Position numbers and translations under genes: made by a program. The notes beneath the pieces are model-generated. The model ran no database searches. It had not been told where the DNA came from and saw nothing but the letters and a program-made list of their open reading frames with translations. Source: Draconibacterium sediminis (GTDB lineage Bacteria > Bacteroidota > Bacteroidia > Bacteroidales > Prolixibacteraceae). Taken from it: a DNA stretch of 64,000 nucleotides. Shown piece after piece: positions 1 to 64,000 of this stretch (its first letter is position 1; every line of letters starts with the position of its first letter). The stretch lies in NCBI RefSeq assembly GCF_000949475.1, contig NZ_JRHC01000001.1, positions 1,674,001-1,738,000 on the forward strand. Reading direction: 5' to 3'.

Positions 1-1
1 C

Positions 2-1252
2 GATACCTATAACTGGAAAGACGGCATTGGCCCGCGCGAAGAACGCCCATCTATGGTAAATGTGCACTGGGGGGGAGTTACCGAAGACAACAGTTTTGGA
101 ACACACGAATTTCTTGATTTTTGTGATTTGATAGATGCCGAACCATACATAAATGTAAACGTTGGATCGGGTACTGTTCGTGAAGCTTCGGAATGGATAG
201 AATACGTAACATCATCGAACATTAGCCCGATGACAGATTTAAGAAAGAAAAACGGACGTGAAGAGCCCTGGGATGTTAAGTACTGGGGAATTGGCAACGA
301 AAACTGGGGCTGTGGTGGAAATATGACTCCTGAGTATTATGCCGATGTTTACAAACACTTTGCGACTTATAGCCGTGGAGCTGAATATAAAATTGCCTGT
401 GGAGCCAGCGATATTGACTATAACTGGACTGATGTTTTAATGAAAAAAATGCAGGATAAAAGAAACCTGATGCAAGGATTATCATTGCACTATTATACCA
501 TTACACATAACTGGAGTAAAAAAGGATCGGCTACTGATTTTGATGAAAAAGAATGGTTTACCACGCTTAGCAAAACCTTGTTTATGGATGAACTGATCCA
601 AAAACATTCAACTATTATGGACAAATACGATCCTAATAAGCGTGTTGGTTTAATTGTTGATGAGTGGGGAAACTGGTTTGATGTGGAACCCGGAACCAAT
701 CCCGGATTTCTGTATCAGCAAAATACCTTGCGCGATGCACTGGTTGCCGGTATAAACCTCAATATTTTTAATAATCACGCCGATCGTGTTAAAATGTCGA
801 ACATTGCACAAACCATTAACGTGCTGCAATCGGTTATTTTAACCAAAGAAGATGAAATGGTGCTAACTCCTACGTATTATGTATTTAAAATGTATAGTGT
901 ACACCAGGATGCAACATTAATACCTGCGAACCTTAAAACCAGCAAGTACGAAATGGACGGGGAGTCGGTTCCGGCCGTAAATGCCTCAGCATCTACAAAA
1001 GATGGAGTAATTTCAATTACCCTGTGTAACCTGAATCCTAACGAGAGCGAAAATGTTGAATTATCGCTACCTGCCGACGAAATTTCAACAGCGAGCGGAC
1101 AGATTATTACGTCGCAGAGTATAAACGATTTTAATGATTTTGGTAAAAACGAAACCGTTAGCCTCAAGGAGTTTAGCGTGGCAAAACCAAAAGACGGAAA
1201 ACTTACTTTTGAGTTACCTGCAAAGTCGGTTGTTCTTGTTCAGCTTAAATAA
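2..1252 (+). CDS. GH51 alpha-L-arabinofuranosidase, C-terminal part (5' end outside window)
   Basis: The reading frame is open from the window edge, so the start lies upstream; the ATG at 53 is internal. The enzyme removes alpha-L-arabinofuranosyl side chains from arabinoxylan or arabinan. The family signature GNENWGCGG carries the general acid/base Glu (codon 299-301), and VDEWGNWFD carries the nucleophile Glu (codon 662-664). The text between them ([12 protein letters not shown]) and the C-terminal beta-sandwich ending VVLVQLK are also typical of GH51. The missing N-terminus means signal peptide and cellular location cannot be judged. It sits directly upstream of the xylan locus regulator, so arabinoxylan debranching is the likely job. 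A strong terminator follows. Confidence 0.93.
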
Positions 1253-1280
1253 AAATACTTTGTTTTATTGGATAGGTAGA

Positions 1281-1309
1281 AAGAGGAAGCGGATGAGCTT
1301 CCTCTTTTT
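1281..1309 (+). terminator. Intrinsic terminator after the GH51 gene
   Basis: A perfect 10-bp stem (AAGAGGAAGC at 1281-1290 with GCTTCCTCTT at 1297-1306) has a 6-nt loop and runs into a T tract. It separates the GH51 transcript from the regulator downstream. Confidence 0.85.
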
Positions 1310-1559
1310 GTTTAAATACTAAATGCCATAAAACATCTAAAAAAAAGGTAAGCGCAAATCTCAATTGATAACGCAGCTGCTTTTATTGATGATTTACCAA
1401 TTCGGCTCGTTTAAAAAGCACATGGTGAGATGTTTGTGTTAGAATGAAGTCAGGCTCCACGTAAAAGAATTGTCTTTTAAAATTGGAATGATCAGCCAGA
1501 CCGGTTTTTGTTTATTCTTCTTAAATTTCTATATTCCGTCTCTGTAATAAAACTAAATC
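1310..1559. other. Intergenic region upstream of the HTCS gene
   Basis: About 250 bases of AT-rich sequence between the GH51 terminator and the ATG at 1560. No ORF with coding character is seen. It presumably holds the regulator's promoter, but I find no clear TTTG/TAnnTTTG pair. Confidence 0.5.
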
Positions 1560-4500
1560 ATGAATACCGGAAAATATTATTTTTTTCAGCTTGTTTTCAT
1601 TTTCCTAACTTGTGTTACTGGTGTTACCTCCGCTAAGAATTCAAACCAGTTTTACAACCTAAACGAAGACTACGGTATTTCTATTCGCGAAACCAACCAG
1701 GTTTGTGAAGATGATGATGGTTTTATCTGGATTTCTTCAAAAATTGGAATAGTACGCTATTCCAGAGATGATATCAGAACCTACCAAATACCTTATGATT
1801 CAGAAGACATAATCGCTGTTCGAATGGAATATACCAACGGGAAATTATATGTATATACCAACAACGGGCAGCTGTTTATATACAATAAGATTCAGGATAG
1901 ATTTGAGCTGATAACCAACCTGGCCAAGCAGGTGAAGGACCCGCATGTAGTTGTGAACAGAATGCTGGTCGATTCTGAAGAAACTATTTGGGAAGCAAGT
2001 ACTTCCGGTTTGTTGCGCTATAATAAAAACGATGGTCTGAATACCTTTTTTGATAACCGAAACATCCATTTTTTGGAATGGCTAGATGATTTTCGTTTTT
2101 TTTATGGAACCGAAGAATACATTGGTATTTTTGATATTACTACCCAAAGTTCAGAGGTGTATTACACTTTTCCTGAAGACCTGCACTTGTTTTTTTCATA
2201 CATTGAGTTCGACCGAAAGGAAAATACCTTGTGGTTAGGAACATTAAGCGATGGTTTATATTGCCTGAGAAAAGGGAATAGCGGGGTCGAATTGATTGCT
2301 GTAGAAAATATTCCCAATCAGCCGGTTCAGGCAATTTGTCCTATTTCAACTTCAACCTTGCTTATTGGTGTTGACGGACAGGGTGTTTGGGAAATGGATA
2401 AGCGCACACAGGAGATACTTGCCGTTTATAAAGATGATGCTGATAACCCAAATTCCTTAAAGGGAAACGGAGTTTATGATATTTTTTGCGACCGGAATAA
2501 CAGAGTGTGGATTTGCACCTATAGCGGAGGAGTTTCTTTTTTCGATCAGGCAAGTAGTTCTGTTGTTACCAAAGTGGCACACATGGCGAACAACCCAAAT
2601 TCGCTGGTAAATAACGATGTCAACAGTATTCTCGAAGACCGGAACGGGAATCTATGGTTTGCCACCAATAATGGTGTAAGCTTTTGGAATACAAAAACCA
2701 ATAAATGGAAATCATTCTACCACAATAAAGAACAGCACGCCCAGGTGTTTTTGGCACTTTGCCAGGATTCGTATGGAAGAATTTGGGCCGGTTCTTATTC
2801 ATCGGGTATTTATATTCTGGATGAGAATACCGGAAAAGAACTAAGACATTTAAGCCATGAAAATACTCCGGGTGATTTTGCAGGCGATTTTGTGTTTAAT
2901 ATAATTGAAGACCAAAAGGGCGATATCTGGATCGGTGGAGTTCGGGGTGATTTGATTCGATACAATTACAATTCCGATACTTACACCTCTTATCCGGATT
3001 ATACAATATACAATATTGCGGAATACGGGCCTGATAAATTATTAATGGGAACCACCTACGGATTGTTACTTTTTGATAAAAGTTCGGGTACTCATGAAGT
3101 CCTGGTCGAGGGTTTTGTTGTTTCTGATCTGTATATTTCAGAAAATATAGTTTGGATTGGAACCAATGGTAACGGCATAGTTCGGTATAATTTAACCAAT
3201 AAATCAACTCATTCTTACACAGCGGATAACGGACTTCCAAGTAATTTTGTAAGTAGCATTGATTACGCAAATGGTTACTTTTGGATAGGTACGGAGCTGG
3301 GCTTATGCCGGTTGAATGAAGCAGACCAAACGATATTAACTTTTAACTCTTTACTATACCTTAGCAATGTTTCTTTTAACCAGGATGCGCAATGTATTTT
3401 AAAAAATGGCGATTTGGTTATGGGTACCAATAAAGGTGCTTTAATGTTCAGCCCTAATGATTTGAAGCTTACCCCGGAAGAAGGCCGTATCTATGTTCAG
3501 GATATTTCAGTTTCAGGACGATCGATACGCGAAATTGAAGATTTGAAACCGGAAGTGCCACTTAATGAGCTAAAAGAAATAAGCCTCAGGTATTTTCAAA
3601 ATACAATAAGTTTAGAACTCATTCCACTTGGAGTTATTTCTCCCGGAGCGAAGTTCTCATGGAAAATTAGTGGTTTGGACCAGGAATGGAGTAAGCCGGT
3701 TGATAACCGGGTTTTATCCTATTCAAATATTCCGTACGGAACCTACACCATTCAATTACGAATGGTAGATAATTCAATAACAGGTGTAATTGCCGAGCGT
3801 GAGATAAAAGTGAATATCGTCCCTCCGTTCTGGAAAACTAGTTGGTTTATCCTGCTGGTTATTTTCTTTGTTGCAGGTTTGGGTATTTTTGGTGTTTATT
3901 TTTATATCGACAGGTTAAAGAAAAAGCACTCGGAAGAGAAAATCAGGTTTTTTGCCAATACCGCACACGATATTCGTACATCATTAACCCTGGTTAACGG
4001 GCCAATTGAGGAACTTAATAAGGAGTCAGGGCTAAGCGAAAGAGGTTCTAATTATCTTCATTTGGCAACAGAGCAGGTTCATCGTTTGTCAACGGTTGTT
4101 ACACAATTGCTTGATTTCCAAAAAGTAGACGTTGGGAGGGAAAGATTGACATTCAGCTTTGTTGATATTGTTAAAACAATTAATGACCGGGTGATGATGT
4201 TTGAAGCTTATGCCAAGAGCAGAGATATTGATCTGGTTTTCAGCTGTAATTGTGTGAAATTCGACACTTCTGTTGATGAACGAATGATACAGAAAGTTGT
4301 TGATAATCTGATTTCCAATGCCATAAAATATTCAAATCCGAATTCCCGTGTAAATATTGAGCTCCGATGTGCGGCAACAAAATGGACGCTTGAAGTTCAG
4401 GATCATGGAATTGGAATTACCAAAAAGGCGCAAAAAATGTTGTTCCGGGAATATTACCGGGGCGAAAATGCGATCAATTCAAAAATAGTTGGCTCGGGTA

Positions 4501-5477
4501 TCGGACTGCTTTTGGTGAAAAACTATGTTTCATTACACGGCGGTAAAGTTACCTGTTACAGTCAGTCTGGTGTTGGATCCACTTTTTTAGTAACCATCCC
4601 GTTTATTGCAAAGGAATATTCGGAAAGAAAAAAAGAAGCACCTTCAAAACCAGTTGAGAAAGATGTGCTGAAATCATCGATAATTAACCCTGTAACTGAA
4701 AAGCAGGCGGTAGACAAACGAGGGAGTAAAATGTCGGTTTTAATTGTTGAAGATCACGATTACCTGAGAGAATTCCTTCAATCGGCCATGCAGGATTTAT
4801 TTAGTATTTACCTCGCAGAGGATGGAGAAAAGGCCTGGGAAATCGTTCAAAAACACAACCCTGACCTGATTGTTTCTGATATTATGATGCCCAAAATGGA
4901 CGGCTTTGAATTGTGCGAAAAAGTAAAATCAAATTTCTTAACGGCGCATATCCCAGTAATTCTGTTAACCGCACTGGCCGGAAAAGCACAACAAATGCGC
5001 GGATTAGGAATAGGTGCCGATGATTATCTAACCAAACCATTTGACGTTACTTTGCTTCAGCAACGAATAAAATCAATTCTTAAAAACCGCGAAATTATCA
5101 GAGACAAGGCCATGAAAATGACCAGCGAAAGTAAAGAGCCGGTTATTTTGGAAAATGAACTGAACGATAAGTTTTTAAAACGGATGATAGCGGTTGTGAA
5201 TGATAATATTGGTAATCCGAATTTTTCTAAAAATGAATTTGCTGCCGTAATGAATGTAAGTCCTTCGCTCCTCTATAAAAAGATAAAATCCCTAACCGAC
5301 CAGTCGCCTATCGAATTTATAAGAACCATAAGGCTGAACCATGCTTATGATTTGTTGTCTTCTAAAGAACACTCCATTACTGAAGTTAGCGAATTATGCG
5401 GATTTAGCAGTGTTGGTTATTTCAGTACCGTCTTTAGAAAACACTTTGGCAAATCGCCTACGCGAGTACTGGAATAA
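1560..5477 (+). CDS. Hybrid two-component system sensor/regulator (HTCS) of the xylan locus
   Basis: A one-protein two-component system that senses an oligosaccharide in the periplasm and activates the neighbouring locus. Order: signal peptide (1-25); two-bladed Reg_prop propeller region (about 30-680, repeated G.IWIGT/NNLWFAT-type blades); Y_Y_Y domain (about 690-755); one membrane helix (about 760-783); HisKA with phospho-acceptor His803 in NTAHDIRTSLT; HATPase (N box NLISNAIKYS, G boxes DHGIGI and GSGIGLLLV); receiver with Asp1107 (VSDIMMPKMDG); and a C-terminal AraC-type HTH (about 1200-1305). The H-box reads HDIRTS where HE.RTP is commoner. At 1305 aa it is of normal HTCS length. Its place between GH51 and the GH43/xus genes points to xylan-derived ligands; this is inference. 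Confidence 0.95.
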   Translation: MNTGKYYFFQLVFIFLTCVTGVTSAKNSNQFYNLNEDYGISIRETNQVCEDDDGFIWISSKIGIVRYSRDDIRTYQIPYDSEDIIAVRMEYTNGKLYVYTNNGQLFIYNKIQDRFELITNLAKQVKDPHVVVNRMLVDSEETIWEASTSGLLRYNKNDGLNTFFDNRNIHFLEWLDDFRFFYGTEEYIGIFDITTQSSEVYYTFPEDLHLFFSYIEFDRKENTLWLGTLSDGLYCLRKGNSGVELIAVENIPNQPVQAICPISTSTLLIGVDGQGVWEMDKRTQEILAVYKDDADNPNSLKGNGVYDIFCDRNNRVWICTYSGGVSFFDQASSSVVTKVAHMANNPNSLVNNDVNSILEDRNGNLWFATNNGVSFWNTKTNKWKSFYHNKEQHAQVFLALCQDSYGRIWAGSYSSGIYILDENTGKELRHLSHENTPGDFAGDFVFNIIEDQKGDIWIGGVRGDLIRYNYNSDTYTSYPDYTIYNIAEYGPDKLLMGTTYGLLLFDKSSGTHEVLVEGFVVSDLYISENIVWIGTNGNGIVRYNLTNKSTHSYTADNGLPSNFVSSIDYANGYFWIGTELGLCRLNEADQTILTFNSLLYLSNVSFNQDAQCILKNGDLVMGTNKGALMFSPNDLKLTPEEGRIYVQDISVSGRSIREIEDLKPEVPLNELKEISLRYFQNTISLELIPLGVISPGAKFSWKISGLDQEWSKPVDNRVLSYSNIPYGTYTIQLRMVDNSITGVIAEREIKVNIVPPFWKTSWFILLVIFFVAGLGIFGVYFYIDRLKKKHSEEKIRFFANTAHDIRTSLTLVNGPIEELNKESGLSERGSNYLHLATEQVHRLSTVVTQLLDFQKVDVGRERLTFSFVDIVKTINDRVMMFEAYAKSRDIDLVFSCNCVKFDTSVDERMIQKVVDNLISNAIKYSNPNSRVNIELRCAATKWTLEVQDHGIGITKKAQKMLFREYYRGENAINSKIVGSGIGLLLVKNYVSLHGGKVTCYSQSGVGSTFLVTIPFIAKEYSERKKEAPSKPVEKDVLKSSIINPVTEKQAVDKRGSKMSVLIVEDHDYLREFLQSAMQDLFSIYLAEDGEKAWEIVQKHNPDLIVSDIMMPKMDGFELCEKVKSNFLTAHIPVILLTALAGKAQQMRGLGIGADDYLTKPFDVTLLQQRIKSILKNREIIRDKAMKMTSESKEPVILENELNDKFLKRMIAVVNDNIGNPNFSKNEFAAVMNVSPSLLYKKIKSLTDQSPIEFIRTIRLNHAYDLLSSKEHSITEVSELCGFSSVGYFSTVFRKHFGKSPTRVLE

Positions 5478-5779
5478 CACTCAGTACTTGTTTTTTTCGG
5501 ATGTTTTCGTCCGGTATTATGATAGCTATCCCTTTCAATTTTAGATATTAGGGCGAATAGCTACTATTAAAACTGTTGAATATCTATCTTTTAGGTGTTC
5601 TATATGTCCTGTGTGTCAGGGTGTTAGGGATGTTGTGTCCAAGAATATCCCATTTTAAAAATCAAATGTCTAAAATTAAAAACCCCGACATATAATGGAT
5701 TTTATTTTTGAAAAAGTGAAGGTGTGACAAATACCTGTTTGATAAGAATAAAACTATTATACCTAATTGGACAACTTTG
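5478..5779. other. Intergenic region between HTCS and GH43
   Basis: About 300 bases with no credible ORF. Around 5590-5640 it is rich in GTGT/GTCC and GGTGTT words, which could be part of an activator site for the HTCS, but no clean repeat unit can be defined by eye. Confidence 0.4.
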
Positions 5780-7522
5780 ATGAAACTAAACTATTTCATT
5801 CAGATATTGATGATAAGTCTTGCGCTGGCCGGAGCTTTTATTTTTGATTCCTGTCAGTCAATATCCGGTTCCGGTAAGCCAAAATTTGTAAACGATAGTA
5901 TGGTTGCAAATTTTGATTATTTCACTTACAAAGGCAACGATGATTTTTACAACGATAATCCACTTCCCGGTGATGATTATTATTATAACCCAATTCTTCC
6001 GGGGTGGTATTCCGATCCAAGTGTTTGCACCAACGGAAAGGATTATTTTCTGGTAACATCAACCTTTAGTTATTTTCCTGGCGTTCCTATTTTTCACAGT
6101 ACCGACATGCTAAACTGGAAGCAGATTGGTAATGTGCTTAACCGCCCCGAACAATTACCACTGGAAGGGCAGCGCGTAACCCGTGGAATTTTTGCTCCTG
6201 CAATTAGTTATAATCCGCATAACGAAACTTATTACATGATTACCACCAACATGAAAGGCGGTAATTTTTTGGTGAAGACACAAGACCCGTTCGGCGACTG
6301 GTCGGACCCGATTTGGTTGCCTGATGTTCACGGTATCGATCCGTCGTTGTTTTTTGATGACAACGGCAAAGCTTATATCGTAAATAACGATGAGCCGGAT
6401 GGTGGTTCAACTTACGAGGGACATCGTGCCATTCGTGGTATTGAGTACGATGTGGAAAACGATAAAACCATTGGAGAAAGTATAATGCTTGTAAATGGTG
6501 GAGTCGACCTGTCGGAGAAACCAATATGGATTGAAGGACCACACATGTATAAATTTAATGGCAGCTATTACCTGATGTGCGCCGAAGGAGGAACTTCAGT
6601 TAATCACCGCGAGGTAATTTTCAAAAGCGATTCGCCATTTGGAAAATATACACCATGGAATAAAAATCCGATACTTACGCAAAAGCATCTCAATCCGAAC
6701 CGCGAATTACCTATTACCTGTGCCGGTCATGCTGATATTATTCAGAAAGACAACGGACAGTGGTGGTCGGTATTTTTGGCCTGCCGCCCAATCGATAATA
6801 AATTCGAAAACCTGGGGCGCGAAACGTTTATGATGCCTATTCGCTGGAGTCAGGAAGGGTTTCCATACATGACCAAAGATGATGAACTGGTACCGCGCAT
6901 CATTCGTATGGAAGGCGTAAAAAGAGATTCATCAATCACCTTCGGGAACTTCGAAAAGAACGATGATTTTAACGCCGCCGAACTGGGAATGGAGTGGCTA
7001 ACCATTCGTGGAAACGCAGAAGGCTTATATAATTTAAAAGAAAATCCTGGCTTTCTTTCTTTAAAATGTGCCGATGTAACATCCAACGAATTAAAGGTAC
7101 CGGCTTTTGTAGGGCGTCGTTTACAGCATCATAAATTTGAAAGTACCACTAAAATGTACTTCACCCCCGGTTTCGAAACAGAGTCGGCCGGAATGGTATT
7201 AATGAAAAACGAACTCCATCAGTATTTACTAGTAGTAGAAAAGGTTAATAACCAGGTAGTTGTAAGTGTGAAAATGCTTACTGATACAGCTGTTGAGGTT
7301 ATTAACTCAGAAGCCATACATGCTGAAGATGAGCCTGTTCTTCTAAAAATTACATCGAATGGTACTGAATTTAGTTTCTACTATGCGCAGGACAATAATG
7401 AATGGAAACTGCTGGCTGATAAAGTTGATGCATCGTATTTATCGACTGCCAGAGCCGGAGGATTTACGGGGACAACGATTGGAATGTATGCTTCGGGGAA
7501 GAAATTTGAATTTAATCAATAA
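5780..7522 (+). CDS. GH43 lipoprotein, probable beta-xylosidase/alpha-L-arabinofuranosidase
   Basis: Starts at ATG 5780; a TTG lies just ahead at 5777 and is less likely. The N-terminus is a hydrophobic signal ending FDSC (Cys25), a loose lipobox, so a lipid-anchored periplasmic or surface enzyme is likely. The five-bladed GH43 domain covers about 50-350: GWYSDPSV has the general base Asp, HGIDPSLFFDDNGKAY the pKa-modulating Asp, and IEGPHMYKFNGSYYL the acid Glu. The C-terminal part (about 365-580) is a beta-sandwich of the GH43 C2/DUF1349 type seen in xylan-acting members. It lies between the HTCS and the xus operon. Substrate may be xylo-oligosaccharides or arabinosyl branches; the sequence alone does not decide. 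Confidence 0.9.
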   Translation: MKLNYFIQILMISLALAGAFIFDSCQSISGSGKPKFVNDSMVANFDYFTYKGNDDFYNDNPLPGDDYYYNPILPGWYSDPSVCTNGKDYFLVTSTFSYFPGVPIFHSTDMLNWKQIGNVLNRPEQLPLEGQRVTRGIFAPAISYNPHNETYYMITTNMKGGNFLVKTQDPFGDWSDPIWLPDVHGIDPSLFFDDNGKAYIVNNDEPDGGSTYEGHRAIRGIEYDVENDKTIGESIMLVNGGVDLSEKPIWIEGPHMYKFNGSYYLMCAEGGTSVNHREVIFKSDSPFGKYTPWNKNPILTQKHLNPNRELPITCAGHADIIQKDNGQWWSVFLACRPIDNKFENLGRETFMMPIRWSQEGFPYMTKDDELVPRIIRMEGVKRDSSITFGNFEKNDDFNAAELGMEWLTIRGNAEGLYNLKENPGFLSLKCADVTSNELKVPAFVGRRLQHHKFESTTKMYFTPGFETESAGMVLMKNELHQYLLVVEKVNNQVVVSVKMLTDTAVEVINSEAIHAEDEPVLLKITSNGTEFSFYYAQDNNEWKLLADKVDASYLSTARAGGFTGTTIGMYASGKKFEFNQ

Positions 7523-7593
7523 ATAATTACGCACTTAATTCAATGTCAAATTTATAAATGAAAAACTTAGATCTTATGAGGAAAAACACTTAC

Positions 7594-7699
7594 GGACATT
7601 CTGTCCTTCATTATTTCTATTCGACAACTCATTCTTCACCATAGTTAAAACGCGGTGTGAAGCAGAGTGAATAAAATCAACTTCTAATGAATATTAGAA
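7594..7699. promoter_or_regulatory. xusA upstream region with two inverted repeats
   Basis: The 205-bp gap before xusA contains GGACA-N3-TGTCC (7594-7606) and TTCTAAT-N4-ATTAGAA (7682-7699, perfect 7-bp arms, ending 28 bases before the ATG). Either could be an operator for the HTCS or a leader hairpin. This is the expected promoter region for the long xus operon. No convincing TAnnTTTG box was found. Confidence 0.4.
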
Positions 7700-7727
7700 C
7701 TCTTTTGTCAATTTAATAGAGAATATA

Positions 7728-10700
7728 ATGAAAAACAGAATTAATTTATCATCTCAAAAAGCTTTGTCAGCTTTGATGAAGAACTACTTGATAAAAACAC
7801 TGGTAGTTATACTTGGGATTTTTATCAATTTATCATTGTTTGCTCAGGATACCAAAACCATAACTGGTACGGTGGTTGATGAGCAAGACAATCCGGTAAT
7901 TGGTGCTACAGTAATCGTTAAAGGTACGCAAATTGGTGTGCCTACTGATCTGGATGGAAAATTTGAGCTGCAAGTTCCTACTGATAAGGAGATCCTGCTG
8001 ATCTCGTTTATTGGAATGGAACCACAGGAAATTAACATTGCTAACCAAACTAAACTGGAGGTTGTACTTGCGCCATCGAGCGTACAACTGGAGGAGACTA
8101 TTGTTGTTGGTTACGGCCAGCAAAAGAAGGAGAGTGTTGTTGGAGCAATTACCCAAACAACGGGTGAAGTTCTGCAACGTACAGCCGGTGTTACCGATAT
8201 AGGTATGGCATTAACCGGTAACCTGCCGGGTGTAATTACCATAAACAGTTCGGGTATGCCGGGCGAGGAAGATCCGCAAATTATTATTCGTTCGGCAAGT
8301 TCGTGGAACAACAGCGACCCTCTGGTATTGGTTGATGGTGTTGAACGCCCGATGAGCGGTGTAGATATGAACTCGGTTGAGTCGGTTTCGGTACTGAAAG
8401 ATGCTTCGGCAACAGCGGTATTTGGTGTGAAAGGTGCAAACGGTGTAATCCTTATTACAACAAAACGTGGTAAGGAAGGATCAGCGCGTATTGATGTTTC
8501 GGCCAACATGACCATGAAAGTACCTTCGAAACTTCCTAACAAACTGGATTCGTACGATGCTTTAATGGCACGTAACTATGCTATTGAGCACGAATTGGGT
8601 GTTTATCCTGATTCGTGGGGATATATGACTCCGCAGAATATTATTGAAAAATACCGCTACCCGGCTGATTTGGCTGAGGCCGAGCGTTATCCGAATGTGG
8701 ACTGGCAGGATGTATTGTTTAAAGATTATGCCATGTCGTACAATGCCAACTTAAACGTATCAGGTGGTACTAAGTTTGTAAAGTATTTTGCCTCGGCAGA
8801 CTTTGCACACGAAGGTGACCTTTTTTATGTTTTCGATAACGGACGTAATTACGATTCGGGTTATGCTTTTAACCGTATTAACGTAAGAAGTAACCTCGAT
8901 TTCCAGCTTACAAAATCTACCATGTTCAGGTTAAACCTGGCGGGATCTAACGGACAAAAGAAAACTCCTTGGGGACAAACCAATTCGGGCGACTGGGCTG
9001 TTGCTCAGCAGTGGGCCGGTGCCTATAACATTGCTCCCGATGTGTTTTTGCCACAATACTCTGATGGATCATGGGGATTCTATCCAAACATCTCCAATGT
9101 TTCCAATTCGGCACAAAACCTGTCGCTTTCAGGAACCATGCTTTCTACAACAACACGAATCAACACCGACTTCATTTTGGAGCAAGAGTTGGATTTTATT
9201 ACTGAAGGCCTGAAGTTCCGTGGTTCTATTTCGTGGGATAATACTTTCCTGGAGAATAACAGGGGAATTAACGACCTTTACAATGATGCACAGCAAAAAT
9301 GGATCGATCCTGCTACAGGTATTGCCACTTATAAAAAGGAATACGAGAATAACAATAAATTCGATTTCCAACAGGGCGTGCTCTGGAACACTTCTGCCGG
9401 TTCGGTTCAAAACTATGCAACACAACGTAACCTGGAATACCAGTTGCGTTTAAACTGGGATCGCCAGTTTGGTAGCCATAACATTACCGCGATGGGTATG
9501 TTTAGCCGTAAAGAACGCGCACGAGGCAGTGTAATTCCAGAATTCCGCGAAGACTGGGCATTCCGTGCCACATACGACTATAAATCACGCTATTTCTTAG
9601 AGTATAATGGTGCCTATAACGGATCCGAAAGATTTTCCAAAGATTATCGTTTTGCATTCTTTAGTTCGGGTGCGATTGGCTGGATGATCTCTGAAGAATC
9701 ATTTATGGAAAGTCTTGGATTCCTGGATATGTTAAAACTAAGGGCTTCCTATGGTGAAATTGGTGACGACTTTATCAATCAACGTTGGTTGTACCTTACA
9801 CAGTGGGCCTACGGGGGTAACTCGTCACTCGACTTAAACCACGGAACCAGCCCGTATGACTGGTACCGTGAATCAGCAGTTGGAAACCCTGATGTACGCT
9901 GGGAGACCGTTAAAAAGTTTAATGCCGGTGTAGACTATGCTTTCTTCGACGGATTGCTGGCCGGTAGTGTTGAATATTTCCGCGACAAACGAGTTGATAT
10001 CCTTATTGGCGGAGGCGACCGTGCAGTACCGTCTTACTATGGACCGACACCACCAACAGCTAACCTTGGTGAGGTAGAAACCAACGGGTACGAAATACAA
10101 GTGCGTGTAAATAAAGTACTAAATAACGGTGTTCGTTTGTGGGGAGATATGAGTATGACACATGCAGTAAATGAGATTCTTGAAAGAGATGACCCTGCAT
10201 TGTACGAAGATTACCGTAAACAAGCCGGTTACAGCCTTGGACAAACAAGAGCCCATGTTGATGCCGGTTATTTTAATACCTACGATGCTTTATACGGCAG
10301 TCCGATACATAATACTAACGATGCGTATAAAGTTCCCGGAGACTATTATATCCTCGATTTTAATGCCGATGGTATAATCGATAGCAAAGACCAGATCCCT
10401 TATGGATACGCCGGTTCACCACAAAATACCTACAATGCCACAGTTGGTGTTGAATGGAAAGGTTTTAGTGCATTTGTGCAGTTTTACGGTGTAAATAATG
10501 TAACCCGTAACGTGCCATTAACCAGTTTCGGAAGCAACCTGAATACCGTTTATGATTTCGGGACATGGTGGTCGAAAGAGATGCCAAATGCCGATGTAAC
10601 TGTTCCGCGTTGGTTGTCGGAGCCTAGCTACCATTCAGGAACTCAGTACTTGTTCGATGGTTCGTATGTTCGATTGAAAAATGCTGAATTAGCTTATACC

Positions 10701-10883
10701 GTTAACGGTGGCTGGATCAACTCGATTGGTTTCCGTACGCTGAAAATATTTGTTAACGGTAACAACTTGTGGGTATGGTCGGATATGCCTGATGACCGCG
10801 AATCAAACTTCGCCGGATCAGGAGGACAGGGAGCTTACCCAACTATGAAACGATATAATTTAGGAATAAGATTTACACTATAA
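7728..10883 (+). CDS. xusA: SusC-like TonB-dependent transporter, XusA type
   Basis: Outer-membrane beta-barrel that imports xylan oligosaccharides using TonB energy. An N-terminal signal sequence ends near LFAQ; a CarboxypepD_reg-like domain follows (about 41-115, ITGTVVDEQDNPVIGATV). The plug domain has the SusC hallmarks VVGYGQQKKESV, LVLVDGVERP and LKDASATAVFGVKGANGVILITT. The rest is barrel, ending RYNLGIRFTL with terminal aromatic/hydrophobic alternation. At 1051 aa it is normal size. It is followed after 2 bases by its SusD partner. The order SusC-SusD-SusC-SusD-DUF1735-GH10 is that of the xusABCDE-xyn10C core described for xylan-using Bacteroidota, which is why I use the symbol. Confidence 0.92.
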   Translation: MKNRINLSSQKALSALMKNYLIKTLVVILGIFINLSLFAQDTKTITGTVVDEQDNPVIGATVIVKGTQIGVPTDLDGKFELQVPTDKEILLISFIGMEPQEINIANQTKLEVVLAPSSVQLEETIVVGYGQQKKESVVGAITQTTGEVLQRTAGVTDIGMALTGNLPGVITINSSGMPGEEDPQIIIRSASSWNNSDPLVLVDGVERPMSGVDMNSVESVSVLKDASATAVFGVKGANGVILITTKRGKEGSARIDVSANMTMKVPSKLPNKLDSYDALMARNYAIEHELGVYPDSWGYMTPQNIIEKYRYPADLAEAERYPNVDWQDVLFKDYAMSYNANLNVSGGTKFVKYFASADFAHEGDLFYVFDNGRNYDSGYAFNRINVRSNLDFQLTKSTMFRLNLAGSNGQKKTPWGQTNSGDWAVAQQWAGAYNIAPDVFLPQYSDGSWGFYPNISNVSNSAQNLSLSGTMLSTTTRINTDFILEQELDFITEGLKFRGSISWDNTFLENNRGINDLYNDAQQKWIDPATGIATYKKEYENNNKFDFQQGVLWNTSAGSVQNYATQRNLEYQLRLNWDRQFGSHNITAMGMFSRKERARGSVIPEFREDWAFRATYDYKSRYFLEYNGAYNGSERFSKDYRFAFFSSGAIGWMISEESFMESLGFLDMLKLRASYGEIGDDFINQRWLYLTQWAYGGNSSLDLNHGTSPYDWYRESAVGNPDVRWETVKKFNAGVDYAFFDGLLAGSVEYFRDKRVDILIGGGDRAVPSYYGPTPPTANLGEVETNGYEIQVRVNKVLNNGVRLWGDMSMTHAVNEILERDDPALYEDYRKQAGYSLGQTRAHVDAGYFNTYDALYGSPIHNTNDAYKVPGDYYILDFNADGIIDSKDQIPYGYAGSPQNTYNATVGVEWKGFSAFVQFYGVNNVTRNVPLTSFGSNLNTVYDFGTWWSKEMPNADVTVPRWLSEPSYHSGTQYLFDGSYVRLKNAELAYTVNGGWINSIGFRTLKIFVNGNNLWVWSDMPDDRESNFAGSGGQGAYPTMKRYNLGIRFTL

Positions 10884-10885
10884 TT

Positions 10886-12829
10886 ATGAGTACAATGAAA
10901 AATATACATAAGACGCTTTTGAAGAGTGGTGTACTGTTCATCATGTTATTGGGGCTCTTTTCCTGCGAAGAATACCTGGATAAAGCACCCGAATCGATCG
11001 TATCGGAGGAGGTAGCGTTTAGTAATTTCACCAATTTCCAGGGTTATATTGAGGAGATCTACAACTGTATCCCTGATAAAGAAAAGAAATACTGGACCAC
11101 TTCCTGGAACTGGGGTGACGATGAGCTTTTTAACCTTGAAGGTAGCTGGCACATGACCAACCAGGTTGATATTGGTAACTTTTGGGCATGGCAAAACAAT
11201 GCCGGCACATGGTTTGACGATAATAATGCAAATCCAACTTCTACCAATAAATTTGATCATGGTTTGTATGCGCATGCCTGGTATTGTATCCGTAAAGCCA
11301 ATATGGGGCTTGAGAATCTTGACTTACTAACTGTGGCAACACAGGAGGAAAGAGATTTTATTGAAGGGCAACTTTACTTTTTCAGAGCATGGTGGCATTT
11401 TGAAATGATGCAGTATCTTGGCGGGTTGCCTTATATTGATTACGTATTACCCGCAGGCGAAAAACTGACCTTGCCACGTTTAAGTTACCAGGAATGTGCA
11501 GACAAAGCCGGAGCCGATTTAAGAAAAGCGGCTAACTTATTGCCTATCGACTGGGATAATACAACCGTTGGTAAAAATACTCTTGGTAAAAACCAGTTAC
11601 GCGCCAATAAAATTATGGCTTTGGGTTATTTGGGAAAAAACTACCTGTGGGCAGCAAGTCCGTTAATGAAAAACGGCGCTGAAACCGGCGGTGCCAATAC
11701 CTATAATTACGACGAGGACTATGCGCGTAAAGCGGCCGAAGCTTTTGGTGAGTTGCTGAGCCTGGTTGAAGGTGGGCAGACACAATACGCGCTGGTTGAT
11801 TTTGAATACGATGATATTTATAATCACAAGAAATCGAGCGGTGCTGAATCGAAGTACAGCGATATATTCTATACCACAGGACAAAACTGGTTAATGCCGG
11901 GTTCAACCGAAGCTATTTTCCGTGGTCCTTCAACCGATTACAACGGTAGTAACTGGAATACCACAAAAACTTTCGGACCAAAAGTAAAAGGTTTGGTGGA
12001 ACATGACAACATCATTCACCATCCAACAGCTAATTACGTAAAGAATTATGGTATGGCTAACGGTTTGCCTTTGGATGATCCGGAATCGGGTTTTGATCCT
12101 GAATATCCTTTTAAAGACCGTGATCCACGTTTCTATCACGACATTGTTTTCGATGGATTTAAGTACGTGAATGCCACAATGCCTGCTGATATGGAATACC
12201 TGCGTTACACAGGTTTGGCTACAAACGGAACCATGAGAAATCCTGCCGATGGTAGCCGAACAGGTTATCTGATTCAGAAATTGGTACCGCATACAGCCAA
12301 TAAATACGACGGAGCTTATAACTGGAGTTATAACCTTCATACCTACCTGCCATACATGCGTTTGGGCGATATCTATACCATGTATGCCGAAGCATGTGCT
12401 GCATTTGGTGGCGCATCAGGTAAAGCATCAAATTTCACCAAAACAGCTGAAGAAGCGATTAACACGCTTCGCGATCGTTGTGGAGCCGGCCATGTTGCTG
12501 CTTCGTACACGGCAAGCCGCGAAAAATTCATCGACGAGGTGAGAAGAGAACGTGCTGTAGAGCTTTCATTCGAAGGCTTCCGCTTTAACGACTTGCAACG
12601 TTGGTTGTTGCTTACCGAGTATCCTTACAATGTAAAAACTTCTCAAGAGTTTGACCGGGTAGAAGACCTTGAATTCTTTGAGAACAACGATCCAAAAGAT
12701 GCAAGGGTAGCCAACTTTAGAGAAGAAGTCATTTTAACACGTCAGTTTGGAGTTAAACACTACTGGTTCCCGCTTAAAATCGAGGATGTATCTATGTATC
12801 CTGAATTTGGGCAGAATCCGGGCTGGTAG
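10886..12829 (+). CDS. xusB: SusD-like xylan-binding lipoprotein, XusB type
   Basis: Surface lipoprotein that forms the lid of the XusA transporter and binds the glycan. Lipobox LFSC gives Cys27, followed by EEYLDKAPES, typical of SusD N-termini. The TPR-like helical RagB/SusD fold shows in RANKIMALGYLGKNYLWAAS, YMRLGDIYTMYAEA, INTLRDRCGAG and RRERAVELSFEGFRFNDLQRW. The C-terminus ends FGQNPGW, the usual SusD ending. At 647 aa it is long for the family. Start taken at ATG 10886; an in-frame ATG at 10895 is possible. The 2-base spacing from xusA indicates co-transcription. Confidence 0.92.
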   Translation: MSTMKNIHKTLLKSGVLFIMLLGLFSCEEYLDKAPESIVSEEVAFSNFTNFQGYIEEIYNCIPDKEKKYWTTSWNWGDDELFNLEGSWHMTNQVDIGNFWAWQNNAGTWFDDNNANPTSTNKFDHGLYAHAWYCIRKANMGLENLDLLTVATQEERDFIEGQLYFFRAWWHFEMMQYLGGLPYIDYVLPAGEKLTLPRLSYQECADKAGADLRKAANLLPIDWDNTTVGKNTLGKNQLRANKIMALGYLGKNYLWAASPLMKNGAETGGANTYNYDEDYARKAAEAFGELLSLVEGGQTQYALVDFEYDDIYNHKKSSGAESKYSDIFYTTGQNWLMPGSTEAIFRGPSTDYNGSNWNTTKTFGPKVKGLVEHDNIIHHPTANYVKNYGMANGLPLDDPESGFDPEYPFKDRDPRFYHDIVFDGFKYVNATMPADMEYLRYTGLATNGTMRNPADGSRTGYLIQKLVPHTANKYDGAYNWSYNLHTYLPYMRLGDIYTMYAEACAAFGGASGKASNFTKTAEEAINTLRDRCGAGHVAASYTASREKFIDEVRRERAVELSFEGFRFNDLQRWLLLTEYPYNVKTSQEFDRVEDLEFFENNDPKDARVANFREEVILTRQFGVKHYWFPLKIEDVSMYPEFGQNPGW

Positions 12830-12872
12830 CCAGATTGAGTTAAAGTATTATGTAATTATAATCGAATAAGCA

Positions 12873-15719
12873 ATGAAACATATACAAAAGAGATTCATTT
12901 TATTTGCCCTGTTTGCAGTAGTTCCCTTTTTAATGAACGCGCAAACTACGGCAGGAAATGAAACGGATACAATCATCATAACCGATGACCCATTAGTGCA
13001 GGTACCTTATCGTAAGGTAGCTCAAAGCGACATTCTGGGTGGTGTTTCGGTGGTTGATCTCGAAGAATTAACCAAAAAGAACTATAATACCTATAGTTTA
13101 GACAATATGCAGGGCTACATTGGTGGTTTCACCGGTAATGCACTGTGGGGCATGGGCGATTACCTGGTGCTGGTTGACGGAATACCACGTGCTGCCAACA
13201 ATGTGCTGCCAACCGAGATTGAGCAGATTACCTTCCTGAAATCGGCGGCTGCAGTTGTACTTTATGGTAGCCGTGCTGCAAAAGGTGCCATTTTAATTAC
13301 CACCAAACGTGGTAAAGAAACACCACTTGAAGTGAATGTACGGGCAAACACCGGTTTTCATGTGTCAAAAAGCAATCCTTCTTATTTAGGGTCAGCACAG
13401 TACATGACTTTGTATAACGAAGCGCGTGCAAACGATGGTCAGTCGCCACTGTTTAGTGATGACGAAATATACCATCATGCATCGGGCAGCAATCCATACC
13501 GTTATCCGAATGTGGATTTTTATTCATCGGATTATTTAAAGTCGTACTACAACCGTACCGATGTTTCTACCGAAATATTGGGAGGTAATGAACGTGCCAG
13601 ATTTTATACGAATATTGGTTACTACCGTCAGGGAGATGTTCTTGACTTTGGTGAAGCTACTGATAATTTTACCGACCGCCTGAATATCCGCGGTAATATT
13701 GATCTAAATCTGAATGATTTTATCAGTGCCTACATTAATACGAATGCGACCTTCTACAATGCAAGAAGTGCAAATTCGAGCCAGGAAGGTGGCAATTACT
13801 GGACAGCTGCATCTACACTGCGTCCTAACCGTATTGCACCTTTAATTCCGCTTGATTTTATCGATCCAAACGATCAACAATCGTGGAATTTGGTAAACGG
13901 TAGCGAAAACATTATCGGAGGTCAGTATTTCCTTGGTGGAACTAAGTTGGATCGGACCAATATATTTGCTGATTATTACGCAGGCGGTTACAGCAAGTGG
14001 ACAAGCCGACAGTTTCAGTTTGATACAGGATTGGATTTCGATTTGAAAGGAATTACTGAGGGATTAAAATTCCATACACAGTTTGCTGTTGACTATGCTA
14101 CTTCGTACAGCACATCTTATAATAACACTTATGCTGTGTATATACCAAGTTGGTACGATTACAATGGTACCGATGTTATTGCCGGAATAGAGAAGGAAGG
14201 TAACGATGAAAAATCGGGTCAGCAAAACGTTGGAGGAAGTACCAGCAATCAAACTATTGCGTTTTCAGGGTATTTTACCTACGACAAAACAATAAATGCA
14301 GACCACAACCTGAATGCGATGTTAATTGCATCGGGGTATCAAATAACTAACTCTGGTCAATATCACCGCACCAGCAGTGCAAATGCCGGTTTGCAGTTGG
14401 GTTACAACTACAAGAAAAAGTATTATGCTGATCTTAGTGCATCGGTAATCCACTCGGCAAAACTGCCCGAAGGAAACCGCCAGGCATTGTCGCCAACGGT
14501 AAGTTTAGGTTGGAAAATCAGTGAAGAGGATTTTATGGCCAACTCATCGGTATTTGATGAATTAAGTCTGAACGTGTCGGGAAGTATCCTGAATACAGAC
14601 ATTGATATCGAAGATTTTTATATGTACGAAGCCACTTACACTCAGGCCAGCGGTGCATGGTGGGGATGGTACGATGGTGCATCGGAGCGCTCAACCAACT
14701 CGAAACGAGGAGGAAATGACGAACTGGACTTTGTAAAACGCAAAGAAATATCTGCTACCCTGATGGCCTCGCTTTGGGAAAAACTGTTAACGGTGAATAC
14801 CTCGTTTTTTATCAATTCAACTGAAGGATTGCTGATTACTCCTTCAACTATTTTCCCAAATTATTTCTTCACCTGGTGGCCAGAAGCTTCATTTATTCCT
14901 AACGTTAACTTCAATAACGATAAACGTGTTGGATTCGACTTTAATGTGAATGTAAACAAGCAGGTTGGCGAAGTAGATCTTACATTGGGTGTTTCTGGTA
15001 TTTATTATACTACGGAAGCTACACAACGCGACGAAAATTACGAATACGATTATCAGTACCGCGAAGGTTTAGCGCTAGATGGAATTTGGGGATTAGAAAG
15101 TGCCGGTTTATTCCAGAGTGCTGAAGAAGTTGCCAGTTCTCCTGAACAGAAATTTGGTGGAACGGTTAAACCCGGCGACATCAAATATGTGGATCAAAAC
15201 GGCGACAATATGATCGACGATAAAGATGAAGTATATCTTGGCCGCGCCGGATGGAGTGGAGCACCGCTTACTTTGGGTGTAAACTTTACAGCTAAGTACA
15301 AAGGCTTTACATTCTTTGCTCTGGGTACCGGAAATTATGGCGCTTATGCCATGAAAAATGACGCGTACCACTGGGTTTATGGCGATAGAAAATACTCGGA
15401 GGTAGTGCTCGACCGTTGGACGGAAGAAACAAAAGCTACAGCTACTTATCCGCGACTGACAACAGAAAATGGAAGTAACAATTTCCGTAACTCTGATTTC
15501 TGGATGTACAAAACCGACCGTTTTAACCTGGCGAAAGTACAGATCACTTACGATCTGCCACAAAGCCTGATTCAAAACAGTGTGTTCGAAAGCATCTCAA
15601 CATACGTAAGTGGAGCAAACCTGTTAACTATTTCGAAGGAAAAAGATATTCTGGAACTGGAATTCGACAGTGCTCCGCAAACGCGATTCTTTAACATTGG
15701 TTTAAAGGCCACATTCTAA
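12873..15719 (+). CDS. xusC: Second SusC-like transporter without a CarboxypepD_reg domain, XusC type
   Basis: TonB-dependent outer-membrane transporter of 948 aa. Signal peptide 1-23 (ends FLMNAQ), then after a short linker (TIIITDDP) the plug follows directly: YLVLVDGIPRA, ITFLKSAAAVVLYGSRAAKGAILITT. The N-terminal carboxypeptidase-regulatory-like domain present in XusA is absent, which accounts for about 100 residues of the length difference. The barrel ends FFNIGLKATF. The GDIKYVDQNGDNMIDDKDE loop is the calcium-like D-rich turn often seen in SusC C-terminal regions. It lies between two SusD genes and pairs with the one downstream. A role in uptake of a differently sized or decorated xylan fragment is inferred. 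Confidence 0.9.
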   Translation: MKHIQKRFILFALFAVVPFLMNAQTTAGNETDTIIITDDPLVQVPYRKVAQSDILGGVSVVDLEELTKKNYNTYSLDNMQGYIGGFTGNALWGMGDYLVLVDGIPRAANNVLPTEIEQITFLKSAAAVVLYGSRAAKGAILITTKRGKETPLEVNVRANTGFHVSKSNPSYLGSAQYMTLYNEARANDGQSPLFSDDEIYHHASGSNPYRYPNVDFYSSDYLKSYYNRTDVSTEILGGNERARFYTNIGYYRQGDVLDFGEATDNFTDRLNIRGNIDLNLNDFISAYINTNATFYNARSANSSQEGGNYWTAASTLRPNRIAPLIPLDFIDPNDQQSWNLVNGSENIIGGQYFLGGTKLDRTNIFADYYAGGYSKWTSRQFQFDTGLDFDLKGITEGLKFHTQFAVDYATSYSTSYNNTYAVYIPSWYDYNGTDVIAGIEKEGNDEKSGQQNVGGSTSNQTIAFSGYFTYDKTINADHNLNAMLIASGYQITNSGQYHRTSSANAGLQLGYNYKKKYYADLSASVIHSAKLPEGNRQALSPTVSLGWKISEEDFMANSSVFDELSLNVSGSILNTDIDIEDFYMYEATYTQASGAWWGWYDGASERSTNSKRGGNDELDFVKRKEISATLMASLWEKLLTVNTSFFINSTEGLLITPSTIFPNYFFTWWPEASFIPNVNFNNDKRVGFDFNVNVNKQVGEVDLTLGVSGIYYTTEATQRDENYEYDYQYREGLALDGIWGLESAGLFQSAEEVASSPEQKFGGTVKPGDIKYVDQNGDNMIDDKDEVYLGRAGWSGAPLTLGVNFTAKYKGFTFFALGTGNYGAYAMKNDAYHWVYGDRKYSEVVLDRWTEETKATATYPRLTTENGSNNFRNSDFWMYKTDRFNLAKVQITYDLPQSLIQNSVFESISTYVSGANLLTISKEKDILELEFDSAPQTRFFNIGLKATF

Positions 15720-15744
15720 TAAGTAACACTAAAGAATTTTTACG

Positions 15745-17517
15745 ATGAAGAATATAATAAAATTAGTGGTTCTTGTACTTCTTTTCACCGCCTGCGACGA
15801 TATGTTCGATCCGGCTTTGGAGAACAACAGGGGACTTGACGCGATGTACAACGAACCTACATATGCACAAGGTATTTTGGCCAACGCATACATATTATTG
15901 CCTTATTCGTCGGCTCCGCAAAGCGATGTGGCAACAGATGATGCAGTAACCAACGATAACGATAACGATTACCTGGCAATGGCCACCGGATCGTGGACAG
16001 CCAGTACCAATCCAATGTCGCAATGGCAGGGCAGAAGAAATGCTATTCAGTATATCAACCTGTTTTTAGCCAACACCGACGAAGTGGTTTGGAGTAAGGA
16101 AGAAGTGATTAACACCATGTATAACGACCGTTTAAAAGGTGAAGCTTATGCGCTGAGAGCCGTTCAAATGTTGGCACTTTTAAAGGCACACGGTGGTTGG
16201 ACTGCAGGTGGAGAACTGTTAGGTGTACCAATTGTTACCGAGCCGGAAACGGCTGAGTCAGACTTTAACCTGCCACGTAATACATTCCAGGAATGTATCA
16301 ATCAGATTATTGCTGATGCGAATACTGCAATGGATCTTTTACCATTGGATTTCGGCGATATCTCTGATGGCGAAATTCCATCAAAATACCAGTCGCTTGG
16401 TGTTACCAATGCCGGCGATTACAACCGTGTAAACGGTAACCACATGCGTGGTCGTATTACCGGCCGTATTATTGAAGCCGTTCGTGCACAGGCTGCTTTA
16501 CTGGCTGCAAGTCCGGCCTACAATGCCGGTACAACAGTATCGTGGGAAGATGCTGCAAACTTTGCTGCTGATGTATTGGACCGTGTTGGTGGACCAAACG
16601 GTTTGGCTACTGATGGACATACCTGGTATGCCAATATCAGCCAAATTGAAGGTTTGGCTTCAGGTGTAACACCTCCTGAGATTATCTGGAGAGGAGATAT
16701 CGGTCAGAATAACGACCTGGAAACGGACAATTTCCCTCCGTCGTTATATGGCAACGGACGTGTAAATCCTACACAAAATTTAGTTGATGCATTCCCAACT
16801 GTCGATGGCTACCCAATTACTGATCCGGCGAGTAACTACGATCCTGAAGATCCATATGCAAATCGCGACCCACGATTAAACGATTATATTGTGGTAAACG
16901 GCAGTACACAAGGCCCAAACAGCGAGGTAATTGTTACCGGTATTTATGCCGACGACAAAGACGGAATTAACCAGGAAAACGGAAGATCGACTCGTACCGG
17001 TTACTACCTGCGTAAGCTTTTGCGTTATGACTGTAACCCAAATCCTGAGTTCGATACTGAGCAAAAGCACTACGCCGCGCGTATTCGCTACACCGAAATA
17101 TTCCTGGCATATGCTGAGGCTGCAAACGAAGCCTGGGGACCAACAGGCAATGGCGGAAACTCGTATTCTGCTTACGATGTTATTAAAGCGATCCGCGAAA
17201 GAGCAGGTATTGGCCTGGAAAATGGCGATGCTTACCTGGAATCGGTTAAAGGCGATAAAGATGCAATGCGCGAGCTGATCAGAAACGAACGTCGTATCGA
17301 GCTTTGTTTCGAAAATCACCGTTTCTGGGATTTACGTCGCTGGAACGTGGCAAACCTCAACGAAACGGCTCGTGGTATACGAATTGAAGATGCGAATGGT
17401 ACATATACGCTTGTTGATGTGGAGTCGAGAAATTATGCCGATTACATGTATTACGGACCGGTTCCTTACGGTGAATTACAGAAATGGAGTAACCTGGAAC
17501 AAAATGCAGGTTGGTAA
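15745..17517 (+). CDS. xusD: Second SusD-like lipoprotein, XusD type
   Basis: Lipoprotein with lipobox LFTAC (Cys17). RagB/SusD-type helical fold: TDDAVTNDNDNDYLAMATGSW near the N-terminus, YALRAVQMLALLKAHGGW, IRYTEIFLAYAEAANEAWG, VIKAIRERAGIG and RNERRIELCFENHRFWDLRRW. It ends SNLEQNAGW as usual for SusD. At 590 aa it partners XusC, 25 bases upstream. Surface glycan binding is the family role; xylan specificity comes from context only. Confidence 0.92.
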   Translation: MKNIIKLVVLVLLFTACDDMFDPALENNRGLDAMYNEPTYAQGILANAYILLPYSSAPQSDVATDDAVTNDNDNDYLAMATGSWTASTNPMSQWQGRRNAIQYINLFLANTDEVVWSKEEVINTMYNDRLKGEAYALRAVQMLALLKAHGGWTAGGELLGVPIVTEPETAESDFNLPRNTFQECINQIIADANTAMDLLPLDFGDISDGEIPSKYQSLGVTNAGDYNRVNGNHMRGRITGRIIEAVRAQAALLAASPAYNAGTTVSWEDAANFAADVLDRVGGPNGLATDGHTWYANISQIEGLASGVTPPEIIWRGDIGQNNDLETDNFPPSLYGNGRVNPTQNLVDAFPTVDGYPITDPASNYDPEDPYANRDPRLNDYIVVNGSTQGPNSEVIVTGIYADDKDGINQENGRSTRTGYYLRKLLRYDCNPNPEFDTEQKHYAARIRYTEIFLAYAEAANEAWGPTGNGGNSYSAYDVIKAIRERAGIGLENGDAYLESVKGDKDAMRELIRNERRIELCFENHRFWDLRRWNVANLNETARGIRIEDANGTYTLVDVESRNYADYMYYGPVPYGELQKWSNLEQNAGW

Positions 17518-17550
17518 TTTTCTGAATATTAATTGAAAATATTGAAAGAT

Positions 17551-18585
17551 ATGAAACAGATTAAATTTTTAATGATAGTGTCAGCCGGAATATTTGCAAT
17601 GCTATTCACGTCTTGCGAGAATCAGGATGTAGAGTTCCCGGATTTTGACTACAGCACCGTATATTTTGCCTATCAATATCCGGTAAGGACTATTGTGCTT
17701 GGCGAAGATATTATCGATAATACGCTGGATAACGAACATAAATGCGAGATATACGCTACCATGGGTGGTGTATACGCTAACGATCAAACCATTGGTATCG
17801 ATGTAACTGTCGACAATAGCCTGGTCAGCAATCTGTATTTCGATACTGAGTTTACCATGCCGGTTCAGGCTATGCCAAGCAACTACTATTCGTTGGCTGC
17901 CGATAAAATCTATTTGGATCAAACCATGTCGGATGGTGTTGAGGTACAACTTACTGAGGCATTTTTTGCCGATCCGAATGCGCTAAGCAACAGCTATGTT
18001 ATTCCTTTACGAATGACTAATGTGGTAAATGCCGACTCTATTCTTTCAGGAGTCGCGAAGTTTGACGGAGCTGTTAGAGGAAAGGATACCGACTGGGATA
18101 TTTTACCTAAAGACTATGTACTTTATTGCGTAAAATTCATCAATCCATGGCATGGTAACTACCTGCGCCGTGGAGAAGATGTAATTACCGAGGGTGGCGA
18201 AACCAGCACCGTAACACGTGGGGCTGAATACGTTGAAGATGACGAATTGGTTGCTTTAAGCACTGCTTTGTTAAACACGGTTGAATTCCCGGTTACGCTT
18301 GTTGGTGAAAATGGTGTAAACGTAACATGTACTCTGCTACTTACATTCGATGACCAGAATGCCTGCACTATTTCTTCAGCAACTGAAGGGTTTACTGCAT
18401 CGGGTAGTGGTTCTTTTGTTGTCGATGGCGAGAAAAACAGTTGGGGAAACAAAGATCGTAATGCGCTATACCTGGATTATACCATTGACATGGGTAGCAA
18501 AAGTTATGCTACAAGTGACATACTGGTTGTTCGCGACCGCGGTGTTGCAATGGAAACATTTTCACCATCATATAATGTAAACTAA
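17551..18585 (+). CDS. xusE: DUF1735-type surface glycan-binding lipoprotein, XusE type
   Basis: Start taken at ATG 17551, which gives a clean lipoprotein signal (LFTSC, Cys22); the longer frame from TTG 17533 would add six residues ahead of it. The N-terminal half (about 30-165, YSTVYFAYQYPVRTIVLG, TIGIDVTVDNSL) is the BT_3987-like DUF1735 domain. The C-terminal half resembles the DUF4361-type domain of the same proteins. No catalytic motif is visible. It sits between xusD and xyn10C, the slot occupied by XusE in the conserved xylan core, where it is thought to bind xylan at the cell surface. Confidence 0.82.
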   Translation: MKQIKFLMIVSAGIFAMLFTSCENQDVEFPDFDYSTVYFAYQYPVRTIVLGEDIIDNTLDNEHKCEIYATMGGVYANDQTIGIDVTVDNSLVSNLYFDTEFTMPVQAMPSNYYSLAADKIYLDQTMSDGVEVQLTEAFFADPNALSNSYVIPLRMTNVVNADSILSGVAKFDGAVRGKDTDWDILPKDYVLYCVKFINPWHGNYLRRGEDVITEGGETSTVTRGAEYVEDDELVALSTALLNTVEFPVTLVGENGVNVTCTLLLTFDDQNACTISSATEGFTASGSGSFVVDGEKNSWGNKDRNALYLDYTIDMGSKSYATSDILVVRDRGVAMETFSPSYNVN

Positions 18586-18599
18586 TCGCTAAAATCAAG

Positions 18600-20762
18600 A
18601 TGAAGATGAAATACATAAATAAACTTTTGCTGGGTGCCGTTTCTGTTCTTTTTATGGCATCCTGCGTTGATGATAGTTTACTCGATTACAGAGTCGATAA
18701 ACCGGAAAGTGTTGTTCAACAGGAGTATTTGAATGAATACGATGTGTTGAAATCATATGTTGACAGAAGTGCCAGCCCTGATTTTAAATTGGGAGCAGGA
18801 GTTTCACTAAACGCTTTCAACGAAAGAGGGTTGGTGTACAGTCATATCATGTCAAACTTCGATGAAGTTACTGCAGGATATGCAATGAAACATGGTGCAA
18901 TTGTAAAGAATACCGGAAGTATGGACTTCTCAGGAGTGGAAAAATTTATTGCTACCACTCAAGAAGCCGGTATTACCATTTACGGACACACACTTGCGTG
19001 GCATGCCAACCAGAATGCTGAATATCTGAACAGTATTATTGCTGATAGAGAAATTGAAATTGATCCTAATGATGCCAACAACGCTTTGCATGCTGTTACA
19101 TCCGAAGCAAAGGGCAATATCTGGGATTGGCAGCTTGAATACACACTACCTACGCCATTAACACAGGGAGTGGAGTATACATTAAAAATGCGTGCAAAAG
19201 CCTCAAGCCCATTTACGGTGGCCTTTTGGCGAACTGATGGTTCATCAACCAATTACGGACCTGACATTGCGTTTGGAGATAGCTGGGGCGATGCTTCCGT
19301 AACATTTACACCGACTATGGATGCTACCAGATTACAATTTTGTTTCGGAACTTTCGCAGGTGATCTTTATTTTGATGACATGGTTCTTACCGCAAGTGGT
19401 TCTGAAGAGAATTTAATTGAAAATGGAGCCTTCGATGACGAAGATTTAAGTGGATGGGGAAAACCAGGCTGGCATTCTTACACCTTTGGGGTTGAACCTG
19501 TTGCAGCCGGCCCGGCTACGTGGTGGACAAACCTGGTAACCAACAGCGATGTTGAAGGTGATGATGTTTCCAGCTTTTTCGCCACAGAGATTACAGTTGG
19601 TCCAGATCCTGCTACAATTGGTGCTGCAGGTACTGGTGCAGACGGTGTGGGTAGAGCGATTGTTGTTAAATCGGGAGATAACCCCACTAATTCATGGGAT
19701 ACCCAGTTTTTTGTAAAAGCACCTCAGCAACTGCTGGCAGGTCAGGCTTATCGGTTCAGCATGAAGGTTAAAGCTGATAAACCAGCTACAATATCTTCTC
19801 AATCGCATAATAATCCAGGGGGGTATGTACATTGGTCTATGATTGGTAGCCCGGCAGTTACTACCGAATGGCAGGAATATACAAGTTCAGGAGTCATTTC
19901 TGGCGATCAGGCAGGCAGTAATGGCATGAACACTATCGCTTTTAATCTTGCAGAATTGAAAGAAGCCAATACCTATTATTTTGATGATATCGTATGGGAG
20001 ATCGAGGAGTCGGGAAATACAATCCCACTGACCCCCGAAGAAAAGGCAGATACCCTTTCGTGGGCATTGGATAACTGGATTGCCGGAATGCTGGAAGTTA
20101 CCAACGGATATGTAAAAGCCTGGGACGTGGTGAATGAACCAATGGATGATGGCAACCCGTATGAATTGAAAACCGGTGTTGGTAAAACAGATATGGCTGC
20201 TGATGAATTCTACTGGCAAGACTATCTTGGTAAAGACTATGCCGTTATGGCTTTCAACCTGGCAGCGCAATACGGTAGCCCTGAAGATAAATTATTCATC
20301 AACGATTATAACCTTGAATACAACATTGATAAATGTAAAGGGCTTATAAAATATGTTGAATACATCGAAGAGCAGGGAGCTCGTGTTGATGGAATTGGAA
20401 CACAAATGCACATTAACACCACCTCTGATAAGGACAAGATTGTTGAAATGTTTAACCTGTTGGCTGCTACCGGAAAACTGATAAAAATATCAGAACTTGA
20501 TATGGGTATTGCCGATGGAGTAACAACGGCAAATGCAACGGAGGAAGATCTTCAAGCTCAGGCCGAGATGTATCAGTTTGTTGTTGAAAAGTACCTGGAA
20601 TTAATTCCGGCAAGTCAACAATATGGTATTACTGCCTGGAGCCCGCTTGATAGTCCGAAAGAATCTTCATGGAGAGCCGACCAACCAATTGGTCTTTGGA
20701 ATCTCAACTATTTTAGAAAACCGGCTTATGCCGGATTTGCAGATGGCTTATCTGGTGAATAG
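18600..20762 (+). CDS. xyn10C: GH10 endo-1,4-beta-xylanase with carbohydrate-binding modules inserted in the catalytic domain
   Basis: Surface lipoprotein (MASC, Cys22) that cuts the xylan backbone. The GH10 barrel is split. Its N-terminal part covers about 50-155 (LGAGVSLNAF, VTAGYAMKHGAI, GHTLAWHANQNAEYL). An insertion of about 325 residues carries two CBM4_9/CBM22-like beta-sandwiches (about 160-290 and 300-485, each ending YFDDMV or YYFDDIVWEIEE). GH10 resumes at about 490. Acid/base Glu513 is in WDVVNEPMDD and nucleophile Glu632 in ISELDMGIAD. The insert site after the third beta-strand matches the Bacteroidota Xyn10C type. It is the last gene of the xus block, followed by a terminator. 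Confidence 0.95.
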   Translation: MKMKYINKLLLGAVSVLFMASCVDDSLLDYRVDKPESVVQQEYLNEYDVLKSYVDRSASPDFKLGAGVSLNAFNERGLVYSHIMSNFDEVTAGYAMKHGAIVKNTGSMDFSGVEKFIATTQEAGITIYGHTLAWHANQNAEYLNSIIADREIEIDPNDANNALHAVTSEAKGNIWDWQLEYTLPTPLTQGVEYTLKMRAKASSPFTVAFWRTDGSSTNYGPDIAFGDSWGDASVTFTPTMDATRLQFCFGTFAGDLYFDDMVLTASGSEENLIENGAFDDEDLSGWGKPGWHSYTFGVEPVAAGPATWWTNLVTNSDVEGDDVSSFFATEITVGPDPATIGAAGTGADGVGRAIVVKSGDNPTNSWDTQFFVKAPQQLLAGQAYRFSMKVKADKPATISSQSHNNPGGYVHWSMIGSPAVTTEWQEYTSSGVISGDQAGSNGMNTIAFNLAELKEANTYYFDDIVWEIEESGNTIPLTPEEKADTLSWALDNWIAGMLEVTNGYVKAWDVVNEPMDDGNPYELKTGVGKTDMAADEFYWQDYLGKDYAVMAFNLAAQYGSPEDKLFINDYNLEYNIDKCKGLIKYVEYIEEQGARVDGIGTQMHINTTSDKDKIVEMFNLLAATGKLIKISELDMGIADGVTTANATEEDLQAQAEMYQFVVEKYLELIPASQQYGITAWSPLDSPKESSWRADQPIGLWNLNYFRKPAYAGFADGLSGE

Positions 20763-20788
20763 TATCACATAGGTTTAGTTTAGGTAAA

Positions 20789-20820
20789 GGGACTGTCTGC
20801 TGAAGACAGTCTCTTTTTCT
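20789..20820 (+). terminator. Intrinsic terminator ending the xus operon
   Basis: Stem GACTGTCT (20791-20798) with AGACAGTC (20804-20811), loop GCTGA, extended by two flanking pairs, then a long T-rich tract. Confidence 0.88.
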
Positions 20821-20943
20821 CTTTTTTATATTCTTCAGATTCTTTGTAACGAGATAAGTTCTGATAAAGAACAAAACGACTACTAGCCAATAGATTTTGA
20901 AACTAAACTAAATTAAATAAGAACTTAAGAAACCTGAAACGAC

Positions 20944-22152
20944 ATGAAACCCATAACCCAACTAATACTTGTCTTATGTTGCTGTTTTGCAATTCTTTCA
21001 TGCAGGCAACAACAACCAATCCCCAAAGTATACAGTGTAGAAAACAGAGGAAAAGATTTTGAAACACCGGTGTTGCCCGCTTTGGACGAACTGCCGGTTG
21101 TAGAAGGTTTAACCGATCCTTTTGCCTGGTCAGATGGCAGCGGGCGTTCTACCAAATTCAGCGACTGGAGCAAACGCCGCAACGAAATAGCTGCCGAAAT
21201 TCAGCATTATGAAATCGGTCCAAAACCCGCTCGCCCCGATTCAATCACCGCCAATTTTGAAAACGATACACTTACGGTAAATATCACCGTAAACGGAAAC
21301 ACATTAACATTAAAATCAGGTATTATTTTACCCGAAGGCGAAGGGCCGTTCCCTGCTGTAATTGGTATCGGTCGAAGTTCGGGAAGTTTGCCTGCCGACC
21401 TTTTTTCTGAAAAAAATATTGCTCAAATTACCTACGATTTCGGTCAGGTTGTTGCCTGGCAGCAAAAACGTGGTAACGAGCCTATCAATAAATTATACCC
21501 CGATCTGGCGTATATGGGATCGTATGCTGCCTGGCCGTGGGGTGTTAGCCGCCTGATCGACGGATTGGAACTGGTGGCTGATGAATTACCAATCGATATA
21601 GAACACCTTGCCATTACAGGTTGCTCTTTTGCCGGAAAGATGGCACTCTTTTCGGGTGCTTTCGACGAGCGTATTGCACTTACAATTGCTCAGGAATCAG
21701 GTGGAGGAGGAGCTGCCGCCTGGCGGGTTTCCGAAACCCTTGGCGAGGTGGAAACACTGGGACGAACCAATAATGTTTGGTTTATGGAAACTATGTTTCA
21801 GTTTGCCAATGATGTGCAAAAACTGCCCTTCGATCATCATGAGTTGATGGCGATGATAGCGCCGCGTGCCTTGCTTGTACTTGGAAATCCTGATTACGAA
21901 TGGCTGGCCGATGAATCGGGATACGTTTCGTGCCAGGCTGCAAAAAAGGTTTGGGAAACGTTTGGAATTGCAGACCGGTTTGGATTCTCAATTGTTGCCG
22001 ACCATCCGCATTGTCGGTTACCCGATATACAACGGCCCGAGGTTGAAGCTTTTCTCGAAAAATATTTACTGGAAAACGATACCGTAAATACCCATGTTGC
22101 CATTCACCCGTTTCCGGAGGTGGATTATAACAAATGGATCGATTGGCAATAA
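20944..22152 (+). CDS. CE15 4-O-methyl-glucuronoyl methylesterase
   Basis: Cleaves the ester between glucuronic acid branches of xylan and lignin alcohols. Lipoprotein signal with Cys20 (ILSC). The alpha/beta-hydrolase core carries the CE15 nucleophile elbow TGCSFAGKMA (Ser228; the usual form is GCSR.GK, here Phe replaces Arg). Glu251 (IAQESGGGG) lies 23 residues later, as in bacterial CE15 enzymes, and His354/His356 lie in ADHPHCRLPD. The conserved ITYDFGQVV, YPDLAYMGSYAAWPWGVSRLIDGLEL and PRALLVLGNPDYEWLADESG blocks also fit. At 402 aa it is normal length. Next to GH115 in the same orientation, it completes removal of glucuronate cross-links. Confidence 0.9.
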   Translation: MKPITQLILVLCCCFAILSCRQQQPIPKVYSVENRGKDFETPVLPALDELPVVEGLTDPFAWSDGSGRSTKFSDWSKRRNEIAAEIQHYEIGPKPARPDSITANFENDTLTVNITVNGNTLTLKSGIILPEGEGPFPAVIGIGRSSGSLPADLFSEKNIAQITYDFGQVVAWQQKRGNEPINKLYPDLAYMGSYAAWPWGVSRLIDGLELVADELPIDIEHLAITGCSFAGKMALFSGAFDERIALTIAQESGGGGAAAWRVSETLGEVETLGRTNNVWFMETMFQFANDVQKLPFDHHELMAMIAPRALLVLGNPDYEWLADESGYVSCQAAKKVWETFGIADRFGFSIVADHPHCRLPDIQRPEVEAFLEKYLLENDTVNTHVAIHPFPEVDYNKWIDWQ

Positions 22153-22398
22153 TCAGTTATTCAGATTGAAGTGTCATAGAATCATTTTTTCCTCTGAAAT
22201 GACGAAAAAATGTGTAAAAGTAGAAATCAAATATCCAAAAACTACAATGCCTCAAAGGGCATAGTCTTATTTTTGAGGAAAAAGTACACGATTTTATACC
22301 TGAAAAAGAGAAGTAATAGAATTATGACCGTTCGCGATATTGATTAATCAAATCCATTTAATGACGAATCAATACGAATACTGAATTAAACCAATAAA

Positions 22399-24948
22399 AT
22401 GAATAATAAAGTTTTTGAGCTATATAGAATTGCAACCGTTTGTCTTGTCTTTGTCCAGATTACACTTTTTACACCCTTATTTACAACAGCTCAGGACAGA
22501 ATGAATTATATCGCGTTTACGGAAGAAGAAGGATCTTTTGGGCTAATTGCAAATGGTCAACTGACTTCAGTAGTACTTGGACAGAATGACTTTCCGGGCG
22601 TAAAAACAGTAGCAGAATGGTTTGTAAACGATATAAACCTGGTAAGCGGCCACACCCCTGCAATTATAGCTGCAGATGCATCCTTGCCTGAACAAATAAT
22701 TTTGGTAGGAACATTGGGTAAAAATGAATTAATCGATCAATTAATTCGTTCCGGGAAAATTGAAGCGTCTGATATGGAAGGTCAATGGGAACGTAGTTTA
22801 ACCCAGGTGGTTGAAAATCCGTTTCCGGGTGTAAAAAAAGCATTGGTTTTAGCGGGAAGCGATAAACGTGGAACGATTTACGCCATGCTCAACCTGTCGC
22901 GCGAAATGGGCGTTTCTCCCTGGTATTGGTGGGCCGATGTTCCGGTTGAAAAGAAGGAAGCGTTGTACGTAAAAGCCGGACGTTGGGTAACCGAATCTCC
23001 AAAAGTTAAATACCGTGGTATTTTCTTAAACGATGAAGAACCGGCTCTTGGGAATTGGGTTCGCGAAAAATTTGGAGGATTCAACCATGAATTTTACGAA
23101 AAAGTTTTTGAGCTGATTCTTCGTCAACGTGGAAATTTTCATTGGTCTGCAATGTGGGGCAAAGCATTCTTCGACGATGATCCGGAGAACGGCCCTTTAG
23201 CCGATAAACTTGGAATTGTTATGAGTACCTCGCATCATGAGCCGATGGGAAGGGCTCAGGCCGAATGGCATCGTTATGGTTCCGGCCCCTGGGATTACAA
23301 CAAAAATGCGGAGGAATTGAAAGCTTTTTGGAGAAAAGGGATGGAGCGTAACAAGGATTACGAAACGGTTGTAACCATTGCGATGCGTGGCGATGGCGAC
23401 GAAGCCATGGAAGAAGGAACAAACATTGCCCTTTTGGAAAAGATTGTAAAAGACCAGCGTGAAATAATCAGTGAAGTGACCGGAAAAAAGCCGGAAGAAA
23501 TACCACAGGTTTGGGCACTCTATAAGGAAGTACAGGATTATTACGATAGCGGTATGCGTGTTCCTGATGATGTTACCTTGTTGCTTTGCGACGATAACTG
23601 GGGGAATGTACGCAAACTACCCGATATAAATGCTCCGGAACGAGAAGGCGGTTATGGCATGTATTACCATGTTGATTATGTTGGCGGGCCTCGCTCTTAC
23701 AAGTGGATCAACGTTAGTCAGATTCAGCGAATTTGGGAACAAATGAACCTGACCTATGCGCATGGAGTTGATCGTATTTGGGTGTTAAATGTAGGCGATT
23801 TAAAGCCCATGGAATATCCGATCAGTTTCTTCATGGATATGGCCTGGGATCCTACAGCGTTTAATGCAAACAACCTGCATCAATACATTGTTGATTGGTC
23901 TGCTCAACAGTTTGGCGAGAAATATGCCGAAGAAGCTGCCCGCATCCTTAATCTGTATACAAAATATAACCACCGGGTAACACCGGAATTGCTTAACGCC
24001 AGAACTTTCAGCCTGGAAAACTACAACGAGTTTGAACGGGTTCGGAATGATTACCGCGATCTTACGCTTGATGCCTTGCGTTTGTATAATTTCATTCCAA
24101 ACGAGTATAAAGATGCATTTGACCAACTGGTGCTTTTCCCAACCAATGCCACCTCGAATTTGTACGAGATGTATTACGCGGTTGCAAAAAATAACCAGCT
24201 AGCAGAAGCTAATGATCCTGAGGCCAATTATTGGGCCGATGTGGCAAAGCAGTGTTTTGATCGCGATTCGTTGTTTACGGTGCATTACAACCAGCAAATT
24301 GCCGGTGGTAAATGGAATCACCAAATGGATCAAATTCGCATTGGATACAGAACCTGGGCCGAACCACGCCGCAGGATTATGCCAAAGGTTCTGCGGGTTG
24401 AAGTCCCGGAAACACATCGTTCGGAGTTAGCTTTTCAGGAAGCCGACGGTTATGTTTCTATTGAAGCGGCCAATTATCAGTTGGCAAAAGGGACAGACAA
24501 AATACGCTGGGAAGTAATTCCTGATCTTGGAAAAACAGAATCAGGTATTACCACTTTCCCACAAAATGAATATCCGCAAAGCACTGATTCTGTTTACCTC
24601 GAGTATGCAGTTAAGTTCGAGTCGGTGGGAGAGTTTGATGTAAATGTAATGTTATCCACTACATTAAATTTTAATGCCAATAAAGGATTACGTTATGCGA
24701 TCTCTGTTGATGGTGGAGAAGAACAAATAGTAAATACAAATGGGGCTTATCGGGGCGAATTAGGAAGATGGCAGGCTGTACGGATAAATGAAACAATAAC
24801 ACAGCACACCATTCAAAAGCCCGGATTACATCGCCTGCGGATCCGGGTACTGGAGCCTGGAATCGTTTTACAAAAAATACAGATAGACACCGGAGGTTTG
24901 AAACGCAGTTATCTGGGAGCACCTGAAAGTAAACAAGTTAAATTTTAA
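22399..24948 (+). CDS. GH115 xylan alpha-1,2-glucuronidase
   Basis: Releases (4-O-methyl-)D-glucuronic acid from internal or terminal xylosyl residues. Signal peptide 1-32 (ends FTTAQ). N-terminal domain about 35-165; catalytic TIM-barrel about 170-480, with YRGIFLNDEEPALGNW, LRQRGNFHWSAMWGKAFFDDDPENG, VMSTSHHEPMGRAQAEW and LLLCDDNWGNVRKLP, all hallmark GH115 blocks. A helical region and a C-terminal beta-sandwich (about 665-849, DGYVSIEAANYQLAKG) complete the 849 aa. The absence of a lipobox suggests a soluble periplasmic enzyme. Its stop is 3 bases from the next ATG, so it is co-transcribed with the acetylesterase. Confidence 0.94.
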   Translation: MNNKVFELYRIATVCLVFVQITLFTPLFTTAQDRMNYIAFTEEEGSFGLIANGQLTSVVLGQNDFPGVKTVAEWFVNDINLVSGHTPAIIAADASLPEQIILVGTLGKNELIDQLIRSGKIEASDMEGQWERSLTQVVENPFPGVKKALVLAGSDKRGTIYAMLNLSREMGVSPWYWWADVPVEKKEALYVKAGRWVTESPKVKYRGIFLNDEEPALGNWVREKFGGFNHEFYEKVFELILRQRGNFHWSAMWGKAFFDDDPENGPLADKLGIVMSTSHHEPMGRAQAEWHRYGSGPWDYNKNAEELKAFWRKGMERNKDYETVVTIAMRGDGDEAMEEGTNIALLEKIVKDQREIISEVTGKKPEEIPQVWALYKEVQDYYDSGMRVPDDVTLLLCDDNWGNVRKLPDINAPEREGGYGMYYHVDYVGGPRSYKWINVSQIQRIWEQMNLTYAHGVDRIWVLNVGDLKPMEYPISFFMDMAWDPTAFNANNLHQYIVDWSAQQFGEKYAEEAARILNLYTKYNHRVTPELLNARTFSLENYNEFERVRNDYRDLTLDALRLYNFIPNEYKDAFDQLVLFPTNATSNLYEMYYAVAKNNQLAEANDPEANYWADVAKQCFDRDSLFTVHYNQQIAGGKWNHQMDQIRIGYRTWAEPRRRIMPKVLRVEVPETHRSELAFQEADGYVSIEAANYQLAKGTDKIRWEVIPDLGKTESGITTFPQNEYPQSTDSVYLEYAVKFESVGEFDVNVMLSTTLNFNANKGLRYAISVDGGEEQIVNTNGAYRGELGRWQAVRINETITQHTIQKPGLHRLRIRVLEPGIVLQKIQIDTGGLKRSYLGAPESKQVKF

Positions 24949-24951
24949 GGA

Positions 24952-26877
24952 ATGAACAGAAAGAGAATACAGTACAGTTTTTTAGGGTTATTACTCCTTT
25001 TCCTGTTTTGCGGAGAACTAAACGCTACTGTAAAATTACCACGTTTGGTAAGTAATGGAATGGTGCTTCAGCGTAACGAGCCGGTTACTATTTGGGGCTG
25101 GGCTGATGCCGGTGAAAAGATTGAAATAGAGTTTTTAGGAGATATATTTAAAACCAAGGCAGATAGGAACGGAAACTGGCAGCTTGAGCTAAACGCAATG
25201 GCTGCCGGTGGTCCGTATTCCATGACCATAAACGATGTGGTGCTAAACGATATTCTCGTTGGCGATGTTTGGCTGGCTTCGGGGCAGTCGAATATGGAGC
25301 TGCAACTGCGTCGGGTAATGGATTTGTATGCCGATGAGATTTTGAAAATAAATACCGATCAGATTCGTCTTTTCCGTTCTTCAACACGCGAAAATGCTGA
25401 GAGCGAAAAAGCCGATTATCCCGATGGAAAATGGCTGTCATCAACGCCTGAAAATATTATGGAATTTTCGGCTGTAGCCTGGTTTTTTGCCGACAAGATT
25501 CATCAAAGTCAAGATGTTCCGGTGGGTATAATCAGCACCGCAATTGGCGGCTCGCCGGCCGAGGCCTGGTTGAGTAAAGACAAAGTAACACCATTCCTTG
25601 ACGAATGGTTAGAGCAAGGTGAAAAGATTGACTCGATGCGTGCAGCCTACATTGAAGAGCATGGAGAGATAAAAAGATACAATTGGGGTGCCGAAGTAAA
25701 CAAAAATGATCCCGGAGTCGGGAAATGGTCGAAAGATGATGTGGATGTTTCCGACTGGCCACAGATTTCTTTGCCGGGATACTGGACAGACAAAGGTGTT
25801 AACTTTTGGAATGGTTCAATATGGTTTTACAAGGAATTTGAATTGGATGAATCGTTGGCCGGAGAAGAAGCCATTTTACGTTTGGGGCGTATTATCGACA
25901 GCGACTCGGCTTTTGTAAACGGAACTTTTGTTGGCAACATTACTTACCAATATCCTCCACGAATTTATACCATTCCCGAAGGCGTTTTAAAAGCCGGCAC
26001 AAACAAAGTAATGGTACGCGTATTTAACCAGGGCGGACGAGGTGGTTTTGTGGAAGAAAAACCATACGAAGTGCGTGTTGGAAACGAAGTGATCGATATT
26101 ACCGGCGACTGGAAATACCATATTGGAGCAGAGTTAAATCCTCCGAGAACAAATTTTGGAGGCCTTGGATTTCGTCCGGGAGGTTTGTATAATTCGCTGA
26201 TAAATCCAATGAAAGAATACACCGTTAAAGGAGTGATTTGGTACCAGGGAGAAACCAATGCCGGACGTGGCTTTCAATATCGTCAGTTATTTAAAGACCT
26301 GATCGTGGATTGGAGAGACCAGTTGGATAAACCAGCTTTGCCGTTTCTGTTTGTGCAATTGGCAAATCTTGGGCTTCCGAATAAACAACCTGTTGAAAAT
26401 GGCTGGGCCGAAACCCGCGATGCACAACGCCGTGCACTGGAACTTCCAAACACCGGAATGGCAGTAGCTTTTGATATTGGCGAATGGAACGATATTCATC
26501 CGCTCAACAAAAAAGAAGTAGCACGTCGTCTGGCTCTGGAGGCCGAAAGAGTGGCATACGGAAATGATGAGCTAGTTAGTGCCGGTCCGCTTTACGAATC
26601 AATGAAAGCAGAAGATGGAAGTATTTTGCTCACCTTCTCGTCTGTCGGCTCGGGATTATTTGCAAACAACAAACTCGAAGGTTTTCAGATAGCAGGAGAG
26701 GATGGTGAGTTTGTTTGGGCAAATGCCGTAGTGATGAGCAAAAATACTGTTAAGGTTTGGAGTAGAAAAATAAAAGAACCGGTGGCAGTTCGTTATGCCT
26801 GGGATGGAAACCCGGCCGGATCGAACCTGAAAAATAAAGAAAACCTGCCCGCATCGCCTTTTACAACTGAAGACTAA
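24952..26877 (+). CDS. SGNH/SASA-family carbohydrate acetylesterase with internal beta-sandwich
   Basis: Removes O-acetyl groups from sugar chains. Signal peptide 1-25 (ELNATV). SGNH blocks: LASGQSNMEL (nucleophile Ser113), STAIGGSPAEAW, GVIWYQGETNAG, and NDIHP with Asp514 and His516. Between the first and third blocks, at about 230-390, is an inserted GH2-like sugar-binding sandwich (ISLPGYWTDKG, SIWFYKEFEL, ALRLGRIIDSDSAFVNG), common in sialate O-acetylesterase-like proteins of plant-polymer loci. Families of this kind are usually annotated as sialate 9-O-acetylesterase, but in a xylan locus next to GH115 an acetyl-xylan esterase is more likely. At 641 aa it is full length. Confidence 0.85.
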   Translation: MNRKRIQYSFLGLLLLFLFCGELNATVKLPRLVSNGMVLQRNEPVTIWGWADAGEKIEIEFLGDIFKTKADRNGNWQLELNAMAAGGPYSMTINDVVLNDILVGDVWLASGQSNMELQLRRVMDLYADEILKINTDQIRLFRSSTRENAESEKADYPDGKWLSSTPENIMEFSAVAWFFADKIHQSQDVPVGIISTAIGGSPAEAWLSKDKVTPFLDEWLEQGEKIDSMRAAYIEEHGEIKRYNWGAEVNKNDPGVGKWSKDDVDVSDWPQISLPGYWTDKGVNFWNGSIWFYKEFELDESLAGEEAILRLGRIIDSDSAFVNGTFVGNITYQYPPRIYTIPEGVLKAGTNKVMVRVFNQGGRGGFVEEKPYEVRVGNEVIDITGDWKYHIGAELNPPRTNFGGLGFRPGGLYNSLINPMKEYTVKGVIWYQGETNAGRGFQYRQLFKDLIVDWRDQLDKPALPFLFVQLANLGLPNKQPVENGWAETRDAQRRALELPNTGMAVAFDIGEWNDIHPLNKKEVARRLALEAERVAYGNDELVSAGPLYESMKAEDGSILLTFSSVGSGLFANNKLEGFQIAGEDGEFVWANAVVMSKNTVKVWSRKIKEPVAVRYAWDGNPAGSNLKNKENLPASPFTTED

Positions 26878-26908
26878 ATCGAAGAAATTATAAATTAAAA
26901 AAATTCAA

Positions 26909-28363
26909 ATGAAATCGAACTCACAGAAAGTTTCTGTACTGGAAAAAATAGGATACAGCCTTGGCGACCTTGCTGCCAATCTGGTGTTTCAAACCCTGGT
27001 TACTTTCCTTGCATTTTTCTATACTGACATCTATGGACTGCAGAATGATCATGCCTCGGTAATTATGCTGGTTGTCGGACTGGTAGCAGCCTTTGCTTTT
27101 AACCCGATTATTGGTGCCCTGGCCGACCGAACACGCTCAAGATGGGGGAAATTTCGCCCATGGATTTTGTTTACGGCTATTCCGCTTGGGGTAATTGCTT
27201 TGCTGGCATTTACAACTCCCGATTTTTCGTACAAAGGGAAGCTGATTTATGCCGCCGGAACGTATACGCTTTTATTGTTGGCATATGCGGCAAGTAACCT
27301 GCCATATTCAGCTTTAAGCGGGGTGTTAACCGCTGATATGTCGGAGAGAAACAGTCTGTCTTCATATCGTTTTGCAGCCGTAATGTTTGCACAGTTTTTT
27401 GTGCAGGTATTTATGTTGCCTATTATTTTGCATGTGGGAGATGGCGATAAAGCAGCCGGAATTGAATCGGTAATGACCTGGATGGCTATCATCGGTACCG
27501 TATTATTACTAATCACATTTCTTACTACAAAAGAACGTGTAATTCCTAGTCCGGAACAGGAATCGAGTTTAAAAGACGATTTGGGCGACTTGTTTAAAAA
27601 CCGTCCCTGGATTATTATGTTAACACTTACTATTCTTGTTTTTGTAACACTGGCTATGAAAGGTGGATCGTACGTTTATTATTTTAATAATTACGTTGAT
27701 GAGGCAGCACTGCAAGGTTTTCTTCAGCCGATTTTAGATTCGCTGTCGGCCATGGGAATGAACTTTTTTGGATCAGATATTGCATCGGCAGGGTTTGGAT
27801 TGTTTAACGCCGGAGGAATTATTTGCTCCATGATCGGTATCGCCGTTTCCAGTAAGCTGGCCAACAAATTCGGAAAACGCGATGTATTTGGCACAACGTT
27901 ATTTATTGCTACCCTTTTTATTGTCTCCTTCATTTTTTACAAACCAGAGAATGTTCGCATGATGTTTATGGCACAGGCATTACACATGTTTTTCTATGGT
28001 GTAACAACACCAATTCTTTGGGCAATGATTGCCGATGTTGCCGATTACTCAGAGTGGGTTAATAATCGTCGCGCTACGGCCATAATCTTTTCGGCAATGA
28101 TGGTGGGCTTAAAAGCCGGATTGGCCATTGGTGGTGCTATTGTTACCTGGATTCTTGGTTTGTACGGCTACGTATCGAAAGATGCTGCGGTGGCCGGTCA
28201 GGAATTGGTTCAGCCCGAAAGTGTGGCACAGGGAGCAAAAATGCTGGTAAGTATTTACCCGTCAATTCCGTTTTTAATTGGAGTTGCCTTACTGTTCTTC
28301 TACGAAATCAATAAAAGTAAAGAAGTTCAGATTCAGGAAGATTTAATTAGCAGAAGACTCTGA
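26909..28363 (+). CDS. GPH-family sugar:cation symporter (MFS)
   Basis: Inner-membrane importer of about 12 helices in the glycoside-pentoside-hexuronide family. KIGYSLGDLAANLVFQ near the N-terminus and PIIGALADRTRSRWGKFRPW after helix 2 are the GPH signatures; ADVADYSEWVNNRRATA in the second half is another. At 484 aa it is normal. Placed between the debranching enzymes and a GH10/cytoplasmic GH43 pair, it probably brings xylobiose, small xylo-oligosaccharides or glucuronate into the cytoplasm; the exact substrate cannot be read from sequence. Confidence 0.9.
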   Translation: MKSNSQKVSVLEKIGYSLGDLAANLVFQTLVTFLAFFYTDIYGLQNDHASVIMLVVGLVAAFAFNPIIGALADRTRSRWGKFRPWILFTAIPLGVIALLAFTTPDFSYKGKLIYAAGTYTLLLLAYAASNLPYSALSGVLTADMSERNSLSSYRFAAVMFAQFFVQVFMLPIILHVGDGDKAAGIESVMTWMAIIGTVLLLITFLTTKERVIPSPEQESSLKDDLGDLFKNRPWIIMLTLTILVFVTLAMKGGSYVYYFNNYVDEAALQGFLQPILDSLSAMGMNFFGSDIASAGFGLFNAGGIICSMIGIAVSSKLANKFGKRDVFGTTLFIATLFIVSFIFYKPENVRMMFMAQALHMFFYGVTTPILWAMIADVADYSEWVNNRRATAIIFSAMMVGLKAGLAIGGAIVTWILGLYGYVSKDAAVAGQELVQPESVAQGAKMLVSIYPSIPFLIGVALLFFYEINKSKEVQIQEDLISRRL

Positions 28364-28422
28364 TGGACTATCAGCAAGTTGTTTGTAGGAGAAAGATATT
28401 TCAAACCATAATACCATAAAAA

Positions 28423-29571
28423 ATGAAAAATAGAAATGGATTTATTTTAATTGCGCTGTTAGCTGGCCTTTTGATGTCGTGCAACAGCGGAACAACACGG
28501 TCGCAAAAAACACCAACTTTAAAAGACGCTTTTGCCGGTAAATTTCATATTGGTACAGCTTTAAACGAATGGCAAATTACCGGAAGAGATTCAGCCGGAG
28601 TTGAGGTGATAAAAAATCAGTTTCAGGCAATTGTTGCCGAAAACTGCATGAAAAGCGGCCCCATTCATCCAAGAAAAGACGAATACAATTTTGATTTACC
28701 TGACCAGTTTGTAGAATTTGGTGTAGCAAACGATAAATTTATAACCGGACATTGTTTAATCTGGCACTCGCAGGCTCCGCGCTGGTTTTTTACCGATGAT
28801 GAAGGAAATGATGTTTCGCGCGAAGTGATGATTGAGCGCATGAAAGAACACATTTACACGGTAGTTGGCCGTTACAAAGGTAAAATTAAAGGCTGGGACG
28901 TAGTTAACGAAGCCATTATGGAAGATGGCAGCATGCGAAACAGCAAATTCCTGCAAATCGTTGGTGACGACTTTATTAAACTGGCTTTCCAGTTTGCACA
29001 TGAAGCCGACCCTGATGCAGAATTGTATTACAATGATTATAACGAATGGTTTCCTGGTAAACGCGATGCAATCGTTCAGATGATACGTGATTTAAAAGCT
29101 GATGGAATCCGCATTGACGGCATCGGTATGCAGGGACACATTGGAATGGATAGCCCATCGCTGGAGGATTATGAAGCTGCAATTGTAGCCTATGCCAACG
29201 AAGGAATGAAAGTTATGGTTACCGAACTTGATATGTCGATTTTACCGAACCGTAGCAGGGATGTTGGTGCCGATATTGCTACAAGTTTTGAATATCAGCA
29301 GAGCCTGAACCCTTATACAGAAGGTGTTCCGGTAGAAAAAATGAACGAGTGGGATGAGCGCATGCTCGACTTTTTCCGCCTGTTTCTGAAACATTCTGAT
29401 GCAGTTACCCGAGTAACCATGTGGGGTGTTTCTGATGCTACATCGTGGAAAAACAATTTCCCAATTCGCGGACGTACTGATTATCCTTTGTTGTTCGACA
29501 GAAACTATGAGCCAAAGAGTATTGTGGCAAAGTTAATTGAAGAAGCAAACAAAGCTGAAAATATAGATTAA
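28423..29571 (+). CDS. GH10 endo-1,4-beta-xylanase, single-domain lipoprotein
   Basis: Compact 382-aa GH10 enzyme with lipobox LLMSC (Cys20), so probably periplasmic or surface anchored. Barrel motifs: HIGTALNEWQ, VAENCMKSGPIHP, TGHCLIWHSQAPRWFF, acid/base Glu163 in GWDVVNEAIM, IDGIGMQGHIG, nucleophile Glu268 in VTELDMSIL and VTMWGVSDATSW. It lacks the inserted binding modules of the other GH10 in this window, so it may act on shorter, already released oligosaccharides. A short tandem repeat and a terminator follow the stop codon. Confidence 0.95.
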   Translation: MKNRNGFILIALLAGLLMSCNSGTTRSQKTPTLKDAFAGKFHIGTALNEWQITGRDSAGVEVIKNQFQAIVAENCMKSGPIHPRKDEYNFDLPDQFVEFGVANDKFITGHCLIWHSQAPRWFFTDDEGNDVSREVMIERMKEHIYTVVGRYKGKIKGWDVVNEAIMEDGSMRNSKFLQIVGDDFIKLAFQFAHEADPDAELYYNDYNEWFPGKRDAIVQMIRDLKADGIRIDGIGMQGHIGMDSPSLEDYEAAIVAYANEGMKVMVTELDMSILPNRSRDVGADIATSFEYQQSLNPYTEGVPVEKMNEWDERMLDFFRLFLKHSDAVTRVTMWGVSDATSWKNNFPIRGRTDYPLLFDRNYEPKSIVAKLIEEANKAENID

Positions 29572-29596
29572 GTTAGTTAGTTAGTTAGTTAGTTAG
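29572..29596 (+). repeat. Tandem GTTA tetranucleotide repeat
   Basis: Six perfect copies of GTTA start at the base after the stop codon of the GH10 gene. Being 3' of the gene and ahead of a terminator, it cannot phase-shift the coding sequence upstream. Confidence 0.9.
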
Positions 29597-29598
29597 TT

Positions 29599-29638
29599 TT
29601 TCCGGGGGTTGCGCAATAGTGTGGCTCCCGGAAATTTT
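29599..29638 (+). terminator. Hairpin terminator after the GH10 gene
   Basis: Perfect 8-bp stem TTTCCGGG (29599-29606) with CCCGGAAA (29627-29634), a 20-nt loop, and a short TTTT after it. The stem is strong, the T tract short. Confidence 0.6.
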
Positions 29639-29690
29639 GGCTAAATTAACACGAAGAAATTGAATAATTAGTAAGAAAAATTTATTGAAA

Positions 29691-30662
29691 ATGAAGAAAG
29701 CACGATACCTTGTTGACAACCTTTATACCGCCGATCCGGCAGCACATGTTTTTAATGGAAAAATCTATATTTACCCATCGCACGATGTGGAATCGGGCAT
29801 TCCGGAGAACGACAACGGCGATCATTTTGATATGCGCGATTACCACGTTTTTTCAATGGACGATATTGATGGAGAGGTAACCGATCACGGAAATGTGTTG
29901 GATGTGAAAGACATTCCTTGGGCCGGACGCCAGTTGTGGGATAGCGACTGTGCCTGTAAAAACGGTAAGTATTACCTCTATTTTCCGTTGAAAGACCAAA
30001 CTGATATTTTCCGCATTGGTGTGGCTATCAGCGATAAACCTGAAGGGCCATTTGTGCCGCAGGAGGCGCCGATGAAAGGAAGTTATTCCATCGATCCTTG
30101 TGTTTTTGAGGATGAAGATGGTAGCCATTACATGTATTTTGGTGGCCTTTGGGGCGGCCAGTTACAGCGTTACCGCGATAACAAAGCTATTGAATGTGGC
30201 CATGAACCTGCCGATGATGAGAAGGCACTTCCGGCACGTGTAGCTAAACTAAGCGACGATATGTTGGAATTTGGCGAAGAACCAAAAGCATTGGTTATTC
30301 TGGACGAAAACGGTGAGCCGCTAAAAGCAGGCGATCACGACCGACGTTTTTTCGAAGCCTCATGGATGCACAAATACAAGGGCAAATATTACTTCTCTTA
30401 TTCAACCGGTAACACACACAAATTGTGCTATGCAGTTGGCGACAATCCTTATGGTCCGTTTACCTATCAGGGTGTAATTTTAACGCCGGTTGTAGGCTGG
30501 ACAACACACCATTCAATTGTTGAATTTAAGGGCAAATGGTACCTGTTTCATCACGATTGTGTGCCTTCAAATGGCAAAACCTGGTTACGCAGCTTGAAAG
30601 TTGTGGAAATGGAGTATGATGCTGAAGGGAAGATAATTACCATTGAAGGAATGGCTGAATGA
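29691..30662 (+). CDS. Cytoplasmic GH43 glycoside hydrolase (beta-xylosidase/arabinofuranosidase type)
   Basis: Start taken at ATG 29691 (a TTG six bases earlier extends the frame by two residues). No signal peptide, so the enzyme is cytoplasmic and would act on imported oligosaccharides. GH43 five-bladed propeller: LYTADPAAHVFNGKIYIYPSHD (base Asp in ADPA), YSIDPCVFEDEDGSHYMYFGG (second Asp) and FFEASWMHKYKGKYYFSYS (acid Glu). WTTHHSIVEFKGKWYLFHHD is the conserved blade with the metal-linked His. At 323 aa it is a single-domain member like the GH43 subfamily-1 xylosidases. It stands between the symporter/xylanase genes and the glucuronate pathway genes. Confidence 0.9.
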   Translation: MKKARYLVDNLYTADPAAHVFNGKIYIYPSHDVESGIPENDNGDHFDMRDYHVFSMDDIDGEVTDHGNVLDVKDIPWAGRQLWDSDCACKNGKYYLYFPLKDQTDIFRIGVAISDKPEGPFVPQEAPMKGSYSIDPCVFEDEDGSHYMYFGGLWGGQLQRYRDNKAIECGHEPADDEKALPARVAKLSDDMLEFGEEPKALVILDENGEPLKAGDHDRRFFEASWMHKYKGKYYFSYSTGNTHKLCYAVGDNPYGPFTYQGVILTPVVGWTTHHSIVEFKGKWYLFHHDCVPSNGKTWLRSLKVVEMEYDAEGKIITIEGMAE

Positions 30663-30853
30663 AAAGGATCATTTTTTCAGATTCGTGATATTCTAGTTGA
30701 GGTTAAGAAAGTATCAATGTATGCAAATTTCGAGTCACGTTTGTTTTGTATTGCATTCTATTTTTGTGTCCTTAAAATTAATTATACCAATTTTCAACCC
30801 TTATTTGGTGTCCATTTTGGTAGAATAAACAATGGTAAAAGGAGAGATAAAAA

Positions 30854-31660
30854 ATGTTTGATTTAGAAGGAAAAGTAGCCGTGGTTACAGGAGGAGGCGG
30901 TGTTCTTGGTGGAAGTATCGCACAAAGTTTAGTGGATGCCGGAGTAAGAGTAGCCATTCTTGACATTCGAAAAGAACAGGTTGATAACCGTGTTGATGAG
31001 TTACAAAAAAAAGGTGGAGAAGTTCTTGGATTTGTTTCAAGTGTTCTTGATGTTGAAGACCTGAAGAAAACCAGGGAGCAATTGCTTGAAAAATGGGGCA
31101 AGATTGATATATTGATTAACGCGGCTGGGGGAAATATGCCCGGAGCCACTTTAACCGAACAACAAACAGTGTTCGATATGAAGATTGACGACTTTCAAAA
31201 AGTAACGGATCTGAACTTAAACGGTACTGTTTTTCCTAGTCTTGTTTTTGGCGAAGCAATGGCAAAAAGAGGAGAAGGCAGTATCATAACCATATCGTCG
31301 ATGGCCACATATTCGGCCATTTCACGTGTTCTTGGTTATTCGGTATCAAAAACCGGTATTAATATTTTTACGCAGTGGATGGCTATGGAGATGGCCACAA
31401 AGTTCAACGAAAAAATACGGGTAAATTCAATTGCTCCGGGCTTCTTTATTGGCGACCAGAACCGGAATGTGCTGATCAATCCTGATGGATCGTACACCGA
31501 ACGCAGCAAAAAAGTTCTGGCCCGTACTCCAATGGGGCGTTTTGGCGATATAAAAGAACTAAACGGCGCAGTGCAGTTTTTATGCTCCGATGCGGCATCT
31601 TTCATCACAGGTGTAATTCTTCCTGTTGATGGTGGTTTTAGCTCGTTTAGCGGTGTTTAA
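30854..31660 (+). CDS. SDR-family oxidoreductase, probable D-mannonate oxidoreductase (fructuronate reductase)
   Basis: Classical short-chain dehydrogenase of 268 aa: TGGGGVLGG (12-20) binds NAD(P), NAAGG is the NAG-like motif, Ser148/149, and Tyr162-xxx-Lys166 (YSVSK) is the active site. Family members beside uxuA in Bacteroidota reduce D-fructuronate to D-mannonate, replacing the unrelated UxuB. The uxuA gene follows 225 bases downstream in the same direction, which supports that role; activity on another ketose acid is not excluded. A good ribosome site (GGAGAG) precedes the ATG. A TATTTTTG box at 30759-30766 could be its -7 element. Confidence 0.82.
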   Translation: MFDLEGKVAVVTGGGGVLGGSIAQSLVDAGVRVAILDIRKEQVDNRVDELQKKGGEVLGFVSSVLDVEDLKKTREQLLEKWGKIDILINAAGGNMPGATLTEQQTVFDMKIDDFQKVTDLNLNGTVFPSLVFGEAMAKRGEGSIITISSMATYSAISRVLGYSVSKTGINIFTQWMAMEMATKFNEKIRVNSIAPGFFIGDQNRNVLINPDGSYTERSKKVLARTPMGRFGDIKELNGAVQFLCSDAASFITGVILPVDGGFSSFSGV

Positions 31661-31703
31661 AAATTAAACCCGATCCTATTTAATTTGTTTAAGTAATTAA
31701 TAA

Positions 31704-31750
31704 AACGAAAGTGGTATACCTGTTTTGGTATTGCCACTTTCGTTATTTTT
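31704..31750 (+). terminator. Strong hairpin terminator between the SDR gene and uxuA
   Basis: AACGAAAGTGG (31704-31714) pairs perfectly with CCACTTTCGTT (31734-31744), with further partial pairing inside, followed by a T run (31746-31750). It suggests that uxuA has its own promoter or is reached by read-through. Confidence 0.85.
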
Positions 31751-31885
31751 AATGTGCGGAAAGCTGCTTGCAGATTTTGCGTATGTGATTAAACGTTCAG
31801 CTAATTTATCGGCGCAAATCCACATGATTTGCGAGAAATATTTTTCAGTTTCGAAGTTTGTTCAAAAAAAGTAAATAGAAGGAAA

Positions 31886-33100
31886 ATGGCTTTAGAAAAA
31901 ACGTGGCGTTGGTTTGGAGAGAAAGATTTGGTAACGCTCGATGATTTGCAACAAATGGGAGTGGAAGGAGTGGTTACCGCCCTGCATCACATTCCCAATG
32001 GTGAGGTTTGGCCGGTTGAAGAAATTTTAAAGGTAAAAACAGCCATCGAAAAACGTGGCATGCGTTGGAGAGTTGTGGAGAGTCTTCCGGTTTCTGAGGG
32101 GATAAAAATCTGTTCGAACGACCGCGAACGTTTAATTGCCAATTACCAACAATCGGTGCGAAACCTTGGAGATTGTGGCATCGATACCATTTGCTACAAT
32201 TTTATGCCGGTTTTAGACTGGGCACGAACCGATCTGCATTTCAAACTGAAAAATGGCGGTGAATCGATGTATTTTGATTTTCCCACTTTTGTGGCTTTCG
32301 ATGTTTTTATTCTAAAACGTCCGGGTGCCGAGAATGATTATCCTACCGAAATTGTTGAAAAAGCCAAAGCGGTTTTCGAAAAAATGACGGAACAGGAAGC
32401 GGAAGAACTGGCCTACAATATTATTGTAGTTACACAGGGATTTATCGATGGTGTGATTGATGGTTCTGTGGCCGATCCAAAAGGTCTTTTCCTGGAGTTT
32501 ATCGACCGTTACAAAAGCATTGGGAAACAGCAGCTGCGCAATAATTTAAAAGCTTTTCTCGACGATGTAATTCCGGTTGCGGAAGAAGCCGGAGTAAAAC
32601 TGGCCATCCACCCTGACGATCCGCCGTTTCCGGTATTGGGATTACCGCGAATTATTGGCCAGTTAGAGGACTACGAGTGGCTTTTTAAAGCCAATACTTC
32701 TGCGAACAATGGTGTAACTTTTTGTGCAGGATCACTCTCGGCACGAAAAGAAAACGACTTGCTGGAAGTGATTGAAAAAACACGCGACCGCATTCATTTT
32801 GTGCATCTACGAAATACCCTGCTGCTTGATGATGGCAGTTTTTATGAATCGGGGCATTTAACCGGTTCGCAGAATATGATGAAAATAATGTTCGCCCTGA
32901 TAAAAGAACAGAAGCGCAGAATACAAGCAGGCAGAAGCGATGTTAAAATGCCTGTACGACCCGATCATGGCATCCGGATTATGGACGATTACAAATACGA
33001 TTACAACCCCGGATATCCGCTAATAGGACGTTTAAAAGGCCTTGCCGAGCTGGATGGGCTAATGCATGGAATTGAATTTATGCTGGCGGAGGAAGTGTAA
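31886..33100 (+). CDS. uxuA: Mannonate dehydratase
   Basis: Dehydrates D-mannonate to 2-keto-3-deoxygluconate in glucuronate breakdown. Start taken at ATG 31886, preceded by AGAAGG, giving MALEKTWRWFGEKD, the usual UxuA N-terminus; the upstream TTG extension to 31829 has no family support. Conserved blocks: GVEGVVTALHHIPNGEVWP, ICYNFMPVLDWARTDL, KLAIHPDDPPFPVLGLPRI, FCAGSLSARKENDL, RIHFVHLRN, RPDHGIRIMDD and GYPLIGRLKGLAELDGL. The His and Cys residues in these blocks bind the metal. At 404 aa it is full length. It links xylan side-chain removal by GH115 to central metabolism. Confidence 0.96.
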   Translation: MALEKTWRWFGEKDLVTLDDLQQMGVEGVVTALHHIPNGEVWPVEEILKVKTAIEKRGMRWRVVESLPVSEGIKICSNDRERLIANYQQSVRNLGDCGIDTICYNFMPVLDWARTDLHFKLKNGGESMYFDFPTFVAFDVFILKRPGAENDYPTEIVEKAKAVFEKMTEQEAEELAYNIIVVTQGFIDGVIDGSVADPKGLFLEFIDRYKSIGKQQLRNNLKAFLDDVIPVAEEAGVKLAIHPDDPPFPVLGLPRIIGQLEDYEWLFKANTSANNGVTFCAGSLSARKENDLLEVIEKTRDRIHFVHLRNTLLLDDGSFYESGHLTGSQNMMKIMFALIKEQKRRIQAGRSDVKMPVRPDHGIRIMDDYKYDYNPGYPLIGRLKGLAELDGLMHGIEFMLAEEV

Positions 33101-33395
33101 CTCTACCATTTTCGAATTAAGAATAATCAGATGATTGAATTGATCGAGAGTTCGATCTGTGCTCAAAAGAAAAGCTAACTTCCGGGTAGCTGTTCTATAA
33201 AATTTGTTGTTGGGTATTGATTTTCTAACAAAATCGATTCACCCATTTTGCCCCAATTGATCTCTATTATAATACAGCGTAGTTTCTTCATAAATCAGGA
33301 GAAATATGGGCATTTCGAAATGATATCCTTTTTGACGTTTATAAATGGATTATGGTAAGGTAGTATAAACAGTTACAACGAAGTAGTAATTAATT

Positions 33396-34628
33396 ATGAA
33401 TTATTGGCGAAAACTTACACGTAAAGAGATTAGCGAGCGCATTAAAGACGCATTGAGTAAAAATGTTGATTATTACGAACGTTCTATCCTGGGTATTCCA
33501 GCATCGCATTTAGACGAAGATGTGTTTAATAAAGATGCTACCTTCCTGAACAATGCACCATTTCTGAAAACAATGGTTGATAACCCGAACCATATTGGCT
33601 GTCACACGATGGGTGACTCTGAGCCATTTTTTGCCGGAACACAAAAGCTGGAGCAGGAACTTCTGGGTATTGTTGCCGAAGATATTCTCAAATGCAGTGA
33701 AGGTCAGTACGATGGTTATGTGGCATCGGGAGGCACAGAGGCCAATATTCAGGCTATTTGGATTTATCGAAATTTATTCAAAAAAGAGTTTGGGGCAAAC
33801 TACAACGAAATGTGTATTCTTTGCTCAAATGATTCGCACTATTCGATGTATAAAGCCGGTAACATACTGAACCTGGATGTTGTAACAATACCTGTTACCG
33901 AAAATAGTAGAGCAATAACTCGCGAATCAGTTGAGAAACATATTCAATCGGCTAAAGCTGAAGGCAAAAAATATTTTATTGTCGTGGCCAATATGATGAC
34001 AACAATGTTTGGTTCAGTGGACGACATTAATGTGTACACCGAGGCTTTAATAATGTCAGGTGTTCATTTCAGGATACATATCGACGCTGCTTTTGGCGGT
34101 TTTGTGTACCCTTTTAGTTCCAATGACGGTGCTATGACCTTTGAAAATAAACACGTTAGTTCGGTAACTCTCGATGCGCACAAAATGTTACAGGCACCCT
34201 TCGGTACAGGTATTTTTATTGCACGAAAAGGATTGATAGACTATGTATTTACCAACGAAGCACAATATGTAAGCGGGCTCGATGCAACGCTTATCGGGAG
34301 CCGGTCGGGCGCTAATGCCATTGCAGTTTGGATGATTCTTCAAACCTACGGGCCACACGATTGGTTTGAAAAAATTCATGTCCTTAATTACCGTTCAAAC
34401 TGGTTATGCAATCAACTGAAAGAAATGGGAGTGGATTTTTATCATTACGCAGGATCAAATATTGTGACTATTCGGGCAAAACATATAAACAAAGAACTTG
34501 CACAAAAATATGGCCTGGTTCCTGATAAGCACGACGGAAAACCAATGTGGTATAAAATAGTAATTATGGGGCATGTACACATTGATCATTTAAACCCATT
34601 TTTAGATGAATTAAAAGCGATTAATTAA
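33396..34628 (+). CDS. PLP-dependent group II decarboxylase-like protein, substrate unknown
   Basis: Cytoplasmic fold-type I PLP enzyme of the glutamate/aromatic/diaminobutyrate decarboxylase superfamily, 410 aa. VASGGTEANIQAIW is the phosphate/pyridoxal contact region, CSNDSHYSMYKAG holds the ring-stacking His, HIDAAFGGF the conserved DAA Asp, and LDAHKMLQAPFGTG the Schiff-base Lys263. No residue pattern I can read fixes the substrate among Glu, Asp, Tyr or diaminobutyrate. It stands alone, with 295 bases without a gene on the left and a palindrome on the right, and is not obviously linked to xylan use. Confidence 0.82.
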   Translation: MNYWRKLTRKEISERIKDALSKNVDYYERSILGIPASHLDEDVFNKDATFLNNAPFLKTMVDNPNHIGCHTMGDSEPFFAGTQKLEQELLGIVAEDILKCSEGQYDGYVASGGTEANIQAIWIYRNLFKKEFGANYNEMCILCSNDSHYSMYKAGNILNLDVVTIPVTENSRAITRESVEKHIQSAKAEGKKYFIVVANMMTTMFGSVDDINVYTEALIMSGVHFRIHIDAAFGGFVYPFSSNDGAMTFENKHVSSVTLDAHKMLQAPFGTGIFIARKGLIDYVFTNEAQYVSGLDATLIGSRSGANAIAVWMILQTYGPHDWFEKIHVLNYRSNWLCNQLKEMGVDFYHYAGSNIVTIRAKHINKELAQKYGLVPDKHDGKPMWYKIVIMGHVHIDHLNPFLDELKAIN

Positions 34629-34685
34629 TCCGGAATTTTTTGAACAGAACATAAACCGTATAGTGAAATATTGGTTTTATAAATC

Positions 34686-34708
34686 TTGTTCTTTTTCAAA
34701 AAGAACAA
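34686..34708. repeat. 23-bp near-perfect palindrome downstream of the decarboxylase
   Basis: TTGTTCTTTTT (34686-34696), one central C, then AAAAAGAACAA (34698-34708): 11-bp perfect arms with a single unpaired base. As RNA it would not form a normal loop, so it may be an operator or a bidirectional terminator remnant. Confidence 0.6.
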
Positions 34709-34910
34709 ACTCCAATGTTAATAATGGCACCTGATTATTTCGGAGTAAGGGAAAATCAATATATAAGTTTCTTCAAAAACAAACCGATTACCGCTTAAAT
34801 CAGCCACTTTGCCATAGAACACGTTAGAATTTTATATTTTAGCGCATTCTGGAACGAATGGACGGGAATTTTATTCAATTCCTCAACCTTTGTGTTGTTT
34901 AGAAGGTAAT

Positions 34911-35462
34911 ATGGCAGACTTTGAGCAAAAAATTTTAAATAATTTGAGAAGAGGAGACGAAAACAGTCTTCGCGAATTATTTGAATTGTATTATAAACCC
35001 CTATGTCTGTTTGCCCTTAAGTTTGTTGATTCTATTGAACAGGCTGAAGATATTGTACAGGATACTTTTATTAATTTCTGGAACTCCCGGAGTTATAATA
35101 ATATTCATTCCAATATTAAAGCCTATCTATTCAGCGCTGTTAGAAATAACGCCTTGTACGCTATTCGGAAAGAATCAAAATTCAGGTTTGAAGAAATTGA
35201 TAATCATGTTCAGAGCCTGATTGAAGACGAATTGCCGGAGGATGAATTAAAGAACTTAAAGGAGCTACTTTTTAAACAAATTGAGCAATTGCCGCCAAAA
35301 GGAAGAGAAATTTTCAAGGCAATTGTTTTTGAGAATATGAAATACAGAGAGGTGGCGGAACTTTATGGTATATCTGTGAATACCGTAAAAACGCAATACT
35401 CAAGATCGCTTTCAAAATTGCGGGAATTTCTTGATGTTCTTATCTTATTATTCTTGCCCTGA
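34911..35462 (+). CDS. ECF-type RNA polymerase sigma factor
   Basis: Start taken at ATG 34911 (preceded by AGAAGG); a TTG at 34890 extends it by seven residues. Region 2 is about 10-80 (FELYYKPLCLFALKFV, AEDIVQDTFINFWNSR) and region 4 about 120-178 (IEQLPPKGREIFKAIVFENMKYREVAELYGISVNTVKTQYSRSL). At 183 aa it is the usual length for FecI-like sigmas of Bacteroidota. The next gene is a FecR anti-sigma factor, so it forms the standard cell-surface signalling trio with the SusC downstream. Confidence 0.93.
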   Translation: MADFEQKILNNLRRGDENSLRELFELYYKPLCLFALKFVDSIEQAEDIVQDTFINFWNSRSYNNIHSNIKAYLFSAVRNNALYAIRKESKFRFEEIDNHVQSLIEDELPEDELKNLKELLFKQIEQLPPKGREIFKAIVFENMKYREVAELYGISVNTVKTQYSRSLSKLREFLDVLILLFLP

Positions 35463-35666
35463 ATTAAGTCATTAAAATAAAATTGACCGGGTAAAAGTCC
35501 CTGCCATACAAATACCATTCCTGATGTGTGGGTAACTTACATTGTGTAATGTTAGTAAGGTCAATGGTTTCAATTTGAAGATTTATTTTGCATTTCTGTT
35601 GAAAAAAGCAATTTTTTTTGTCACCCGATTACAAAAGTATTGCATCTATATTAAAAATGAATAGAG

Positions 35667-36821
35667 ATGATTCAACCATATTCAAATATTTATCTGCTGA
35701 TAGCCAAGTATAGCCAGGAAAATATCAGTGAGGAGGAATACCATATTTTGAAGGCATGGATGGAAGAGCATGCCGATAATAAAAAGGTGTTTTCAGAATA
35801 CCTGATTTTTCTTAAAAATGCGCAAAGAGTACGTTTTTCTGCAAAGGTTGACGAACATTTAGCCTGGAAAGTTATTCATTCAAAGCTTGAGAAACGAAAA
35901 ACGTTCAGCTTCCGTCCATATTTTAAATATGCGGCGGTTTTATTGGTGCTTGTGTCCTTAACCATCTCTTATCAGCTGTTGCAAAAGCCAGAAGAGAATA
36001 ACAATTTGGTTTCCGAAGCCCAGGTAATTAAACCCGGAGAACCAAAGGCAAAATTGGTGTTGAGCGATGGTCGTAGTGTCGATTTGGAGGGGATGAATGA
36101 TTCTACTTTATTGCTGGGTAACGGGCTTAATATTCAGATAAAAAATAAGACTATTGACTATAGCAAAGCCGGCCTTAATTCTGAGCTTATGAACACCATC
36201 CATATTCCCAAAGGAGGTGAATATAACCTGGTTTTATCGGATGGAACCCGAATTTGGCTTAACTCCGACTCTGAACTTTCATTTCCTGCAAAATTTAACG
36301 GCGAAAAACGGAAAATATATTTAAAAGGTGAAGCTTATCTGGAAGTTGCAAAAAACAAAAACTTCCCTTTTGTGGTTGGTGTGAAGGGTGTACAGGTTGA
36401 AGTTCTCGGTACATCGTTTAATGTAAAAGCATACGAAAATGTAGAAACTACTTTGGTGGAAGGCAAAGTAAATATTCTTACAAATGCTTCAACCGGTGTG
36501 ATTCTACAACCCGGCGACCAGGGGATTGTAGATGCAAATGATAACAGTGTGGAGGTAAAGCAGGTTGACACCAGAATTTATACTTCCTGGGTAAATGGAA
36601 TGTTCTCATTCAGAAGCATGACGCTTGAAGAAATTATGAAAACCTTTGAACGTTGGTATAATGTTTCTGTTTCGTATGAAGAGGAGGAGCTAAAACAACG
36701 CCATTTTTCCGGTAACCTGAAAAGATATGAAGAGATTAATCCGCACCTTGATTTAATTGGTCTTACAACAGATGTTGATTTTAAAATTTCAGGGAATAAT
36801 ATTTCGGTTGTAAAAAAATAA
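35667..36821 (+). CDS. FecR-family anti-sigma factor
   Basis: Inner-membrane regulator that holds the ECF sigma and receives the signal from the outer-membrane transporter. N-terminal cytoplasmic region 1-87, one membrane helix about 88-105 (YAAVLLVLVSLTISYQLL), then the periplasmic FecR domain (about 120-300: HIPKGGEYNLVLSDGTRIWLNSDSELS, VEVLGTSFNVKAYE, VTLVEGKV-like). The C-terminal DUF4974/STN-like part (TLEEIMKTFERWYNVSVSYE) is typical of Bacteroidota FecR proteins. At 384 aa it is normal. It lies 204 bases after the sigma gene. Confidence 0.93.
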   Translation: MIQPYSNIYLLIAKYSQENISEEEYHILKAWMEEHADNKKVFSEYLIFLKNAQRVRFSAKVDEHLAWKVIHSKLEKRKTFSFRPYFKYAAVLLVLVSLTISYQLLQKPEENNNLVSEAQVIKPGEPKAKLVLSDGRSVDLEGMNDSTLLLGNGLNIQIKNKTIDYSKAGLNSELMNTIHIPKGGEYNLVLSDGTRIWLNSDSELSFPAKFNGEKRKIYLKGEAYLEVAKNKNFPFVVGVKGVQVEVLGTSFNVKAYENVETTLVEGKVNILTNASTGVILQPGDQGIVDANDNSVEVKQVDTRIYTSWVNGMFSFRSMTLEEIMKTFERWYNVSVSYEEEELKQRHFSGNLKRYEEINPHLDLIGLTTDVDFKISGNNISVVKK

Positions 36822-36845
36822 AAGTGAAGTGATGTGTTTATAATA

Positions 36846-36873
36846 AACGGGAAATGCTGGCACATCTCCCGTT
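36846..36873 (+). promoter_or_regulatory. Hairpin between fecR and susC
   Basis: AACGGGA (36846-36852) and TCCCGTT (36867-36873) form a 7-bp stem with a 14-nt loop and no T run. It could be an intercistronic attenuator or RNA-processing site. A similar hairpin occupies the same place in the second ECF locus (47209-47239). Confidence 0.45.
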
Positions 36874-36923
36874 AGTAAATGCATTAGAGTTTCTAATACA
36901 AATTGTTAAAACATTACAAATCT

Positions 36924-39900
36924 ATGAAAAAACGAAGTGTAAACTATCTTTCGGAACATTTTTCGAAAGTTAAAAAGCTGTTTTTAATTATGAGGCTTAC
37001 TGTTATTCTTACGCTGCTTTTCTCCGTTAGCACAATGGCTTCGGTTTATTCGCAGAGCGCGAAATTATCAGTTAATGTAAAAAACACCACGCTCGAAAGT
37101 GTTTTTGATAAATTGGCTGAGCAGAGCGAATTTCAGTTCGTTTATAATGATGAAGTAGTGGCGGTAGTTGAGAATATTACCGCAAATTTTGAAAATGCTA
37201 CGGTTGAACAAATTTTGGATGAGGTTTTAAAAAACTACGACCTTGACTACCAAGTAGTCAATAATGTAGTAGTTATTACCCCTGCTCCCGGGAAAACAAA
37301 ACCAAACAATGTTACTGAACCGGCTGAGCAGAAAAAAATCAAATTCTCAGGTAAAGTAATTGATGAAGAAGGTAAACCCGTTCCGTTTGCTGCGGTTGTT
37401 ATTAAAAATACAACCATTGGTGCCGCTACCAATGAAAATGGTGAATTTGAATTTGAAGCAGAGGAAGGAGATTATTCTACACTGGTTGTGTCGAGCGTAG
37501 GGTATTTAAATGAAGAAATTGAGATTGGTAACCAAACAAATTTTGATATTGCTTTAACACAGGATATTGCCGGATTAGATGAAGTTATGGTAACCGGTTA
37601 TCAAACCATATCGAGAGAACGTTCAACAGGTTCATTTGTAAAACTGAAAAGCGACCAGATAGAACAAAAACGTTTAAGCGATTTGAATACAGTGCTTGAA
37701 GGACAAATTGCCGGTTTTAGCGATGGAGTGATAAGGGGCGTTACTTCAATGCAAGGTTTAACAACTCCTTTGTATGTTATCGATGGTTTCCCGGTTGAAA
37801 ACACACGTTACACCCAATACGGTTCTTTGGTTGAAAATCTTCCTGATTTAAACCTTGAAGATATTGAAAGTATAACTGTGCTTAAAGATGCCGCCGCAAC
37901 TTCAATTTATGGTGCACGTGCGGCAAACGGCGTGGTTGTAATTATGACCCGAAAAGCATCAAAAGGGCAAACAAATGTAAGTTTCTCTTCAAACCTTACC
38001 GTATCGCCTTATCGTTATTATACTGAGACCCTTACCGATGCTGGAGACATTGTTGGGCTTGAACAAGAGTGGGCAACAGGAAATCCAAAGTTGCAGGCCA
38101 CTGATGGAAGTGCTGCTACTTATGCACAATCGCTCCTTACCAATGCTGTTTTTACAAGCCAGGGTATGCAATCTATTTTGAATTATTATGCCGGAAATCA
38201 GTCTGAGGCAGAGATGAGCAGTCAACTGAGTGCATTAAAAGGTATGGGTTACCAGTATTACAACGATGTTGAAAAATACGCCAAACAAAATAAGTTCTAC
38301 CAACAATATAATGTTAGCATAGGTAAGGCTACCGATCAGAATAATTTCATGGCGTCAGTAACCTATAAGAACAACAAATTTGAAGATATATATTCGAAAG
38401 ATCAATCAGTTGGCGTGGATATGAGGAACACAACCGATATTACAAAGTGGTTGTCTGTTAATTTAGGTAACTACTTTAGTTATCAAAAAGGTACAGCTCA
38501 AACTTATAATCCGCTGGCACCAGGTTTTGTTTATCAGCCATACAACCGTTTGGTTGACGATTCCGGTAATCCTTTTGTTTCAACTGCTGAATCGCGACTG
38601 AGCCAATCAACCATTGATGCCATTAATAACTACGGTTTATATAATATGGATATTACACCGTTAGACGAATTGGGCATGAATTTACAACAGAGCAAAAATT
38701 TCGCCAACCGTACTAATGTAAAACTGAACATTAACATTACCGATTGGTTGAAATACAATGCAATGTTTCAGTACGAATATGCTGTTGACCGAACCGAACA
38801 ATTGAAGAATAAAAAGTCGTATGCTGTTCGAAACCTGGTTAACCGAATGGCTTCTTTAAACTCAGGGAACCTGGTTTATAATTTGCCTTACGGAGATATA
38901 TACAACGAAGTTCAGCAATACTCTAATTCTTACAACTTCAGACAACAAATCGACTTTAGTAAAACGTTTGCTGAAAAACACGACTTAACAGTTATTGCAG
39001 GTACCGAAACCCGAAATTCGAAACTGGAATATCGCGGAAATACCTTGTACAATTACGACGCTGATATTTTAAGTTTTACTCCGGTTGACCAAAACAGTTT
39101 GACTAGTTTCTACGGTTCGTTACTTGGAGGTTCAAGTATGAGTAACAGCGATTTTGCGGTGATACGCGAACTGGTAAACCGTTTTGTTTCGTTTTATGGA
39201 AATGCCGGATATACTTACGACGGGAAATATACCGCAACCGGAAGCTTACGTTGGGATCGCTCGAATTTGTGGGGTACCGACAACAAATACCAAAATAAGC
39301 CAACATGGTCGGCAGGAGCATCATGGAATGTTTCTAAGGAAGATTTCTTTCAACTTTCATCGGTTGATATGTTAAAACTTCGCTTTTCTTACGGAATCGG
39401 CGGTAATATTGCAAAAAACTCCGCTCCTTATATGACGGCATACTATTTCCCGAGCTCTACAGTTGGAGGCACATATGGTTATGTAAGAAGCCGTCCGAAT
39501 CCGGAGTTATCGTGGGAGAAAACAGCAACAACAAACATTGGGGTTGATTTTTCAGTCTTAAAACAACGACTTTCGGGAACCGTGGAGTTCTACAATAAAA
39601 AAGGTTCTGATTTGTTGGCCAATACTCAAGGTGTTCCTACCGAAGGTTGGGGATATTCAACCTATACCATCAATAATGGAGAAATGCAAAACCGTGGTAT
39701 CGAATTAACGCTGAATGGAGAAATCATTAAAACCAGCGATTTTGGATGGAACGCCTCTTTGCTTTATGGCTACAATAAAAACAAAGTTACTTATGTAAAT
39801 GTGGAGGCCCCGGTTTATTTTCTGCAGCTTGATTATCCAAGTGAATTTCCAAGAATCGGAACTCCATATAATTCAATTTATGGATACAAGTGGGCAGGTT

Positions 39901-40511
39901 TAAGTGAAACCGGCTTGCCACAGGTTTATGACAGCGAAGGCAACGCACTTACGTATCAACCTTCCGATTTGGAATCGATTGAAAACCTGGGAACTACCGT
40001 TCCAAAACACAGCGGGTCGTTTAATACATCATTCCGCTATAAGAACTTCGATTTATCAGCTTTATTTATTTACCAGCTGGGACACAAAATCCGCAACACC
40101 TATTTGCCTATGCTGGGTAACAGCTATGTATGGCAGGCCGGAGGTTACATTACCAATATTGCTGTTGGTAACAACCGGATTAACGAACGCTGGCAACAAC
40201 CCGGCGATGAGCTGACAACCGATGTGCCACGCACTGTTTACGAATACGACAGCGAATTTAATTATGCATTGTATTCCATCTATTCCAACTCGAGTGCAAA
40301 TGTTTTGAATGCCTCGAATATCCGATTGAGCAATGTTTCTCTGGCTTATAATATACCGGAAAATTTACTGACAAAACTGAAATTGCAGAGTGTTCGTCTG
40401 AATTTCAACGTGGAAAATGTATTTACACTCGCAAAAAGTGATGACGCGAAATACATGCTTGGTGGATACAGGTCGCCGAATTACGTGTTTGGTATCAACG
40501 TTAATTTTTAA
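36924..40511 (+). CDS. SusC-like TonB-dependent transporter with N-terminal STN signalling domain
   Basis: Outer-membrane transporter that also signals to FecR. Start taken at ATG 36924 (TTG 36903 would add seven residues). Signal segment to about 45 (MASVYSQ), STN domain about 45-115 (LSVNVKNTTLESVFDKLAEQ, ITANFENATVEQILDEVL), CarboxypepD_reg-like domain about 135-210 (FSGKVIDEEGKPVPFAAVV), plug (MVTGYQTISRERSTG, LYVIDGFPVE, LKDAAATSIYGARAANGVVVI) and barrel ending NYVFGINVNF. At 1195 aa it has the size expected for an STN-bearing SusC. With sigma and FecR upstream and SusD downstream, the operon is complete; its ligand is unknown. Confidence 0.93.
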   Translation: MKKRSVNYLSEHFSKVKKLFLIMRLTVILTLLFSVSTMASVYSQSAKLSVNVKNTTLESVFDKLAEQSEFQFVYNDEVVAVVENITANFENATVEQILDEVLKNYDLDYQVVNNVVVITPAPGKTKPNNVTEPAEQKKIKFSGKVIDEEGKPVPFAAVVIKNTTIGAATNENGEFEFEAEEGDYSTLVVSSVGYLNEEIEIGNQTNFDIALTQDIAGLDEVMVTGYQTISRERSTGSFVKLKSDQIEQKRLSDLNTVLEGQIAGFSDGVIRGVTSMQGLTTPLYVIDGFPVENTRYTQYGSLVENLPDLNLEDIESITVLKDAAATSIYGARAANGVVVIMTRKASKGQTNVSFSSNLTVSPYRYYTETLTDAGDIVGLEQEWATGNPKLQATDGSAATYAQSLLTNAVFTSQGMQSILNYYAGNQSEAEMSSQLSALKGMGYQYYNDVEKYAKQNKFYQQYNVSIGKATDQNNFMASVTYKNNKFEDIYSKDQSVGVDMRNTTDITKWLSVNLGNYFSYQKGTAQTYNPLAPGFVYQPYNRLVDDSGNPFVSTAESRLSQSTIDAINNYGLYNMDITPLDELGMNLQQSKNFANRTNVKLNINITDWLKYNAMFQYEYAVDRTEQLKNKKSYAVRNLVNRMASLNSGNLVYNLPYGDIYNEVQQYSNSYNFRQQIDFSKTFAEKHDLTVIAGTETRNSKLEYRGNTLYNYDADILSFTPVDQNSLTSFYGSLLGGSSMSNSDFAVIRELVNRFVSFYGNAGYTYDGKYTATGSLRWDRSNLWGTDNKYQNKPTWSAGASWNVSKEDFFQLSSVDMLKLRFSYGIGGNIAKNSAPYMTAYYFPSSTVGGTYGYVRSRPNPELSWEKTATTNIGVDFSVLKQRLSGTVEFYNKKGSDLLANTQGVPTEGWGYSTYTINNGEMQNRGIELTLNGEIIKTSDFGWNASLLYGYNKNKVTYVNVEAPVYFLQLDYPSEFPRIGTPYNSIYGYKWAGLSETGLPQVYDSEGNALTYQPSDLESIENLGTTVPKHSGSFNTSFRYKNFDLSALFIYQLGHKIRNTYLPMLGNSYVWQAGGYITNIAVGNNRINERWQQPGDELTTDVPRTVYEYDSEFNYALYSIYSNSSANVLNASNIRLSNVSLAYNIPENLLTKLKLQSVRLNFNVENVFTLAKSDDAKYMLGGYRSPNYVFGINVNF

Positions 40512-40529
40512 TACTAAATTGAATTAATC

Positions 40530-41942
40530 ATGATAAAAATATTTCAAAAAATAACATTGCTGAGCGCCTTGCTCTTAACTTTAGGATTCACCGCTTGCGA
40601 CGAATACCTGGGAGTTATACCAAAAGGAGAAAAAATTCCGGAAACTTTAGCCGATTTTGAGGCTATGATTCGCTATGAATACGGGAACCACCGGGTTGAT
40701 GTAAATCAAGCTCTAATTCTGTTGAATGACCAATGGGTATCCCCTTCATCGTTGTCGTACTACCCTTTATACGAAGCGAACTATTTTTGGGACGAATCGG
40801 CCGATCGGGTTGCATTAAACAACTCAGATGAAACAACTTATTACGCCAGTTATTCGGCTATTAATGCATTTAATCTAATCATTTCAAATGCATTAACTTC
40901 AACAGAAGCGAGCGAAAGCGAACAAAAAGAGGTTTGGGCCCAGGCAAAAGTTCTGCGTGCAATGACTTATTTCAACCTGGTAAATTATTATGCTGATACG
41001 TACGAGGCAGCAACGGCGTCTGAAAAACTGTCTGTTCCGCTGATTACAAGCGCCGATGTTAATGCCGCCTATACACAGGTAACAATTCAGGAAATGTATG
41101 ATTTTATTTTGACGGATATGGAGGAAGCGCTTCCGTATCTGCCCGAAGTAGCCGCTACTGTTTTGCACCCCAATCTTGGAACAGCTTACGCATTTTATGC
41201 GCGGGTGTATTTGCAAATGAATAATTACGATAAGGCGTTGGAATTTGCCAATAAAGCGCTTGATGAAAGCGATGTACTTTTCGATTGGACAACTTACTAT
41301 GAGGCAAATAAAGATCTGATTACAAATCCTGACTCATACATTCGTACTGCATCGCCAATGGGATTCGACTATATCGAAAACTATTCTTATCGTCATGGAA
41401 GCACGTATTATTCTTCCTCAGAAAAATCGCTGACAACAGAGCGTGCTGCTTCGTTTGAAGAGGGTGATGCACGTTTCCTGTCACGCTGGAAATTACGCAC
41501 TGTAGGAGCAGATACTTACTATTACGGAACTTTACAGGGCTACTTTAACTATGGCGGAATAACCACCGTTGAGGTTTATCTGATTAAAGCCGAATGCCTT
41601 GCCCGAAGCGGTGATGTTAACGGGGCGATGGAGGTACTTAATGCAGTGAGAAAAACACGTATTTTGCCGGAAGAATATTCAGATCTTACAGCAGCAAATA
41701 CGGCCGGGGCAATGGCAAAAATTATACAAACAAAAAGGAATGAATTAATTCTTACTCTCACTCCCTTTTGTGATATACGCCGGTTGAACCAGGAAGGTAC
41801 TTATTCCATAACACTATCGAAAGTGGTTGATGGAGAAACCTTGACCTTGTCACCCGAATCTCACATGTGGACAATGCCTTTCCCGCAGGGAGCCATTGAC
41901 AATCCCGGAAATGGAAGTATGGTTCAAAATGTAGAAAAATAA
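40530..41942 (+). CDS. SusD-like nutrient-binding lipoprotein
   Basis: Surface lipoprotein (GFTAC, Cys23) partnering the SusC 18 bases upstream. RagB/SusD helices: YYASYSAINAFNLIISNA, WAQAKVLRAMTYFNLVNYYAD, AYAFYARVYLQMNNYDKALEFANKA and EVYLIKAECLARSGDVNGAMEVLNAVRKTR. At 470 aa it is shorter than the xylan SusD proteins here. It ends MWTMPFPQGAIDNPGN.. in the usual style. No enzyme for a glycan is nearby, so the ligand may be something else. Confidence 0.9.
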   Translation: MIKIFQKITLLSALLLTLGFTACDEYLGVIPKGEKIPETLADFEAMIRYEYGNHRVDVNQALILLNDQWVSPSSLSYYPLYEANYFWDESADRVALNNSDETTYYASYSAINAFNLIISNALTSTEASESEQKEVWAQAKVLRAMTYFNLVNYYADTYEAATASEKLSVPLITSADVNAAYTQVTIQEMYDFILTDMEEALPYLPEVAATVLHPNLGTAYAFYARVYLQMNNYDKALEFANKALDESDVLFDWTTYYEANKDLITNPDSYIRTASPMGFDYIENYSYRHGSTYYSSSEKSLTTERAASFEEGDARFLSRWKLRTVGADTYYYGTLQGYFNYGGITTVEVYLIKAECLARSGDVNGAMEVLNAVRKTRILPEEYSDLTAANTAGAMAKIIQTKRNELILTLTPFCDIRRLNQEGTYSITLSKVVDGETLTLSPESHMWTMPFPQGAIDNPGNGSMVQNVEK

Positions 41943-41974
41943 AAGAAGTATTAATTAAACAGCGCAAGAAGTTG

Positions 41975-42007
41975 CCCAACAGGTAAGTTCAATATTTACC
42001 TGTTGGG
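41975..42007 (+). promoter_or_regulatory. Perfect hairpin between susD and the TlpA-like gene
   Basis: CCCAACAGGTAA (41975-41986) pairs completely with TTACCTGTTGGG (41996-42007), 9-nt loop, no T run afterwards. It lies about 30 bases before the next ATG and may stabilise the susCD part of the transcript or attenuate the downstream gene. Confidence 0.6.
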
Positions 42008-42039
42008 AGCTTGTTTGAATTGCTCAAGAAAAAGAAGAG

Positions 42040-43215
42040 ATGAAAAATTTAATGGTCAAAGTAGCTTATATTTTATTAATCGCGTTGTTTGTTTCGTGCC
42101 AGCAGTCGGATACCGGTTACAAACTCAATGGCGAGTTAACAGGTGCCGAAGATGGTACAAAAATAGCCCTGGTTCCCTATGCCATGTATGATATTAAGCC
42201 GGAAGCGGAAACCATTATTGAAAGTGGCGAATTTAGTTTTATTGGCGAAGTTCCTGAGCCTCGTGAATACTACCTGGTGTTGGGCAATAAAGAAGATTAT
42301 TACCGGATAATGATTGAGAATGCATCAATTAAAGTAAAAGGTAAGGTAGTGAAACGCCCAGGACGAGATGGAGTTTCAGAAACTTCCGGTTTTAGTGAAA
42401 TAGAAGTAACGGGATCAAAAAGTAACGACTATTTATACAGTCAGCTTGCTGTAAGAGATGAGCTGGATAAGACATATCAGGCATTACACAAGGATTTTGC
42501 CGATGTTCAGGCACTTTTGGCTAAAGCCAGTGCATCCAGGAACCAGGCGATGATAGATTCTGTGATGTCCCTTCCGCGATACATCGAATTCAGAGAAGCA
42601 GACAAGAATTTTATTGCTACGGTTGAACAACGTTTCAACTACGTGTTTGATGCCAATAAAGAAACCTATTGGGGGCCTTTAATGATGTTAAACCTCTATG
42701 CATATCTAACACCCGATGCCCGTCCCGCTTTTGAAAACATGTCAATAGAAGCACGGGAAAGCTACTATGGCAAAATGGTTGCCGAAGATCTGTATCCGGC
42801 CAACCGCGCTGGGGAAACAGTTCCTGAGTTTACAACGGTCGATGCTGACGGGAATAAAGTTAGTTTGAATGACCTTATTAAAGACAAAAAGGTAATCCTG
42901 ATCGACTTTTGGGCATCATGGTGTGCGCCTTGCCGCAAGGAACTTCCGAACGTAAAAGCCAACTATGAAAAATATGCGGCAAAGGGTTTTGAAGTAATTG
43001 GCTTGTCGATTGACACTAACCCGAAAGCATGGGAAAAAGCAGTAACTGATGAAAATTTAGAGTGGCCAAACTTTAATGATCTGGATATTTCTGCACTGTA
43101 TAAAGTGAAATCCGTTCCAACCACTTACCTTATTGATAACAAGGGGCAGCTGATTGCGGAGGATGTCCGTGGAGAAGAGCTGGGCAAAAAGTTAGAAGAA
43201 CTTCTTGGAAACTAA
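42040..43215 (+). CDS. DUF4369-TlpA family thiol-disulfide oxidoreductase lipoprotein
   Basis: Periplasmic or surface lipoprotein (FVSC, Cys20). The N-terminal DUF4369 domain (about 25-125, YKLNGELTGAEDGTKIALV) is a beta-sandwich often found in front of thioredoxin folds in Bacteroidota. A helical linker follows (140-240), then an AhpC/TSA-TlpA thioredoxin domain (about 255-391) with active site WCAPC (Cys295, Cys298) and the cis-Pro loop VKSVPTTYLID. It probably reduces disulfides on proteins outside the cytoplasm. It follows SusD with a hairpin between and is likely part of the same operon. Confidence 0.9.
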   Translation: MKNLMVKVAYILLIALFVSCQQSDTGYKLNGELTGAEDGTKIALVPYAMYDIKPEAETIIESGEFSFIGEVPEPREYYLVLGNKEDYYRIMIENASIKVKGKVVKRPGRDGVSETSGFSEIEVTGSKSNDYLYSQLAVRDELDKTYQALHKDFADVQALLAKASASRNQAMIDSVMSLPRYIEFREADKNFIATVEQRFNYVFDANKETYWGPLMMLNLYAYLTPDARPAFENMSIEARESYYGKMVAEDLYPANRAGETVPEFTTVDADGNKVSLNDLIKDKKVILIDFWASWCAPCRKELPNVKANYEKYAAKGFEVIGLSIDTNPKAWEKAVTDENLEWPNFNDLDISALYKVKSVPTTYLIDNKGQLIAEDVRGEELGKKLEELLGN

Positions 43216-43497
43216 ATTCAATTCAAAAAACAACTATCAATCCGGCTAACGGCATTATTTCTATATTTATTTGAGCCTGCCGGTTGAGGGCTATGTCCGT
43301 TCTCTGTTAGGGAATTGTCCCTAAATGCCTGATGTGTTACAAAAACTTTTGAAATGATAACAGAACAGGTGATTTGTCATGCAAATTCACCTGTGTATGT
43401 TAGCGTAATATCATGATACGTGTAATATCAACGTGCGTTTTATTCAATCAGAGAGATAAAAGCGGCAGCACTGAAATAAAGTAAAAACATTCAACAG

Positions 43498-44790
43498 ATG
43501 CTACAGACAAAATATTCAGAATTATTAGACTTATTACATAAAGAGGTAGTTCCGGCAATTGGTTGCACAGAGCCAATTGCGGTTGCACTGGCCGTATCAA
43601 AAGCGAAAGAGCATATTGATGAAAAAGTTATCAGGTGCGAGGTTTATTTAAGTTCCAATATCATTAAAAATTCGATGGGAGTTGGCATTCCCGGTACCGG
43701 AATGATTGGCTTGCCTATTGCAATTGCATTGGGTATTGTTGTTGGGAAATCGGAATACGGACTTGAAGTATTAAAAGACCTGAACCCAGTAAAACTGGAA
43801 GAAGCCAAACAATTTGTTGACAGCAAACAAATCTTTGTCCATCTGAAAGAGGATGCCCCCGACAAATTGTATATTGAAGCTTGTTGTTTTGGTGAAAACA
43901 CAAAATCCAAAGCGATAATTTGTGGCACGCACACTAACATTGCCTATGTTAAAGCCAATGATACTGTTCTTCTCGATGAATTGTTCGATAATAACGAGCA
44001 ACAAACAGATGTGAATCAGGTGGAGCTGAATTTCAATAAAATATATGATTTTGCAACAACAACGCCTTTGGAAGATTTGGAGTTTATCCAGCAGGCGGCA
44101 GTATTAAACAAATTGGCCGCAGATGAATCTTCAAGCGGACTTTTCGGTCATTCTGTTGCACGGGTTATTCAAAGCAAATCGTACATAAATATCATGGGCG
44201 ACAGTGTTTATAATAAGCTGGTTGCGGTAACCGCCGCTGCCTGCGACGTTCGTATGGCGGGAGCTATGGTTCCGGTAATGAGTAATTCCGGAAGTGGAAA
44301 CCAGGGGATTACAGCTACATTACCAGTTGTGGTGTTTGCCGAGGAAATGAATAAAACGAGATATCAGTTAATCCGCGCCCTGACTTTAAGCCACTTAATG
44401 GTTATTTATATTAAGCGGGGATTGGGCCGTTTGTCGGGGCTTTGTGGGGTAACAGTGGCCGGAATTGGGGCAGCTTGTGGTATTACTTATTTAATGGGAG
44501 GAACCCGGGAGCAAGTTGCTTTTTCAATTAAAAACATGATTGGTAATATTGCCGGTGTTATTTGCGATGGCGCCAAACCAAGTTGTGCGCTTAAAGTTTC
44601 GAATGCCGCATCGTCAGCAACTTTTTCGGCTATGATGGCGATGGATAATAAAGTAGTAAGTTCATTGGAAGGAATTGCCGACGAAGATGTTGATAAAACG
44701 ATAAATAACCTGAATGCCATTGGCTCTGAAGGTATGACAGAAACCGATAAAATGGTACTCAAAATCATGCTAAATAAAAAATCGGTGTAA
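43498..44790 (+). CDS. L-cysteine desulfidase family protein (UPF0597/CyuA-like)
   Basis: 430 aa, cytoplasmic. Family signatures: VVPAIGCTEPIAVALA near the N-terminus, GTGMIGLPIAIALG, SNSGSGNQGITATLPV, RLSGLCGVTVAGIGAACG and VICDGAKPSCALKVSNAA. The cysteines in the first and last blocks are those that bind the 4Fe-4S cluster in this family. Characterised relatives turn L-cysteine into pyruvate, ammonia and sulfide; serine deamination has also been proposed for homologues. It follows the SusCD/TlpA genes after 282 bases without a gene, with a small TTAGGGA/TCCCTAA hairpin at 43307-43324. The link to thiol chemistry with the TlpA gene is suggestive only. Confidence 0.85.
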   Translation: MLQTKYSELLDLLHKEVVPAIGCTEPIAVALAVSKAKEHIDEKVIRCEVYLSSNIIKNSMGVGIPGTGMIGLPIAIALGIVVGKSEYGLEVLKDLNPVKLEEAKQFVDSKQIFVHLKEDAPDKLYIEACCFGENTKSKAIICGTHTNIAYVKANDTVLLDELFDNNEQQTDVNQVELNFNKIYDFATTTPLEDLEFIQQAAVLNKLAADESSSGLFGHSVARVIQSKSYINIMGDSVYNKLVAVTAAACDVRMAGAMVPVMSNSGSGNQGITATLPVVVFAEEMNKTRYQLIRALTLSHLMVIYIKRGLGRLSGLCGVTVAGIGAACGITYLMGGTREQVAFSIKNMIGNIAGVICDGAKPSCALKVSNAASSATFSAMMAMDNKVVSSLEGIADEDVDKTINNLNAIGSEGMTETDKMVLKIMLNKKSV

Positions 44791-44791
44791 C

Positions 44792-44812
44792 TACAATGGT
44801 TTTTTATGGTGT
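44792..44812 (+). repeat. 21-bp direct repeat, left copy
   Basis: Begins one base after the stop codon of the desulfidase gene; identical over 21 bases to 61191-61211, which lies beside the terminator of the intact tRNA-Pro. A further 13-base match to the tRNA-Pro 3' region occurs at 44839-44851. The spacing to the tRNA-derived repeat differs between the two ends. Confidence 0.85.
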
Positions 44813-44892
44813 ATTTTATACTACTTGCTTATTTGAGCGATGACAGGATTTATTTGACAATGAATCCTAAAAAGGGAGGGATGCTCAACCTA

Positions 44893-45000
44893 AAACCTTT
44901 CTTTCACTTCGTTCGAAGCGTTTTCTTTTTGGGATTTCACTTCAATTGATATCGAGTTTTATTCCAAAAAGAAAACCTTACCGCAAAAGCGGAAAGGTTT
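44893..45000 (-). terminator. Nested inverted repeats, probable terminator of the original tRNA-Pro downstream region
   Basis: Three nested complementarities: AAACCTTTC (44893-44901) with GAAAGGTTT (44992-45000); GTTTTCTTTTTGG (44920-44932) with CCAAAAAGAAAAC (44964-44976), 13 bp perfect; and an inner CCGC-AAAA-GCGG hairpin beside the tRNA fragment. Read on the minus strand, CCGC/GCGG plus a T-rich stretch resembles a terminator just downstream of a leftward tRNA, as seen at the intact copy. Confidence 0.55.
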
Positions 45001-45005
45001 CATGT

Positions 45006-45030
45006 TGTCGGGATGACAGGATTTGAACCT
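45006..45030 (-). repeat. Left attachment site: 3' fragment of tRNA-Pro
   Basis: Identical over 25 bases to 61289-61313, i.e. the T arm and 3' acceptor strand of tRNA-Pro(GGG). The match ends abruptly after GAACCT, so no complete tRNA can form here. This is the classic footprint left at the far end of an element that integrates in a tRNA 3' end. Confidence 0.85.
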
Positions 45031-45455
45031 AGTCCCATTAATGCCTTTATATCAGTGATTTACTGAAGTCTGATTTTTACGGGTCACCGTTTAGTTCACA
45101 TTTAAAGAACTTTACTTATTTGAGCTCAAAATAGGAAATTTTGAAAGGATAATCAACTTATTTTCAGTTTAGTCTCATATTAGCTATAGGTAATTATTTC
45201 AAGAGCTTTAAAGATTATGAAAGTAGGATCGAGACAATTATTAATGAATTTTGTTTAACCATCCTTACTTATATTCATCAATTTATCCAAGTTTGATTAT
45301 ACTTGTAGCTCCTTAATTCCTGTGAGAGCAACAATCTACCTTAGAATCTTATCGAAACGTGGTTGTTTCTTAAATAGAAACAGGTCCTTTAATGGAGCTC
45401 GATTGGAGAATAATGTATCTTTTAAAATAATCATTTCTTATTCATAAATAAAATA
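45031..45455. other. Island left end, no gene
   Basis: About 425 AT-rich bases without a credible ORF between the attachment repeat and the sigma gene promoter. It holds one GGTCACC word (45082-45088), also found three times near the right end, and a small TGTTTCT/AGAAACA hairpin (45364-45382). Confidence 0.5.
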
Positions 45456-45463
45456 TATTTTTG
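45456..45463 (+). promoter_or_regulatory. Candidate Bacteroidota -7 box (TATTTTTG) of the island ECF sigma gene
   Basis: Matches TAnnTTTG exactly; a TTTC at 45434-45437, 18 bases upstream, could be a degenerate -33 TTTG. The start codon lies 22 bases downstream. Confidence 0.45.
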
Positions 45464-45484
45464 TTGTACTAACTTAATTTTAAC

Positions 45485-46060
45485 TTGACGGACCTTAACG
45501 AGATAGAGCTATTACAAAAGCTTGCAAGAGGCGACTCATTGGCTTTTGCTCAATTGGTAAACGTTTATCACCATCGTTTGCTACATTTTTCAATGCATTA
45601 TTTAAACAATCGCGAGCAGGCCAGAGATGTAGTACAGGATGTTTTTTCTGTGGTTTGGGAAGACCATGAAAAATTTTCAGAAGTCAAAAATCTATCTTCT
45701 TGGTTATTCACATTGACAAAGAATCAGTGTTTGAAGAAGATTGAATATCTGAAAGTACGTCAGAAGCATGCCAATACATTGCAATACCGTCAATTAGAAG
45801 TTATAAAGGATTCTTTAGCTCAATTAGATACATCTCCAATTATTTTTGAGGAGATAAACAAAATAATCAAGCAGATCCTTGAAAAACTTCCTTCACAATC
45901 GCGCCAAATTTTTGAGATGAGCCGTTTTGAAAACAAAAAGAACCGCGAAATTGCTGAAGAACTGAATATCTCCATTAAAACTGTTGAAGCTGCAGTAACC
46001 AAATCACTAAAACTCTTACGTCCTGCATTAAAACATTATCTACCAATCGTGTTTTTTTAG
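45485..46060 (+). CDS. ECF-type RNA polymerase sigma factor of the island PUL (TTG start)
   Basis: Start taken at TTG 45485: an in-frame stop lies at 45470-45472 and the next in-frame ATG would remove the first part of region 2, so TTG is forced. Region 2: VNVYHHRLLHFSMHYL, ARDVVQDVFSVVWEDHEKF. Region 4: LEKLPSQSRQIFEMSRFENKKNREIAEELNISIKTVEAAVTKSLKLL. At 191 aa it is a FecI-like sigma paired with the FecR 151 bases downstream, and presumably drives the SusC/SusD/GH genes that follow. Confidence 0.9.
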   Translation: MTDLNEIELLQKLARGDSLAFAQLVNVYHHRLLHFSMHYLNNREQARDVVQDVFSVVWEDHEKFSEVKNLSSWLFTLTKNQCLKKIEYLKVRQKHANTLQYRQLEVIKDSLAQLDTSPIIFEEINKIIKQILEKLPSQSRQIFEMSRFENKKNREIAEELNISIKTVEAAVTKSLKLLRPALKHYLPIVFF

Positions 46061-46211
46061 ATTTTGGCTACAGCATGCTTGATTCTCGAAACCGTTGTTT
46101 AACTCCCTGGTTGAAAATATTTCGGTCTTCATAATCCCATATCCAATTTTTTTTTCAAAATAATCATAGGGTATTTATACTCTCACCGTACTTATTAATA
46201 AAAGCACTGAA

Positions 46212-47195
46212 ATGAATAAGGAAAAACTACATAAATTCGCTTTAAATCAACTTGTAAATCAAACCGAAATTGAAGAGATTGTAAGTTGGATTGAGGCTTC
46301 AGCAGAAAACAAAGAAGAATTTGAAACTTTAAAAAACCTATGGGCTATAGCTGGTTTTGCTAATTACGATTCGTACGTTTCTGTAAAACAAGGCAAAGTC
46401 GTTTCCCTCAACCGTAAGCGAAGCATTCTCTTGAGTTTAACAAAATATGCAGCAATTTTTGTATTAGCATTTTTAGTAGGTAGCATATCCGTTTATTTAA
46501 TTGGGAAACAAGAAGTACCAGAGTATGCTCTGAATGAGATAATAGTACCGGAAGGTGAAAGTGCCGAAGTGTATCTATCTGATAATACGCATGTGTGGTT
46601 GAACTCGGGGACAAAATTGACTTATCCAGCTCAATTCGATGGAGAAACACGTGATGTACAACTTAGTGGAGAAGCGTATTTTGATGTAACACACAATTCT
46701 GAAAATCCTTTTCATGTTAAAACCACGAACCTAACTGTAAAGGTTCTGGGAACAAGTTTTAATATGGAAGCCTATGAGGAGGCAAGAGATGTAAACATAA
46801 CCTTGGTTGAAGGAAAAATTAATTTACAAAACAATGCTGGTGAAGTACTTACTGAGCTTGCTCCGGGCGAAAATGCAGAGTTCAACCTAACTCAAAAGAA
46901 AATAAACATTAGCAAAGTTGACACCGAATTTTACACCTCATGGAAAGATGGTTATCTGGTGTTTAAGGATGAGACATTAGAAGAAATTGCAGAAAAGTTT
47001 GAACGTTGGTATAATGTTAATGTAGTTTTCGACGATGAGAAAATCAAACAGTTGAGATATACAGGAACAATACTTAAAAGTAAACCAATCGACCAGGTAT
47101 TGGAAATTCTAAAATACACAACTGGCATCGAATATTCAATTGAAATCATTAATAATAAACCAAGTATAATTCACTTAAAAAACAAGCCTATGTAA
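46212..47195 (+). CDS. FecR-family anti-sigma factor of the island PUL
   Basis: 327 aa. Cytoplasmic part 1-74, membrane helix about 75-97 (KYAAIFVLAFLVGSISVYLI), periplasmic FecR domain about 110-230 (IIVPEGESAEVYLSDNTHVWLNSGTKL, VKVLGTSFNMEAYE, VTLVEGKINL-like) and C-terminal DUF4974-like part (TLEEIAEKFERWYNVNVVFD). It relays transporter occupancy to the sigma factor upstream. Its organisation mirrors the FecR at 35667-36821, but the sequences are clearly divergent. Confidence 0.92.
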   Translation: MNKEKLHKFALNQLVNQTEIEEIVSWIEASAENKEEFETLKNLWAIAGFANYDSYVSVKQGKVVSLNRKRSILLSLTKYAAIFVLAFLVGSISVYLIGKQEVPEYALNEIIVPEGESAEVYLSDNTHVWLNSGTKLTYPAQFDGETRDVQLSGEAYFDVTHNSENPFHVKTTNLTVKVLGTSFNMEAYEEARDVNITLVEGKINLQNNAGEVLTELAPGENAEFNLTQKKINISKVDTEFYTSWKDGYLVFKDETLEEIAEKFERWYNVNVVFDDEKIKQLRYTGTILKSKPIDQVLEILKYTTGIEYSIEIINNKPSIIHLKNKPM

Positions 47196-47208
47196 ATGTA
47201 AACAAGAA

Positions 47209-47239
47209 GACCAGGAAATATTGGTAGTATTTCCCGGTC
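47209..47239 (+). promoter_or_regulatory. Hairpin between fecR and susC in the island PUL
   Basis: GACCAGGAAATA (47209-47220) pairs with TATTTCCCGGTC (47228-47239) with one A-C mismatch and a 7-nt loop; a short T-rich stretch follows. Same position relative to genes as the hairpin at 36846-36873. Confidence 0.5.
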
Positions 47240-47272
47240 CGTATTTATTTACAATTAGTCTTCCGCAAGAAG

Positions 47273-50200
47273 ATGAGTATTAATCGTAAACATTTCAAAT
47301 TTATGAAAAAAATTTATTGTCGAAACCGCAATTGGTTTCAAAAAGTATTTAGGATTATGAAAATAACTTTATTTCTATGCCTATTTAGTGTTATTCAGGT
47401 TCTTGCACTTCCTTCGGTGGGGCAAGCAAAGTTCAATTTGAAAATGGAAAACACAAGTATTGAAGATGTTCTTCGAAACCTTGAAGAGAACTCGAGCTAC
47501 CATTTCTTTTATAAAAGCGAGGATTTAGCCGGGAAACAAAAAATCAACATTGATGTTGAGCGGAAAAATGTATTTGAAGTATTAGACGAAATACTTCCTG
47601 ATTTGCAACTAAGCTATGAAGCTTTTGATAAATATATTGCCATTAAGGCAACGGAAACGAGCAAGGGATCATATCAGTCAGGAGCAGATCAAAAATTGGT
47701 TACAGGAAAAGTAACCAACGAACAGAGAGAACCACTTCCCGGTGTAACTGTAATTATAAAAGGAACCAATAATGGAACCGTTACCAATGTGGACGGAAAT
47801 TTTAGTTTGTCGGATGTTACAAGCGATGATGTTTTGATATTCTCGTTTGTAGGGATGACAACTCTGGAAGTCTTGGTTGGAGAGCAAACCTCTATCAACA
47901 TAGAATTGGCTGCAGATGCTATTGGTATTGAAGAAGTGGTGGCAGTAGGTTATGGAATTCAAAAGAAAGAGAACCTTACCGGTGCGGTAGCTTCTGTAAA
48001 CATGGAAGAATTATCAAACAGACCCACCTCAAACATGGTAAACTCATTGCAAGGTGTTGCTCCTGGCGTGTTTATCTCTTCACCGGGAGGCCAACCCGGA
48101 GCTGATCAGGGAAATATTTTGGTCCGCGGTATCGGTTCATTTCAAAATTCCTCACCACTCATCATAATGGACGGTGTATCAATTACTCTACAGGATATGG
48201 CCTCTTTGAATCCAAATGACATCAAAAATATAAGTGTTTTAAAAGATGCTGCATCCGCCGCAATTTACGGTTCCAGAGCTGCAAATGGTGTCATACTAAT
48301 AACTTCAAAAGAAGGTAAAAATCAAAAATCAGGGATTCGGCTGGATTCTTATTATGGATTCCAAAGTGCTACCGTATTGCCTGAATTAGTAAATGCTGAG
48401 CAATATGCGCGTTTAGCAAATGAAGCAAGAATCAATGGTGGACAGGCTCCATATTTTTCTGAGGAACAAATCTCACTGATGATGAATGATGATCCATATG
48501 ATGGATTTGATAACGTTGACTGGATAGATCAAACTTTCAGAACCGCACCACTGACAAGCCATACCTTGACTTTTAATAAAGGGGATGAAAAGCTCAGCAC
48601 GACACTCTCGTTGGGGTATTTGAAGCAAGATGGTATAATGATAAAAACCGGCACGGAAAGGATTAATTTCAGGGGGCGTGTTGATTATGATATCACAAAT
48701 TTTTTGAGAATTGGCATGAACCTGAATGGATACCGCACGAATAATAATCAATTTCTGGGCTCTGTTGGAGGTACCGATGGATCTATAATGCGCAGATTAG
48801 TTAGGACTCCACCTTCAGCCCCGGTTTATTATCAAAGCGGGGGTTACTTTTCTGAATTTGATAATGTTCCTGGATATAATACAATCCAAAACCCTCTGCG
48901 CATTGCTGATGGCGGAACAGACGACGAGCTTTCAAGACGTATAATTTCCAGTGTTTATGCTTCAATTCAACTGGCACATGGATTAACCCTGAAAACTCAG
49001 CTTTCCTATAATTACCTGAACAGGGATCAGGAAATTTGGAACAAACGTCAGATTATATATGATGACAATGGTGATTTAGTTGTTGACACTGGGAAAAATG
49101 CATTAAGAAATACTGCATTTAATCGGGAAGAATATCAGAATGAAACTTTTTTAACCTACGAAAAATTGTTTGCCGATAAACATGACTTTAAATTTTTGGC
49201 AGGTTATAGTTTTTATAAACTTAATACAAACCAGTATTCAGCTTATGGCGAAGATCTTCCAAACAACACAATAAAAGTTTTAAATGCCACTTCTGCAAAT
49301 TTTAGTGTTTCTGGGAGTAAGTGGAGTAATGCGCTTGAGTCTTGGTTTGGAAGAGTAAACTATATTTTCAATGAAAAGTATCTATTTGAGGGTAATGTGA
49401 GGTACGATGGCTCTTCTCGATTTAATGAAGAGAATCGATGGGGCGTATTCCCTTCAGTTTCGGCAGGATGGATTGTCTCAAAAGAAAATTTTCTTTCAGG
49501 GCTTAGTTGGTTAGACCAATTAAAACTTAGGGGAAGCTGGGGATTGCTTGGGAACCAGAATATTAATGACAGCTATCCATATATACAAACTTACGACGTT
49601 GGACAGAACTACTTGTTTGGGAGTGTTCCAAGCCTAACCGGTGGAGTTGCTGTTACAAATATTGCAAACAATGCAGCAACATGGGAGAGTGCTGAGACTT
49701 TTAATATAGGCTTGGATGCAACTCTTTTTAAACGGTTGAATGTAAATTTTGATTATTTTGACAAAATCACAAATGATGTTCTGATTCAGTTACCAATTCC
49801 AGGCACACTGGGAAATGTTTCTGCACCTTATGTGAATGATGCAACTATCCAAAACAAAGGCTGGGAAGCAGTAATTTCTTACCGAAATAGTTTTAATAAG
49901 TTAACTTACAATATCAGCTTTAATATTTCAAATGTTAAAAATGAGATTATTGATTTAAAAGGGCAAGAGTTTTATCTGGATAACCGTATCCACAGAGAAG
50001 GTGAGCCTTTCGGATCATGGTTCGGTTTGAAAGCCATTGGGATATTTAAAGCCGAAGAAGAGCTTCAGAATGCTGCATTTCAACATAATCAAACAACACT
50101 TGGAGACATACATTATGCCGACCTTTCTGGTCCAAACGGTGAGCCGGATGGAATAATTGACAGTTACGATCGCACAATAATTGGGAATAGTTTCCCTGAA

Positions 50201-50674
50201 TATGTATATGGTTTTAATTTGGGATTAAACTTCAAAGGATTTGATGCTAACGCATTTTTTCAGGGTGTTAAAAATGTAGATATTTATTCCAGTGAGACGG
50301 CTGAAAATACAGGTTCTAATAATGCTTATTATACTTGGACAACCAGGTGGCTCGATCGTTGGACACCGGAAAATCCGGATTCGCAATTACCGCGGCTAAG
50401 AACTGTTTGGGAACAAAATGAATTGGTTTCAAGTTTTTGGCTTGAAGATGCATCCTATCTGAGGTTAAAAAATATTGAGATTGGTTATACTCTGCCTAAT
50501 GCTCTGACCAGTAAATTCAAAATTTCAAAATTAAGGCTTTATGCAGGAGGACAGAATTTGTTTACATGGACGAAATTGAAAAATTATGATCCCGAGAAGC
50601 GGACAAATGATGTTCGCAATGAGTCCTATCCGCAGACAAAAGTAGTTCAGTTTGGAATAAATTGTGAATTCTAA
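47273..50674 (+). CDS. SusC-like TonB-dependent transporter with STN domain (island PUL)
   Basis: 1133 aa from ATG 47273; in-frame ATGs at 47303 and 47357 are alternatives within the signal region. Signal hydrophobic stretch ends near LALPSVGQA; STN domain about 57-120 (FNLKMENTSIEDVLRNLEEN); CarboxypepD_reg-like domain about 143-215 (VTGKVTNEQREPLPGVTVIIKG); plug (VVAVGYGIQKKENLTGAV, LIIMDGVSITL, LKDAASAAIYGSRAANGVILIT); barrel ending TKVVQFGINCEF. A penultimate Phe-containing C-terminus fits outer-membrane insertion. It imports the products of the GH enzymes downstream and signals through FecR. SusD follows after 11 bases. Confidence 0.93.
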   Translation: MSINRKHFKFMKKIYCRNRNWFQKVFRIMKITLFLCLFSVIQVLALPSVGQAKFNLKMENTSIEDVLRNLEENSSYHFFYKSEDLAGKQKINIDVERKNVFEVLDEILPDLQLSYEAFDKYIAIKATETSKGSYQSGADQKLVTGKVTNEQREPLPGVTVIIKGTNNGTVTNVDGNFSLSDVTSDDVLIFSFVGMTTLEVLVGEQTSINIELAADAIGIEEVVAVGYGIQKKENLTGAVASVNMEELSNRPTSNMVNSLQGVAPGVFISSPGGQPGADQGNILVRGIGSFQNSSPLIIMDGVSITLQDMASLNPNDIKNISVLKDAASAAIYGSRAANGVILITSKEGKNQKSGIRLDSYYGFQSATVLPELVNAEQYARLANEARINGGQAPYFSEEQISLMMNDDPYDGFDNVDWIDQTFRTAPLTSHTLTFNKGDEKLSTTLSLGYLKQDGIMIKTGTERINFRGRVDYDITNFLRIGMNLNGYRTNNNQFLGSVGGTDGSIMRRLVRTPPSAPVYYQSGGYFSEFDNVPGYNTIQNPLRIADGGTDDELSRRIISSVYASIQLAHGLTLKTQLSYNYLNRDQEIWNKRQIIYDDNGDLVVDTGKNALRNTAFNREEYQNETFLTYEKLFADKHDFKFLAGYSFYKLNTNQYSAYGEDLPNNTIKVLNATSANFSVSGSKWSNALESWFGRVNYIFNEKYLFEGNVRYDGSSRFNEENRWGVFPSVSAGWIVSKENFLSGLSWLDQLKLRGSWGLLGNQNINDSYPYIQTYDVGQNYLFGSVPSLTGGVAVTNIANNAATWESAETFNIGLDATLFKRLNVNFDYFDKITNDVLIQLPIPGTLGNVSAPYVNDATIQNKGWEAVISYRNSFNKLTYNISFNISNVKNEIIDLKGQEFYLDNRIHREGEPFGSWFGLKAIGIFKAEEELQNAAFQHNQTTLGDIHYADLSGPNGEPDGIIDSYDRTIIGNSFPEYVYGFNLGLNFKGFDANAFFQGVKNVDIYSSETAENTGSNNAYYTWTTRWLDRWTPENPDSQLPRLRTVWEQNELVSSFWLEDASYLRLKNIEIGYTLPNALTSKFKISKLRLYAGGQNLFTWTKLKNYDPEKRTNDVRNESYPQTKVVQFGINCEF

Positions 50675-50685
50675 AATCAACAACA

Positions 50686-52176
50686 ATGAAAAAATATATC
50701 ATAATAATTACAGTCATTTTAATGACAGCATATGGTTGTAATGACCAGTTGGAACTTTATAATCCCAATGAGATATCAGAAAATACATTCTGGACATCTG
50801 AATCCGATGCTGAATTGGCATTGACAGGAGTTTATAATACTCTTCAGGCTGGTACTGTTTATGGAGCCAGATTTCGGGAATTTGATGGTTTTGGAGGTAT
50901 TGGTTATTTCCAATGGCAGACAGATGGCCTTATTATCACAGAGGGAGGTGCTACCACCGAGAATGATTATTACAATATAATTTGGAAAGGATATTATAAT
51001 GTGGTTAATAGAGCAAATCTGGTAATTGATAATGTCCAAGCTGATATTGATGGATTAAGTGATAACCGGGCAAATCAAATTGAGGCTGAAGCAAAATTTG
51101 TCAGAGCGTTGGCATACTTAACCCTAACAATGTTATACCGTGATGTTCCTTTGATAGCCCATGAACAAAAATTTAGTGAACGCTTTGTGGAAAAAGCAAG
51201 CCAAAGTGAAATCGTAAAAATTATATACGATGATGTGGATTTTGCTGTGAATAACTTGCCGGATAGTTGGAATGGAGATGATTCAGGCAGAGTAGATAAG
51301 TGGGGAGCTTTGGCGTTGAAAGCACGAGCTCACCTGTATTTTAAAGATTGGACAGTAGCTGGTAATGCTGCAAAAGAAATTATAGATGGTGGCAGATTTT
51401 CTTTATTTCCGGATTTTGGAAAACTCTTTTCGGTTGAAGCAGAGGGAAATGAAGAATCTATTTTTGCTATTCGTTTTGAATCAGGACTTGGAGAAGGAGA
51501 AGCATTCTCTGGGACATACAAAAGAGTAACTCGTGGTACTATGAGGCCCCTTCCTGAATATATAAACGCTTTTTATTGCACAGATGGCTTGCCTATTGAT
51601 CAATCACCATTATATAATCCGTCATCAATGAATTTCAATAACAGAGATCCACGGCTCGATTTTTCCGTCCTTTACAAAACAGAAAAATGGGTAGATAATT
51701 TACCAATCAACAGTAATTCACCTACAGGATATGATATACAAAAGTATCAACGAAATGTTCTTGGGGAGTATAATGACGGGCCACAAGACTTTATGGTATT
51801 TAGATATGCAGATGTTTTATTAATGAGAGCGGAAGCATTAATTGAGCAAAATATTCTTACGCAAGAGGTATATGATCTGATTGATTTGGTTCGTCAGCGT
51901 CCGAGTGTGAATATGCCAAAAATTAAAAATATTGAAGGCACGGGTCTTTCTCAGAAGGAATTAAGAGAAATTCTTCACCATGAAAGAACTGTAGAGTTTG
52001 GCTTCGAGGGTTTAAACTTTTTTGATTTGAAAAGGTGGGATAAGCTGGAAGAAATCTATCGATCTGTCATCTTCCACAATAGAGTTTATATGGAGGGACG
52101 AACTGAAGTATGGCCTATTCCGCAACGCGAAATTGATAATAATCCAAATCTTGAGCAGCATTCTGAATGGAAGTAA
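50686..52176 (+). CDS. SusD-like glycan-binding lipoprotein (island PUL)
   Basis: Lipoprotein with AYGC (Cys18), 496 aa. RagB/SusD features: LELYNPNEISENTFWTSESDAELALTGVYNTL, AEAKFVRALAYLTLTMLYRDVPLI, WGALALKARAHLYFKDW, MVFRYADVLLMRAEALIEQ and HHERTVEFGFEGLNFFDLKRWDKL. Ends NNPNLEQHSEWK. Surface partner of the SusC upstream. By eye its DNA is more AT-rich than the xylan SusD genes. Confidence 0.92.
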   Translation: MKKYIIIITVILMTAYGCNDQLELYNPNEISENTFWTSESDAELALTGVYNTLQAGTVYGARFREFDGFGGIGYFQWQTDGLIITEGGATTENDYYNIIWKGYYNVVNRANLVIDNVQADIDGLSDNRANQIEAEAKFVRALAYLTLTMLYRDVPLIAHEQKFSERFVEKASQSEIVKIIYDDVDFAVNNLPDSWNGDDSGRVDKWGALALKARAHLYFKDWTVAGNAAKEIIDGGRFSLFPDFGKLFSVEAEGNEESIFAIRFESGLGEGEAFSGTYKRVTRGTMRPLPEYINAFYCTDGLPIDQSPLYNPSSMNFNNRDPRLDFSVLYKTEKWVDNLPINSNSPTGYDIQKYQRNVLGEYNDGPQDFMVFRYADVLLMRAEALIEQNILTQEVYDLIDLVRQRPSVNMPKIKNIEGTGLSQKELREILHHERTVEFGFEGLNFFDLKRWDKLEEIYRSVIFHNRVYMEGRTEVWPIPQREIDNNPNLEQHSEWK

Positions 52177-52398
52177 TCCCTGTTAAAGATTGACGAGTAG
52201 AAGATGTGATTGAGAGTATACTCAATTACATCTTTTACTCCTTTTACACCAATAACTTGCCTGCGTATATGTGAATGGATTTGCTTTGCAATAACCTGCA
52301 AAGGTTCTGATGTTTTGCCTAATTATGGTTAATATGAGGCATTTATTTGAAGAATTAATTTCTACCTCAAACATCATCTTTTAACATTAAATATAAAT

Positions 52399-54219
52399 AT
52401 GAAGACGATAATTTTTATTGCATTTATTTTTTGCACAAACTGCATTGTGAAAAATGCAAAAGGACAGATAGAAAATAGACTAATCTGGCCTGATAATAAT
52501 GGAACCCATATTAATGCCCATGGTGGTTCTATAACTTTTCATAATGGAATTTATTATTGGTATGGAGAACATAAAATTGAAGATTTTAGTGAAATTAAAT
52601 GCAGCTATCTGGATGAAGTTCCAAAGCAAGATTACATAGGTGGTTTATCAGAGGCAGGCATTCATTGTTATTCATCCAAGGACCTTAAAAACTGGAAAGA
52701 TGAAGGAATCGTTTTATCAGTTAACTATAAGGATGAAACGGATCCTTTAGCATATGGAAGTATTGTAGAGCGCCCAAAGGTTTTGTACAATTCATTTACA
52801 AAACGATTTGTTATGCATTTTAAATTGAAATCAAAACAAACTGATGAAATATTTGCACGACATGGATCCCCGATGTACTATGGCGTAGCTACTAGTGATA
52901 ATCCCAGAGGACCATTCAGTTATAGCCATAGATATCTCGCAGGTTTTTCAGATGAAGGGGCCGGTGATCATACTCTCTTTGTTGATAAAGGGAGAGCATA
53001 TGTCTTTTTTGCAGCCAAACCTGGTCATATAATGTATTACAGCAAACTATCAGATGATTACTTAAACCCAATTGACGGATTTAAACGATGTGAAGGAATT
53101 GCCGAACGGTTTGAAGCTCCTGCCTTATTTAAGTACAATGAAAAATACTATATGTTTGGTTCAGGAACCAAGGGATGGGATCCAACACCTCCAAAATTTG
53201 CAACAAGTACTTCGATAGAAGGACCATGGACTGAACTGGATTATAGTAATGGCTTTTTAAAAGGAAGTGCTAAGAATCCAATGAGTGATATAGGTGCAGA
53301 AACCACTTTTGGTGGGCAGTGTACATATATATTAAAAGTACCAGGAACAGAAAAACAATTCATTGCTATGTACGATCTATGGGATCCCATTGAGCAATAT
53401 AAATCTTCCTATTTCTGGCTACCCATAAACATTGACAAAACTGGAAAACCTGAAGTAAAATGGACAAATGAATTTGAATTAAGCTATAATCGAAAGGAAC
53501 TCGATAATAATTCAAATAAAAAATGGGAATTGATTTGGGCAGATGAATTTAATGGGAACTCTGTAGACACAAGTAATTGGACTGTTCAGGATAGTTTTTG
53601 GAAAAAGCACCCAAAGTGTTTATATAAACCCGACCAGGTTGAGGTGAAAAACGGATCATTAATTATTACAGCGAAAAAGGTTGATGAACATTATGAAACA
53701 GGTAAGCTTGAATCAGTTAATAAGGTAGAAGTAGGAGTAAATACTAAAATAGAAGCCAGGATGAAAATGCCTTCCGGAGCAGGGCTCAAAACAGCATATT
53801 GGATGTTAGGTACTAATAAAGCAGAAGTAGGATGGCCAAAATGTGGAGAACTTGATATTATTGAGCAACTTGGAAAAGATCCATACAGATCGCATCACAA
53901 TATTCATTTCTTTAATGATGACAAGAGTAAATATGGGCACAATGGATGCCATTTTACAAATTATAGAACGATGGTTGATGTTTTCCGGGATGTTAGCATC
54001 ATTAGAACAAACGATCAAATTATATATTTCATAGACGGGGTTAAAATAAATGAAAAAAATATATCAGATGTAAATTCTGAAATGAATGGCGAAATGTACT
54101 TTATAATTCAGTTGGATGTTGGTAATGAAAAGCTTTGGACCGGATCAGTTGACCCGAATATGAACTGGCCTAAAAAACTTGAGTTCGACTATTTACGAGT
54201 TTATAAAGAGAAGAAGTAG
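52399..54219 (+). CDS. GH43-GH16 fusion enzyme, probable beta-1,3-galactan (or related) degrading
   Basis: 606 aa; signal peptide 1-23 (NAKGQ). The N-terminal GH43 domain (about 28-345) opens with THINAHGGSITFHNGIYYWYGEHK, the pattern of exo-beta-1,3-galactanase-like GH43 subfamilies. Glu124 (VERPKVLYN), Glu239 (RFEAPALF) and Gln307 (GGQCTYI) could correspond to the Glu/Glu/Gln active-site set reported for that group. The C-terminal GH16 domain (about 378-606: WELIWADEFNGNSVDTSNW) has the catalytic E-L-D-I-I-E (Glu484, Asp486, Glu489). An exo enzyme joined to an endo enzyme suggests the same backbone; beta-1,3-galactan is my inference, laminarin or a sulfated galactan are alternatives. Confidence 0.85.
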   Translation: MKTIIFIAFIFCTNCIVKNAKGQIENRLIWPDNNGTHINAHGGSITFHNGIYYWYGEHKIEDFSEIKCSYLDEVPKQDYIGGLSEAGIHCYSSKDLKNWKDEGIVLSVNYKDETDPLAYGSIVERPKVLYNSFTKRFVMHFKLKSKQTDEIFARHGSPMYYGVATSDNPRGPFSYSHRYLAGFSDEGAGDHTLFVDKGRAYVFFAAKPGHIMYYSKLSDDYLNPIDGFKRCEGIAERFEAPALFKYNEKYYMFGSGTKGWDPTPPKFATSTSIEGPWTELDYSNGFLKGSAKNPMSDIGAETTFGGQCTYILKVPGTEKQFIAMYDLWDPIEQYKSSYFWLPINIDKTGKPEVKWTNEFELSYNRKELDNNSNKKWELIWADEFNGNSVDTSNWTVQDSFWKKHPKCLYKPDQVEVKNGSLIITAKKVDEHYETGKLESVNKVEVGVNTKIEARMKMPSGAGLKTAYWMLGTNKAEVGWPKCGELDIIEQLGKDPYRSHHNIHFFNDDKSKYGHNGCHFTNYRTMVDVFRDVSIIRTNDQIIYFIDGVKINEKNISDVNSEMNGEMYFIIQLDVGNEKLWTGSVDPNMNWPKKLEFDYLRVYKEKK

Positions 54220-54344
54220 TTGTTTTGTTGAATTGAAGGTAATCAACTGATTGTTAGGCTTCATTGCTATGTATTTAAAAATCTGGAATACTAAAAATAA
54301 TGTATATAGAAGTCATATATAATAAATTTATACCATAGGATAAT

Positions 54345-55718
54345 ATGAAAAGTCTACTTAAAGTTTATATCATTTTATTACATATAGTTTTCAATTTTGC
54401 TTGTTCGAAATCGGATTTCGAAGTTTCAGCTAAAGGTCTTGATGATCAAACCGCTAATGACTCAACACACATGGCTGATAACTGGGAATTGGCTTGGTCA
54501 GATGAATTTGAAGGGAGTACCTTAAATGCAGAGTATTGGATAGTGGAAGATGGATTCTGGCAAAAGCATGTCGATAATCTTTACAAACCTGAACGTGTTA
54601 CTGTTAAAAATGGCAGTTTATTCATTGCCGCTGATAAGGTAGGTGATAAATATGAGAGTGGGAAAATTCTGGGTAAGGACTTGATTTCAATCAGTGACAG
54701 TTGCAAAATAGTTGCCAAAATTTGTTTCCCAACTGGGAATGGGCTCAAATCTGCTTTTTGGATGTTGGGAACCAATAAAGATGAAGTGGGATGGCCCAAA
54801 TGCGGAGAGATTGACATTATTGAGCAACTGGGGTCTGAAAGCAACCGTTCTCATCACACTGTACATTTTTGGGATGAATCAAATTCTATAAAAGATCAGA
54901 TAGGGAAGGTATACCTCAATTCAGTCTCAATGCATCAAGTGTGGCATGAAATTACCGTTGAACGAGAAAATTCAATGATAAAGTATTATATCAATGGCCG
55001 ACTAATTGAAACTAAAAATATAAGCTCTGGCATGACTGAACTCCAAAATTCAATGTATTTGATTCTTCAATTGGACGTAGGGAGAGAAGTTCTTTGGACT
55101 GGTGGAACAGACGATTCTACGCCCTGGCCAAGTCAACTTGAAGTTGATTATATAAGAGTTTATAAAAAGGGCGGAGGTGTTGTGGGAATGGGTGCAAACT
55201 ACGATTATGGCCCCACCTCAGAAGGAGTTGATGAAGGTGATCCGGATAATCTTCTAGTCGATGGCAATTTTGAAAATACACCTTCTAATTGGAAGGAAGA
55301 TGGGAAGGATTGGGAAACGCTTGAATACTGCGCACCCCGGGTTCACTTAAATGATGGACAGCGATATGACCCTGCTGGCATATACTCTGGTAACCGAAGT
55401 ATGGCATTTACTGGCCATGATATAGTCCTGAGACATAAAGTAGTTGTTACTCCTGGTAAATCATATCAATATTCGTATTGGGCTAGAAAGGAAATTGAAG
55501 AATCAAATATTGCTTTTACAATTAAAAAAGCCAAAGAAGGAGGAGCCCTTGAGAATGTAATTAACCCAATTAAGATGGAGATCACTGATACAAATACATG
55601 GGTCAAATTTATTGGCACTTATGAACCTAGTGAAGGTGTTTCCGAGATCATCCTGAATTTTTACAAGACAGGAAATCAGGTGGGTTATATAGATGAAGTT
55701 GTTTTCAAAGAATTGTAA
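54345..55718 (+). CDS. GH16 endo-hydrolase lipoprotein with C-terminal CBM4_9-like domain
   Basis: 457 aa; lipobox NFAC (Cys20). GH16 domain about 45-280, with WPKCGEIDIIEQLG holding Glu155, Asp157 and Glu160. It is closely similar to the GH16 half of the gene upstream (shared VGWPKCGE.DIIEQLG, ILQLDVG.E.LWTG), so the two arose by duplication. The C-terminal domain (about 305-457, NLLVDGNFENTPSNWK to YIDEVVFKEL) is a jelly-roll of the CBM4_9/CBM22 type that probably binds the polysaccharide. A glycine-rich linker (KKGGGVVGMGANYDYG) joins them. Same operon as the fusion enzyme and sulfatase. Confidence 0.87.
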   Translation: MKSLLKVYIILLHIVFNFACSKSDFEVSAKGLDDQTANDSTHMADNWELAWSDEFEGSTLNAEYWIVEDGFWQKHVDNLYKPERVTVKNGSLFIAADKVGDKYESGKILGKDLISISDSCKIVAKICFPTGNGLKSAFWMLGTNKDEVGWPKCGEIDIIEQLGSESNRSHHTVHFWDESNSIKDQIGKVYLNSVSMHQVWHEITVERENSMIKYYINGRLIETKNISSGMTELQNSMYLILQLDVGREVLWTGGTDDSTPWPSQLEVDYIRVYKKGGGVVGMGANYDYGPTSEGVDEGDPDNLLVDGNFENTPSNWKEDGKDWETLEYCAPRVHLNDGQRYDPAGIYSGNRSMAFTGHDIVLRHKVVVTPGKSYQYSYWARKEIEESNIAFTIKKAKEGGALENVINPIKMEITDTNTWVKFIGTYEPSEGVSEIILNFYKTGNQVGYIDEVVFKEL

Positions 55719-55805
55719 TAAATAAGAACGTAAAGTAGAAATTATCAGGTATTATGAGCAGTTGTCATTGTGCATCTGCAGTAGTCCTCATAAAAATTAA
55801 ACAAG

Positions 55806-57257
55806 ATGAATAAACTAATAAAAGTTTTTGCTGGATCACTTTTATCAGCAAGTATTTGTTCCTGCAACATAAATACCGAAAATAATGTAAATGCAGGTGG
55901 TATCGAAAAGCCAAATGTAATCGTAATTTTTGCCGATGATATGGGGTATGGTGATATGAGCAGTTATGGTCATCCCACTATAATAACACCACATTTAGAC
56001 CGTCTGGCACACGAAGGGCAAAAGTGGACAAACTTTTATGCATCAAATAGTGTATGTACTCCGAGCCGAACAGGTTTGTTAACCGGAAGGTTACCAATAC
56101 GTAGCGGAATGTGTAGCGATAACAGACGAGTATTGTTTCAAGATTCCAAAGGCGGATTGCCTCAAACAGAAATCACGATTGCTAAATTGCTAAAACAAAA
56201 AAACTACAAAACGGCGTGTATCGGCAAATGGCATTTAGGTCATCTTGAAGGCTTTCAACCATTGGATCATGGATTTGATTCTTACTTTGGAATACCATAT
56301 AGTAACGACATGGATCGCCCGGAAGGAGTCAATGCGCGTGAAGTATGTAATAATCCGGATATTAAATACTTTAATGTTCCGTTAATGCGAAACAGAGACA
56401 TTATTGAACGGCCGGCAGATCAAAATACAATCACTAAAAGATATACAGAGGAAACTATAGATTTTATAAGAAAAAATAAACAGTCACCCTTTTTCATTTA
56501 TCTTGCTCATTCCATGCCACATGTGCCACTATTCGCATCAGAAGATTTTGATGGTACAAGTTCCCGTGGTTTATATGGTGATGTTATTCAGGAAATTGAT
56601 TGGAGTGTTGGGCGCATAATTGAAACCTTAAAAGAAGAGGGACTAGATAAGACCACTTTGGTAGTATTTACATCAGACAATGGTCCGTGGTTAGTATTCA
56701 ACGAAAACGGGGGGTCTGCAGGACTGCTTCGAGATGGGAAGGGTACATCGTATGAAGGAGGTATGCGTGAACCAGCAGTCTTTTGGTGGCCTGGTAAAGT
56801 TAAACCAGGTGTAATTCAACAAATAGGATCAACATTGGATTTATTCCCGACCATTAATAAAATTGCCGGTATTGAAATTCCAAATGATCGAATTTATGAC
56901 GGTTATGATATAAGCGATGTTCTTTTCAATCATAGATATTCAGAGCGTAAAAATATCTTTTACTATCATGGAGAAAAAGTTTTTGCTATTAGACATGAAA
57001 ATTGGAAAATACATTATAAAACACTGGAGAATATTTATACGTCAGAAGCTAAGTTCGTAGAACATGATCCCCCTATGTTGTTTAATCTTGCAACTGATCC
57101 TTCTGAAAAATACAATGTTGCATCGGAAAATCCGGACATCATAAAGTCATTTAACAAAATTCTTGCGACACACTTGAAAACAATCAAACCGGTAGAAAAC
57201 CAGCTTGAAAAGAGAGATGATATAGAGAAAGAGGGTGTAGAGAAGAGTAGTTTATAA
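55806..57257 (+). CDS. S1-family sulfatase (formylglycine type)
   Basis: 483 aa; N-terminal signal with CSC (Cys20) suggests a lipoprotein. NVIVIFADDMGYGDMSSYGHP holds the metal-binding Asp pair; SVCTPSRTGLLTGR is the sulfatase signature with Cys84 to be oxidised to formylglycine by an anaerobic maturase (CxPSR); GKWHLGH, HSMPHVPLF and FTSDNGPW complete the active site. The domain continues to about 470. The family removes sulfate from polysaccharides, so the island locus probably targets a sulfated glycan. No maturase gene is in this window. It is the last cargo gene and is followed by a terminator. Confidence 0.93.
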   Translation: MNKLIKVFAGSLLSASICSCNINTENNVNAGGIEKPNVIVIFADDMGYGDMSSYGHPTIITPHLDRLAHEGQKWTNFYASNSVCTPSRTGLLTGRLPIRSGMCSDNRRVLFQDSKGGLPQTEITIAKLLKQKNYKTACIGKWHLGHLEGFQPLDHGFDSYFGIPYSNDMDRPEGVNAREVCNNPDIKYFNVPLMRNRDIIERPADQNTITKRYTEETIDFIRKNKQSPFFIYLAHSMPHVPLFASEDFDGTSSRGLYGDVIQEIDWSVGRIIETLKEEGLDKTTLVVFTSDNGPWLVFNENGGSAGLLRDGKGTSYEGGMREPAVFWWPGKVKPGVIQQIGSTLDLFPTINKIAGIEIPNDRIYDGYDISDVLFNHRYSERKNIFYYHGEKVFAIRHENWKIHYKTLENIYTSEAKFVEHDPPMLFNLATDPSEKYNVASENPDIIKSFNKILATHLKTIKPVENQLEKRDDIEKEGVEKSSL

Positions 57258-57305
57258 TAGTTTTTCACTCTTAACAGCACTATCTCATAAACTGTGTAAA
57301 TAGGA

Positions 57306-57336
57306 ATACCGGGAGTTGCACTCCCGGTATTTTTTT
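57306..57336 (+). terminator. Intrinsic terminator ending the island PUL
   Basis: ATACCGGGAG (57306-57315) and CTCCCGGTAT (57321-57330) form a perfect 10-bp stem with loop TTGCA, followed by six T. Confidence 0.93.
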
Positions 57337-57358
57337 GCTTAATTTTGAACTTTACACA

Positions 57359-57649
57359 GTAATCAAAAAAGAAGATTTATTAAATGATGATTTTCTGAAA
57401 CAGACCCAGAAGCGAGGCATCGAAAAGATGCTCGAAGGCGCACTTGATGTTCATTTGGGCTATGACAAAGATTAAAAGTATGATAACCCTAATGCCCGTA
57501 ATGTCTATTCATAAAAGAAAGTCCGCACTTCCTTGGGAGAATCTAACATTCAGGTTCCACGAGATCGTGATGCTTCGTTTAATCCCATGATTGTTCCTAA
57601 ACGCGGGAACATGGTTGATGGCCATACAAAATTGGGGCATCATCCTTAA
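57359..57649 (+). pseudogene. IS256-family transposase remnant
   Basis: One frame reads KEDLLNDDFLKQTQKRGIE, then KMLEGALDVHLGYDKD, stop, KYDNPNARNVYS, stop, KKVRTSLGESNIQVPRDRD, then ASFNPMIVPKRGNMVDG before drifting to a stop at 57647. This is the N-terminal quarter of an IS256-type (mutator) transposase with two in-frame TAA codons (57473-57475, 57512-57514) and the catalytic domain missing. It is inactive, a scar of an insertion sequence between the PUL and the mob genes. Confidence 0.85.
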
Positions 57650-57713
57650 TCAGTTCTTAGTCATATTTGAGAAAAGGATTTAACTTTAGATAGCTAGCTT
57701 CATACCGTCAAGA

Positions 57714-57827
57714 TATCTTCTATTATCACGTATAAGAAGTGTTTGCGATAAGACATGGAGATTGGAAAATACAGAAAACAACACCGCTAAATTTATCACT
57801 AAAGAGCATAAGGGAAACTTTAATTAA
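57714..57827 (+). pseudogene. Sulfatase fragment (decayed)
   Basis: Partial translation reads EVFAIRHGDWKIQKTTPLNL after a broken SIIT/YYH region. This parallels FYYHGEKVFAIRHENWKIHYKT near the C-terminus of the intact sulfatase at 55806-57257. Frame is interrupted by a stop upstream and nothing else of the gene is recognisable. It suggests a second sulfatase gene was once here. Confidence 0.55.
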
Positions 57828-58142
57828 CATATGGAGCGATAGTTCCGGAGATATAAAACAGAATAGAAAGTTTATATACATACACTTTGTCAAAAGTATA
57901 AGATCATAAAACTAATAATTACTTTTTATCTTAAAACTCATAATTTTTCTGTTTGTGCAAATTTCGTTTGAATTAATTTTATTTGACTGATATTGAGCTT
58001 ATTTGCTGTTTTCTTTCTCTGTTCTGTTACCTAACTTTATTTCCATAAAAAGACCCTTTCGAGGTAGGATAGCAAGTTTATGTTTTGGTAAGACCAAAAC
58101 CCATGTTTAGCATCCCGTTGGTCTAAAAAATGGTAATAAAAT
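57828..58142. other. Gene-free stretch upstream of mob genes, candidate oriT region
   Basis: About 315 AT-rich bases without an ORF. The last 60 bases contain GTTTTGGT (58082-58089), AAG, ACCAAAAC (58093-58100), a perfect 8-bp hairpin, and a second GGTCT at 58130. Inverted repeats just ahead of mobC/relaxase genes are the usual setting of an origin of transfer; the nick site cannot be identified by eye. Confidence 0.45.
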
Positions 58143-58487
58143 ATGGTGCAATTTAACAAAGGTGGACGTCCACGAAAATTGGATGGTGAGAAGATGAAAT
58201 ATAAGGTAACGGTAAAAATGTCGACCGTAGAATATTACTGCCTAATTGGCAAATCGAAAGAAGCCGGAATTTCACAAAGTGAGTTAATCAGGCGTTCAAT
58301 TATGAATGCAACAGTTGTTCAACGCCTGACACCCGAACTGAATGCTGAGATTAGAAAACTTTCAGGAATGGCCAATAACCTCAACCAGATCGCACGAAAA
58401 GCCAATGCCCTTGGTTACGATCATATTCGGAGCGAATACCTGTTTCTAGCACGTAAGATTGACCGAATCATAAATAAGATGTTATGA
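58143..58487 (+). CDS. MobC-like relaxosome accessory protein
   Basis: 114 aa. A basic N-terminus (KGGRPRKLDGEKMKYKVTVKMS) leads into a ribbon-helix-helix type segment (KEAGISQSELIRRSIMNA), followed by the MobC signature LSGMANNLNQIARKANALG. It should bind near the origin of transfer and help the relaxase open the strands. Its stop overlaps the relaxase start by 4 bases (ATGA), so translation is coupled. Confidence 0.87.
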   Translation: MVQFNKGGRPRKLDGEKMKYKVTVKMSTVEYYCLIGKSKEAGISQSELIRRSIMNATVVQRLTPELNAEIRKLSGMANNLNQIARKANALGYDHIRSEYLFLARKIDRIINKML

Positions 58488-59389
58488 TTGCCAAGATTAC
58501 GACAGGTGGTGATTTTGCCGGGGCAGTAAATTATATTCTTGATCCAAAAAAAGCGGCTGAATTGTTAATGGGAGAGGGCGTACGTTTGAAAAATACCAAT
58601 TCGATTACAAAAAGCTTTGTTGCTCAAACAGAACTCAATTCGCGGGTAAGCAAACCGGTAGGTCATATTTCCCTGGATTTCTCGGTTCAGGATAAAGCAA
58701 AGTTGAATAATGAGTTTCTTCTAAAAATTGCAGATGATTATCTAAACAAAATGGGAATCATAAATACCCAGGTTATAATAGCCCGGCATTACGATAAGGA
58801 GCATCCCCATATTCACATTGTATATAACAGGGTCAACAACCAGGGGAAAACGATATCCAATAAAAACGATCGTTACCGTAGTGAAAAGATCTGTAAAGAG
58901 CTTACACGAAAGAATGACTTGTATTTTGCCAAGGGAAAAGAAAATGTGAAGGTTCACCGGCTGAAAGAACCTGACAAAACAAAATATGAGATTTATAATT
59001 GTCTAAAAGAACTGATTTCCCAATGCAAAGATATGGATGAACTGGAAGCTAAACTGAAAAAAGTAGGGATAACAGTAAACTACAAATGCAGGGGGAATAC
59101 GAATGTTGTTCAGGGGATTTCGTTTACTAAAAATGATTTAAAATTTAACGGTTCCAAAATTGATCGGCAATTCAGCTATTCAAAAATCAAGTACAGGCTG
59201 GATGAGAATAAGAGGCAGGAATACTTTGCTGTTATTGATAATCCATCACGGGATAAAGCTTTCTTTCAGTTAATAAAAGAGGGATTACTTCAGGCAGAGA
59301 AGGATGAAAAAAGACAACGTAAAAGAGAACCCAATCAACGATTTAAGCCTATTAAGAAAAAGAACAGGGGGAGGGGGCACCGAATGTAG
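58484..59389 (+). CDS. Relaxase/mobilisation nuclease (MobA/VirD2-like)
   Basis: 301 aa. Nicks the transfer origin and carries the strand during mobilisation. N-terminal AVNYILDPKK holds a candidate catalytic Tyr17. The metal-binding histidine motif HYDKEHPHIHIVYNRV gives His102, Asp104, His107, His109 and His111. RYRSEKICKELTRKN is also typical of Bacteroidota mobilisation relaxases. The C-terminus is very basic (RQRKREPNQRFKPIKKKNRGRGHR). No coupling protein or Tra genes occur in the island, so transfer would depend on another conjugative element. Confidence 0.9.
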   Translation: MIAKITTGGDFAGAVNYILDPKKAAELLMGEGVRLKNTNSITKSFVAQTELNSRVSKPVGHISLDFSVQDKAKLNNEFLLKIADDYLNKMGIINTQVIIARHYDKEHPHIHIVYNRVNNQGKTISNKNDRYRSEKICKELTRKNDLYFAKGKENVKVHRLKEPDKTKYEIYNCLKELISQCKDMDELEAKLKKVGITVNYKCRGNTNVVQGISFTKNDLKFNGSKIDRQFSYSKIKYRLDENKRQEYFAVIDNPSRDKAFFQLIKEGLLQAEKDEKRQRKREPNQRFKPIKKKNRGRGHRM

Positions 59390-59716
59390 ATCATAAGGTT
59401 TTCCCAAATCTTCAACAAATTGATTTCAATTCAGGCAAACGTCAAAAGCTTACGGCATAAACGCAGCCAGCAAATTGACAAGAGTTTTGAAATGGTTTGT
59501 GTTCTTTGCTGCCAATACTCCTTCCTCATACTTCGAAAGGAGACTTGGCATCAAAGTATTGGAAAAACACTTGCCAATTTACTGTCCTCCGGCGCAATCT
59601 TTCAGTCCATTTATTCCGCCTTCTTTTGCCTAATGCCAGAATTGGAAAGAGCTGGTGTTTACGATTTGGGATTAAGGACAGTTATGGGAAATTGAAACGG
59701 ATGTTTAAATGAATAA
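59390..59716. other. Gene-free or decayed stretch between relaxase and integrase
   Basis: 327 bases. Short plus-strand ORFs exist (59420-59695, 59497-59712) but have no recognisable family. A different frame reads FVFFAANTPSSYFERRLGIK before a stop, which looks protein-like. It may be a decayed gene; I cannot support an active one. Confidence 0.4.
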
Positions 59717-60997
59717 TTAAGATAGCTTCTGTACCTTTCCTTTTTCTAATTCAGTTGAACTTTCTTTTTTGCTTTTGTTTCCAAGCTTTTCCTGAAGTGC
59801 TTCCATGTCTGTAGCGATCTTCTTTTCAACCACCTTGGCATAAATCTGGGTTGTTTTTAGGTTGGTATGCCCAAGCATTTTACTAACCGATTCAATGGGA
59901 ACACCATTGGTAAGCGTTACCGTGGTTGCAAAAGTATGACGGGCAATATGAAACGTCAGATTTTTATCAATCTCACACAAATCAGCAATTTCTTTCAGGT
60001 AACTGTTTAGTTTCTGGTTGGAGATATTAGGGAAAACAGTGCCTTTGTTTTCTGAACGTGGATGATCCTTGTATTGGTCAATAATTAATTGGGCTTGTTT
60101 TAAAATTGGAATACGGACCGGAGTGGAAGTCTTTTCTCTTTGTGTTATGATCCATGACATACCATTAATTCCTTTTCTGATATTATTGGGAGCCAGGTTT
60201 GCCACATCGATATAAGATAATCCGGTGTAACAGGCAAACACAAAAAGGTCACGAACATAGCTAAGCCGTTCCATTTTGAATTTTTTCTTTTCAATGGCAG
60301 CTAATTCTGTTTCGGTTAAGAAATCGCGTTCTACTTTCTTAAAATGTAGTTTGTAAGCTGCAAAAGGATCTTTATCCAGCCATTCCATGCGAACGGCCAT
60401 GGATACCATTTTTCGAAGTCGTTCGAGGTGTTTCATAACCGCATTATTACCCATTGGCCGTTGATGATCGGTTGGTTTGTGTTTGCGGAGATAAAACTCA
60501 AAATCAGTGATAAATCGGTAGTTTAGTTCGGTTAAGAAAATATCCTCCCTGTTCATCTTTTTTTGCAGGAACAATTCAATATATTTTGCAGTAGTATGGT
60601 AGTTTTTGAGCGTTCCCCATTTTAGGTTCAAATCCATGCTGACGTTGTGATATTCGATCAGTTCCTTAAGCGTTTTCCCGGTTTCTTCAATACCATAAAA
60701 TTTGTCTCTGATAGCATCAGGCGTTATTACAGCCTTCTCTACAACAAGTTCCTGGTAGTAACTGGTTAATTGGGAGCGGATCTGCTCAAGATAGGAGTTA
60801 AGCCGTGCAATTTCGGGAGACTTTCCTTTTGCCAAACCTTGCCCTTTGTTCCAGTTGGTAGCAGGTATTCGCTTTTTTACAGAGATTTCACAGCGGTTGG
60901 AGTCAACCGTAATACGTGCGTAAATTGGAGCTGTACCATGCATGGTTTTAGCTCTTTTTAGCACAAAATGAATTCCGAAAGTACTTTTTGTTTTCAT
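59717..60997 (-). CDS. Tyrosine recombinase/integrase of the island
   Basis: 426 aa. Arm-binding region about 1-90 (FGIHFVLKRAKTMHGTAPIYARITVD in part), SAM-like core-binding domain about 105-210, catalytic domain about 225-395. Active-site residues: Lys289, His350-x-x-Arg353 (HIARHTFATT), His377 (LGHTNLKTTQIYA) and nucleophile Tyr386. The usual first arginine is replaced by Ser261 (CYTGLSYIDVANL), with Arg287 two residues before the Lys. The same substitution is known in the CTnDOT integrase IntDOT. It reads away from the tRNA-Pro site and lies about 290 bases from it, as expected for the integrase of an element inserted there. Confidence 0.94.
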   Translation of the reverse strand: MKTKSTFGIHFVLKRAKTMHGTAPIYARITVDSNRCEISVKKRIPATNWNKGQGLAKGKSPEIARLNSYLEQIRSQLTSYYQELVVEKAVITPDAIRDKFYGIEETGKTLKELIEYHNVSMDLNLKWGTLKNYHTTAKYIELFLQKKMNREDIFLTELNYRFITDFEFYLRKHKPTDHQRPMGNNAVMKHLERLRKMVSMAVRMEWLDKDPFAAYKLHFKKVERDFLTETELAAIEKKKFKMERLSYVRDLFVFACYTGLSYIDVANLAPNNIRKGINGMSWIITQREKTSTPVRIPILKQAQLIIDQYKDHPRSENKGTVFPNISNQKLNSYLKEIADLCEIDKNLTFHIARHTFATTVTLTNGVPIESVSKMLGHTNLKTTQIYAKVVEKKIATDMEALQEKLGNKSKKESSTELEKGKVQKLS

Positions 60998-61011
60998 GTC
61001 AAATCATTTAA

Positions 61012-61177
61012 TTTGGTTCAGGTTCCCAAAAAGGTCACCTTTTACTGCTGTTTTTTTGCTCCAAAGTGAACCAAACCGCACCATTTTGAATGAGAAAAAA
61101 CCTATGTAACTGTCATATTGATAGCTTGTTATGAGCTGCGCGGTGACCTCTAAGGTATGAAAAATTAGAGGTCACCG
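61012..61177. promoter_or_regulatory. Integrase upstream/attachment region with clustered inverted repeats
   Basis: TTTGGTTCA (61012-61020) and TGAACCAAA (61067-61075) form a 9-bp inverted repeat. CGGTGACCTCTAA (61141-61153) and TTAGAGGTCACCG (61165-61177) form a perfect 13-bp inverted repeat with an 11-nt spacer. GGTCACC/GGTGACC occurs at 61033, 61142 and 61170. These could be arm-type integrase sites or the integrase operator. Confidence 0.5.
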
Positions 61178-61190
61178 GATCGGACCCATT

Positions 61191-61211
61191 TACAATGGTT
61201 TTTTATGGTGT
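61191..61211 (+). repeat. 21-bp direct repeat, right copy
   Basis: Identical to 44792-44812. It lies just outside the tRNA-Pro terminator on the island side. Confidence 0.85.
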
Positions 61212-61223
61212 TTTTTGACCTTA

Positions 61224-61264
61224 TAAAAAAAAGAAAGCCTGTAAATCATTTGATTTACAGGCTT
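61224..61264 (-). terminator. tRNA-Pro terminator
   Basis: AAGCCTGTAAATCA (61235-61248) and TGATTTACAGGCTT (61251-61264) are perfectly complementary. On the minus strand the hairpin is followed by a T-rich run (complement of 61224-61234), and it lies 27 bases beyond the tRNA 3' end. Confidence 0.85.
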
Positions 61265-61290
61265 TTAGTGTTTTTTAGATTTTGAATCTG

Positions 61291-61365
61291 TCGGGATGAC
61301 AGGATTTGAACCTGCGACCCCTGGTCCCCCAGACCAGTACGCTAACCGGACTGCGCCACATCCCG
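61291..61365 (-). tRNA. tRNA-Pro (anticodon GGG)
   Basis: 75-nt cloverleaf on the minus strand: acceptor CGGGATG with CATCCCG, discriminator A, D-loop GCGCAGTCCGGTTAGCG, anticodon stem CTGGT/ACCAG around loop CTGGGGG (anticodon GGG, reads CCC), T arm CAGG-TTCAAAT-CCTG. CCA is not encoded. Its 3' 23 nt are duplicated at 45006-45030, the far end of the island, and its 5' part overlaps the end of a GIY-YIG ORF. Confidence 0.95.
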
Positions 61366-61611
61366 ATGATTATTTATATAATTGAGTATTGCTTCTCTTT
61401 TCTTCCAGCCTTTTAACTGTTTTTCAAGTTTCATTGCTTCCGAACGAGAGTTGCAAATCTCTGAGTATATCAGTTTCCAAGGTCTTTTTGCAGAGGTAGA
61501 ACGATTATAACCCATATTGTGTTTTTTCAACCGTGCTTCCAAATTTGCTGTTTGACCAATGTAAAAACTACTGTCAATTTCCGATTTCAATATGTAAACA
61601 AAGAACTTCAT
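61342..61611 (-). CDS. GIY-YIG family endonuclease-like protein overlapping tRNA-Pro
   Basis: 89 aa from ATG at 61611. FVYILKS...SFYIGQT (residues 4-21) is the two-part VYI/YIG signature; ARLKKHN carries the conserved Arg and SEAMKLEKQLKGWKK the conserved Glu. Single-domain members (UPF0213-like) are common in Bacteroidota but have no firm function. The last residues RDVAQSG and the TAG stop are translated from the first 24 bases of the tRNA-Pro gene. A longer frame up to 61737 runs back through a tRNA remnant and is not a plausible start. Confidence 0.85.
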   Translation of the reverse strand: MKFFVYILKSEIDSSFYIGQTANLEARLKKHNMGYNRSTSAKRPWKLIYSEICNSRSEAMKLEKQLKGWKKREAILNYINNHRDVAQSG

Positions 61612-61625
61612 TTTTTTTAGTCTTT

Positions 61626-61728
61626 CAGACCAGTACGCTAATCCCGATTTTCTAAAATCCTTGATTTTATAGAAAATCGAGGATCCACGAACTTCGTTCG
61701 GGACCGGACTGCGCCACATCTCCCGATG
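61626..61728 (-). pseudogene. tRNA-Pro 5'-half remnant interrupted by a 62-bp insert
   Basis: 61704-61728 matches the 5' acceptor and D-arm of tRNA-Pro (with a 2-base insertion), and 61626-61641 matches the bases from the D-loop end to the first part of the anticodon loop. Between them sit 62 extra bases (61642-61703). The remnant stops within the anticodon loop, where the GIY-YIG module begins. Confidence 0.85.
61642..61703. repeat. 62-bp palindromic insert with TCCCGA/TCGGGA ends
   Basis: Starts TCCCGA and ends TCGGGA (6-bp terminal inverted repeats). Inside are a hairpin GATTTTCTAAAAT with ATTTTATAGAAAATC (61646-61679) and a smaller CGAAC/GTTCG hairpin. It interrupts the tRNA remnant precisely, as a small mobile repeat would. 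Confidence 0.75.
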
Positions 61729-61911
61729 CCTAAGCATCGAGGATTCTCGGTGAAACCGGAACCGAATCAGGATTGCAAAAGTAAGTTTAGAAATTATTAT
61801 TACAAAACTTTTTCTTTCTTTAATCTACTATTTTATTGAACACATAGAATTCAGCTATCATTACTTCATTATTATCGATTGAATTTATGACAATCAATGA
61901 GGTATGTTTTG

Positions 61912-61919
61912 TATTTTTG
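61912..61919 (+). promoter_or_regulatory. Candidate -7 box (TATTTTTG) of trxB
   Basis: Exact TAnnTTTG match 17 bases before the trxB ATG. No clear -33 TTTG at ideal spacing; a TTTA lies at 61884-61887. Confidence 0.45.
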
Positions 61920-61936
61920 TGCAACTAAAAATTTAA

Positions 61937-62941
61937 ATGATGTTTAAACCACTTGATATTAACGATAACAACGAGAATAAAAACGTTGAACCAACTGACG
62001 TTGAAAAGGTAAAATGTTTGATTATAGGATCGGGCCCTGCAGGTTACACTGCTGCAATTTATGCTGCACGCGCTAACCTGAGTCCGGTAATGTACGAAGG
62101 ATTACAACCGGGAGGTCAGTTAACAACAACCACCGAAGTTGAGAACTATCCGGGTTATCCGGAAGGTGTTACCGGCCCGGTAATGATGGAAGATCTGAAA
62201 AAACAAGCCGAACGTTTTGGTACCGATGTACGTTGGGGAATGGCAACGAAAGTTGATTTCTCGGGCGATATTCATAAAGTGTGGATCGACGGTTCGAAAT
62301 TGATCGAAGCTGAAACGGTGATTATTGCTACCGGAGCAACAGCAAAATACCTTGGACTGGAAGACGAAAAGAAATATGCTGGAGGTGGAGTTTCTGCCTG
62401 TGCAACCTGCGACGGATTTTTCTACAGAGGGAAAGATGTGGCCGTTGTTGGTGGTGGCGATACTGCTGCTGAGGAAGCTATGTACCTGGCCGGTCTGTGT
62501 AACAAAGTATACCTGATTGTACGTCGTGATGTGCTTCGTGCATCAAGAGTGATGGCCGAGCGCGTGAAAAAAACACCAAACGTAGAAATACTTTGGAAAC
62601 ACCAAACAAAAGGATTGGTTGGCGACAATGGTGTGGTTGAAGGTGCAAAATTGGTTAAAAACCTTGGAGAAGAAGGGGAAGAGGAAGTTAACATTAAAAT
62701 TGACGGATTCTTTTTGGCCATCGGTCACAAGCCAAACTCAGATATTTTTGCCGACTATCTTGATACCGACGAAGTAGGTTATATTTTAACTCAGCCCGGA
62801 ACATCAAAAACAAAAGTTCCCGGAGTATTTGCCTGCGGCGATGTACAAGACTCGCAATACCGCCAGGCGGTTACTGCTGCCGGATCGGGTTGTATGGCTG
62901 CAATTGATGCAGAGCGATACCTGTCGGAAAAACATTCGTAA
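61937..62941 (+). CDS. trxB: Thioredoxin-disulfide reductase
   Basis: 334-aa flavoprotein that reduces thioredoxin with NADPH. Begins with a short acidic extension (1-24), then the FAD site GSGPAGYTAAIYAARA, QPGGQLTTTTEVENYPGYP, IIATGATAKYL, the redox pair CATC (Cys155, Cys158), the NADPH site VVGGGDTAAEEAMYL, RRD and VFACGDVQDSQYRQAVTAAGSGC. This is ordinary core chromosome, marking the right side of the island insertion. Confidence 0.97.
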   Translation: MMFKPLDINDNNENKNVEPTDVEKVKCLIIGSGPAGYTAAIYAARANLSPVMYEGLQPGGQLTTTTEVENYPGYPEGVTGPVMMEDLKKQAERFGTDVRWGMATKVDFSGDIHKVWIDGSKLIEAETVIIATGATAKYLGLEDEKKYAGGGVSACATCDGFFYRGKDVAVVGGGDTAAEEAMYLAGLCNKVYLIVRRDVLRASRVMAERVKKTPNVEILWKHQTKGLVGDNGVVEGAKLVKNLGEEGEEEVNIKIDGFFLAIGHKPNSDIFADYLDTDEVGYILTQPGTSKTKVPGVFACGDVQDSQYRQAVTAAGSGCMAAIDAERYLSEKHS

Positions 62942-62965
62942 AAAGAAAGACACTTCGTAATAACT

Positions 62966-62999
62966 AAAAAAGCAGGATGAGAAATCATCCTGCTTTTTT
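62966..62999. terminator. Bidirectional terminator between trxB and the hemolysin III gene
   Basis: A perfect 15-bp stem: AAAAAAGCAGGATGA (62966-62980), loop GAAA, TCATCCTGCTTTTTT (62985-62999). It serves two convergent genes. Confidence 0.95.
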
Positions 63000-63020
63000 G
63001 TATCTCTAATCTGTTAATTC

Positions 63021-63674
63021 CTAATTTAAACTGTAAAGTACCGAGAAGAAATGCATAATACTTCCGGCCAAAACAAAAAGGTGCCAAATACCATGGCCGT
63101 ATTTTAAGCCTCGCCAGGAGTAAAAAATAACACCGATTGAATAACAGGCTCCACCAACAAACAAAAAGGCAATGCTTGACGCAGGCAGATTTCTGACAAT
63201 TGGCCCAATGGCCAATAAAAACATCCAGCCCATGGCCAGGTATATGCCAACCATTAATTTCCGGAAACGGGTTAAATAAATCGATCGGATTACCATTCCT
63301 GTAATCGCCAATCCCCATATTATTCCAAAAAGAGTCCAGCCCAAAGCACCACGAATGGTGGTGAGCACAAAAGGCGTGTAGGTGCCTGCAATTAATAAAA
63401 ATATGGCGGCATGATCGAACCGAACAAACAGGTTCTTCAATTTTTCGCGGGTGAAACTGTGGTAAAGTGTCGATGATAAATAGAGCAACACTAAACTGCT
63501 TCCGAAAATACTAAAACTTACCACATGCCAAACATTGCCTTTTATAGCTGCAAATACAACCAAAAGTACAAGCGCAGCAATGCTTAGCAAAGTCCCTATT
63601 CCATGTGTGATACTATTAAATATCTCCTCCCCAAGTGATAAGGTACGGTATCCGGCTTCAACTTTTTTTCTCAT
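63021..63674 (-). CDS. Hemolysin III family membrane protein (PAQR-like)
   Basis: 217 aa with seven predicted helices. Family marks: EEIFNSITHGIGTLLS near the N-terminus (conserved His), SSTLYHS with the SxxxH, FDHAAIFLLIAGTYTP with the Asp-His, and KYGHGIWHLFVLAGSIMHFFS with the C-terminal His pair. These residues form the metal site of the PAQR/alkaline ceramidase superfamily. Despite the name, most bacterial members are not toxins; function is unsettled. Confidence 0.92.
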   Translation of the reverse strand: MRKKVEAGYRTLSLGEEIFNSITHGIGTLLSIAALVLLVVFAAIKGNVWHVVSFSIFGSSLVLLYLSSTLYHSFTREKLKNLFVRFDHAAIFLLIAGTYTPFVLTTIRGALGWTLFGIIWGLAITGMVIRSIYLTRFRKLMVGIYLAMGWMFLLAIGPIVRNLPASSIAFLFVGGACYSIGVIFYSWRGLKYGHGIWHLFVLAGSIMHFFSVLYSLN

Positions 63675-63834
63675 AAACGTTGCTTTTCGAATAAAACTTA
63701 ATTCTGTTCGAAATTACTCAAAAAAATTATTGTTTGAATACAATATGTCAATTCCAAATAAATAATAATAATAACGTTTTGTTTGCCAGATGGTTATTGG
63801 TGTCGTTTTTCTGGTATTTAGAATTGCAAAGAAA

Positions 63835-64000
63835 CTATTTTGGCCCAATCAACTCAATAAAAGTTCCATCGGGATCCTGAACCAGCAGGAAAAAACGGTT
63901 TTCACCGAGTTCTGATGGTTTACCGCTCAGTACTTTAATACCCTGTTTTTCAATCCGGTCTAAAACAGGCTGCAGATGTTTCACCATAATGGTAATGTAC
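63835..64000 (-). CDS. VOC (glyoxalase/bleomycin-resistance) family protein, C-terminal end
   Basis: Open to the window edge on the minus strand; stop complement at 63835-63837. The visible 54 residues include VKHLQPVLDRIEKQGIKV and FFLLVQDPDGTFIELIGPK, the closing beta-strand pair and metal Glu (FIEL) of the VOC fold. Start, full length and substrate lie outside the window. Confidence 0.85.
   Translation of the reverse strand, partial: YITIMVKHLQPVLDRIEKQGIKVLSGKPSELGENRFFLLVQDPDGTFIELIGPK

Follow-up and report, generated by a model that had tools for sequence, protein, structure and literature searches.

Polysaccharide utilisation loci (PULs) are a main source of differences in diet among the Bacteroidota, and their gain or loss between close relatives is usually ascribed to horizontal transfer of an unspecified kind. 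NBU1 and NBU2 of Bacteroides have a tyrosine integrase and mobilisation genes, target the 3' end of a tRNA gene, which is tRNA-Leu in the case of NBU1, and need a conjugative helper. The island described here, found in a 64,000-nucleotide stretch of the genome of the marine-type bacterium Draconibacterium sediminis (the window), is like them in having a tyrosine integrase, mobilisation genes and a tRNA 3' end as its target, but its site is tRNA-Pro(ggg), it carries a PUL, no excision region was recognised on it and its relaxase falls below the NCBIfam cut-off for MobB. It shares an Arm-DNA-bind_5 integrase with CTnDOT (IntDOT), and there are ICE-like members with TraG-, TraJ- and TraM-type genes among its sister islands, as in CTnDOT; unlike the CTnDOT ICEs, it has tRNA-Pro as its target and no T4SS was found on it. 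That PULs occur on mobile elements is already known, and the window island adds another member. For gut Bacteroidetes, the ImmeDB study reports 47 PULs (SusC/SusD loci) on chromosomal mobile elements (PMC6907783). The two cases are alike in being SusC/SusD loci on chromosomal mobile elements, and differ in that here the genus is free-living, a single integrase lineage is tied to tRNA-Pro and the 16-kb element consists of little but one PUL and mobility genes. In the literature available as full text, outside which most subscription journals lie, general work on PULs on mobile elements was found and no paper on the tRNA-Pro island family was recognised.

The ends of the island and its insertion

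Insertion at the 3' end of tRNA-Pro(GGG) can be shown by comparison, at the level of sequence. As had been predicted, the 25-bp direct repeat TGTCGGGATGACAGGATTTGAACCT occurs exactly at both ends (Table 1), and at the integrase end it makes up the 3' end of a tRNA-Pro(ggg) that is intact; the attL and attR cores are identical over 25 bp, and the first 24 bases have no further copy on either strand of the 64 kb. Both the 3' end of the tRNA and the terminator behind it are replaced by copies that the element brings, so that the tRNA stays whole and its native 3' flank lies 16.3 kb away as attL. The original prediction took the left end to be that flank, and 44874-45030 (157 bp) indeed shares 91% identity with DNA that runs on from an intact tRNA-Pro(cgg) elsewhere in the same genome, on contig C16. 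The terminator-like structure predicted there also has the support of a DNA fold (z -2.8; 3 of 200 shuffles equally good), and the hairpin that the island itself carries at its right end is stronger (z -5.8; none of 200). The left flank also contains a 21-bp piece of right arm (44792-44812) and a 13-bp piece of core (44839-44851), which we read as scars of older insertions.

Table 1. Features of the island and its borders, in window coordinates
Feature	Position	Strand	Basis
Left flank, the tRNA-Pro 3' flank, with terminator 44973-45000 (minus)	44792..45005	.	
attL core, 25-bp copy of tRNA-Pro 3' end	45006..45030	+	
Left attachment arm, conserved in sister islands; GGTCACC at 45082-45088	45031..45176	+	
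ECF sigma factor (TIGR02985)	45485..46060	+	Pfam/NCBIfam match
FecR-type anti-sigma factor	46212..47195	+	Pfam
SusC/RagA TonB-dependent transporter with STN signalling domain	47273..50674	+	Pfam; TIGR04056
SusD-family glycan-binding protein	50686..52176	+	Pfam
GH43-GH16 fusion	52399..54219	+	Pfam; structure matches
GH16 (laminarinase-like) with CBM4_9	54345..55718	+	Pfam; structure matches
Sulfatase, arylsulfatase-like, CTPSR motif	55806..57257	+	Pfam; structure matches
Relics: Mutator-type transposase piece and second sulfatase-like piece	57332..57849	+	
Mobility backbone, common to sister islands	57965..61288	.	
Candidate oriT hairpin upstream of mobC	58083..58099	+	Stretch 58060-58142, z -3.1
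MobC/NikA-like accessory protein	58143..58487	+	Pfam
Relaxase, PF03432; nearest NCBIfam Bacteroid_MobB, below cut-off	58484..59389	+	
Tyrosine integrase (Arm-DNA-bind_5, SAM_5, Phage_integrase)	59717..60997	-	Pfam
Right attachment arm GGTCACC sites 61033(+), 61142(-), 61170(+)	61033..61176	.	
Element-borne terminator-like hairpin behind tRNA	61233..61266	-	
attR core, within intact tRNA	61289..61313	+	
tRNA-Pro(ggg), intact	61290..61365	-	

An empty counterpart of the exact locus, with the left-flank gene of the window adjoining tRNA-Pro, was not found in the genomes searched, and none of the homologues of that gene (83-91%) in four members of the genus lies near a tRNA. Integration is made secure by two comparisons. 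In two relatives the integrase end, lying at the same tRNA, agrees with that of the window to 93-95%, whereas the chromosome beside it agrees to 82-83%: the backbone shows 93.0% identity in genome G029 (and 91.6% in G012) and its part 59525-61288 shows 94.7% in G034, with a right flank of 83.1% in G029 and 81.6% in G034. Moreover, for the 76-kb island of G034 a third genome, G013, shows precisely the empty site: there tRNA-Pro(ggg)-trxB adjoins the gene for a 924-aa glycosidase; in G034 the tRNA and this same gene are 76.4 kb apart. The glycosidases are 92.6% identical as proteins, the distance from gene to core is 271 bp in either genome and DNA identity is 93.3% up to the core. The G034 island has a 21-bp core at each end and an integrase 96% identical to that of the window, and the repeat core, whose absence from empty sites was to have counted against the original prediction, does occur at the unoccupied site in G013. 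A piece of right arm was also seen beside a second integrase in the interior of the G034 island, for which the picture of a single unit with two ends may not suffice.

In the genus of Draconibacterium orientale nine two-ended islands of 9-184 kb were assembled, and both arms are present at their ends. The four GGTCACC sites stand at the same distances from the core in seven of the nine, the right-hand three lying 256-268, 147-148 and 119-120 bp before the right core. Of the 652,123 bases that make up the islands, some 0.9% contain 29 of the 47 sites. In the window island the arms and their sites are complete, and sites 61142(-) and 61170(+) close a perfect 12-bp stem. SusC/SusD are found on six of the nine islands and a CTnDOT-type transfer apparatus on three (G005, G008 and G024); the family comprises ICEs, IMEs and remnants with common ends and integrase type but different cargo. 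Among the left ends fetched, which were the better arm matches and neither all of them nor a random sample, several have degenerate cores, and SusC was met within the 4-7 kb read in 8 of 24 (one row of 909 bp being too short), or in 7 of 22 against about 5% expected when two neighbouring ends are merged and the short row is dropped. SusD-like proteins number 13 in the 0.652 Mb of the nine islands against 342 matches in the 50.7 Mb of nine genomes (P 7e-4), counts obtained with the same query from databases of different size, in which certain SusDs are matched twice in the genome count; that PULs are enriched on islands was rejected as unsupported once the two largest islands are removed (4 against 2.0 expected, P 0.14).

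Cargo and mobility genes

Pfam agrees with the prediction of a PUL with a sigma/anti-sigma pair, SusC/D and a sulfatase between the repeats, together with a tyrosine recombinase, a MobC-like protein and a relaxase. SusC/SusD and the glycan-active enzymes form one run on one strand, with a regulator that is dedicated by homology: an ECF sigma factor, FecR and the STN domain of a SusC (TIGR04056) in which Pfam also recognises a regulatory domain and a plug. Two GH genes were predicted and the gene count stands, but the first encodes a GH43-GH16 fusion and there are thus three catalytic domains. Its GH43 half aligns over nearly the entire length with GH43 exo-beta-1,3-galactanase structures (3vsf, 7bys and 5flw, which we take to belong to subfamily 24) and resembles 6eug and 6euf, which bear the PDB name Beta-glucanase and are presumably Bacteroides galactanases; unlike these exo-beta-1,3-galactanases it is fused to a GH16 laminarinase-like domain, for which laminarinases were matched, as GH16 laminarinase structures were by the N-terminal part of the CBM4_9 protein. 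The sulfatase motif is of the Cys-type, which requires a maturase, and among the ten island genes scanned there was no sulfatase maturase, no SGBP and no additional sugar-processing gene. From the PDB matches we infer that the substrate is a beta-1,3-linked, sulfated galactan or glucan.

The DNA from SusD to the sulfatase (50686-57257, a query leaving out sigma, FecR and SusC) had no near match among up to the four best candidates in each of 60 relatives, in which there were only sulfatase stretches of 66-72% and short pieces, and the PUL was thus not encountered at this place without the integrase and mobilisation genes, the case that would have spoken against the original prediction. For the GH43-GH16 protein, 395 genomes of the class, with up to the three best candidates scored in each, gave a match at E<=1e-100 in the source genome itself and in none of the remaining 394. 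Between the PUL and the mobilisation genes lie a broken Mutator-type transposase (57515-57646; PF00872, E 2e-4, slightly short of the cut-off), with beside it a piece (57332-57472) that has no Pfam match, and a sulfatase-like piece (57699-57784); these relics suggest that PUL genes have been lost from the island.

The island has the features of an IME, namely its own integrase, a relaxase with an accessory protein and attachment sites at both ends. The frames of integrase, MobC and relaxase are all open. K289, H350, R353, H377 and Y386 of the integrase, which we take to be catalytic, are invariant in nine of nine aligned sequences, and at the presumed position of the first catalytic arginine (TGLSYID) there is Ser, presumably as in IntDOT, or Ala in one of the nine. 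Pfam gives nothing for the 91-aa ORF that lies between the relaxase and integrase genes, no excisionase was recognised on the island and nothing in the window matched six T4SS proteins from the ICE of G005. Within the parts of the same genome that were examined, a sister island at tRNA-Pro(tgg) likewise has relaxase and MobC, and a T4SS was not found. The claim that one transfer would deliver the whole trait was overstated: no transfer apparatus or excisionase was recognised, maturase, SGBP and further sugar-processing genes are absent from the ten genes scanned, and the island holds relics of PUL genes.

A probable integrative and mobilisable element and its alternatives

On its central point, an island that sits in tRNA-Pro and carries a PUL along with mobilisation genes, the original prediction is supported, and the window island is very probably an IME in the 3' end of tRNA-Pro(GGG), belonging to a genus-wide island family. 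The integrase would bind at four GGTCACC sites, a single one in the left arm and three in the right; after excision MobC and relaxase would nick the putative oriT upstream of mobC, the CTnDOT-type conjugation apparatus of a co-resident ICE might carry the strand to a recipient, and there the integrase would dock the element in a tRNA-Pro gene. The STN domain of SusC, FecR and sigma would sense a beta-1,3-linked sulfated galactan or glucan and switch on its import and cutting.

It is quite conceivable, if somewhat against the balance of the evidence, that the island is composite, a small integrase and mobilisation element having captured or been joined by a separate PUL through an IS or recombination, in which case the whole 16.3 kb may not have travelled together before. 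The comparison of base composition proposed with the original prediction bears on this: GC3 is 0.27-0.33 in the seven PUL genes, 0.38-0.39 in the three mobility genes and 0.36-0.44 in 24 ORFs outside, and the lower value of the PUL implies that cargo and vehicle differ in history. The border between cargo and backbone is sharp at 57965-57971 in three genomes, and the transposase relic lies between PUL and mobilisation genes. However, the left arm with its GGTCACC and the core lie beyond the PUL as in the sisters, which places the PUL inside the unit now, and a composite origin is compatible with the IME explanation, since a vehicle could first have picked up the PUL and moved afterwards. Slightly less probable is a domesticated remnant, which arrived by the same route but can no longer leave, the PUL being now an ordinary chromosomal locus. 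The absence of a recognised excisionase, the transposase and sulfatase relics and the decay of mobility genes in sisters (a split relaxase in G029, a split integrase in G012 and loss of the equivalent of 58130-61153 in G007) would fit such a history, whereas the open frames of integrase, MobC and relaxase, the cores identical over 25 bp and the complete arms and arm sites speak against it. A gene cluster that merely happens to sit between a tRNA and a tRNA-like 25-mer has a negligible probability, as no point was found in its favour, the 25-bp identity and the exact empty site of a sister island speak against it and the arms conserved beyond the core in effect rule it out.

Integrase lineage and possibly exchangeable cargo

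The freshest lead is the possible swapping of PULs behind an integrase that hardly changes. Of 80 loci of this integrase lineage across the Bacteroidota, 60 have a tRNA-Pro at 203-515 bp upstream of the integrase gene. In Sunxiuqinia, Gaoshiqia and Maribellus, sigma, FecR, SusC and SusD come directly after it. Two species have the arm, integrase, sigma, FecR and signalling head of SusC in common at about 91% DNA identity, but beyond the shared head their SusC bodies, SusDs and enzymes are unrelated. The far ends of the Sunxiuqinia and Gaoshiqia elements were not found on the same contigs with the core pattern (at most one mismatch). It is possible, but doubtful, that one integrase lineage has made tRNA-Pro 3' ends serve as docking sites throughout the phylum and that, within the Draconibacterium/Sunxiuqinia/Maribellus branch, this lineage shuttles PULs as exchangeable cargo. 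For the genus, the vehicle of such a transfer can now be named, with its ends, its target, putative arm sites and an exact pair of empty and occupied sites, and as the genus includes the sequenced type strain D. orientale FH5T, transfer of PULs outside the gut becomes testable. If the pattern of a constant sensing head and a swappable body is true, a captured PUL would come at once under the element's own control, and this would explain how new PULs are brought under working control.

Cargo and vehicle of the window island

In the window, the original prediction was confirmed for the 25-bp repeat, for the intact tRNA-Pro(ggg) and for its list of genes. The first glycosidase gene encodes a GH43-GH16 fusion (Pfam and structure matches); the product of the second is GH16-like and carries CBM4_9. 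Among known structures, the GH43 half matches the beta-1,3-galactanase type, the GH16 parts match laminarinases and the sulfatase matches arylsulfatases with several specificities; a sulfate-bearing beta-1,3-linked galactan or glucan is a guess at the substrate, made with moderate confidence. As SusC carries the STN domain of signalling transporters (Pfam), it is plausible from their families that sigma factor, FecR and SusC would form a sensing chain. The interval between sulfatase and mobC holds fragments of a Mutator-type transposase and of a further sulfatase, and the polysaccharide utilisation locus (PUL) has therefore probably lost something.

The seven PUL genes have GC3 values of 0.27-0.33 and the three mobility genes 0.38-0.39, against 0.36-0.44 for 24 outside ORFs of at least 250 aa (PUL versus outside, P 7e-5). 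Cargo and vehicle differ, and identity to the mobility stretch, or backbone (57965-61288), begins sharply at 57965-57971 in three related genomes, G007, G029 and G012.

Integration into tRNA-Pro genes

Sixty relatives were searched, 36 of them in one genus with the window's genome. The tRNA-Pro(ggg)-trxB side is common to the window, G034, G007, G013, G029, G009, G004, G002 and G005, and at this very tRNA G029 and G034 have integrases 96% identical to that of the window. Backbone identity to the window is 93.0% in G029 and 94.7% in G034 (over the 59525-61288 part), compared with 83.1% and 81.6% for 2.2 kb of flank; in G012, at another tRNA gene, tRNA-Pro(cgg), the backbone is 91.6% identical and the flank 87.6% identical to contig C16 of the window's own genome over 4.2 kb. 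Recent movement of islands among members of the genus would produce this pattern, with closer similarity in the islands than around them. G009 has the closest flank among the genomes fetched (97.3%), yet its tyrosine integrase at this tRNA is a different one, and the site is thus contested.

Beyond the tRNA-Pro(ggg) of G013 come a hairpin and then a gene for a 924-aa GH2-type glycosidase. Its G034 counterpart (92.6% identical) stops 271 bp short of a core copy (the repeated tRNA-Pro 3' end), the same distance as in G013, and the DNA of the two genomes is 93.3% identical as far as the 21-bp core, which is included; in G034 the tRNA and the glycosidase-side core are 76.4 kb apart, with an island between them. 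The two genomes thus show an exact empty and occupied site for a sister element whose integrase is of the same type. The evidence for an empty counterpart at the window's own locus is weaker: the 157 bp left of attL, core included, are 91% identical to a stretch abutting tRNA-Pro(cgg) on own contig C16, and pieces 69-82% similar to the left flank abut tRNA-Pro(ggg) in G004. The left-flank gene itself was not found beside a tRNA-Pro in any genome searched, and in the four genus members with an 83-91% homologue there was no tRNA within the 6.5-16 kb read around it.

Degenerate-looking copies of right arm and core occur ~100-300 bp beyond the tRNA 3' flank, in the window (44792-44851, by sequence comparison) and in two fetched loci (L061 9040-9160 and L070 9240-9430, by eye), and may be scars that older insertions left at the tRNA in question. 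An MFS sugar transporter and a GH43 enzyme are encoded as a pair next to tRNA-Pro(ggg) in D. orientale (L057) but next to tRNA-Pro(cgg) in the window's genome (C16, ~75.7 kb; L023), a difference that points to recombination between tRNA-Pro loci.

Relative to six relatives, the tRNA-Pro/trxB interval of the window has a ~395-bp insertion (61367-61761) with a gene for an 83-aa GIY-YIG nuclease (PF01541; 61366-61614, minus strand) and what by eye seems to be another, broken copy of the 5' half of the tRNA (61627-61726). The search found 54 homologues in 37 genomes; of the 30 loci listed for them, each ~2-3 kb long (three pairs overlap), 27 contain tRNA genes of many kinds, among them Asp, Val, Ser, Arg, Asn, Cys and His, and atypical tRNA copies often stand there in tandem; one (L288, G008:C4:3732238-3734717) has six tandem GIY-YIG copies spaced 446-447 bp apart near tRNA-His. 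The insertion looks like a tRNA-gene-associated mini-element.

A family of islands with varied cargo

Islands sharing arms (the conserved ends next to the core) and integrase type were gathered by a left-end search and fetching of the matching places, and nine are two-armed.

Two-armed islands of the family; sizes include the tRNA, and G005 appears to be Draconibacterium orientale FH5T (NZ_CP007451.1)
Island	Size (kb)	SusC/SusD
Window	16.4	present
G029	9.5	none
G003	17.0	present
G007	45.6	none
G008	62.9	present
G012	63.6	none
G034	76.5	present
G005	177	present
G024	184	present

Whole-arm matches lie at the ends of all nine; interior matches are a piece of right arm in G034, 5 kb from the right end and beside a second integrase, and short self-matches within right arms. 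The integrase-end tRNA of G005 is the 3' part only. GGTCACC stands 76-77 bp into the left end in eight of the nine islands and three times in the right arm of seven (257, 148 and 120 bp before the core in five, 256, 147 and 119 in G005 and 268, 148 and 120 in G008). G007 keeps the left site alone and G003 has none, and both islands lack the integrase; these copies are candidate integrase arm sites. SusD density on the islands is three times that of the genomes, only owing to the two largest.

The G005 island encodes TraG, TraM, DUF4134/DUF4138 proteins and a coupling protein (the TraJ match is weak), homologues of its transfer genes are found on the G008 and G024 islands, and all three look like ICEs. 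On contig C19 the window's genome carries another integrase of the family, at tRNA-Pro(tgg), and C13 has a left end to match. The two would belong to one island with many sulfatases and SusC/D, provided that the contig break falls within it; the parts read contain relaxase and MobC and no T4SS.

At G029:C1:3857884-3858062 the right arm of one island is followed directly by the left end of the next, apparently as tandem family elements at one tRNA-Pro. In G007 (L059 5174-5183) the mobility genes between the equivalents of window 58129 and 61154 are absent, and an oriT-like stretch and the right arm remain beside ~45 kb of cargo, which has a 3123-aa ORF and no SusC/D.

Integrase lineage and possible exchange of PULs

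A nine-sequence integrase alignment used as query found 118 relatives in species genomes, and the best 80 of these, which range from Prolixibacteraceae to Cyclobacterium, Tenacibaculum, Maribacter and Sphingobacterium, were examined. In 60 loci there is a tRNA-Pro 203-515 bp upstream of the integrase and pointing toward it, and in four another tRNA (Cys, Val, Val, Arg); no tRNA was called in 15, six of which match a tRNA-Pro 3'-end pattern (at most four mismatches), and in one the contig was too short. Of the 64 loci with a tRNA, 63 show a terminator-like hairpin no more than 110 bases past it on the island side, compared with 0.2 in base-shuffled copies; family elements thus supply a terminator together with the tRNA end.

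Five of these 80 loci (L197, L204, L205, L206 and L208), a count limited by the little downstream sequence of many, have the integrase directly followed by sigma, FecR, SusC and SusD. Between L206 (Sunxiuqinia indica) and L208 (Gaoshiqia sediminis), 4.2 kb are 90.9% identical as DNA. The stretch runs from the arm across the integrase, sigma and FecR genes into susC, where identity is at least 90% for roughly the first 115 codons, which encode the signal peptide and STN, and 67-79% over the following hundred, with no lasting similarity thereafter. L204 (Sunxiuqinia dokdonensis) shares arm and integrase alone (91%) and has a different PUL. The far ends of these Sunxiuqinia and Gaoshiqia elements were not found on the same contigs, and a SusC body that diverged fast would give a similar picture; the three genomes suggest that PULs may be exchanged behind a shared integrase.

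Carriage of PULs by mobile elements is already established: ImmeDB reports 47 PULs in gut mobile elements (PMC6907783), and later papers describe mobile elements as a frequent location of PULs (PMC13188876, PMC8531407). The window element is therefore classed with the known PUL-carrying elements.
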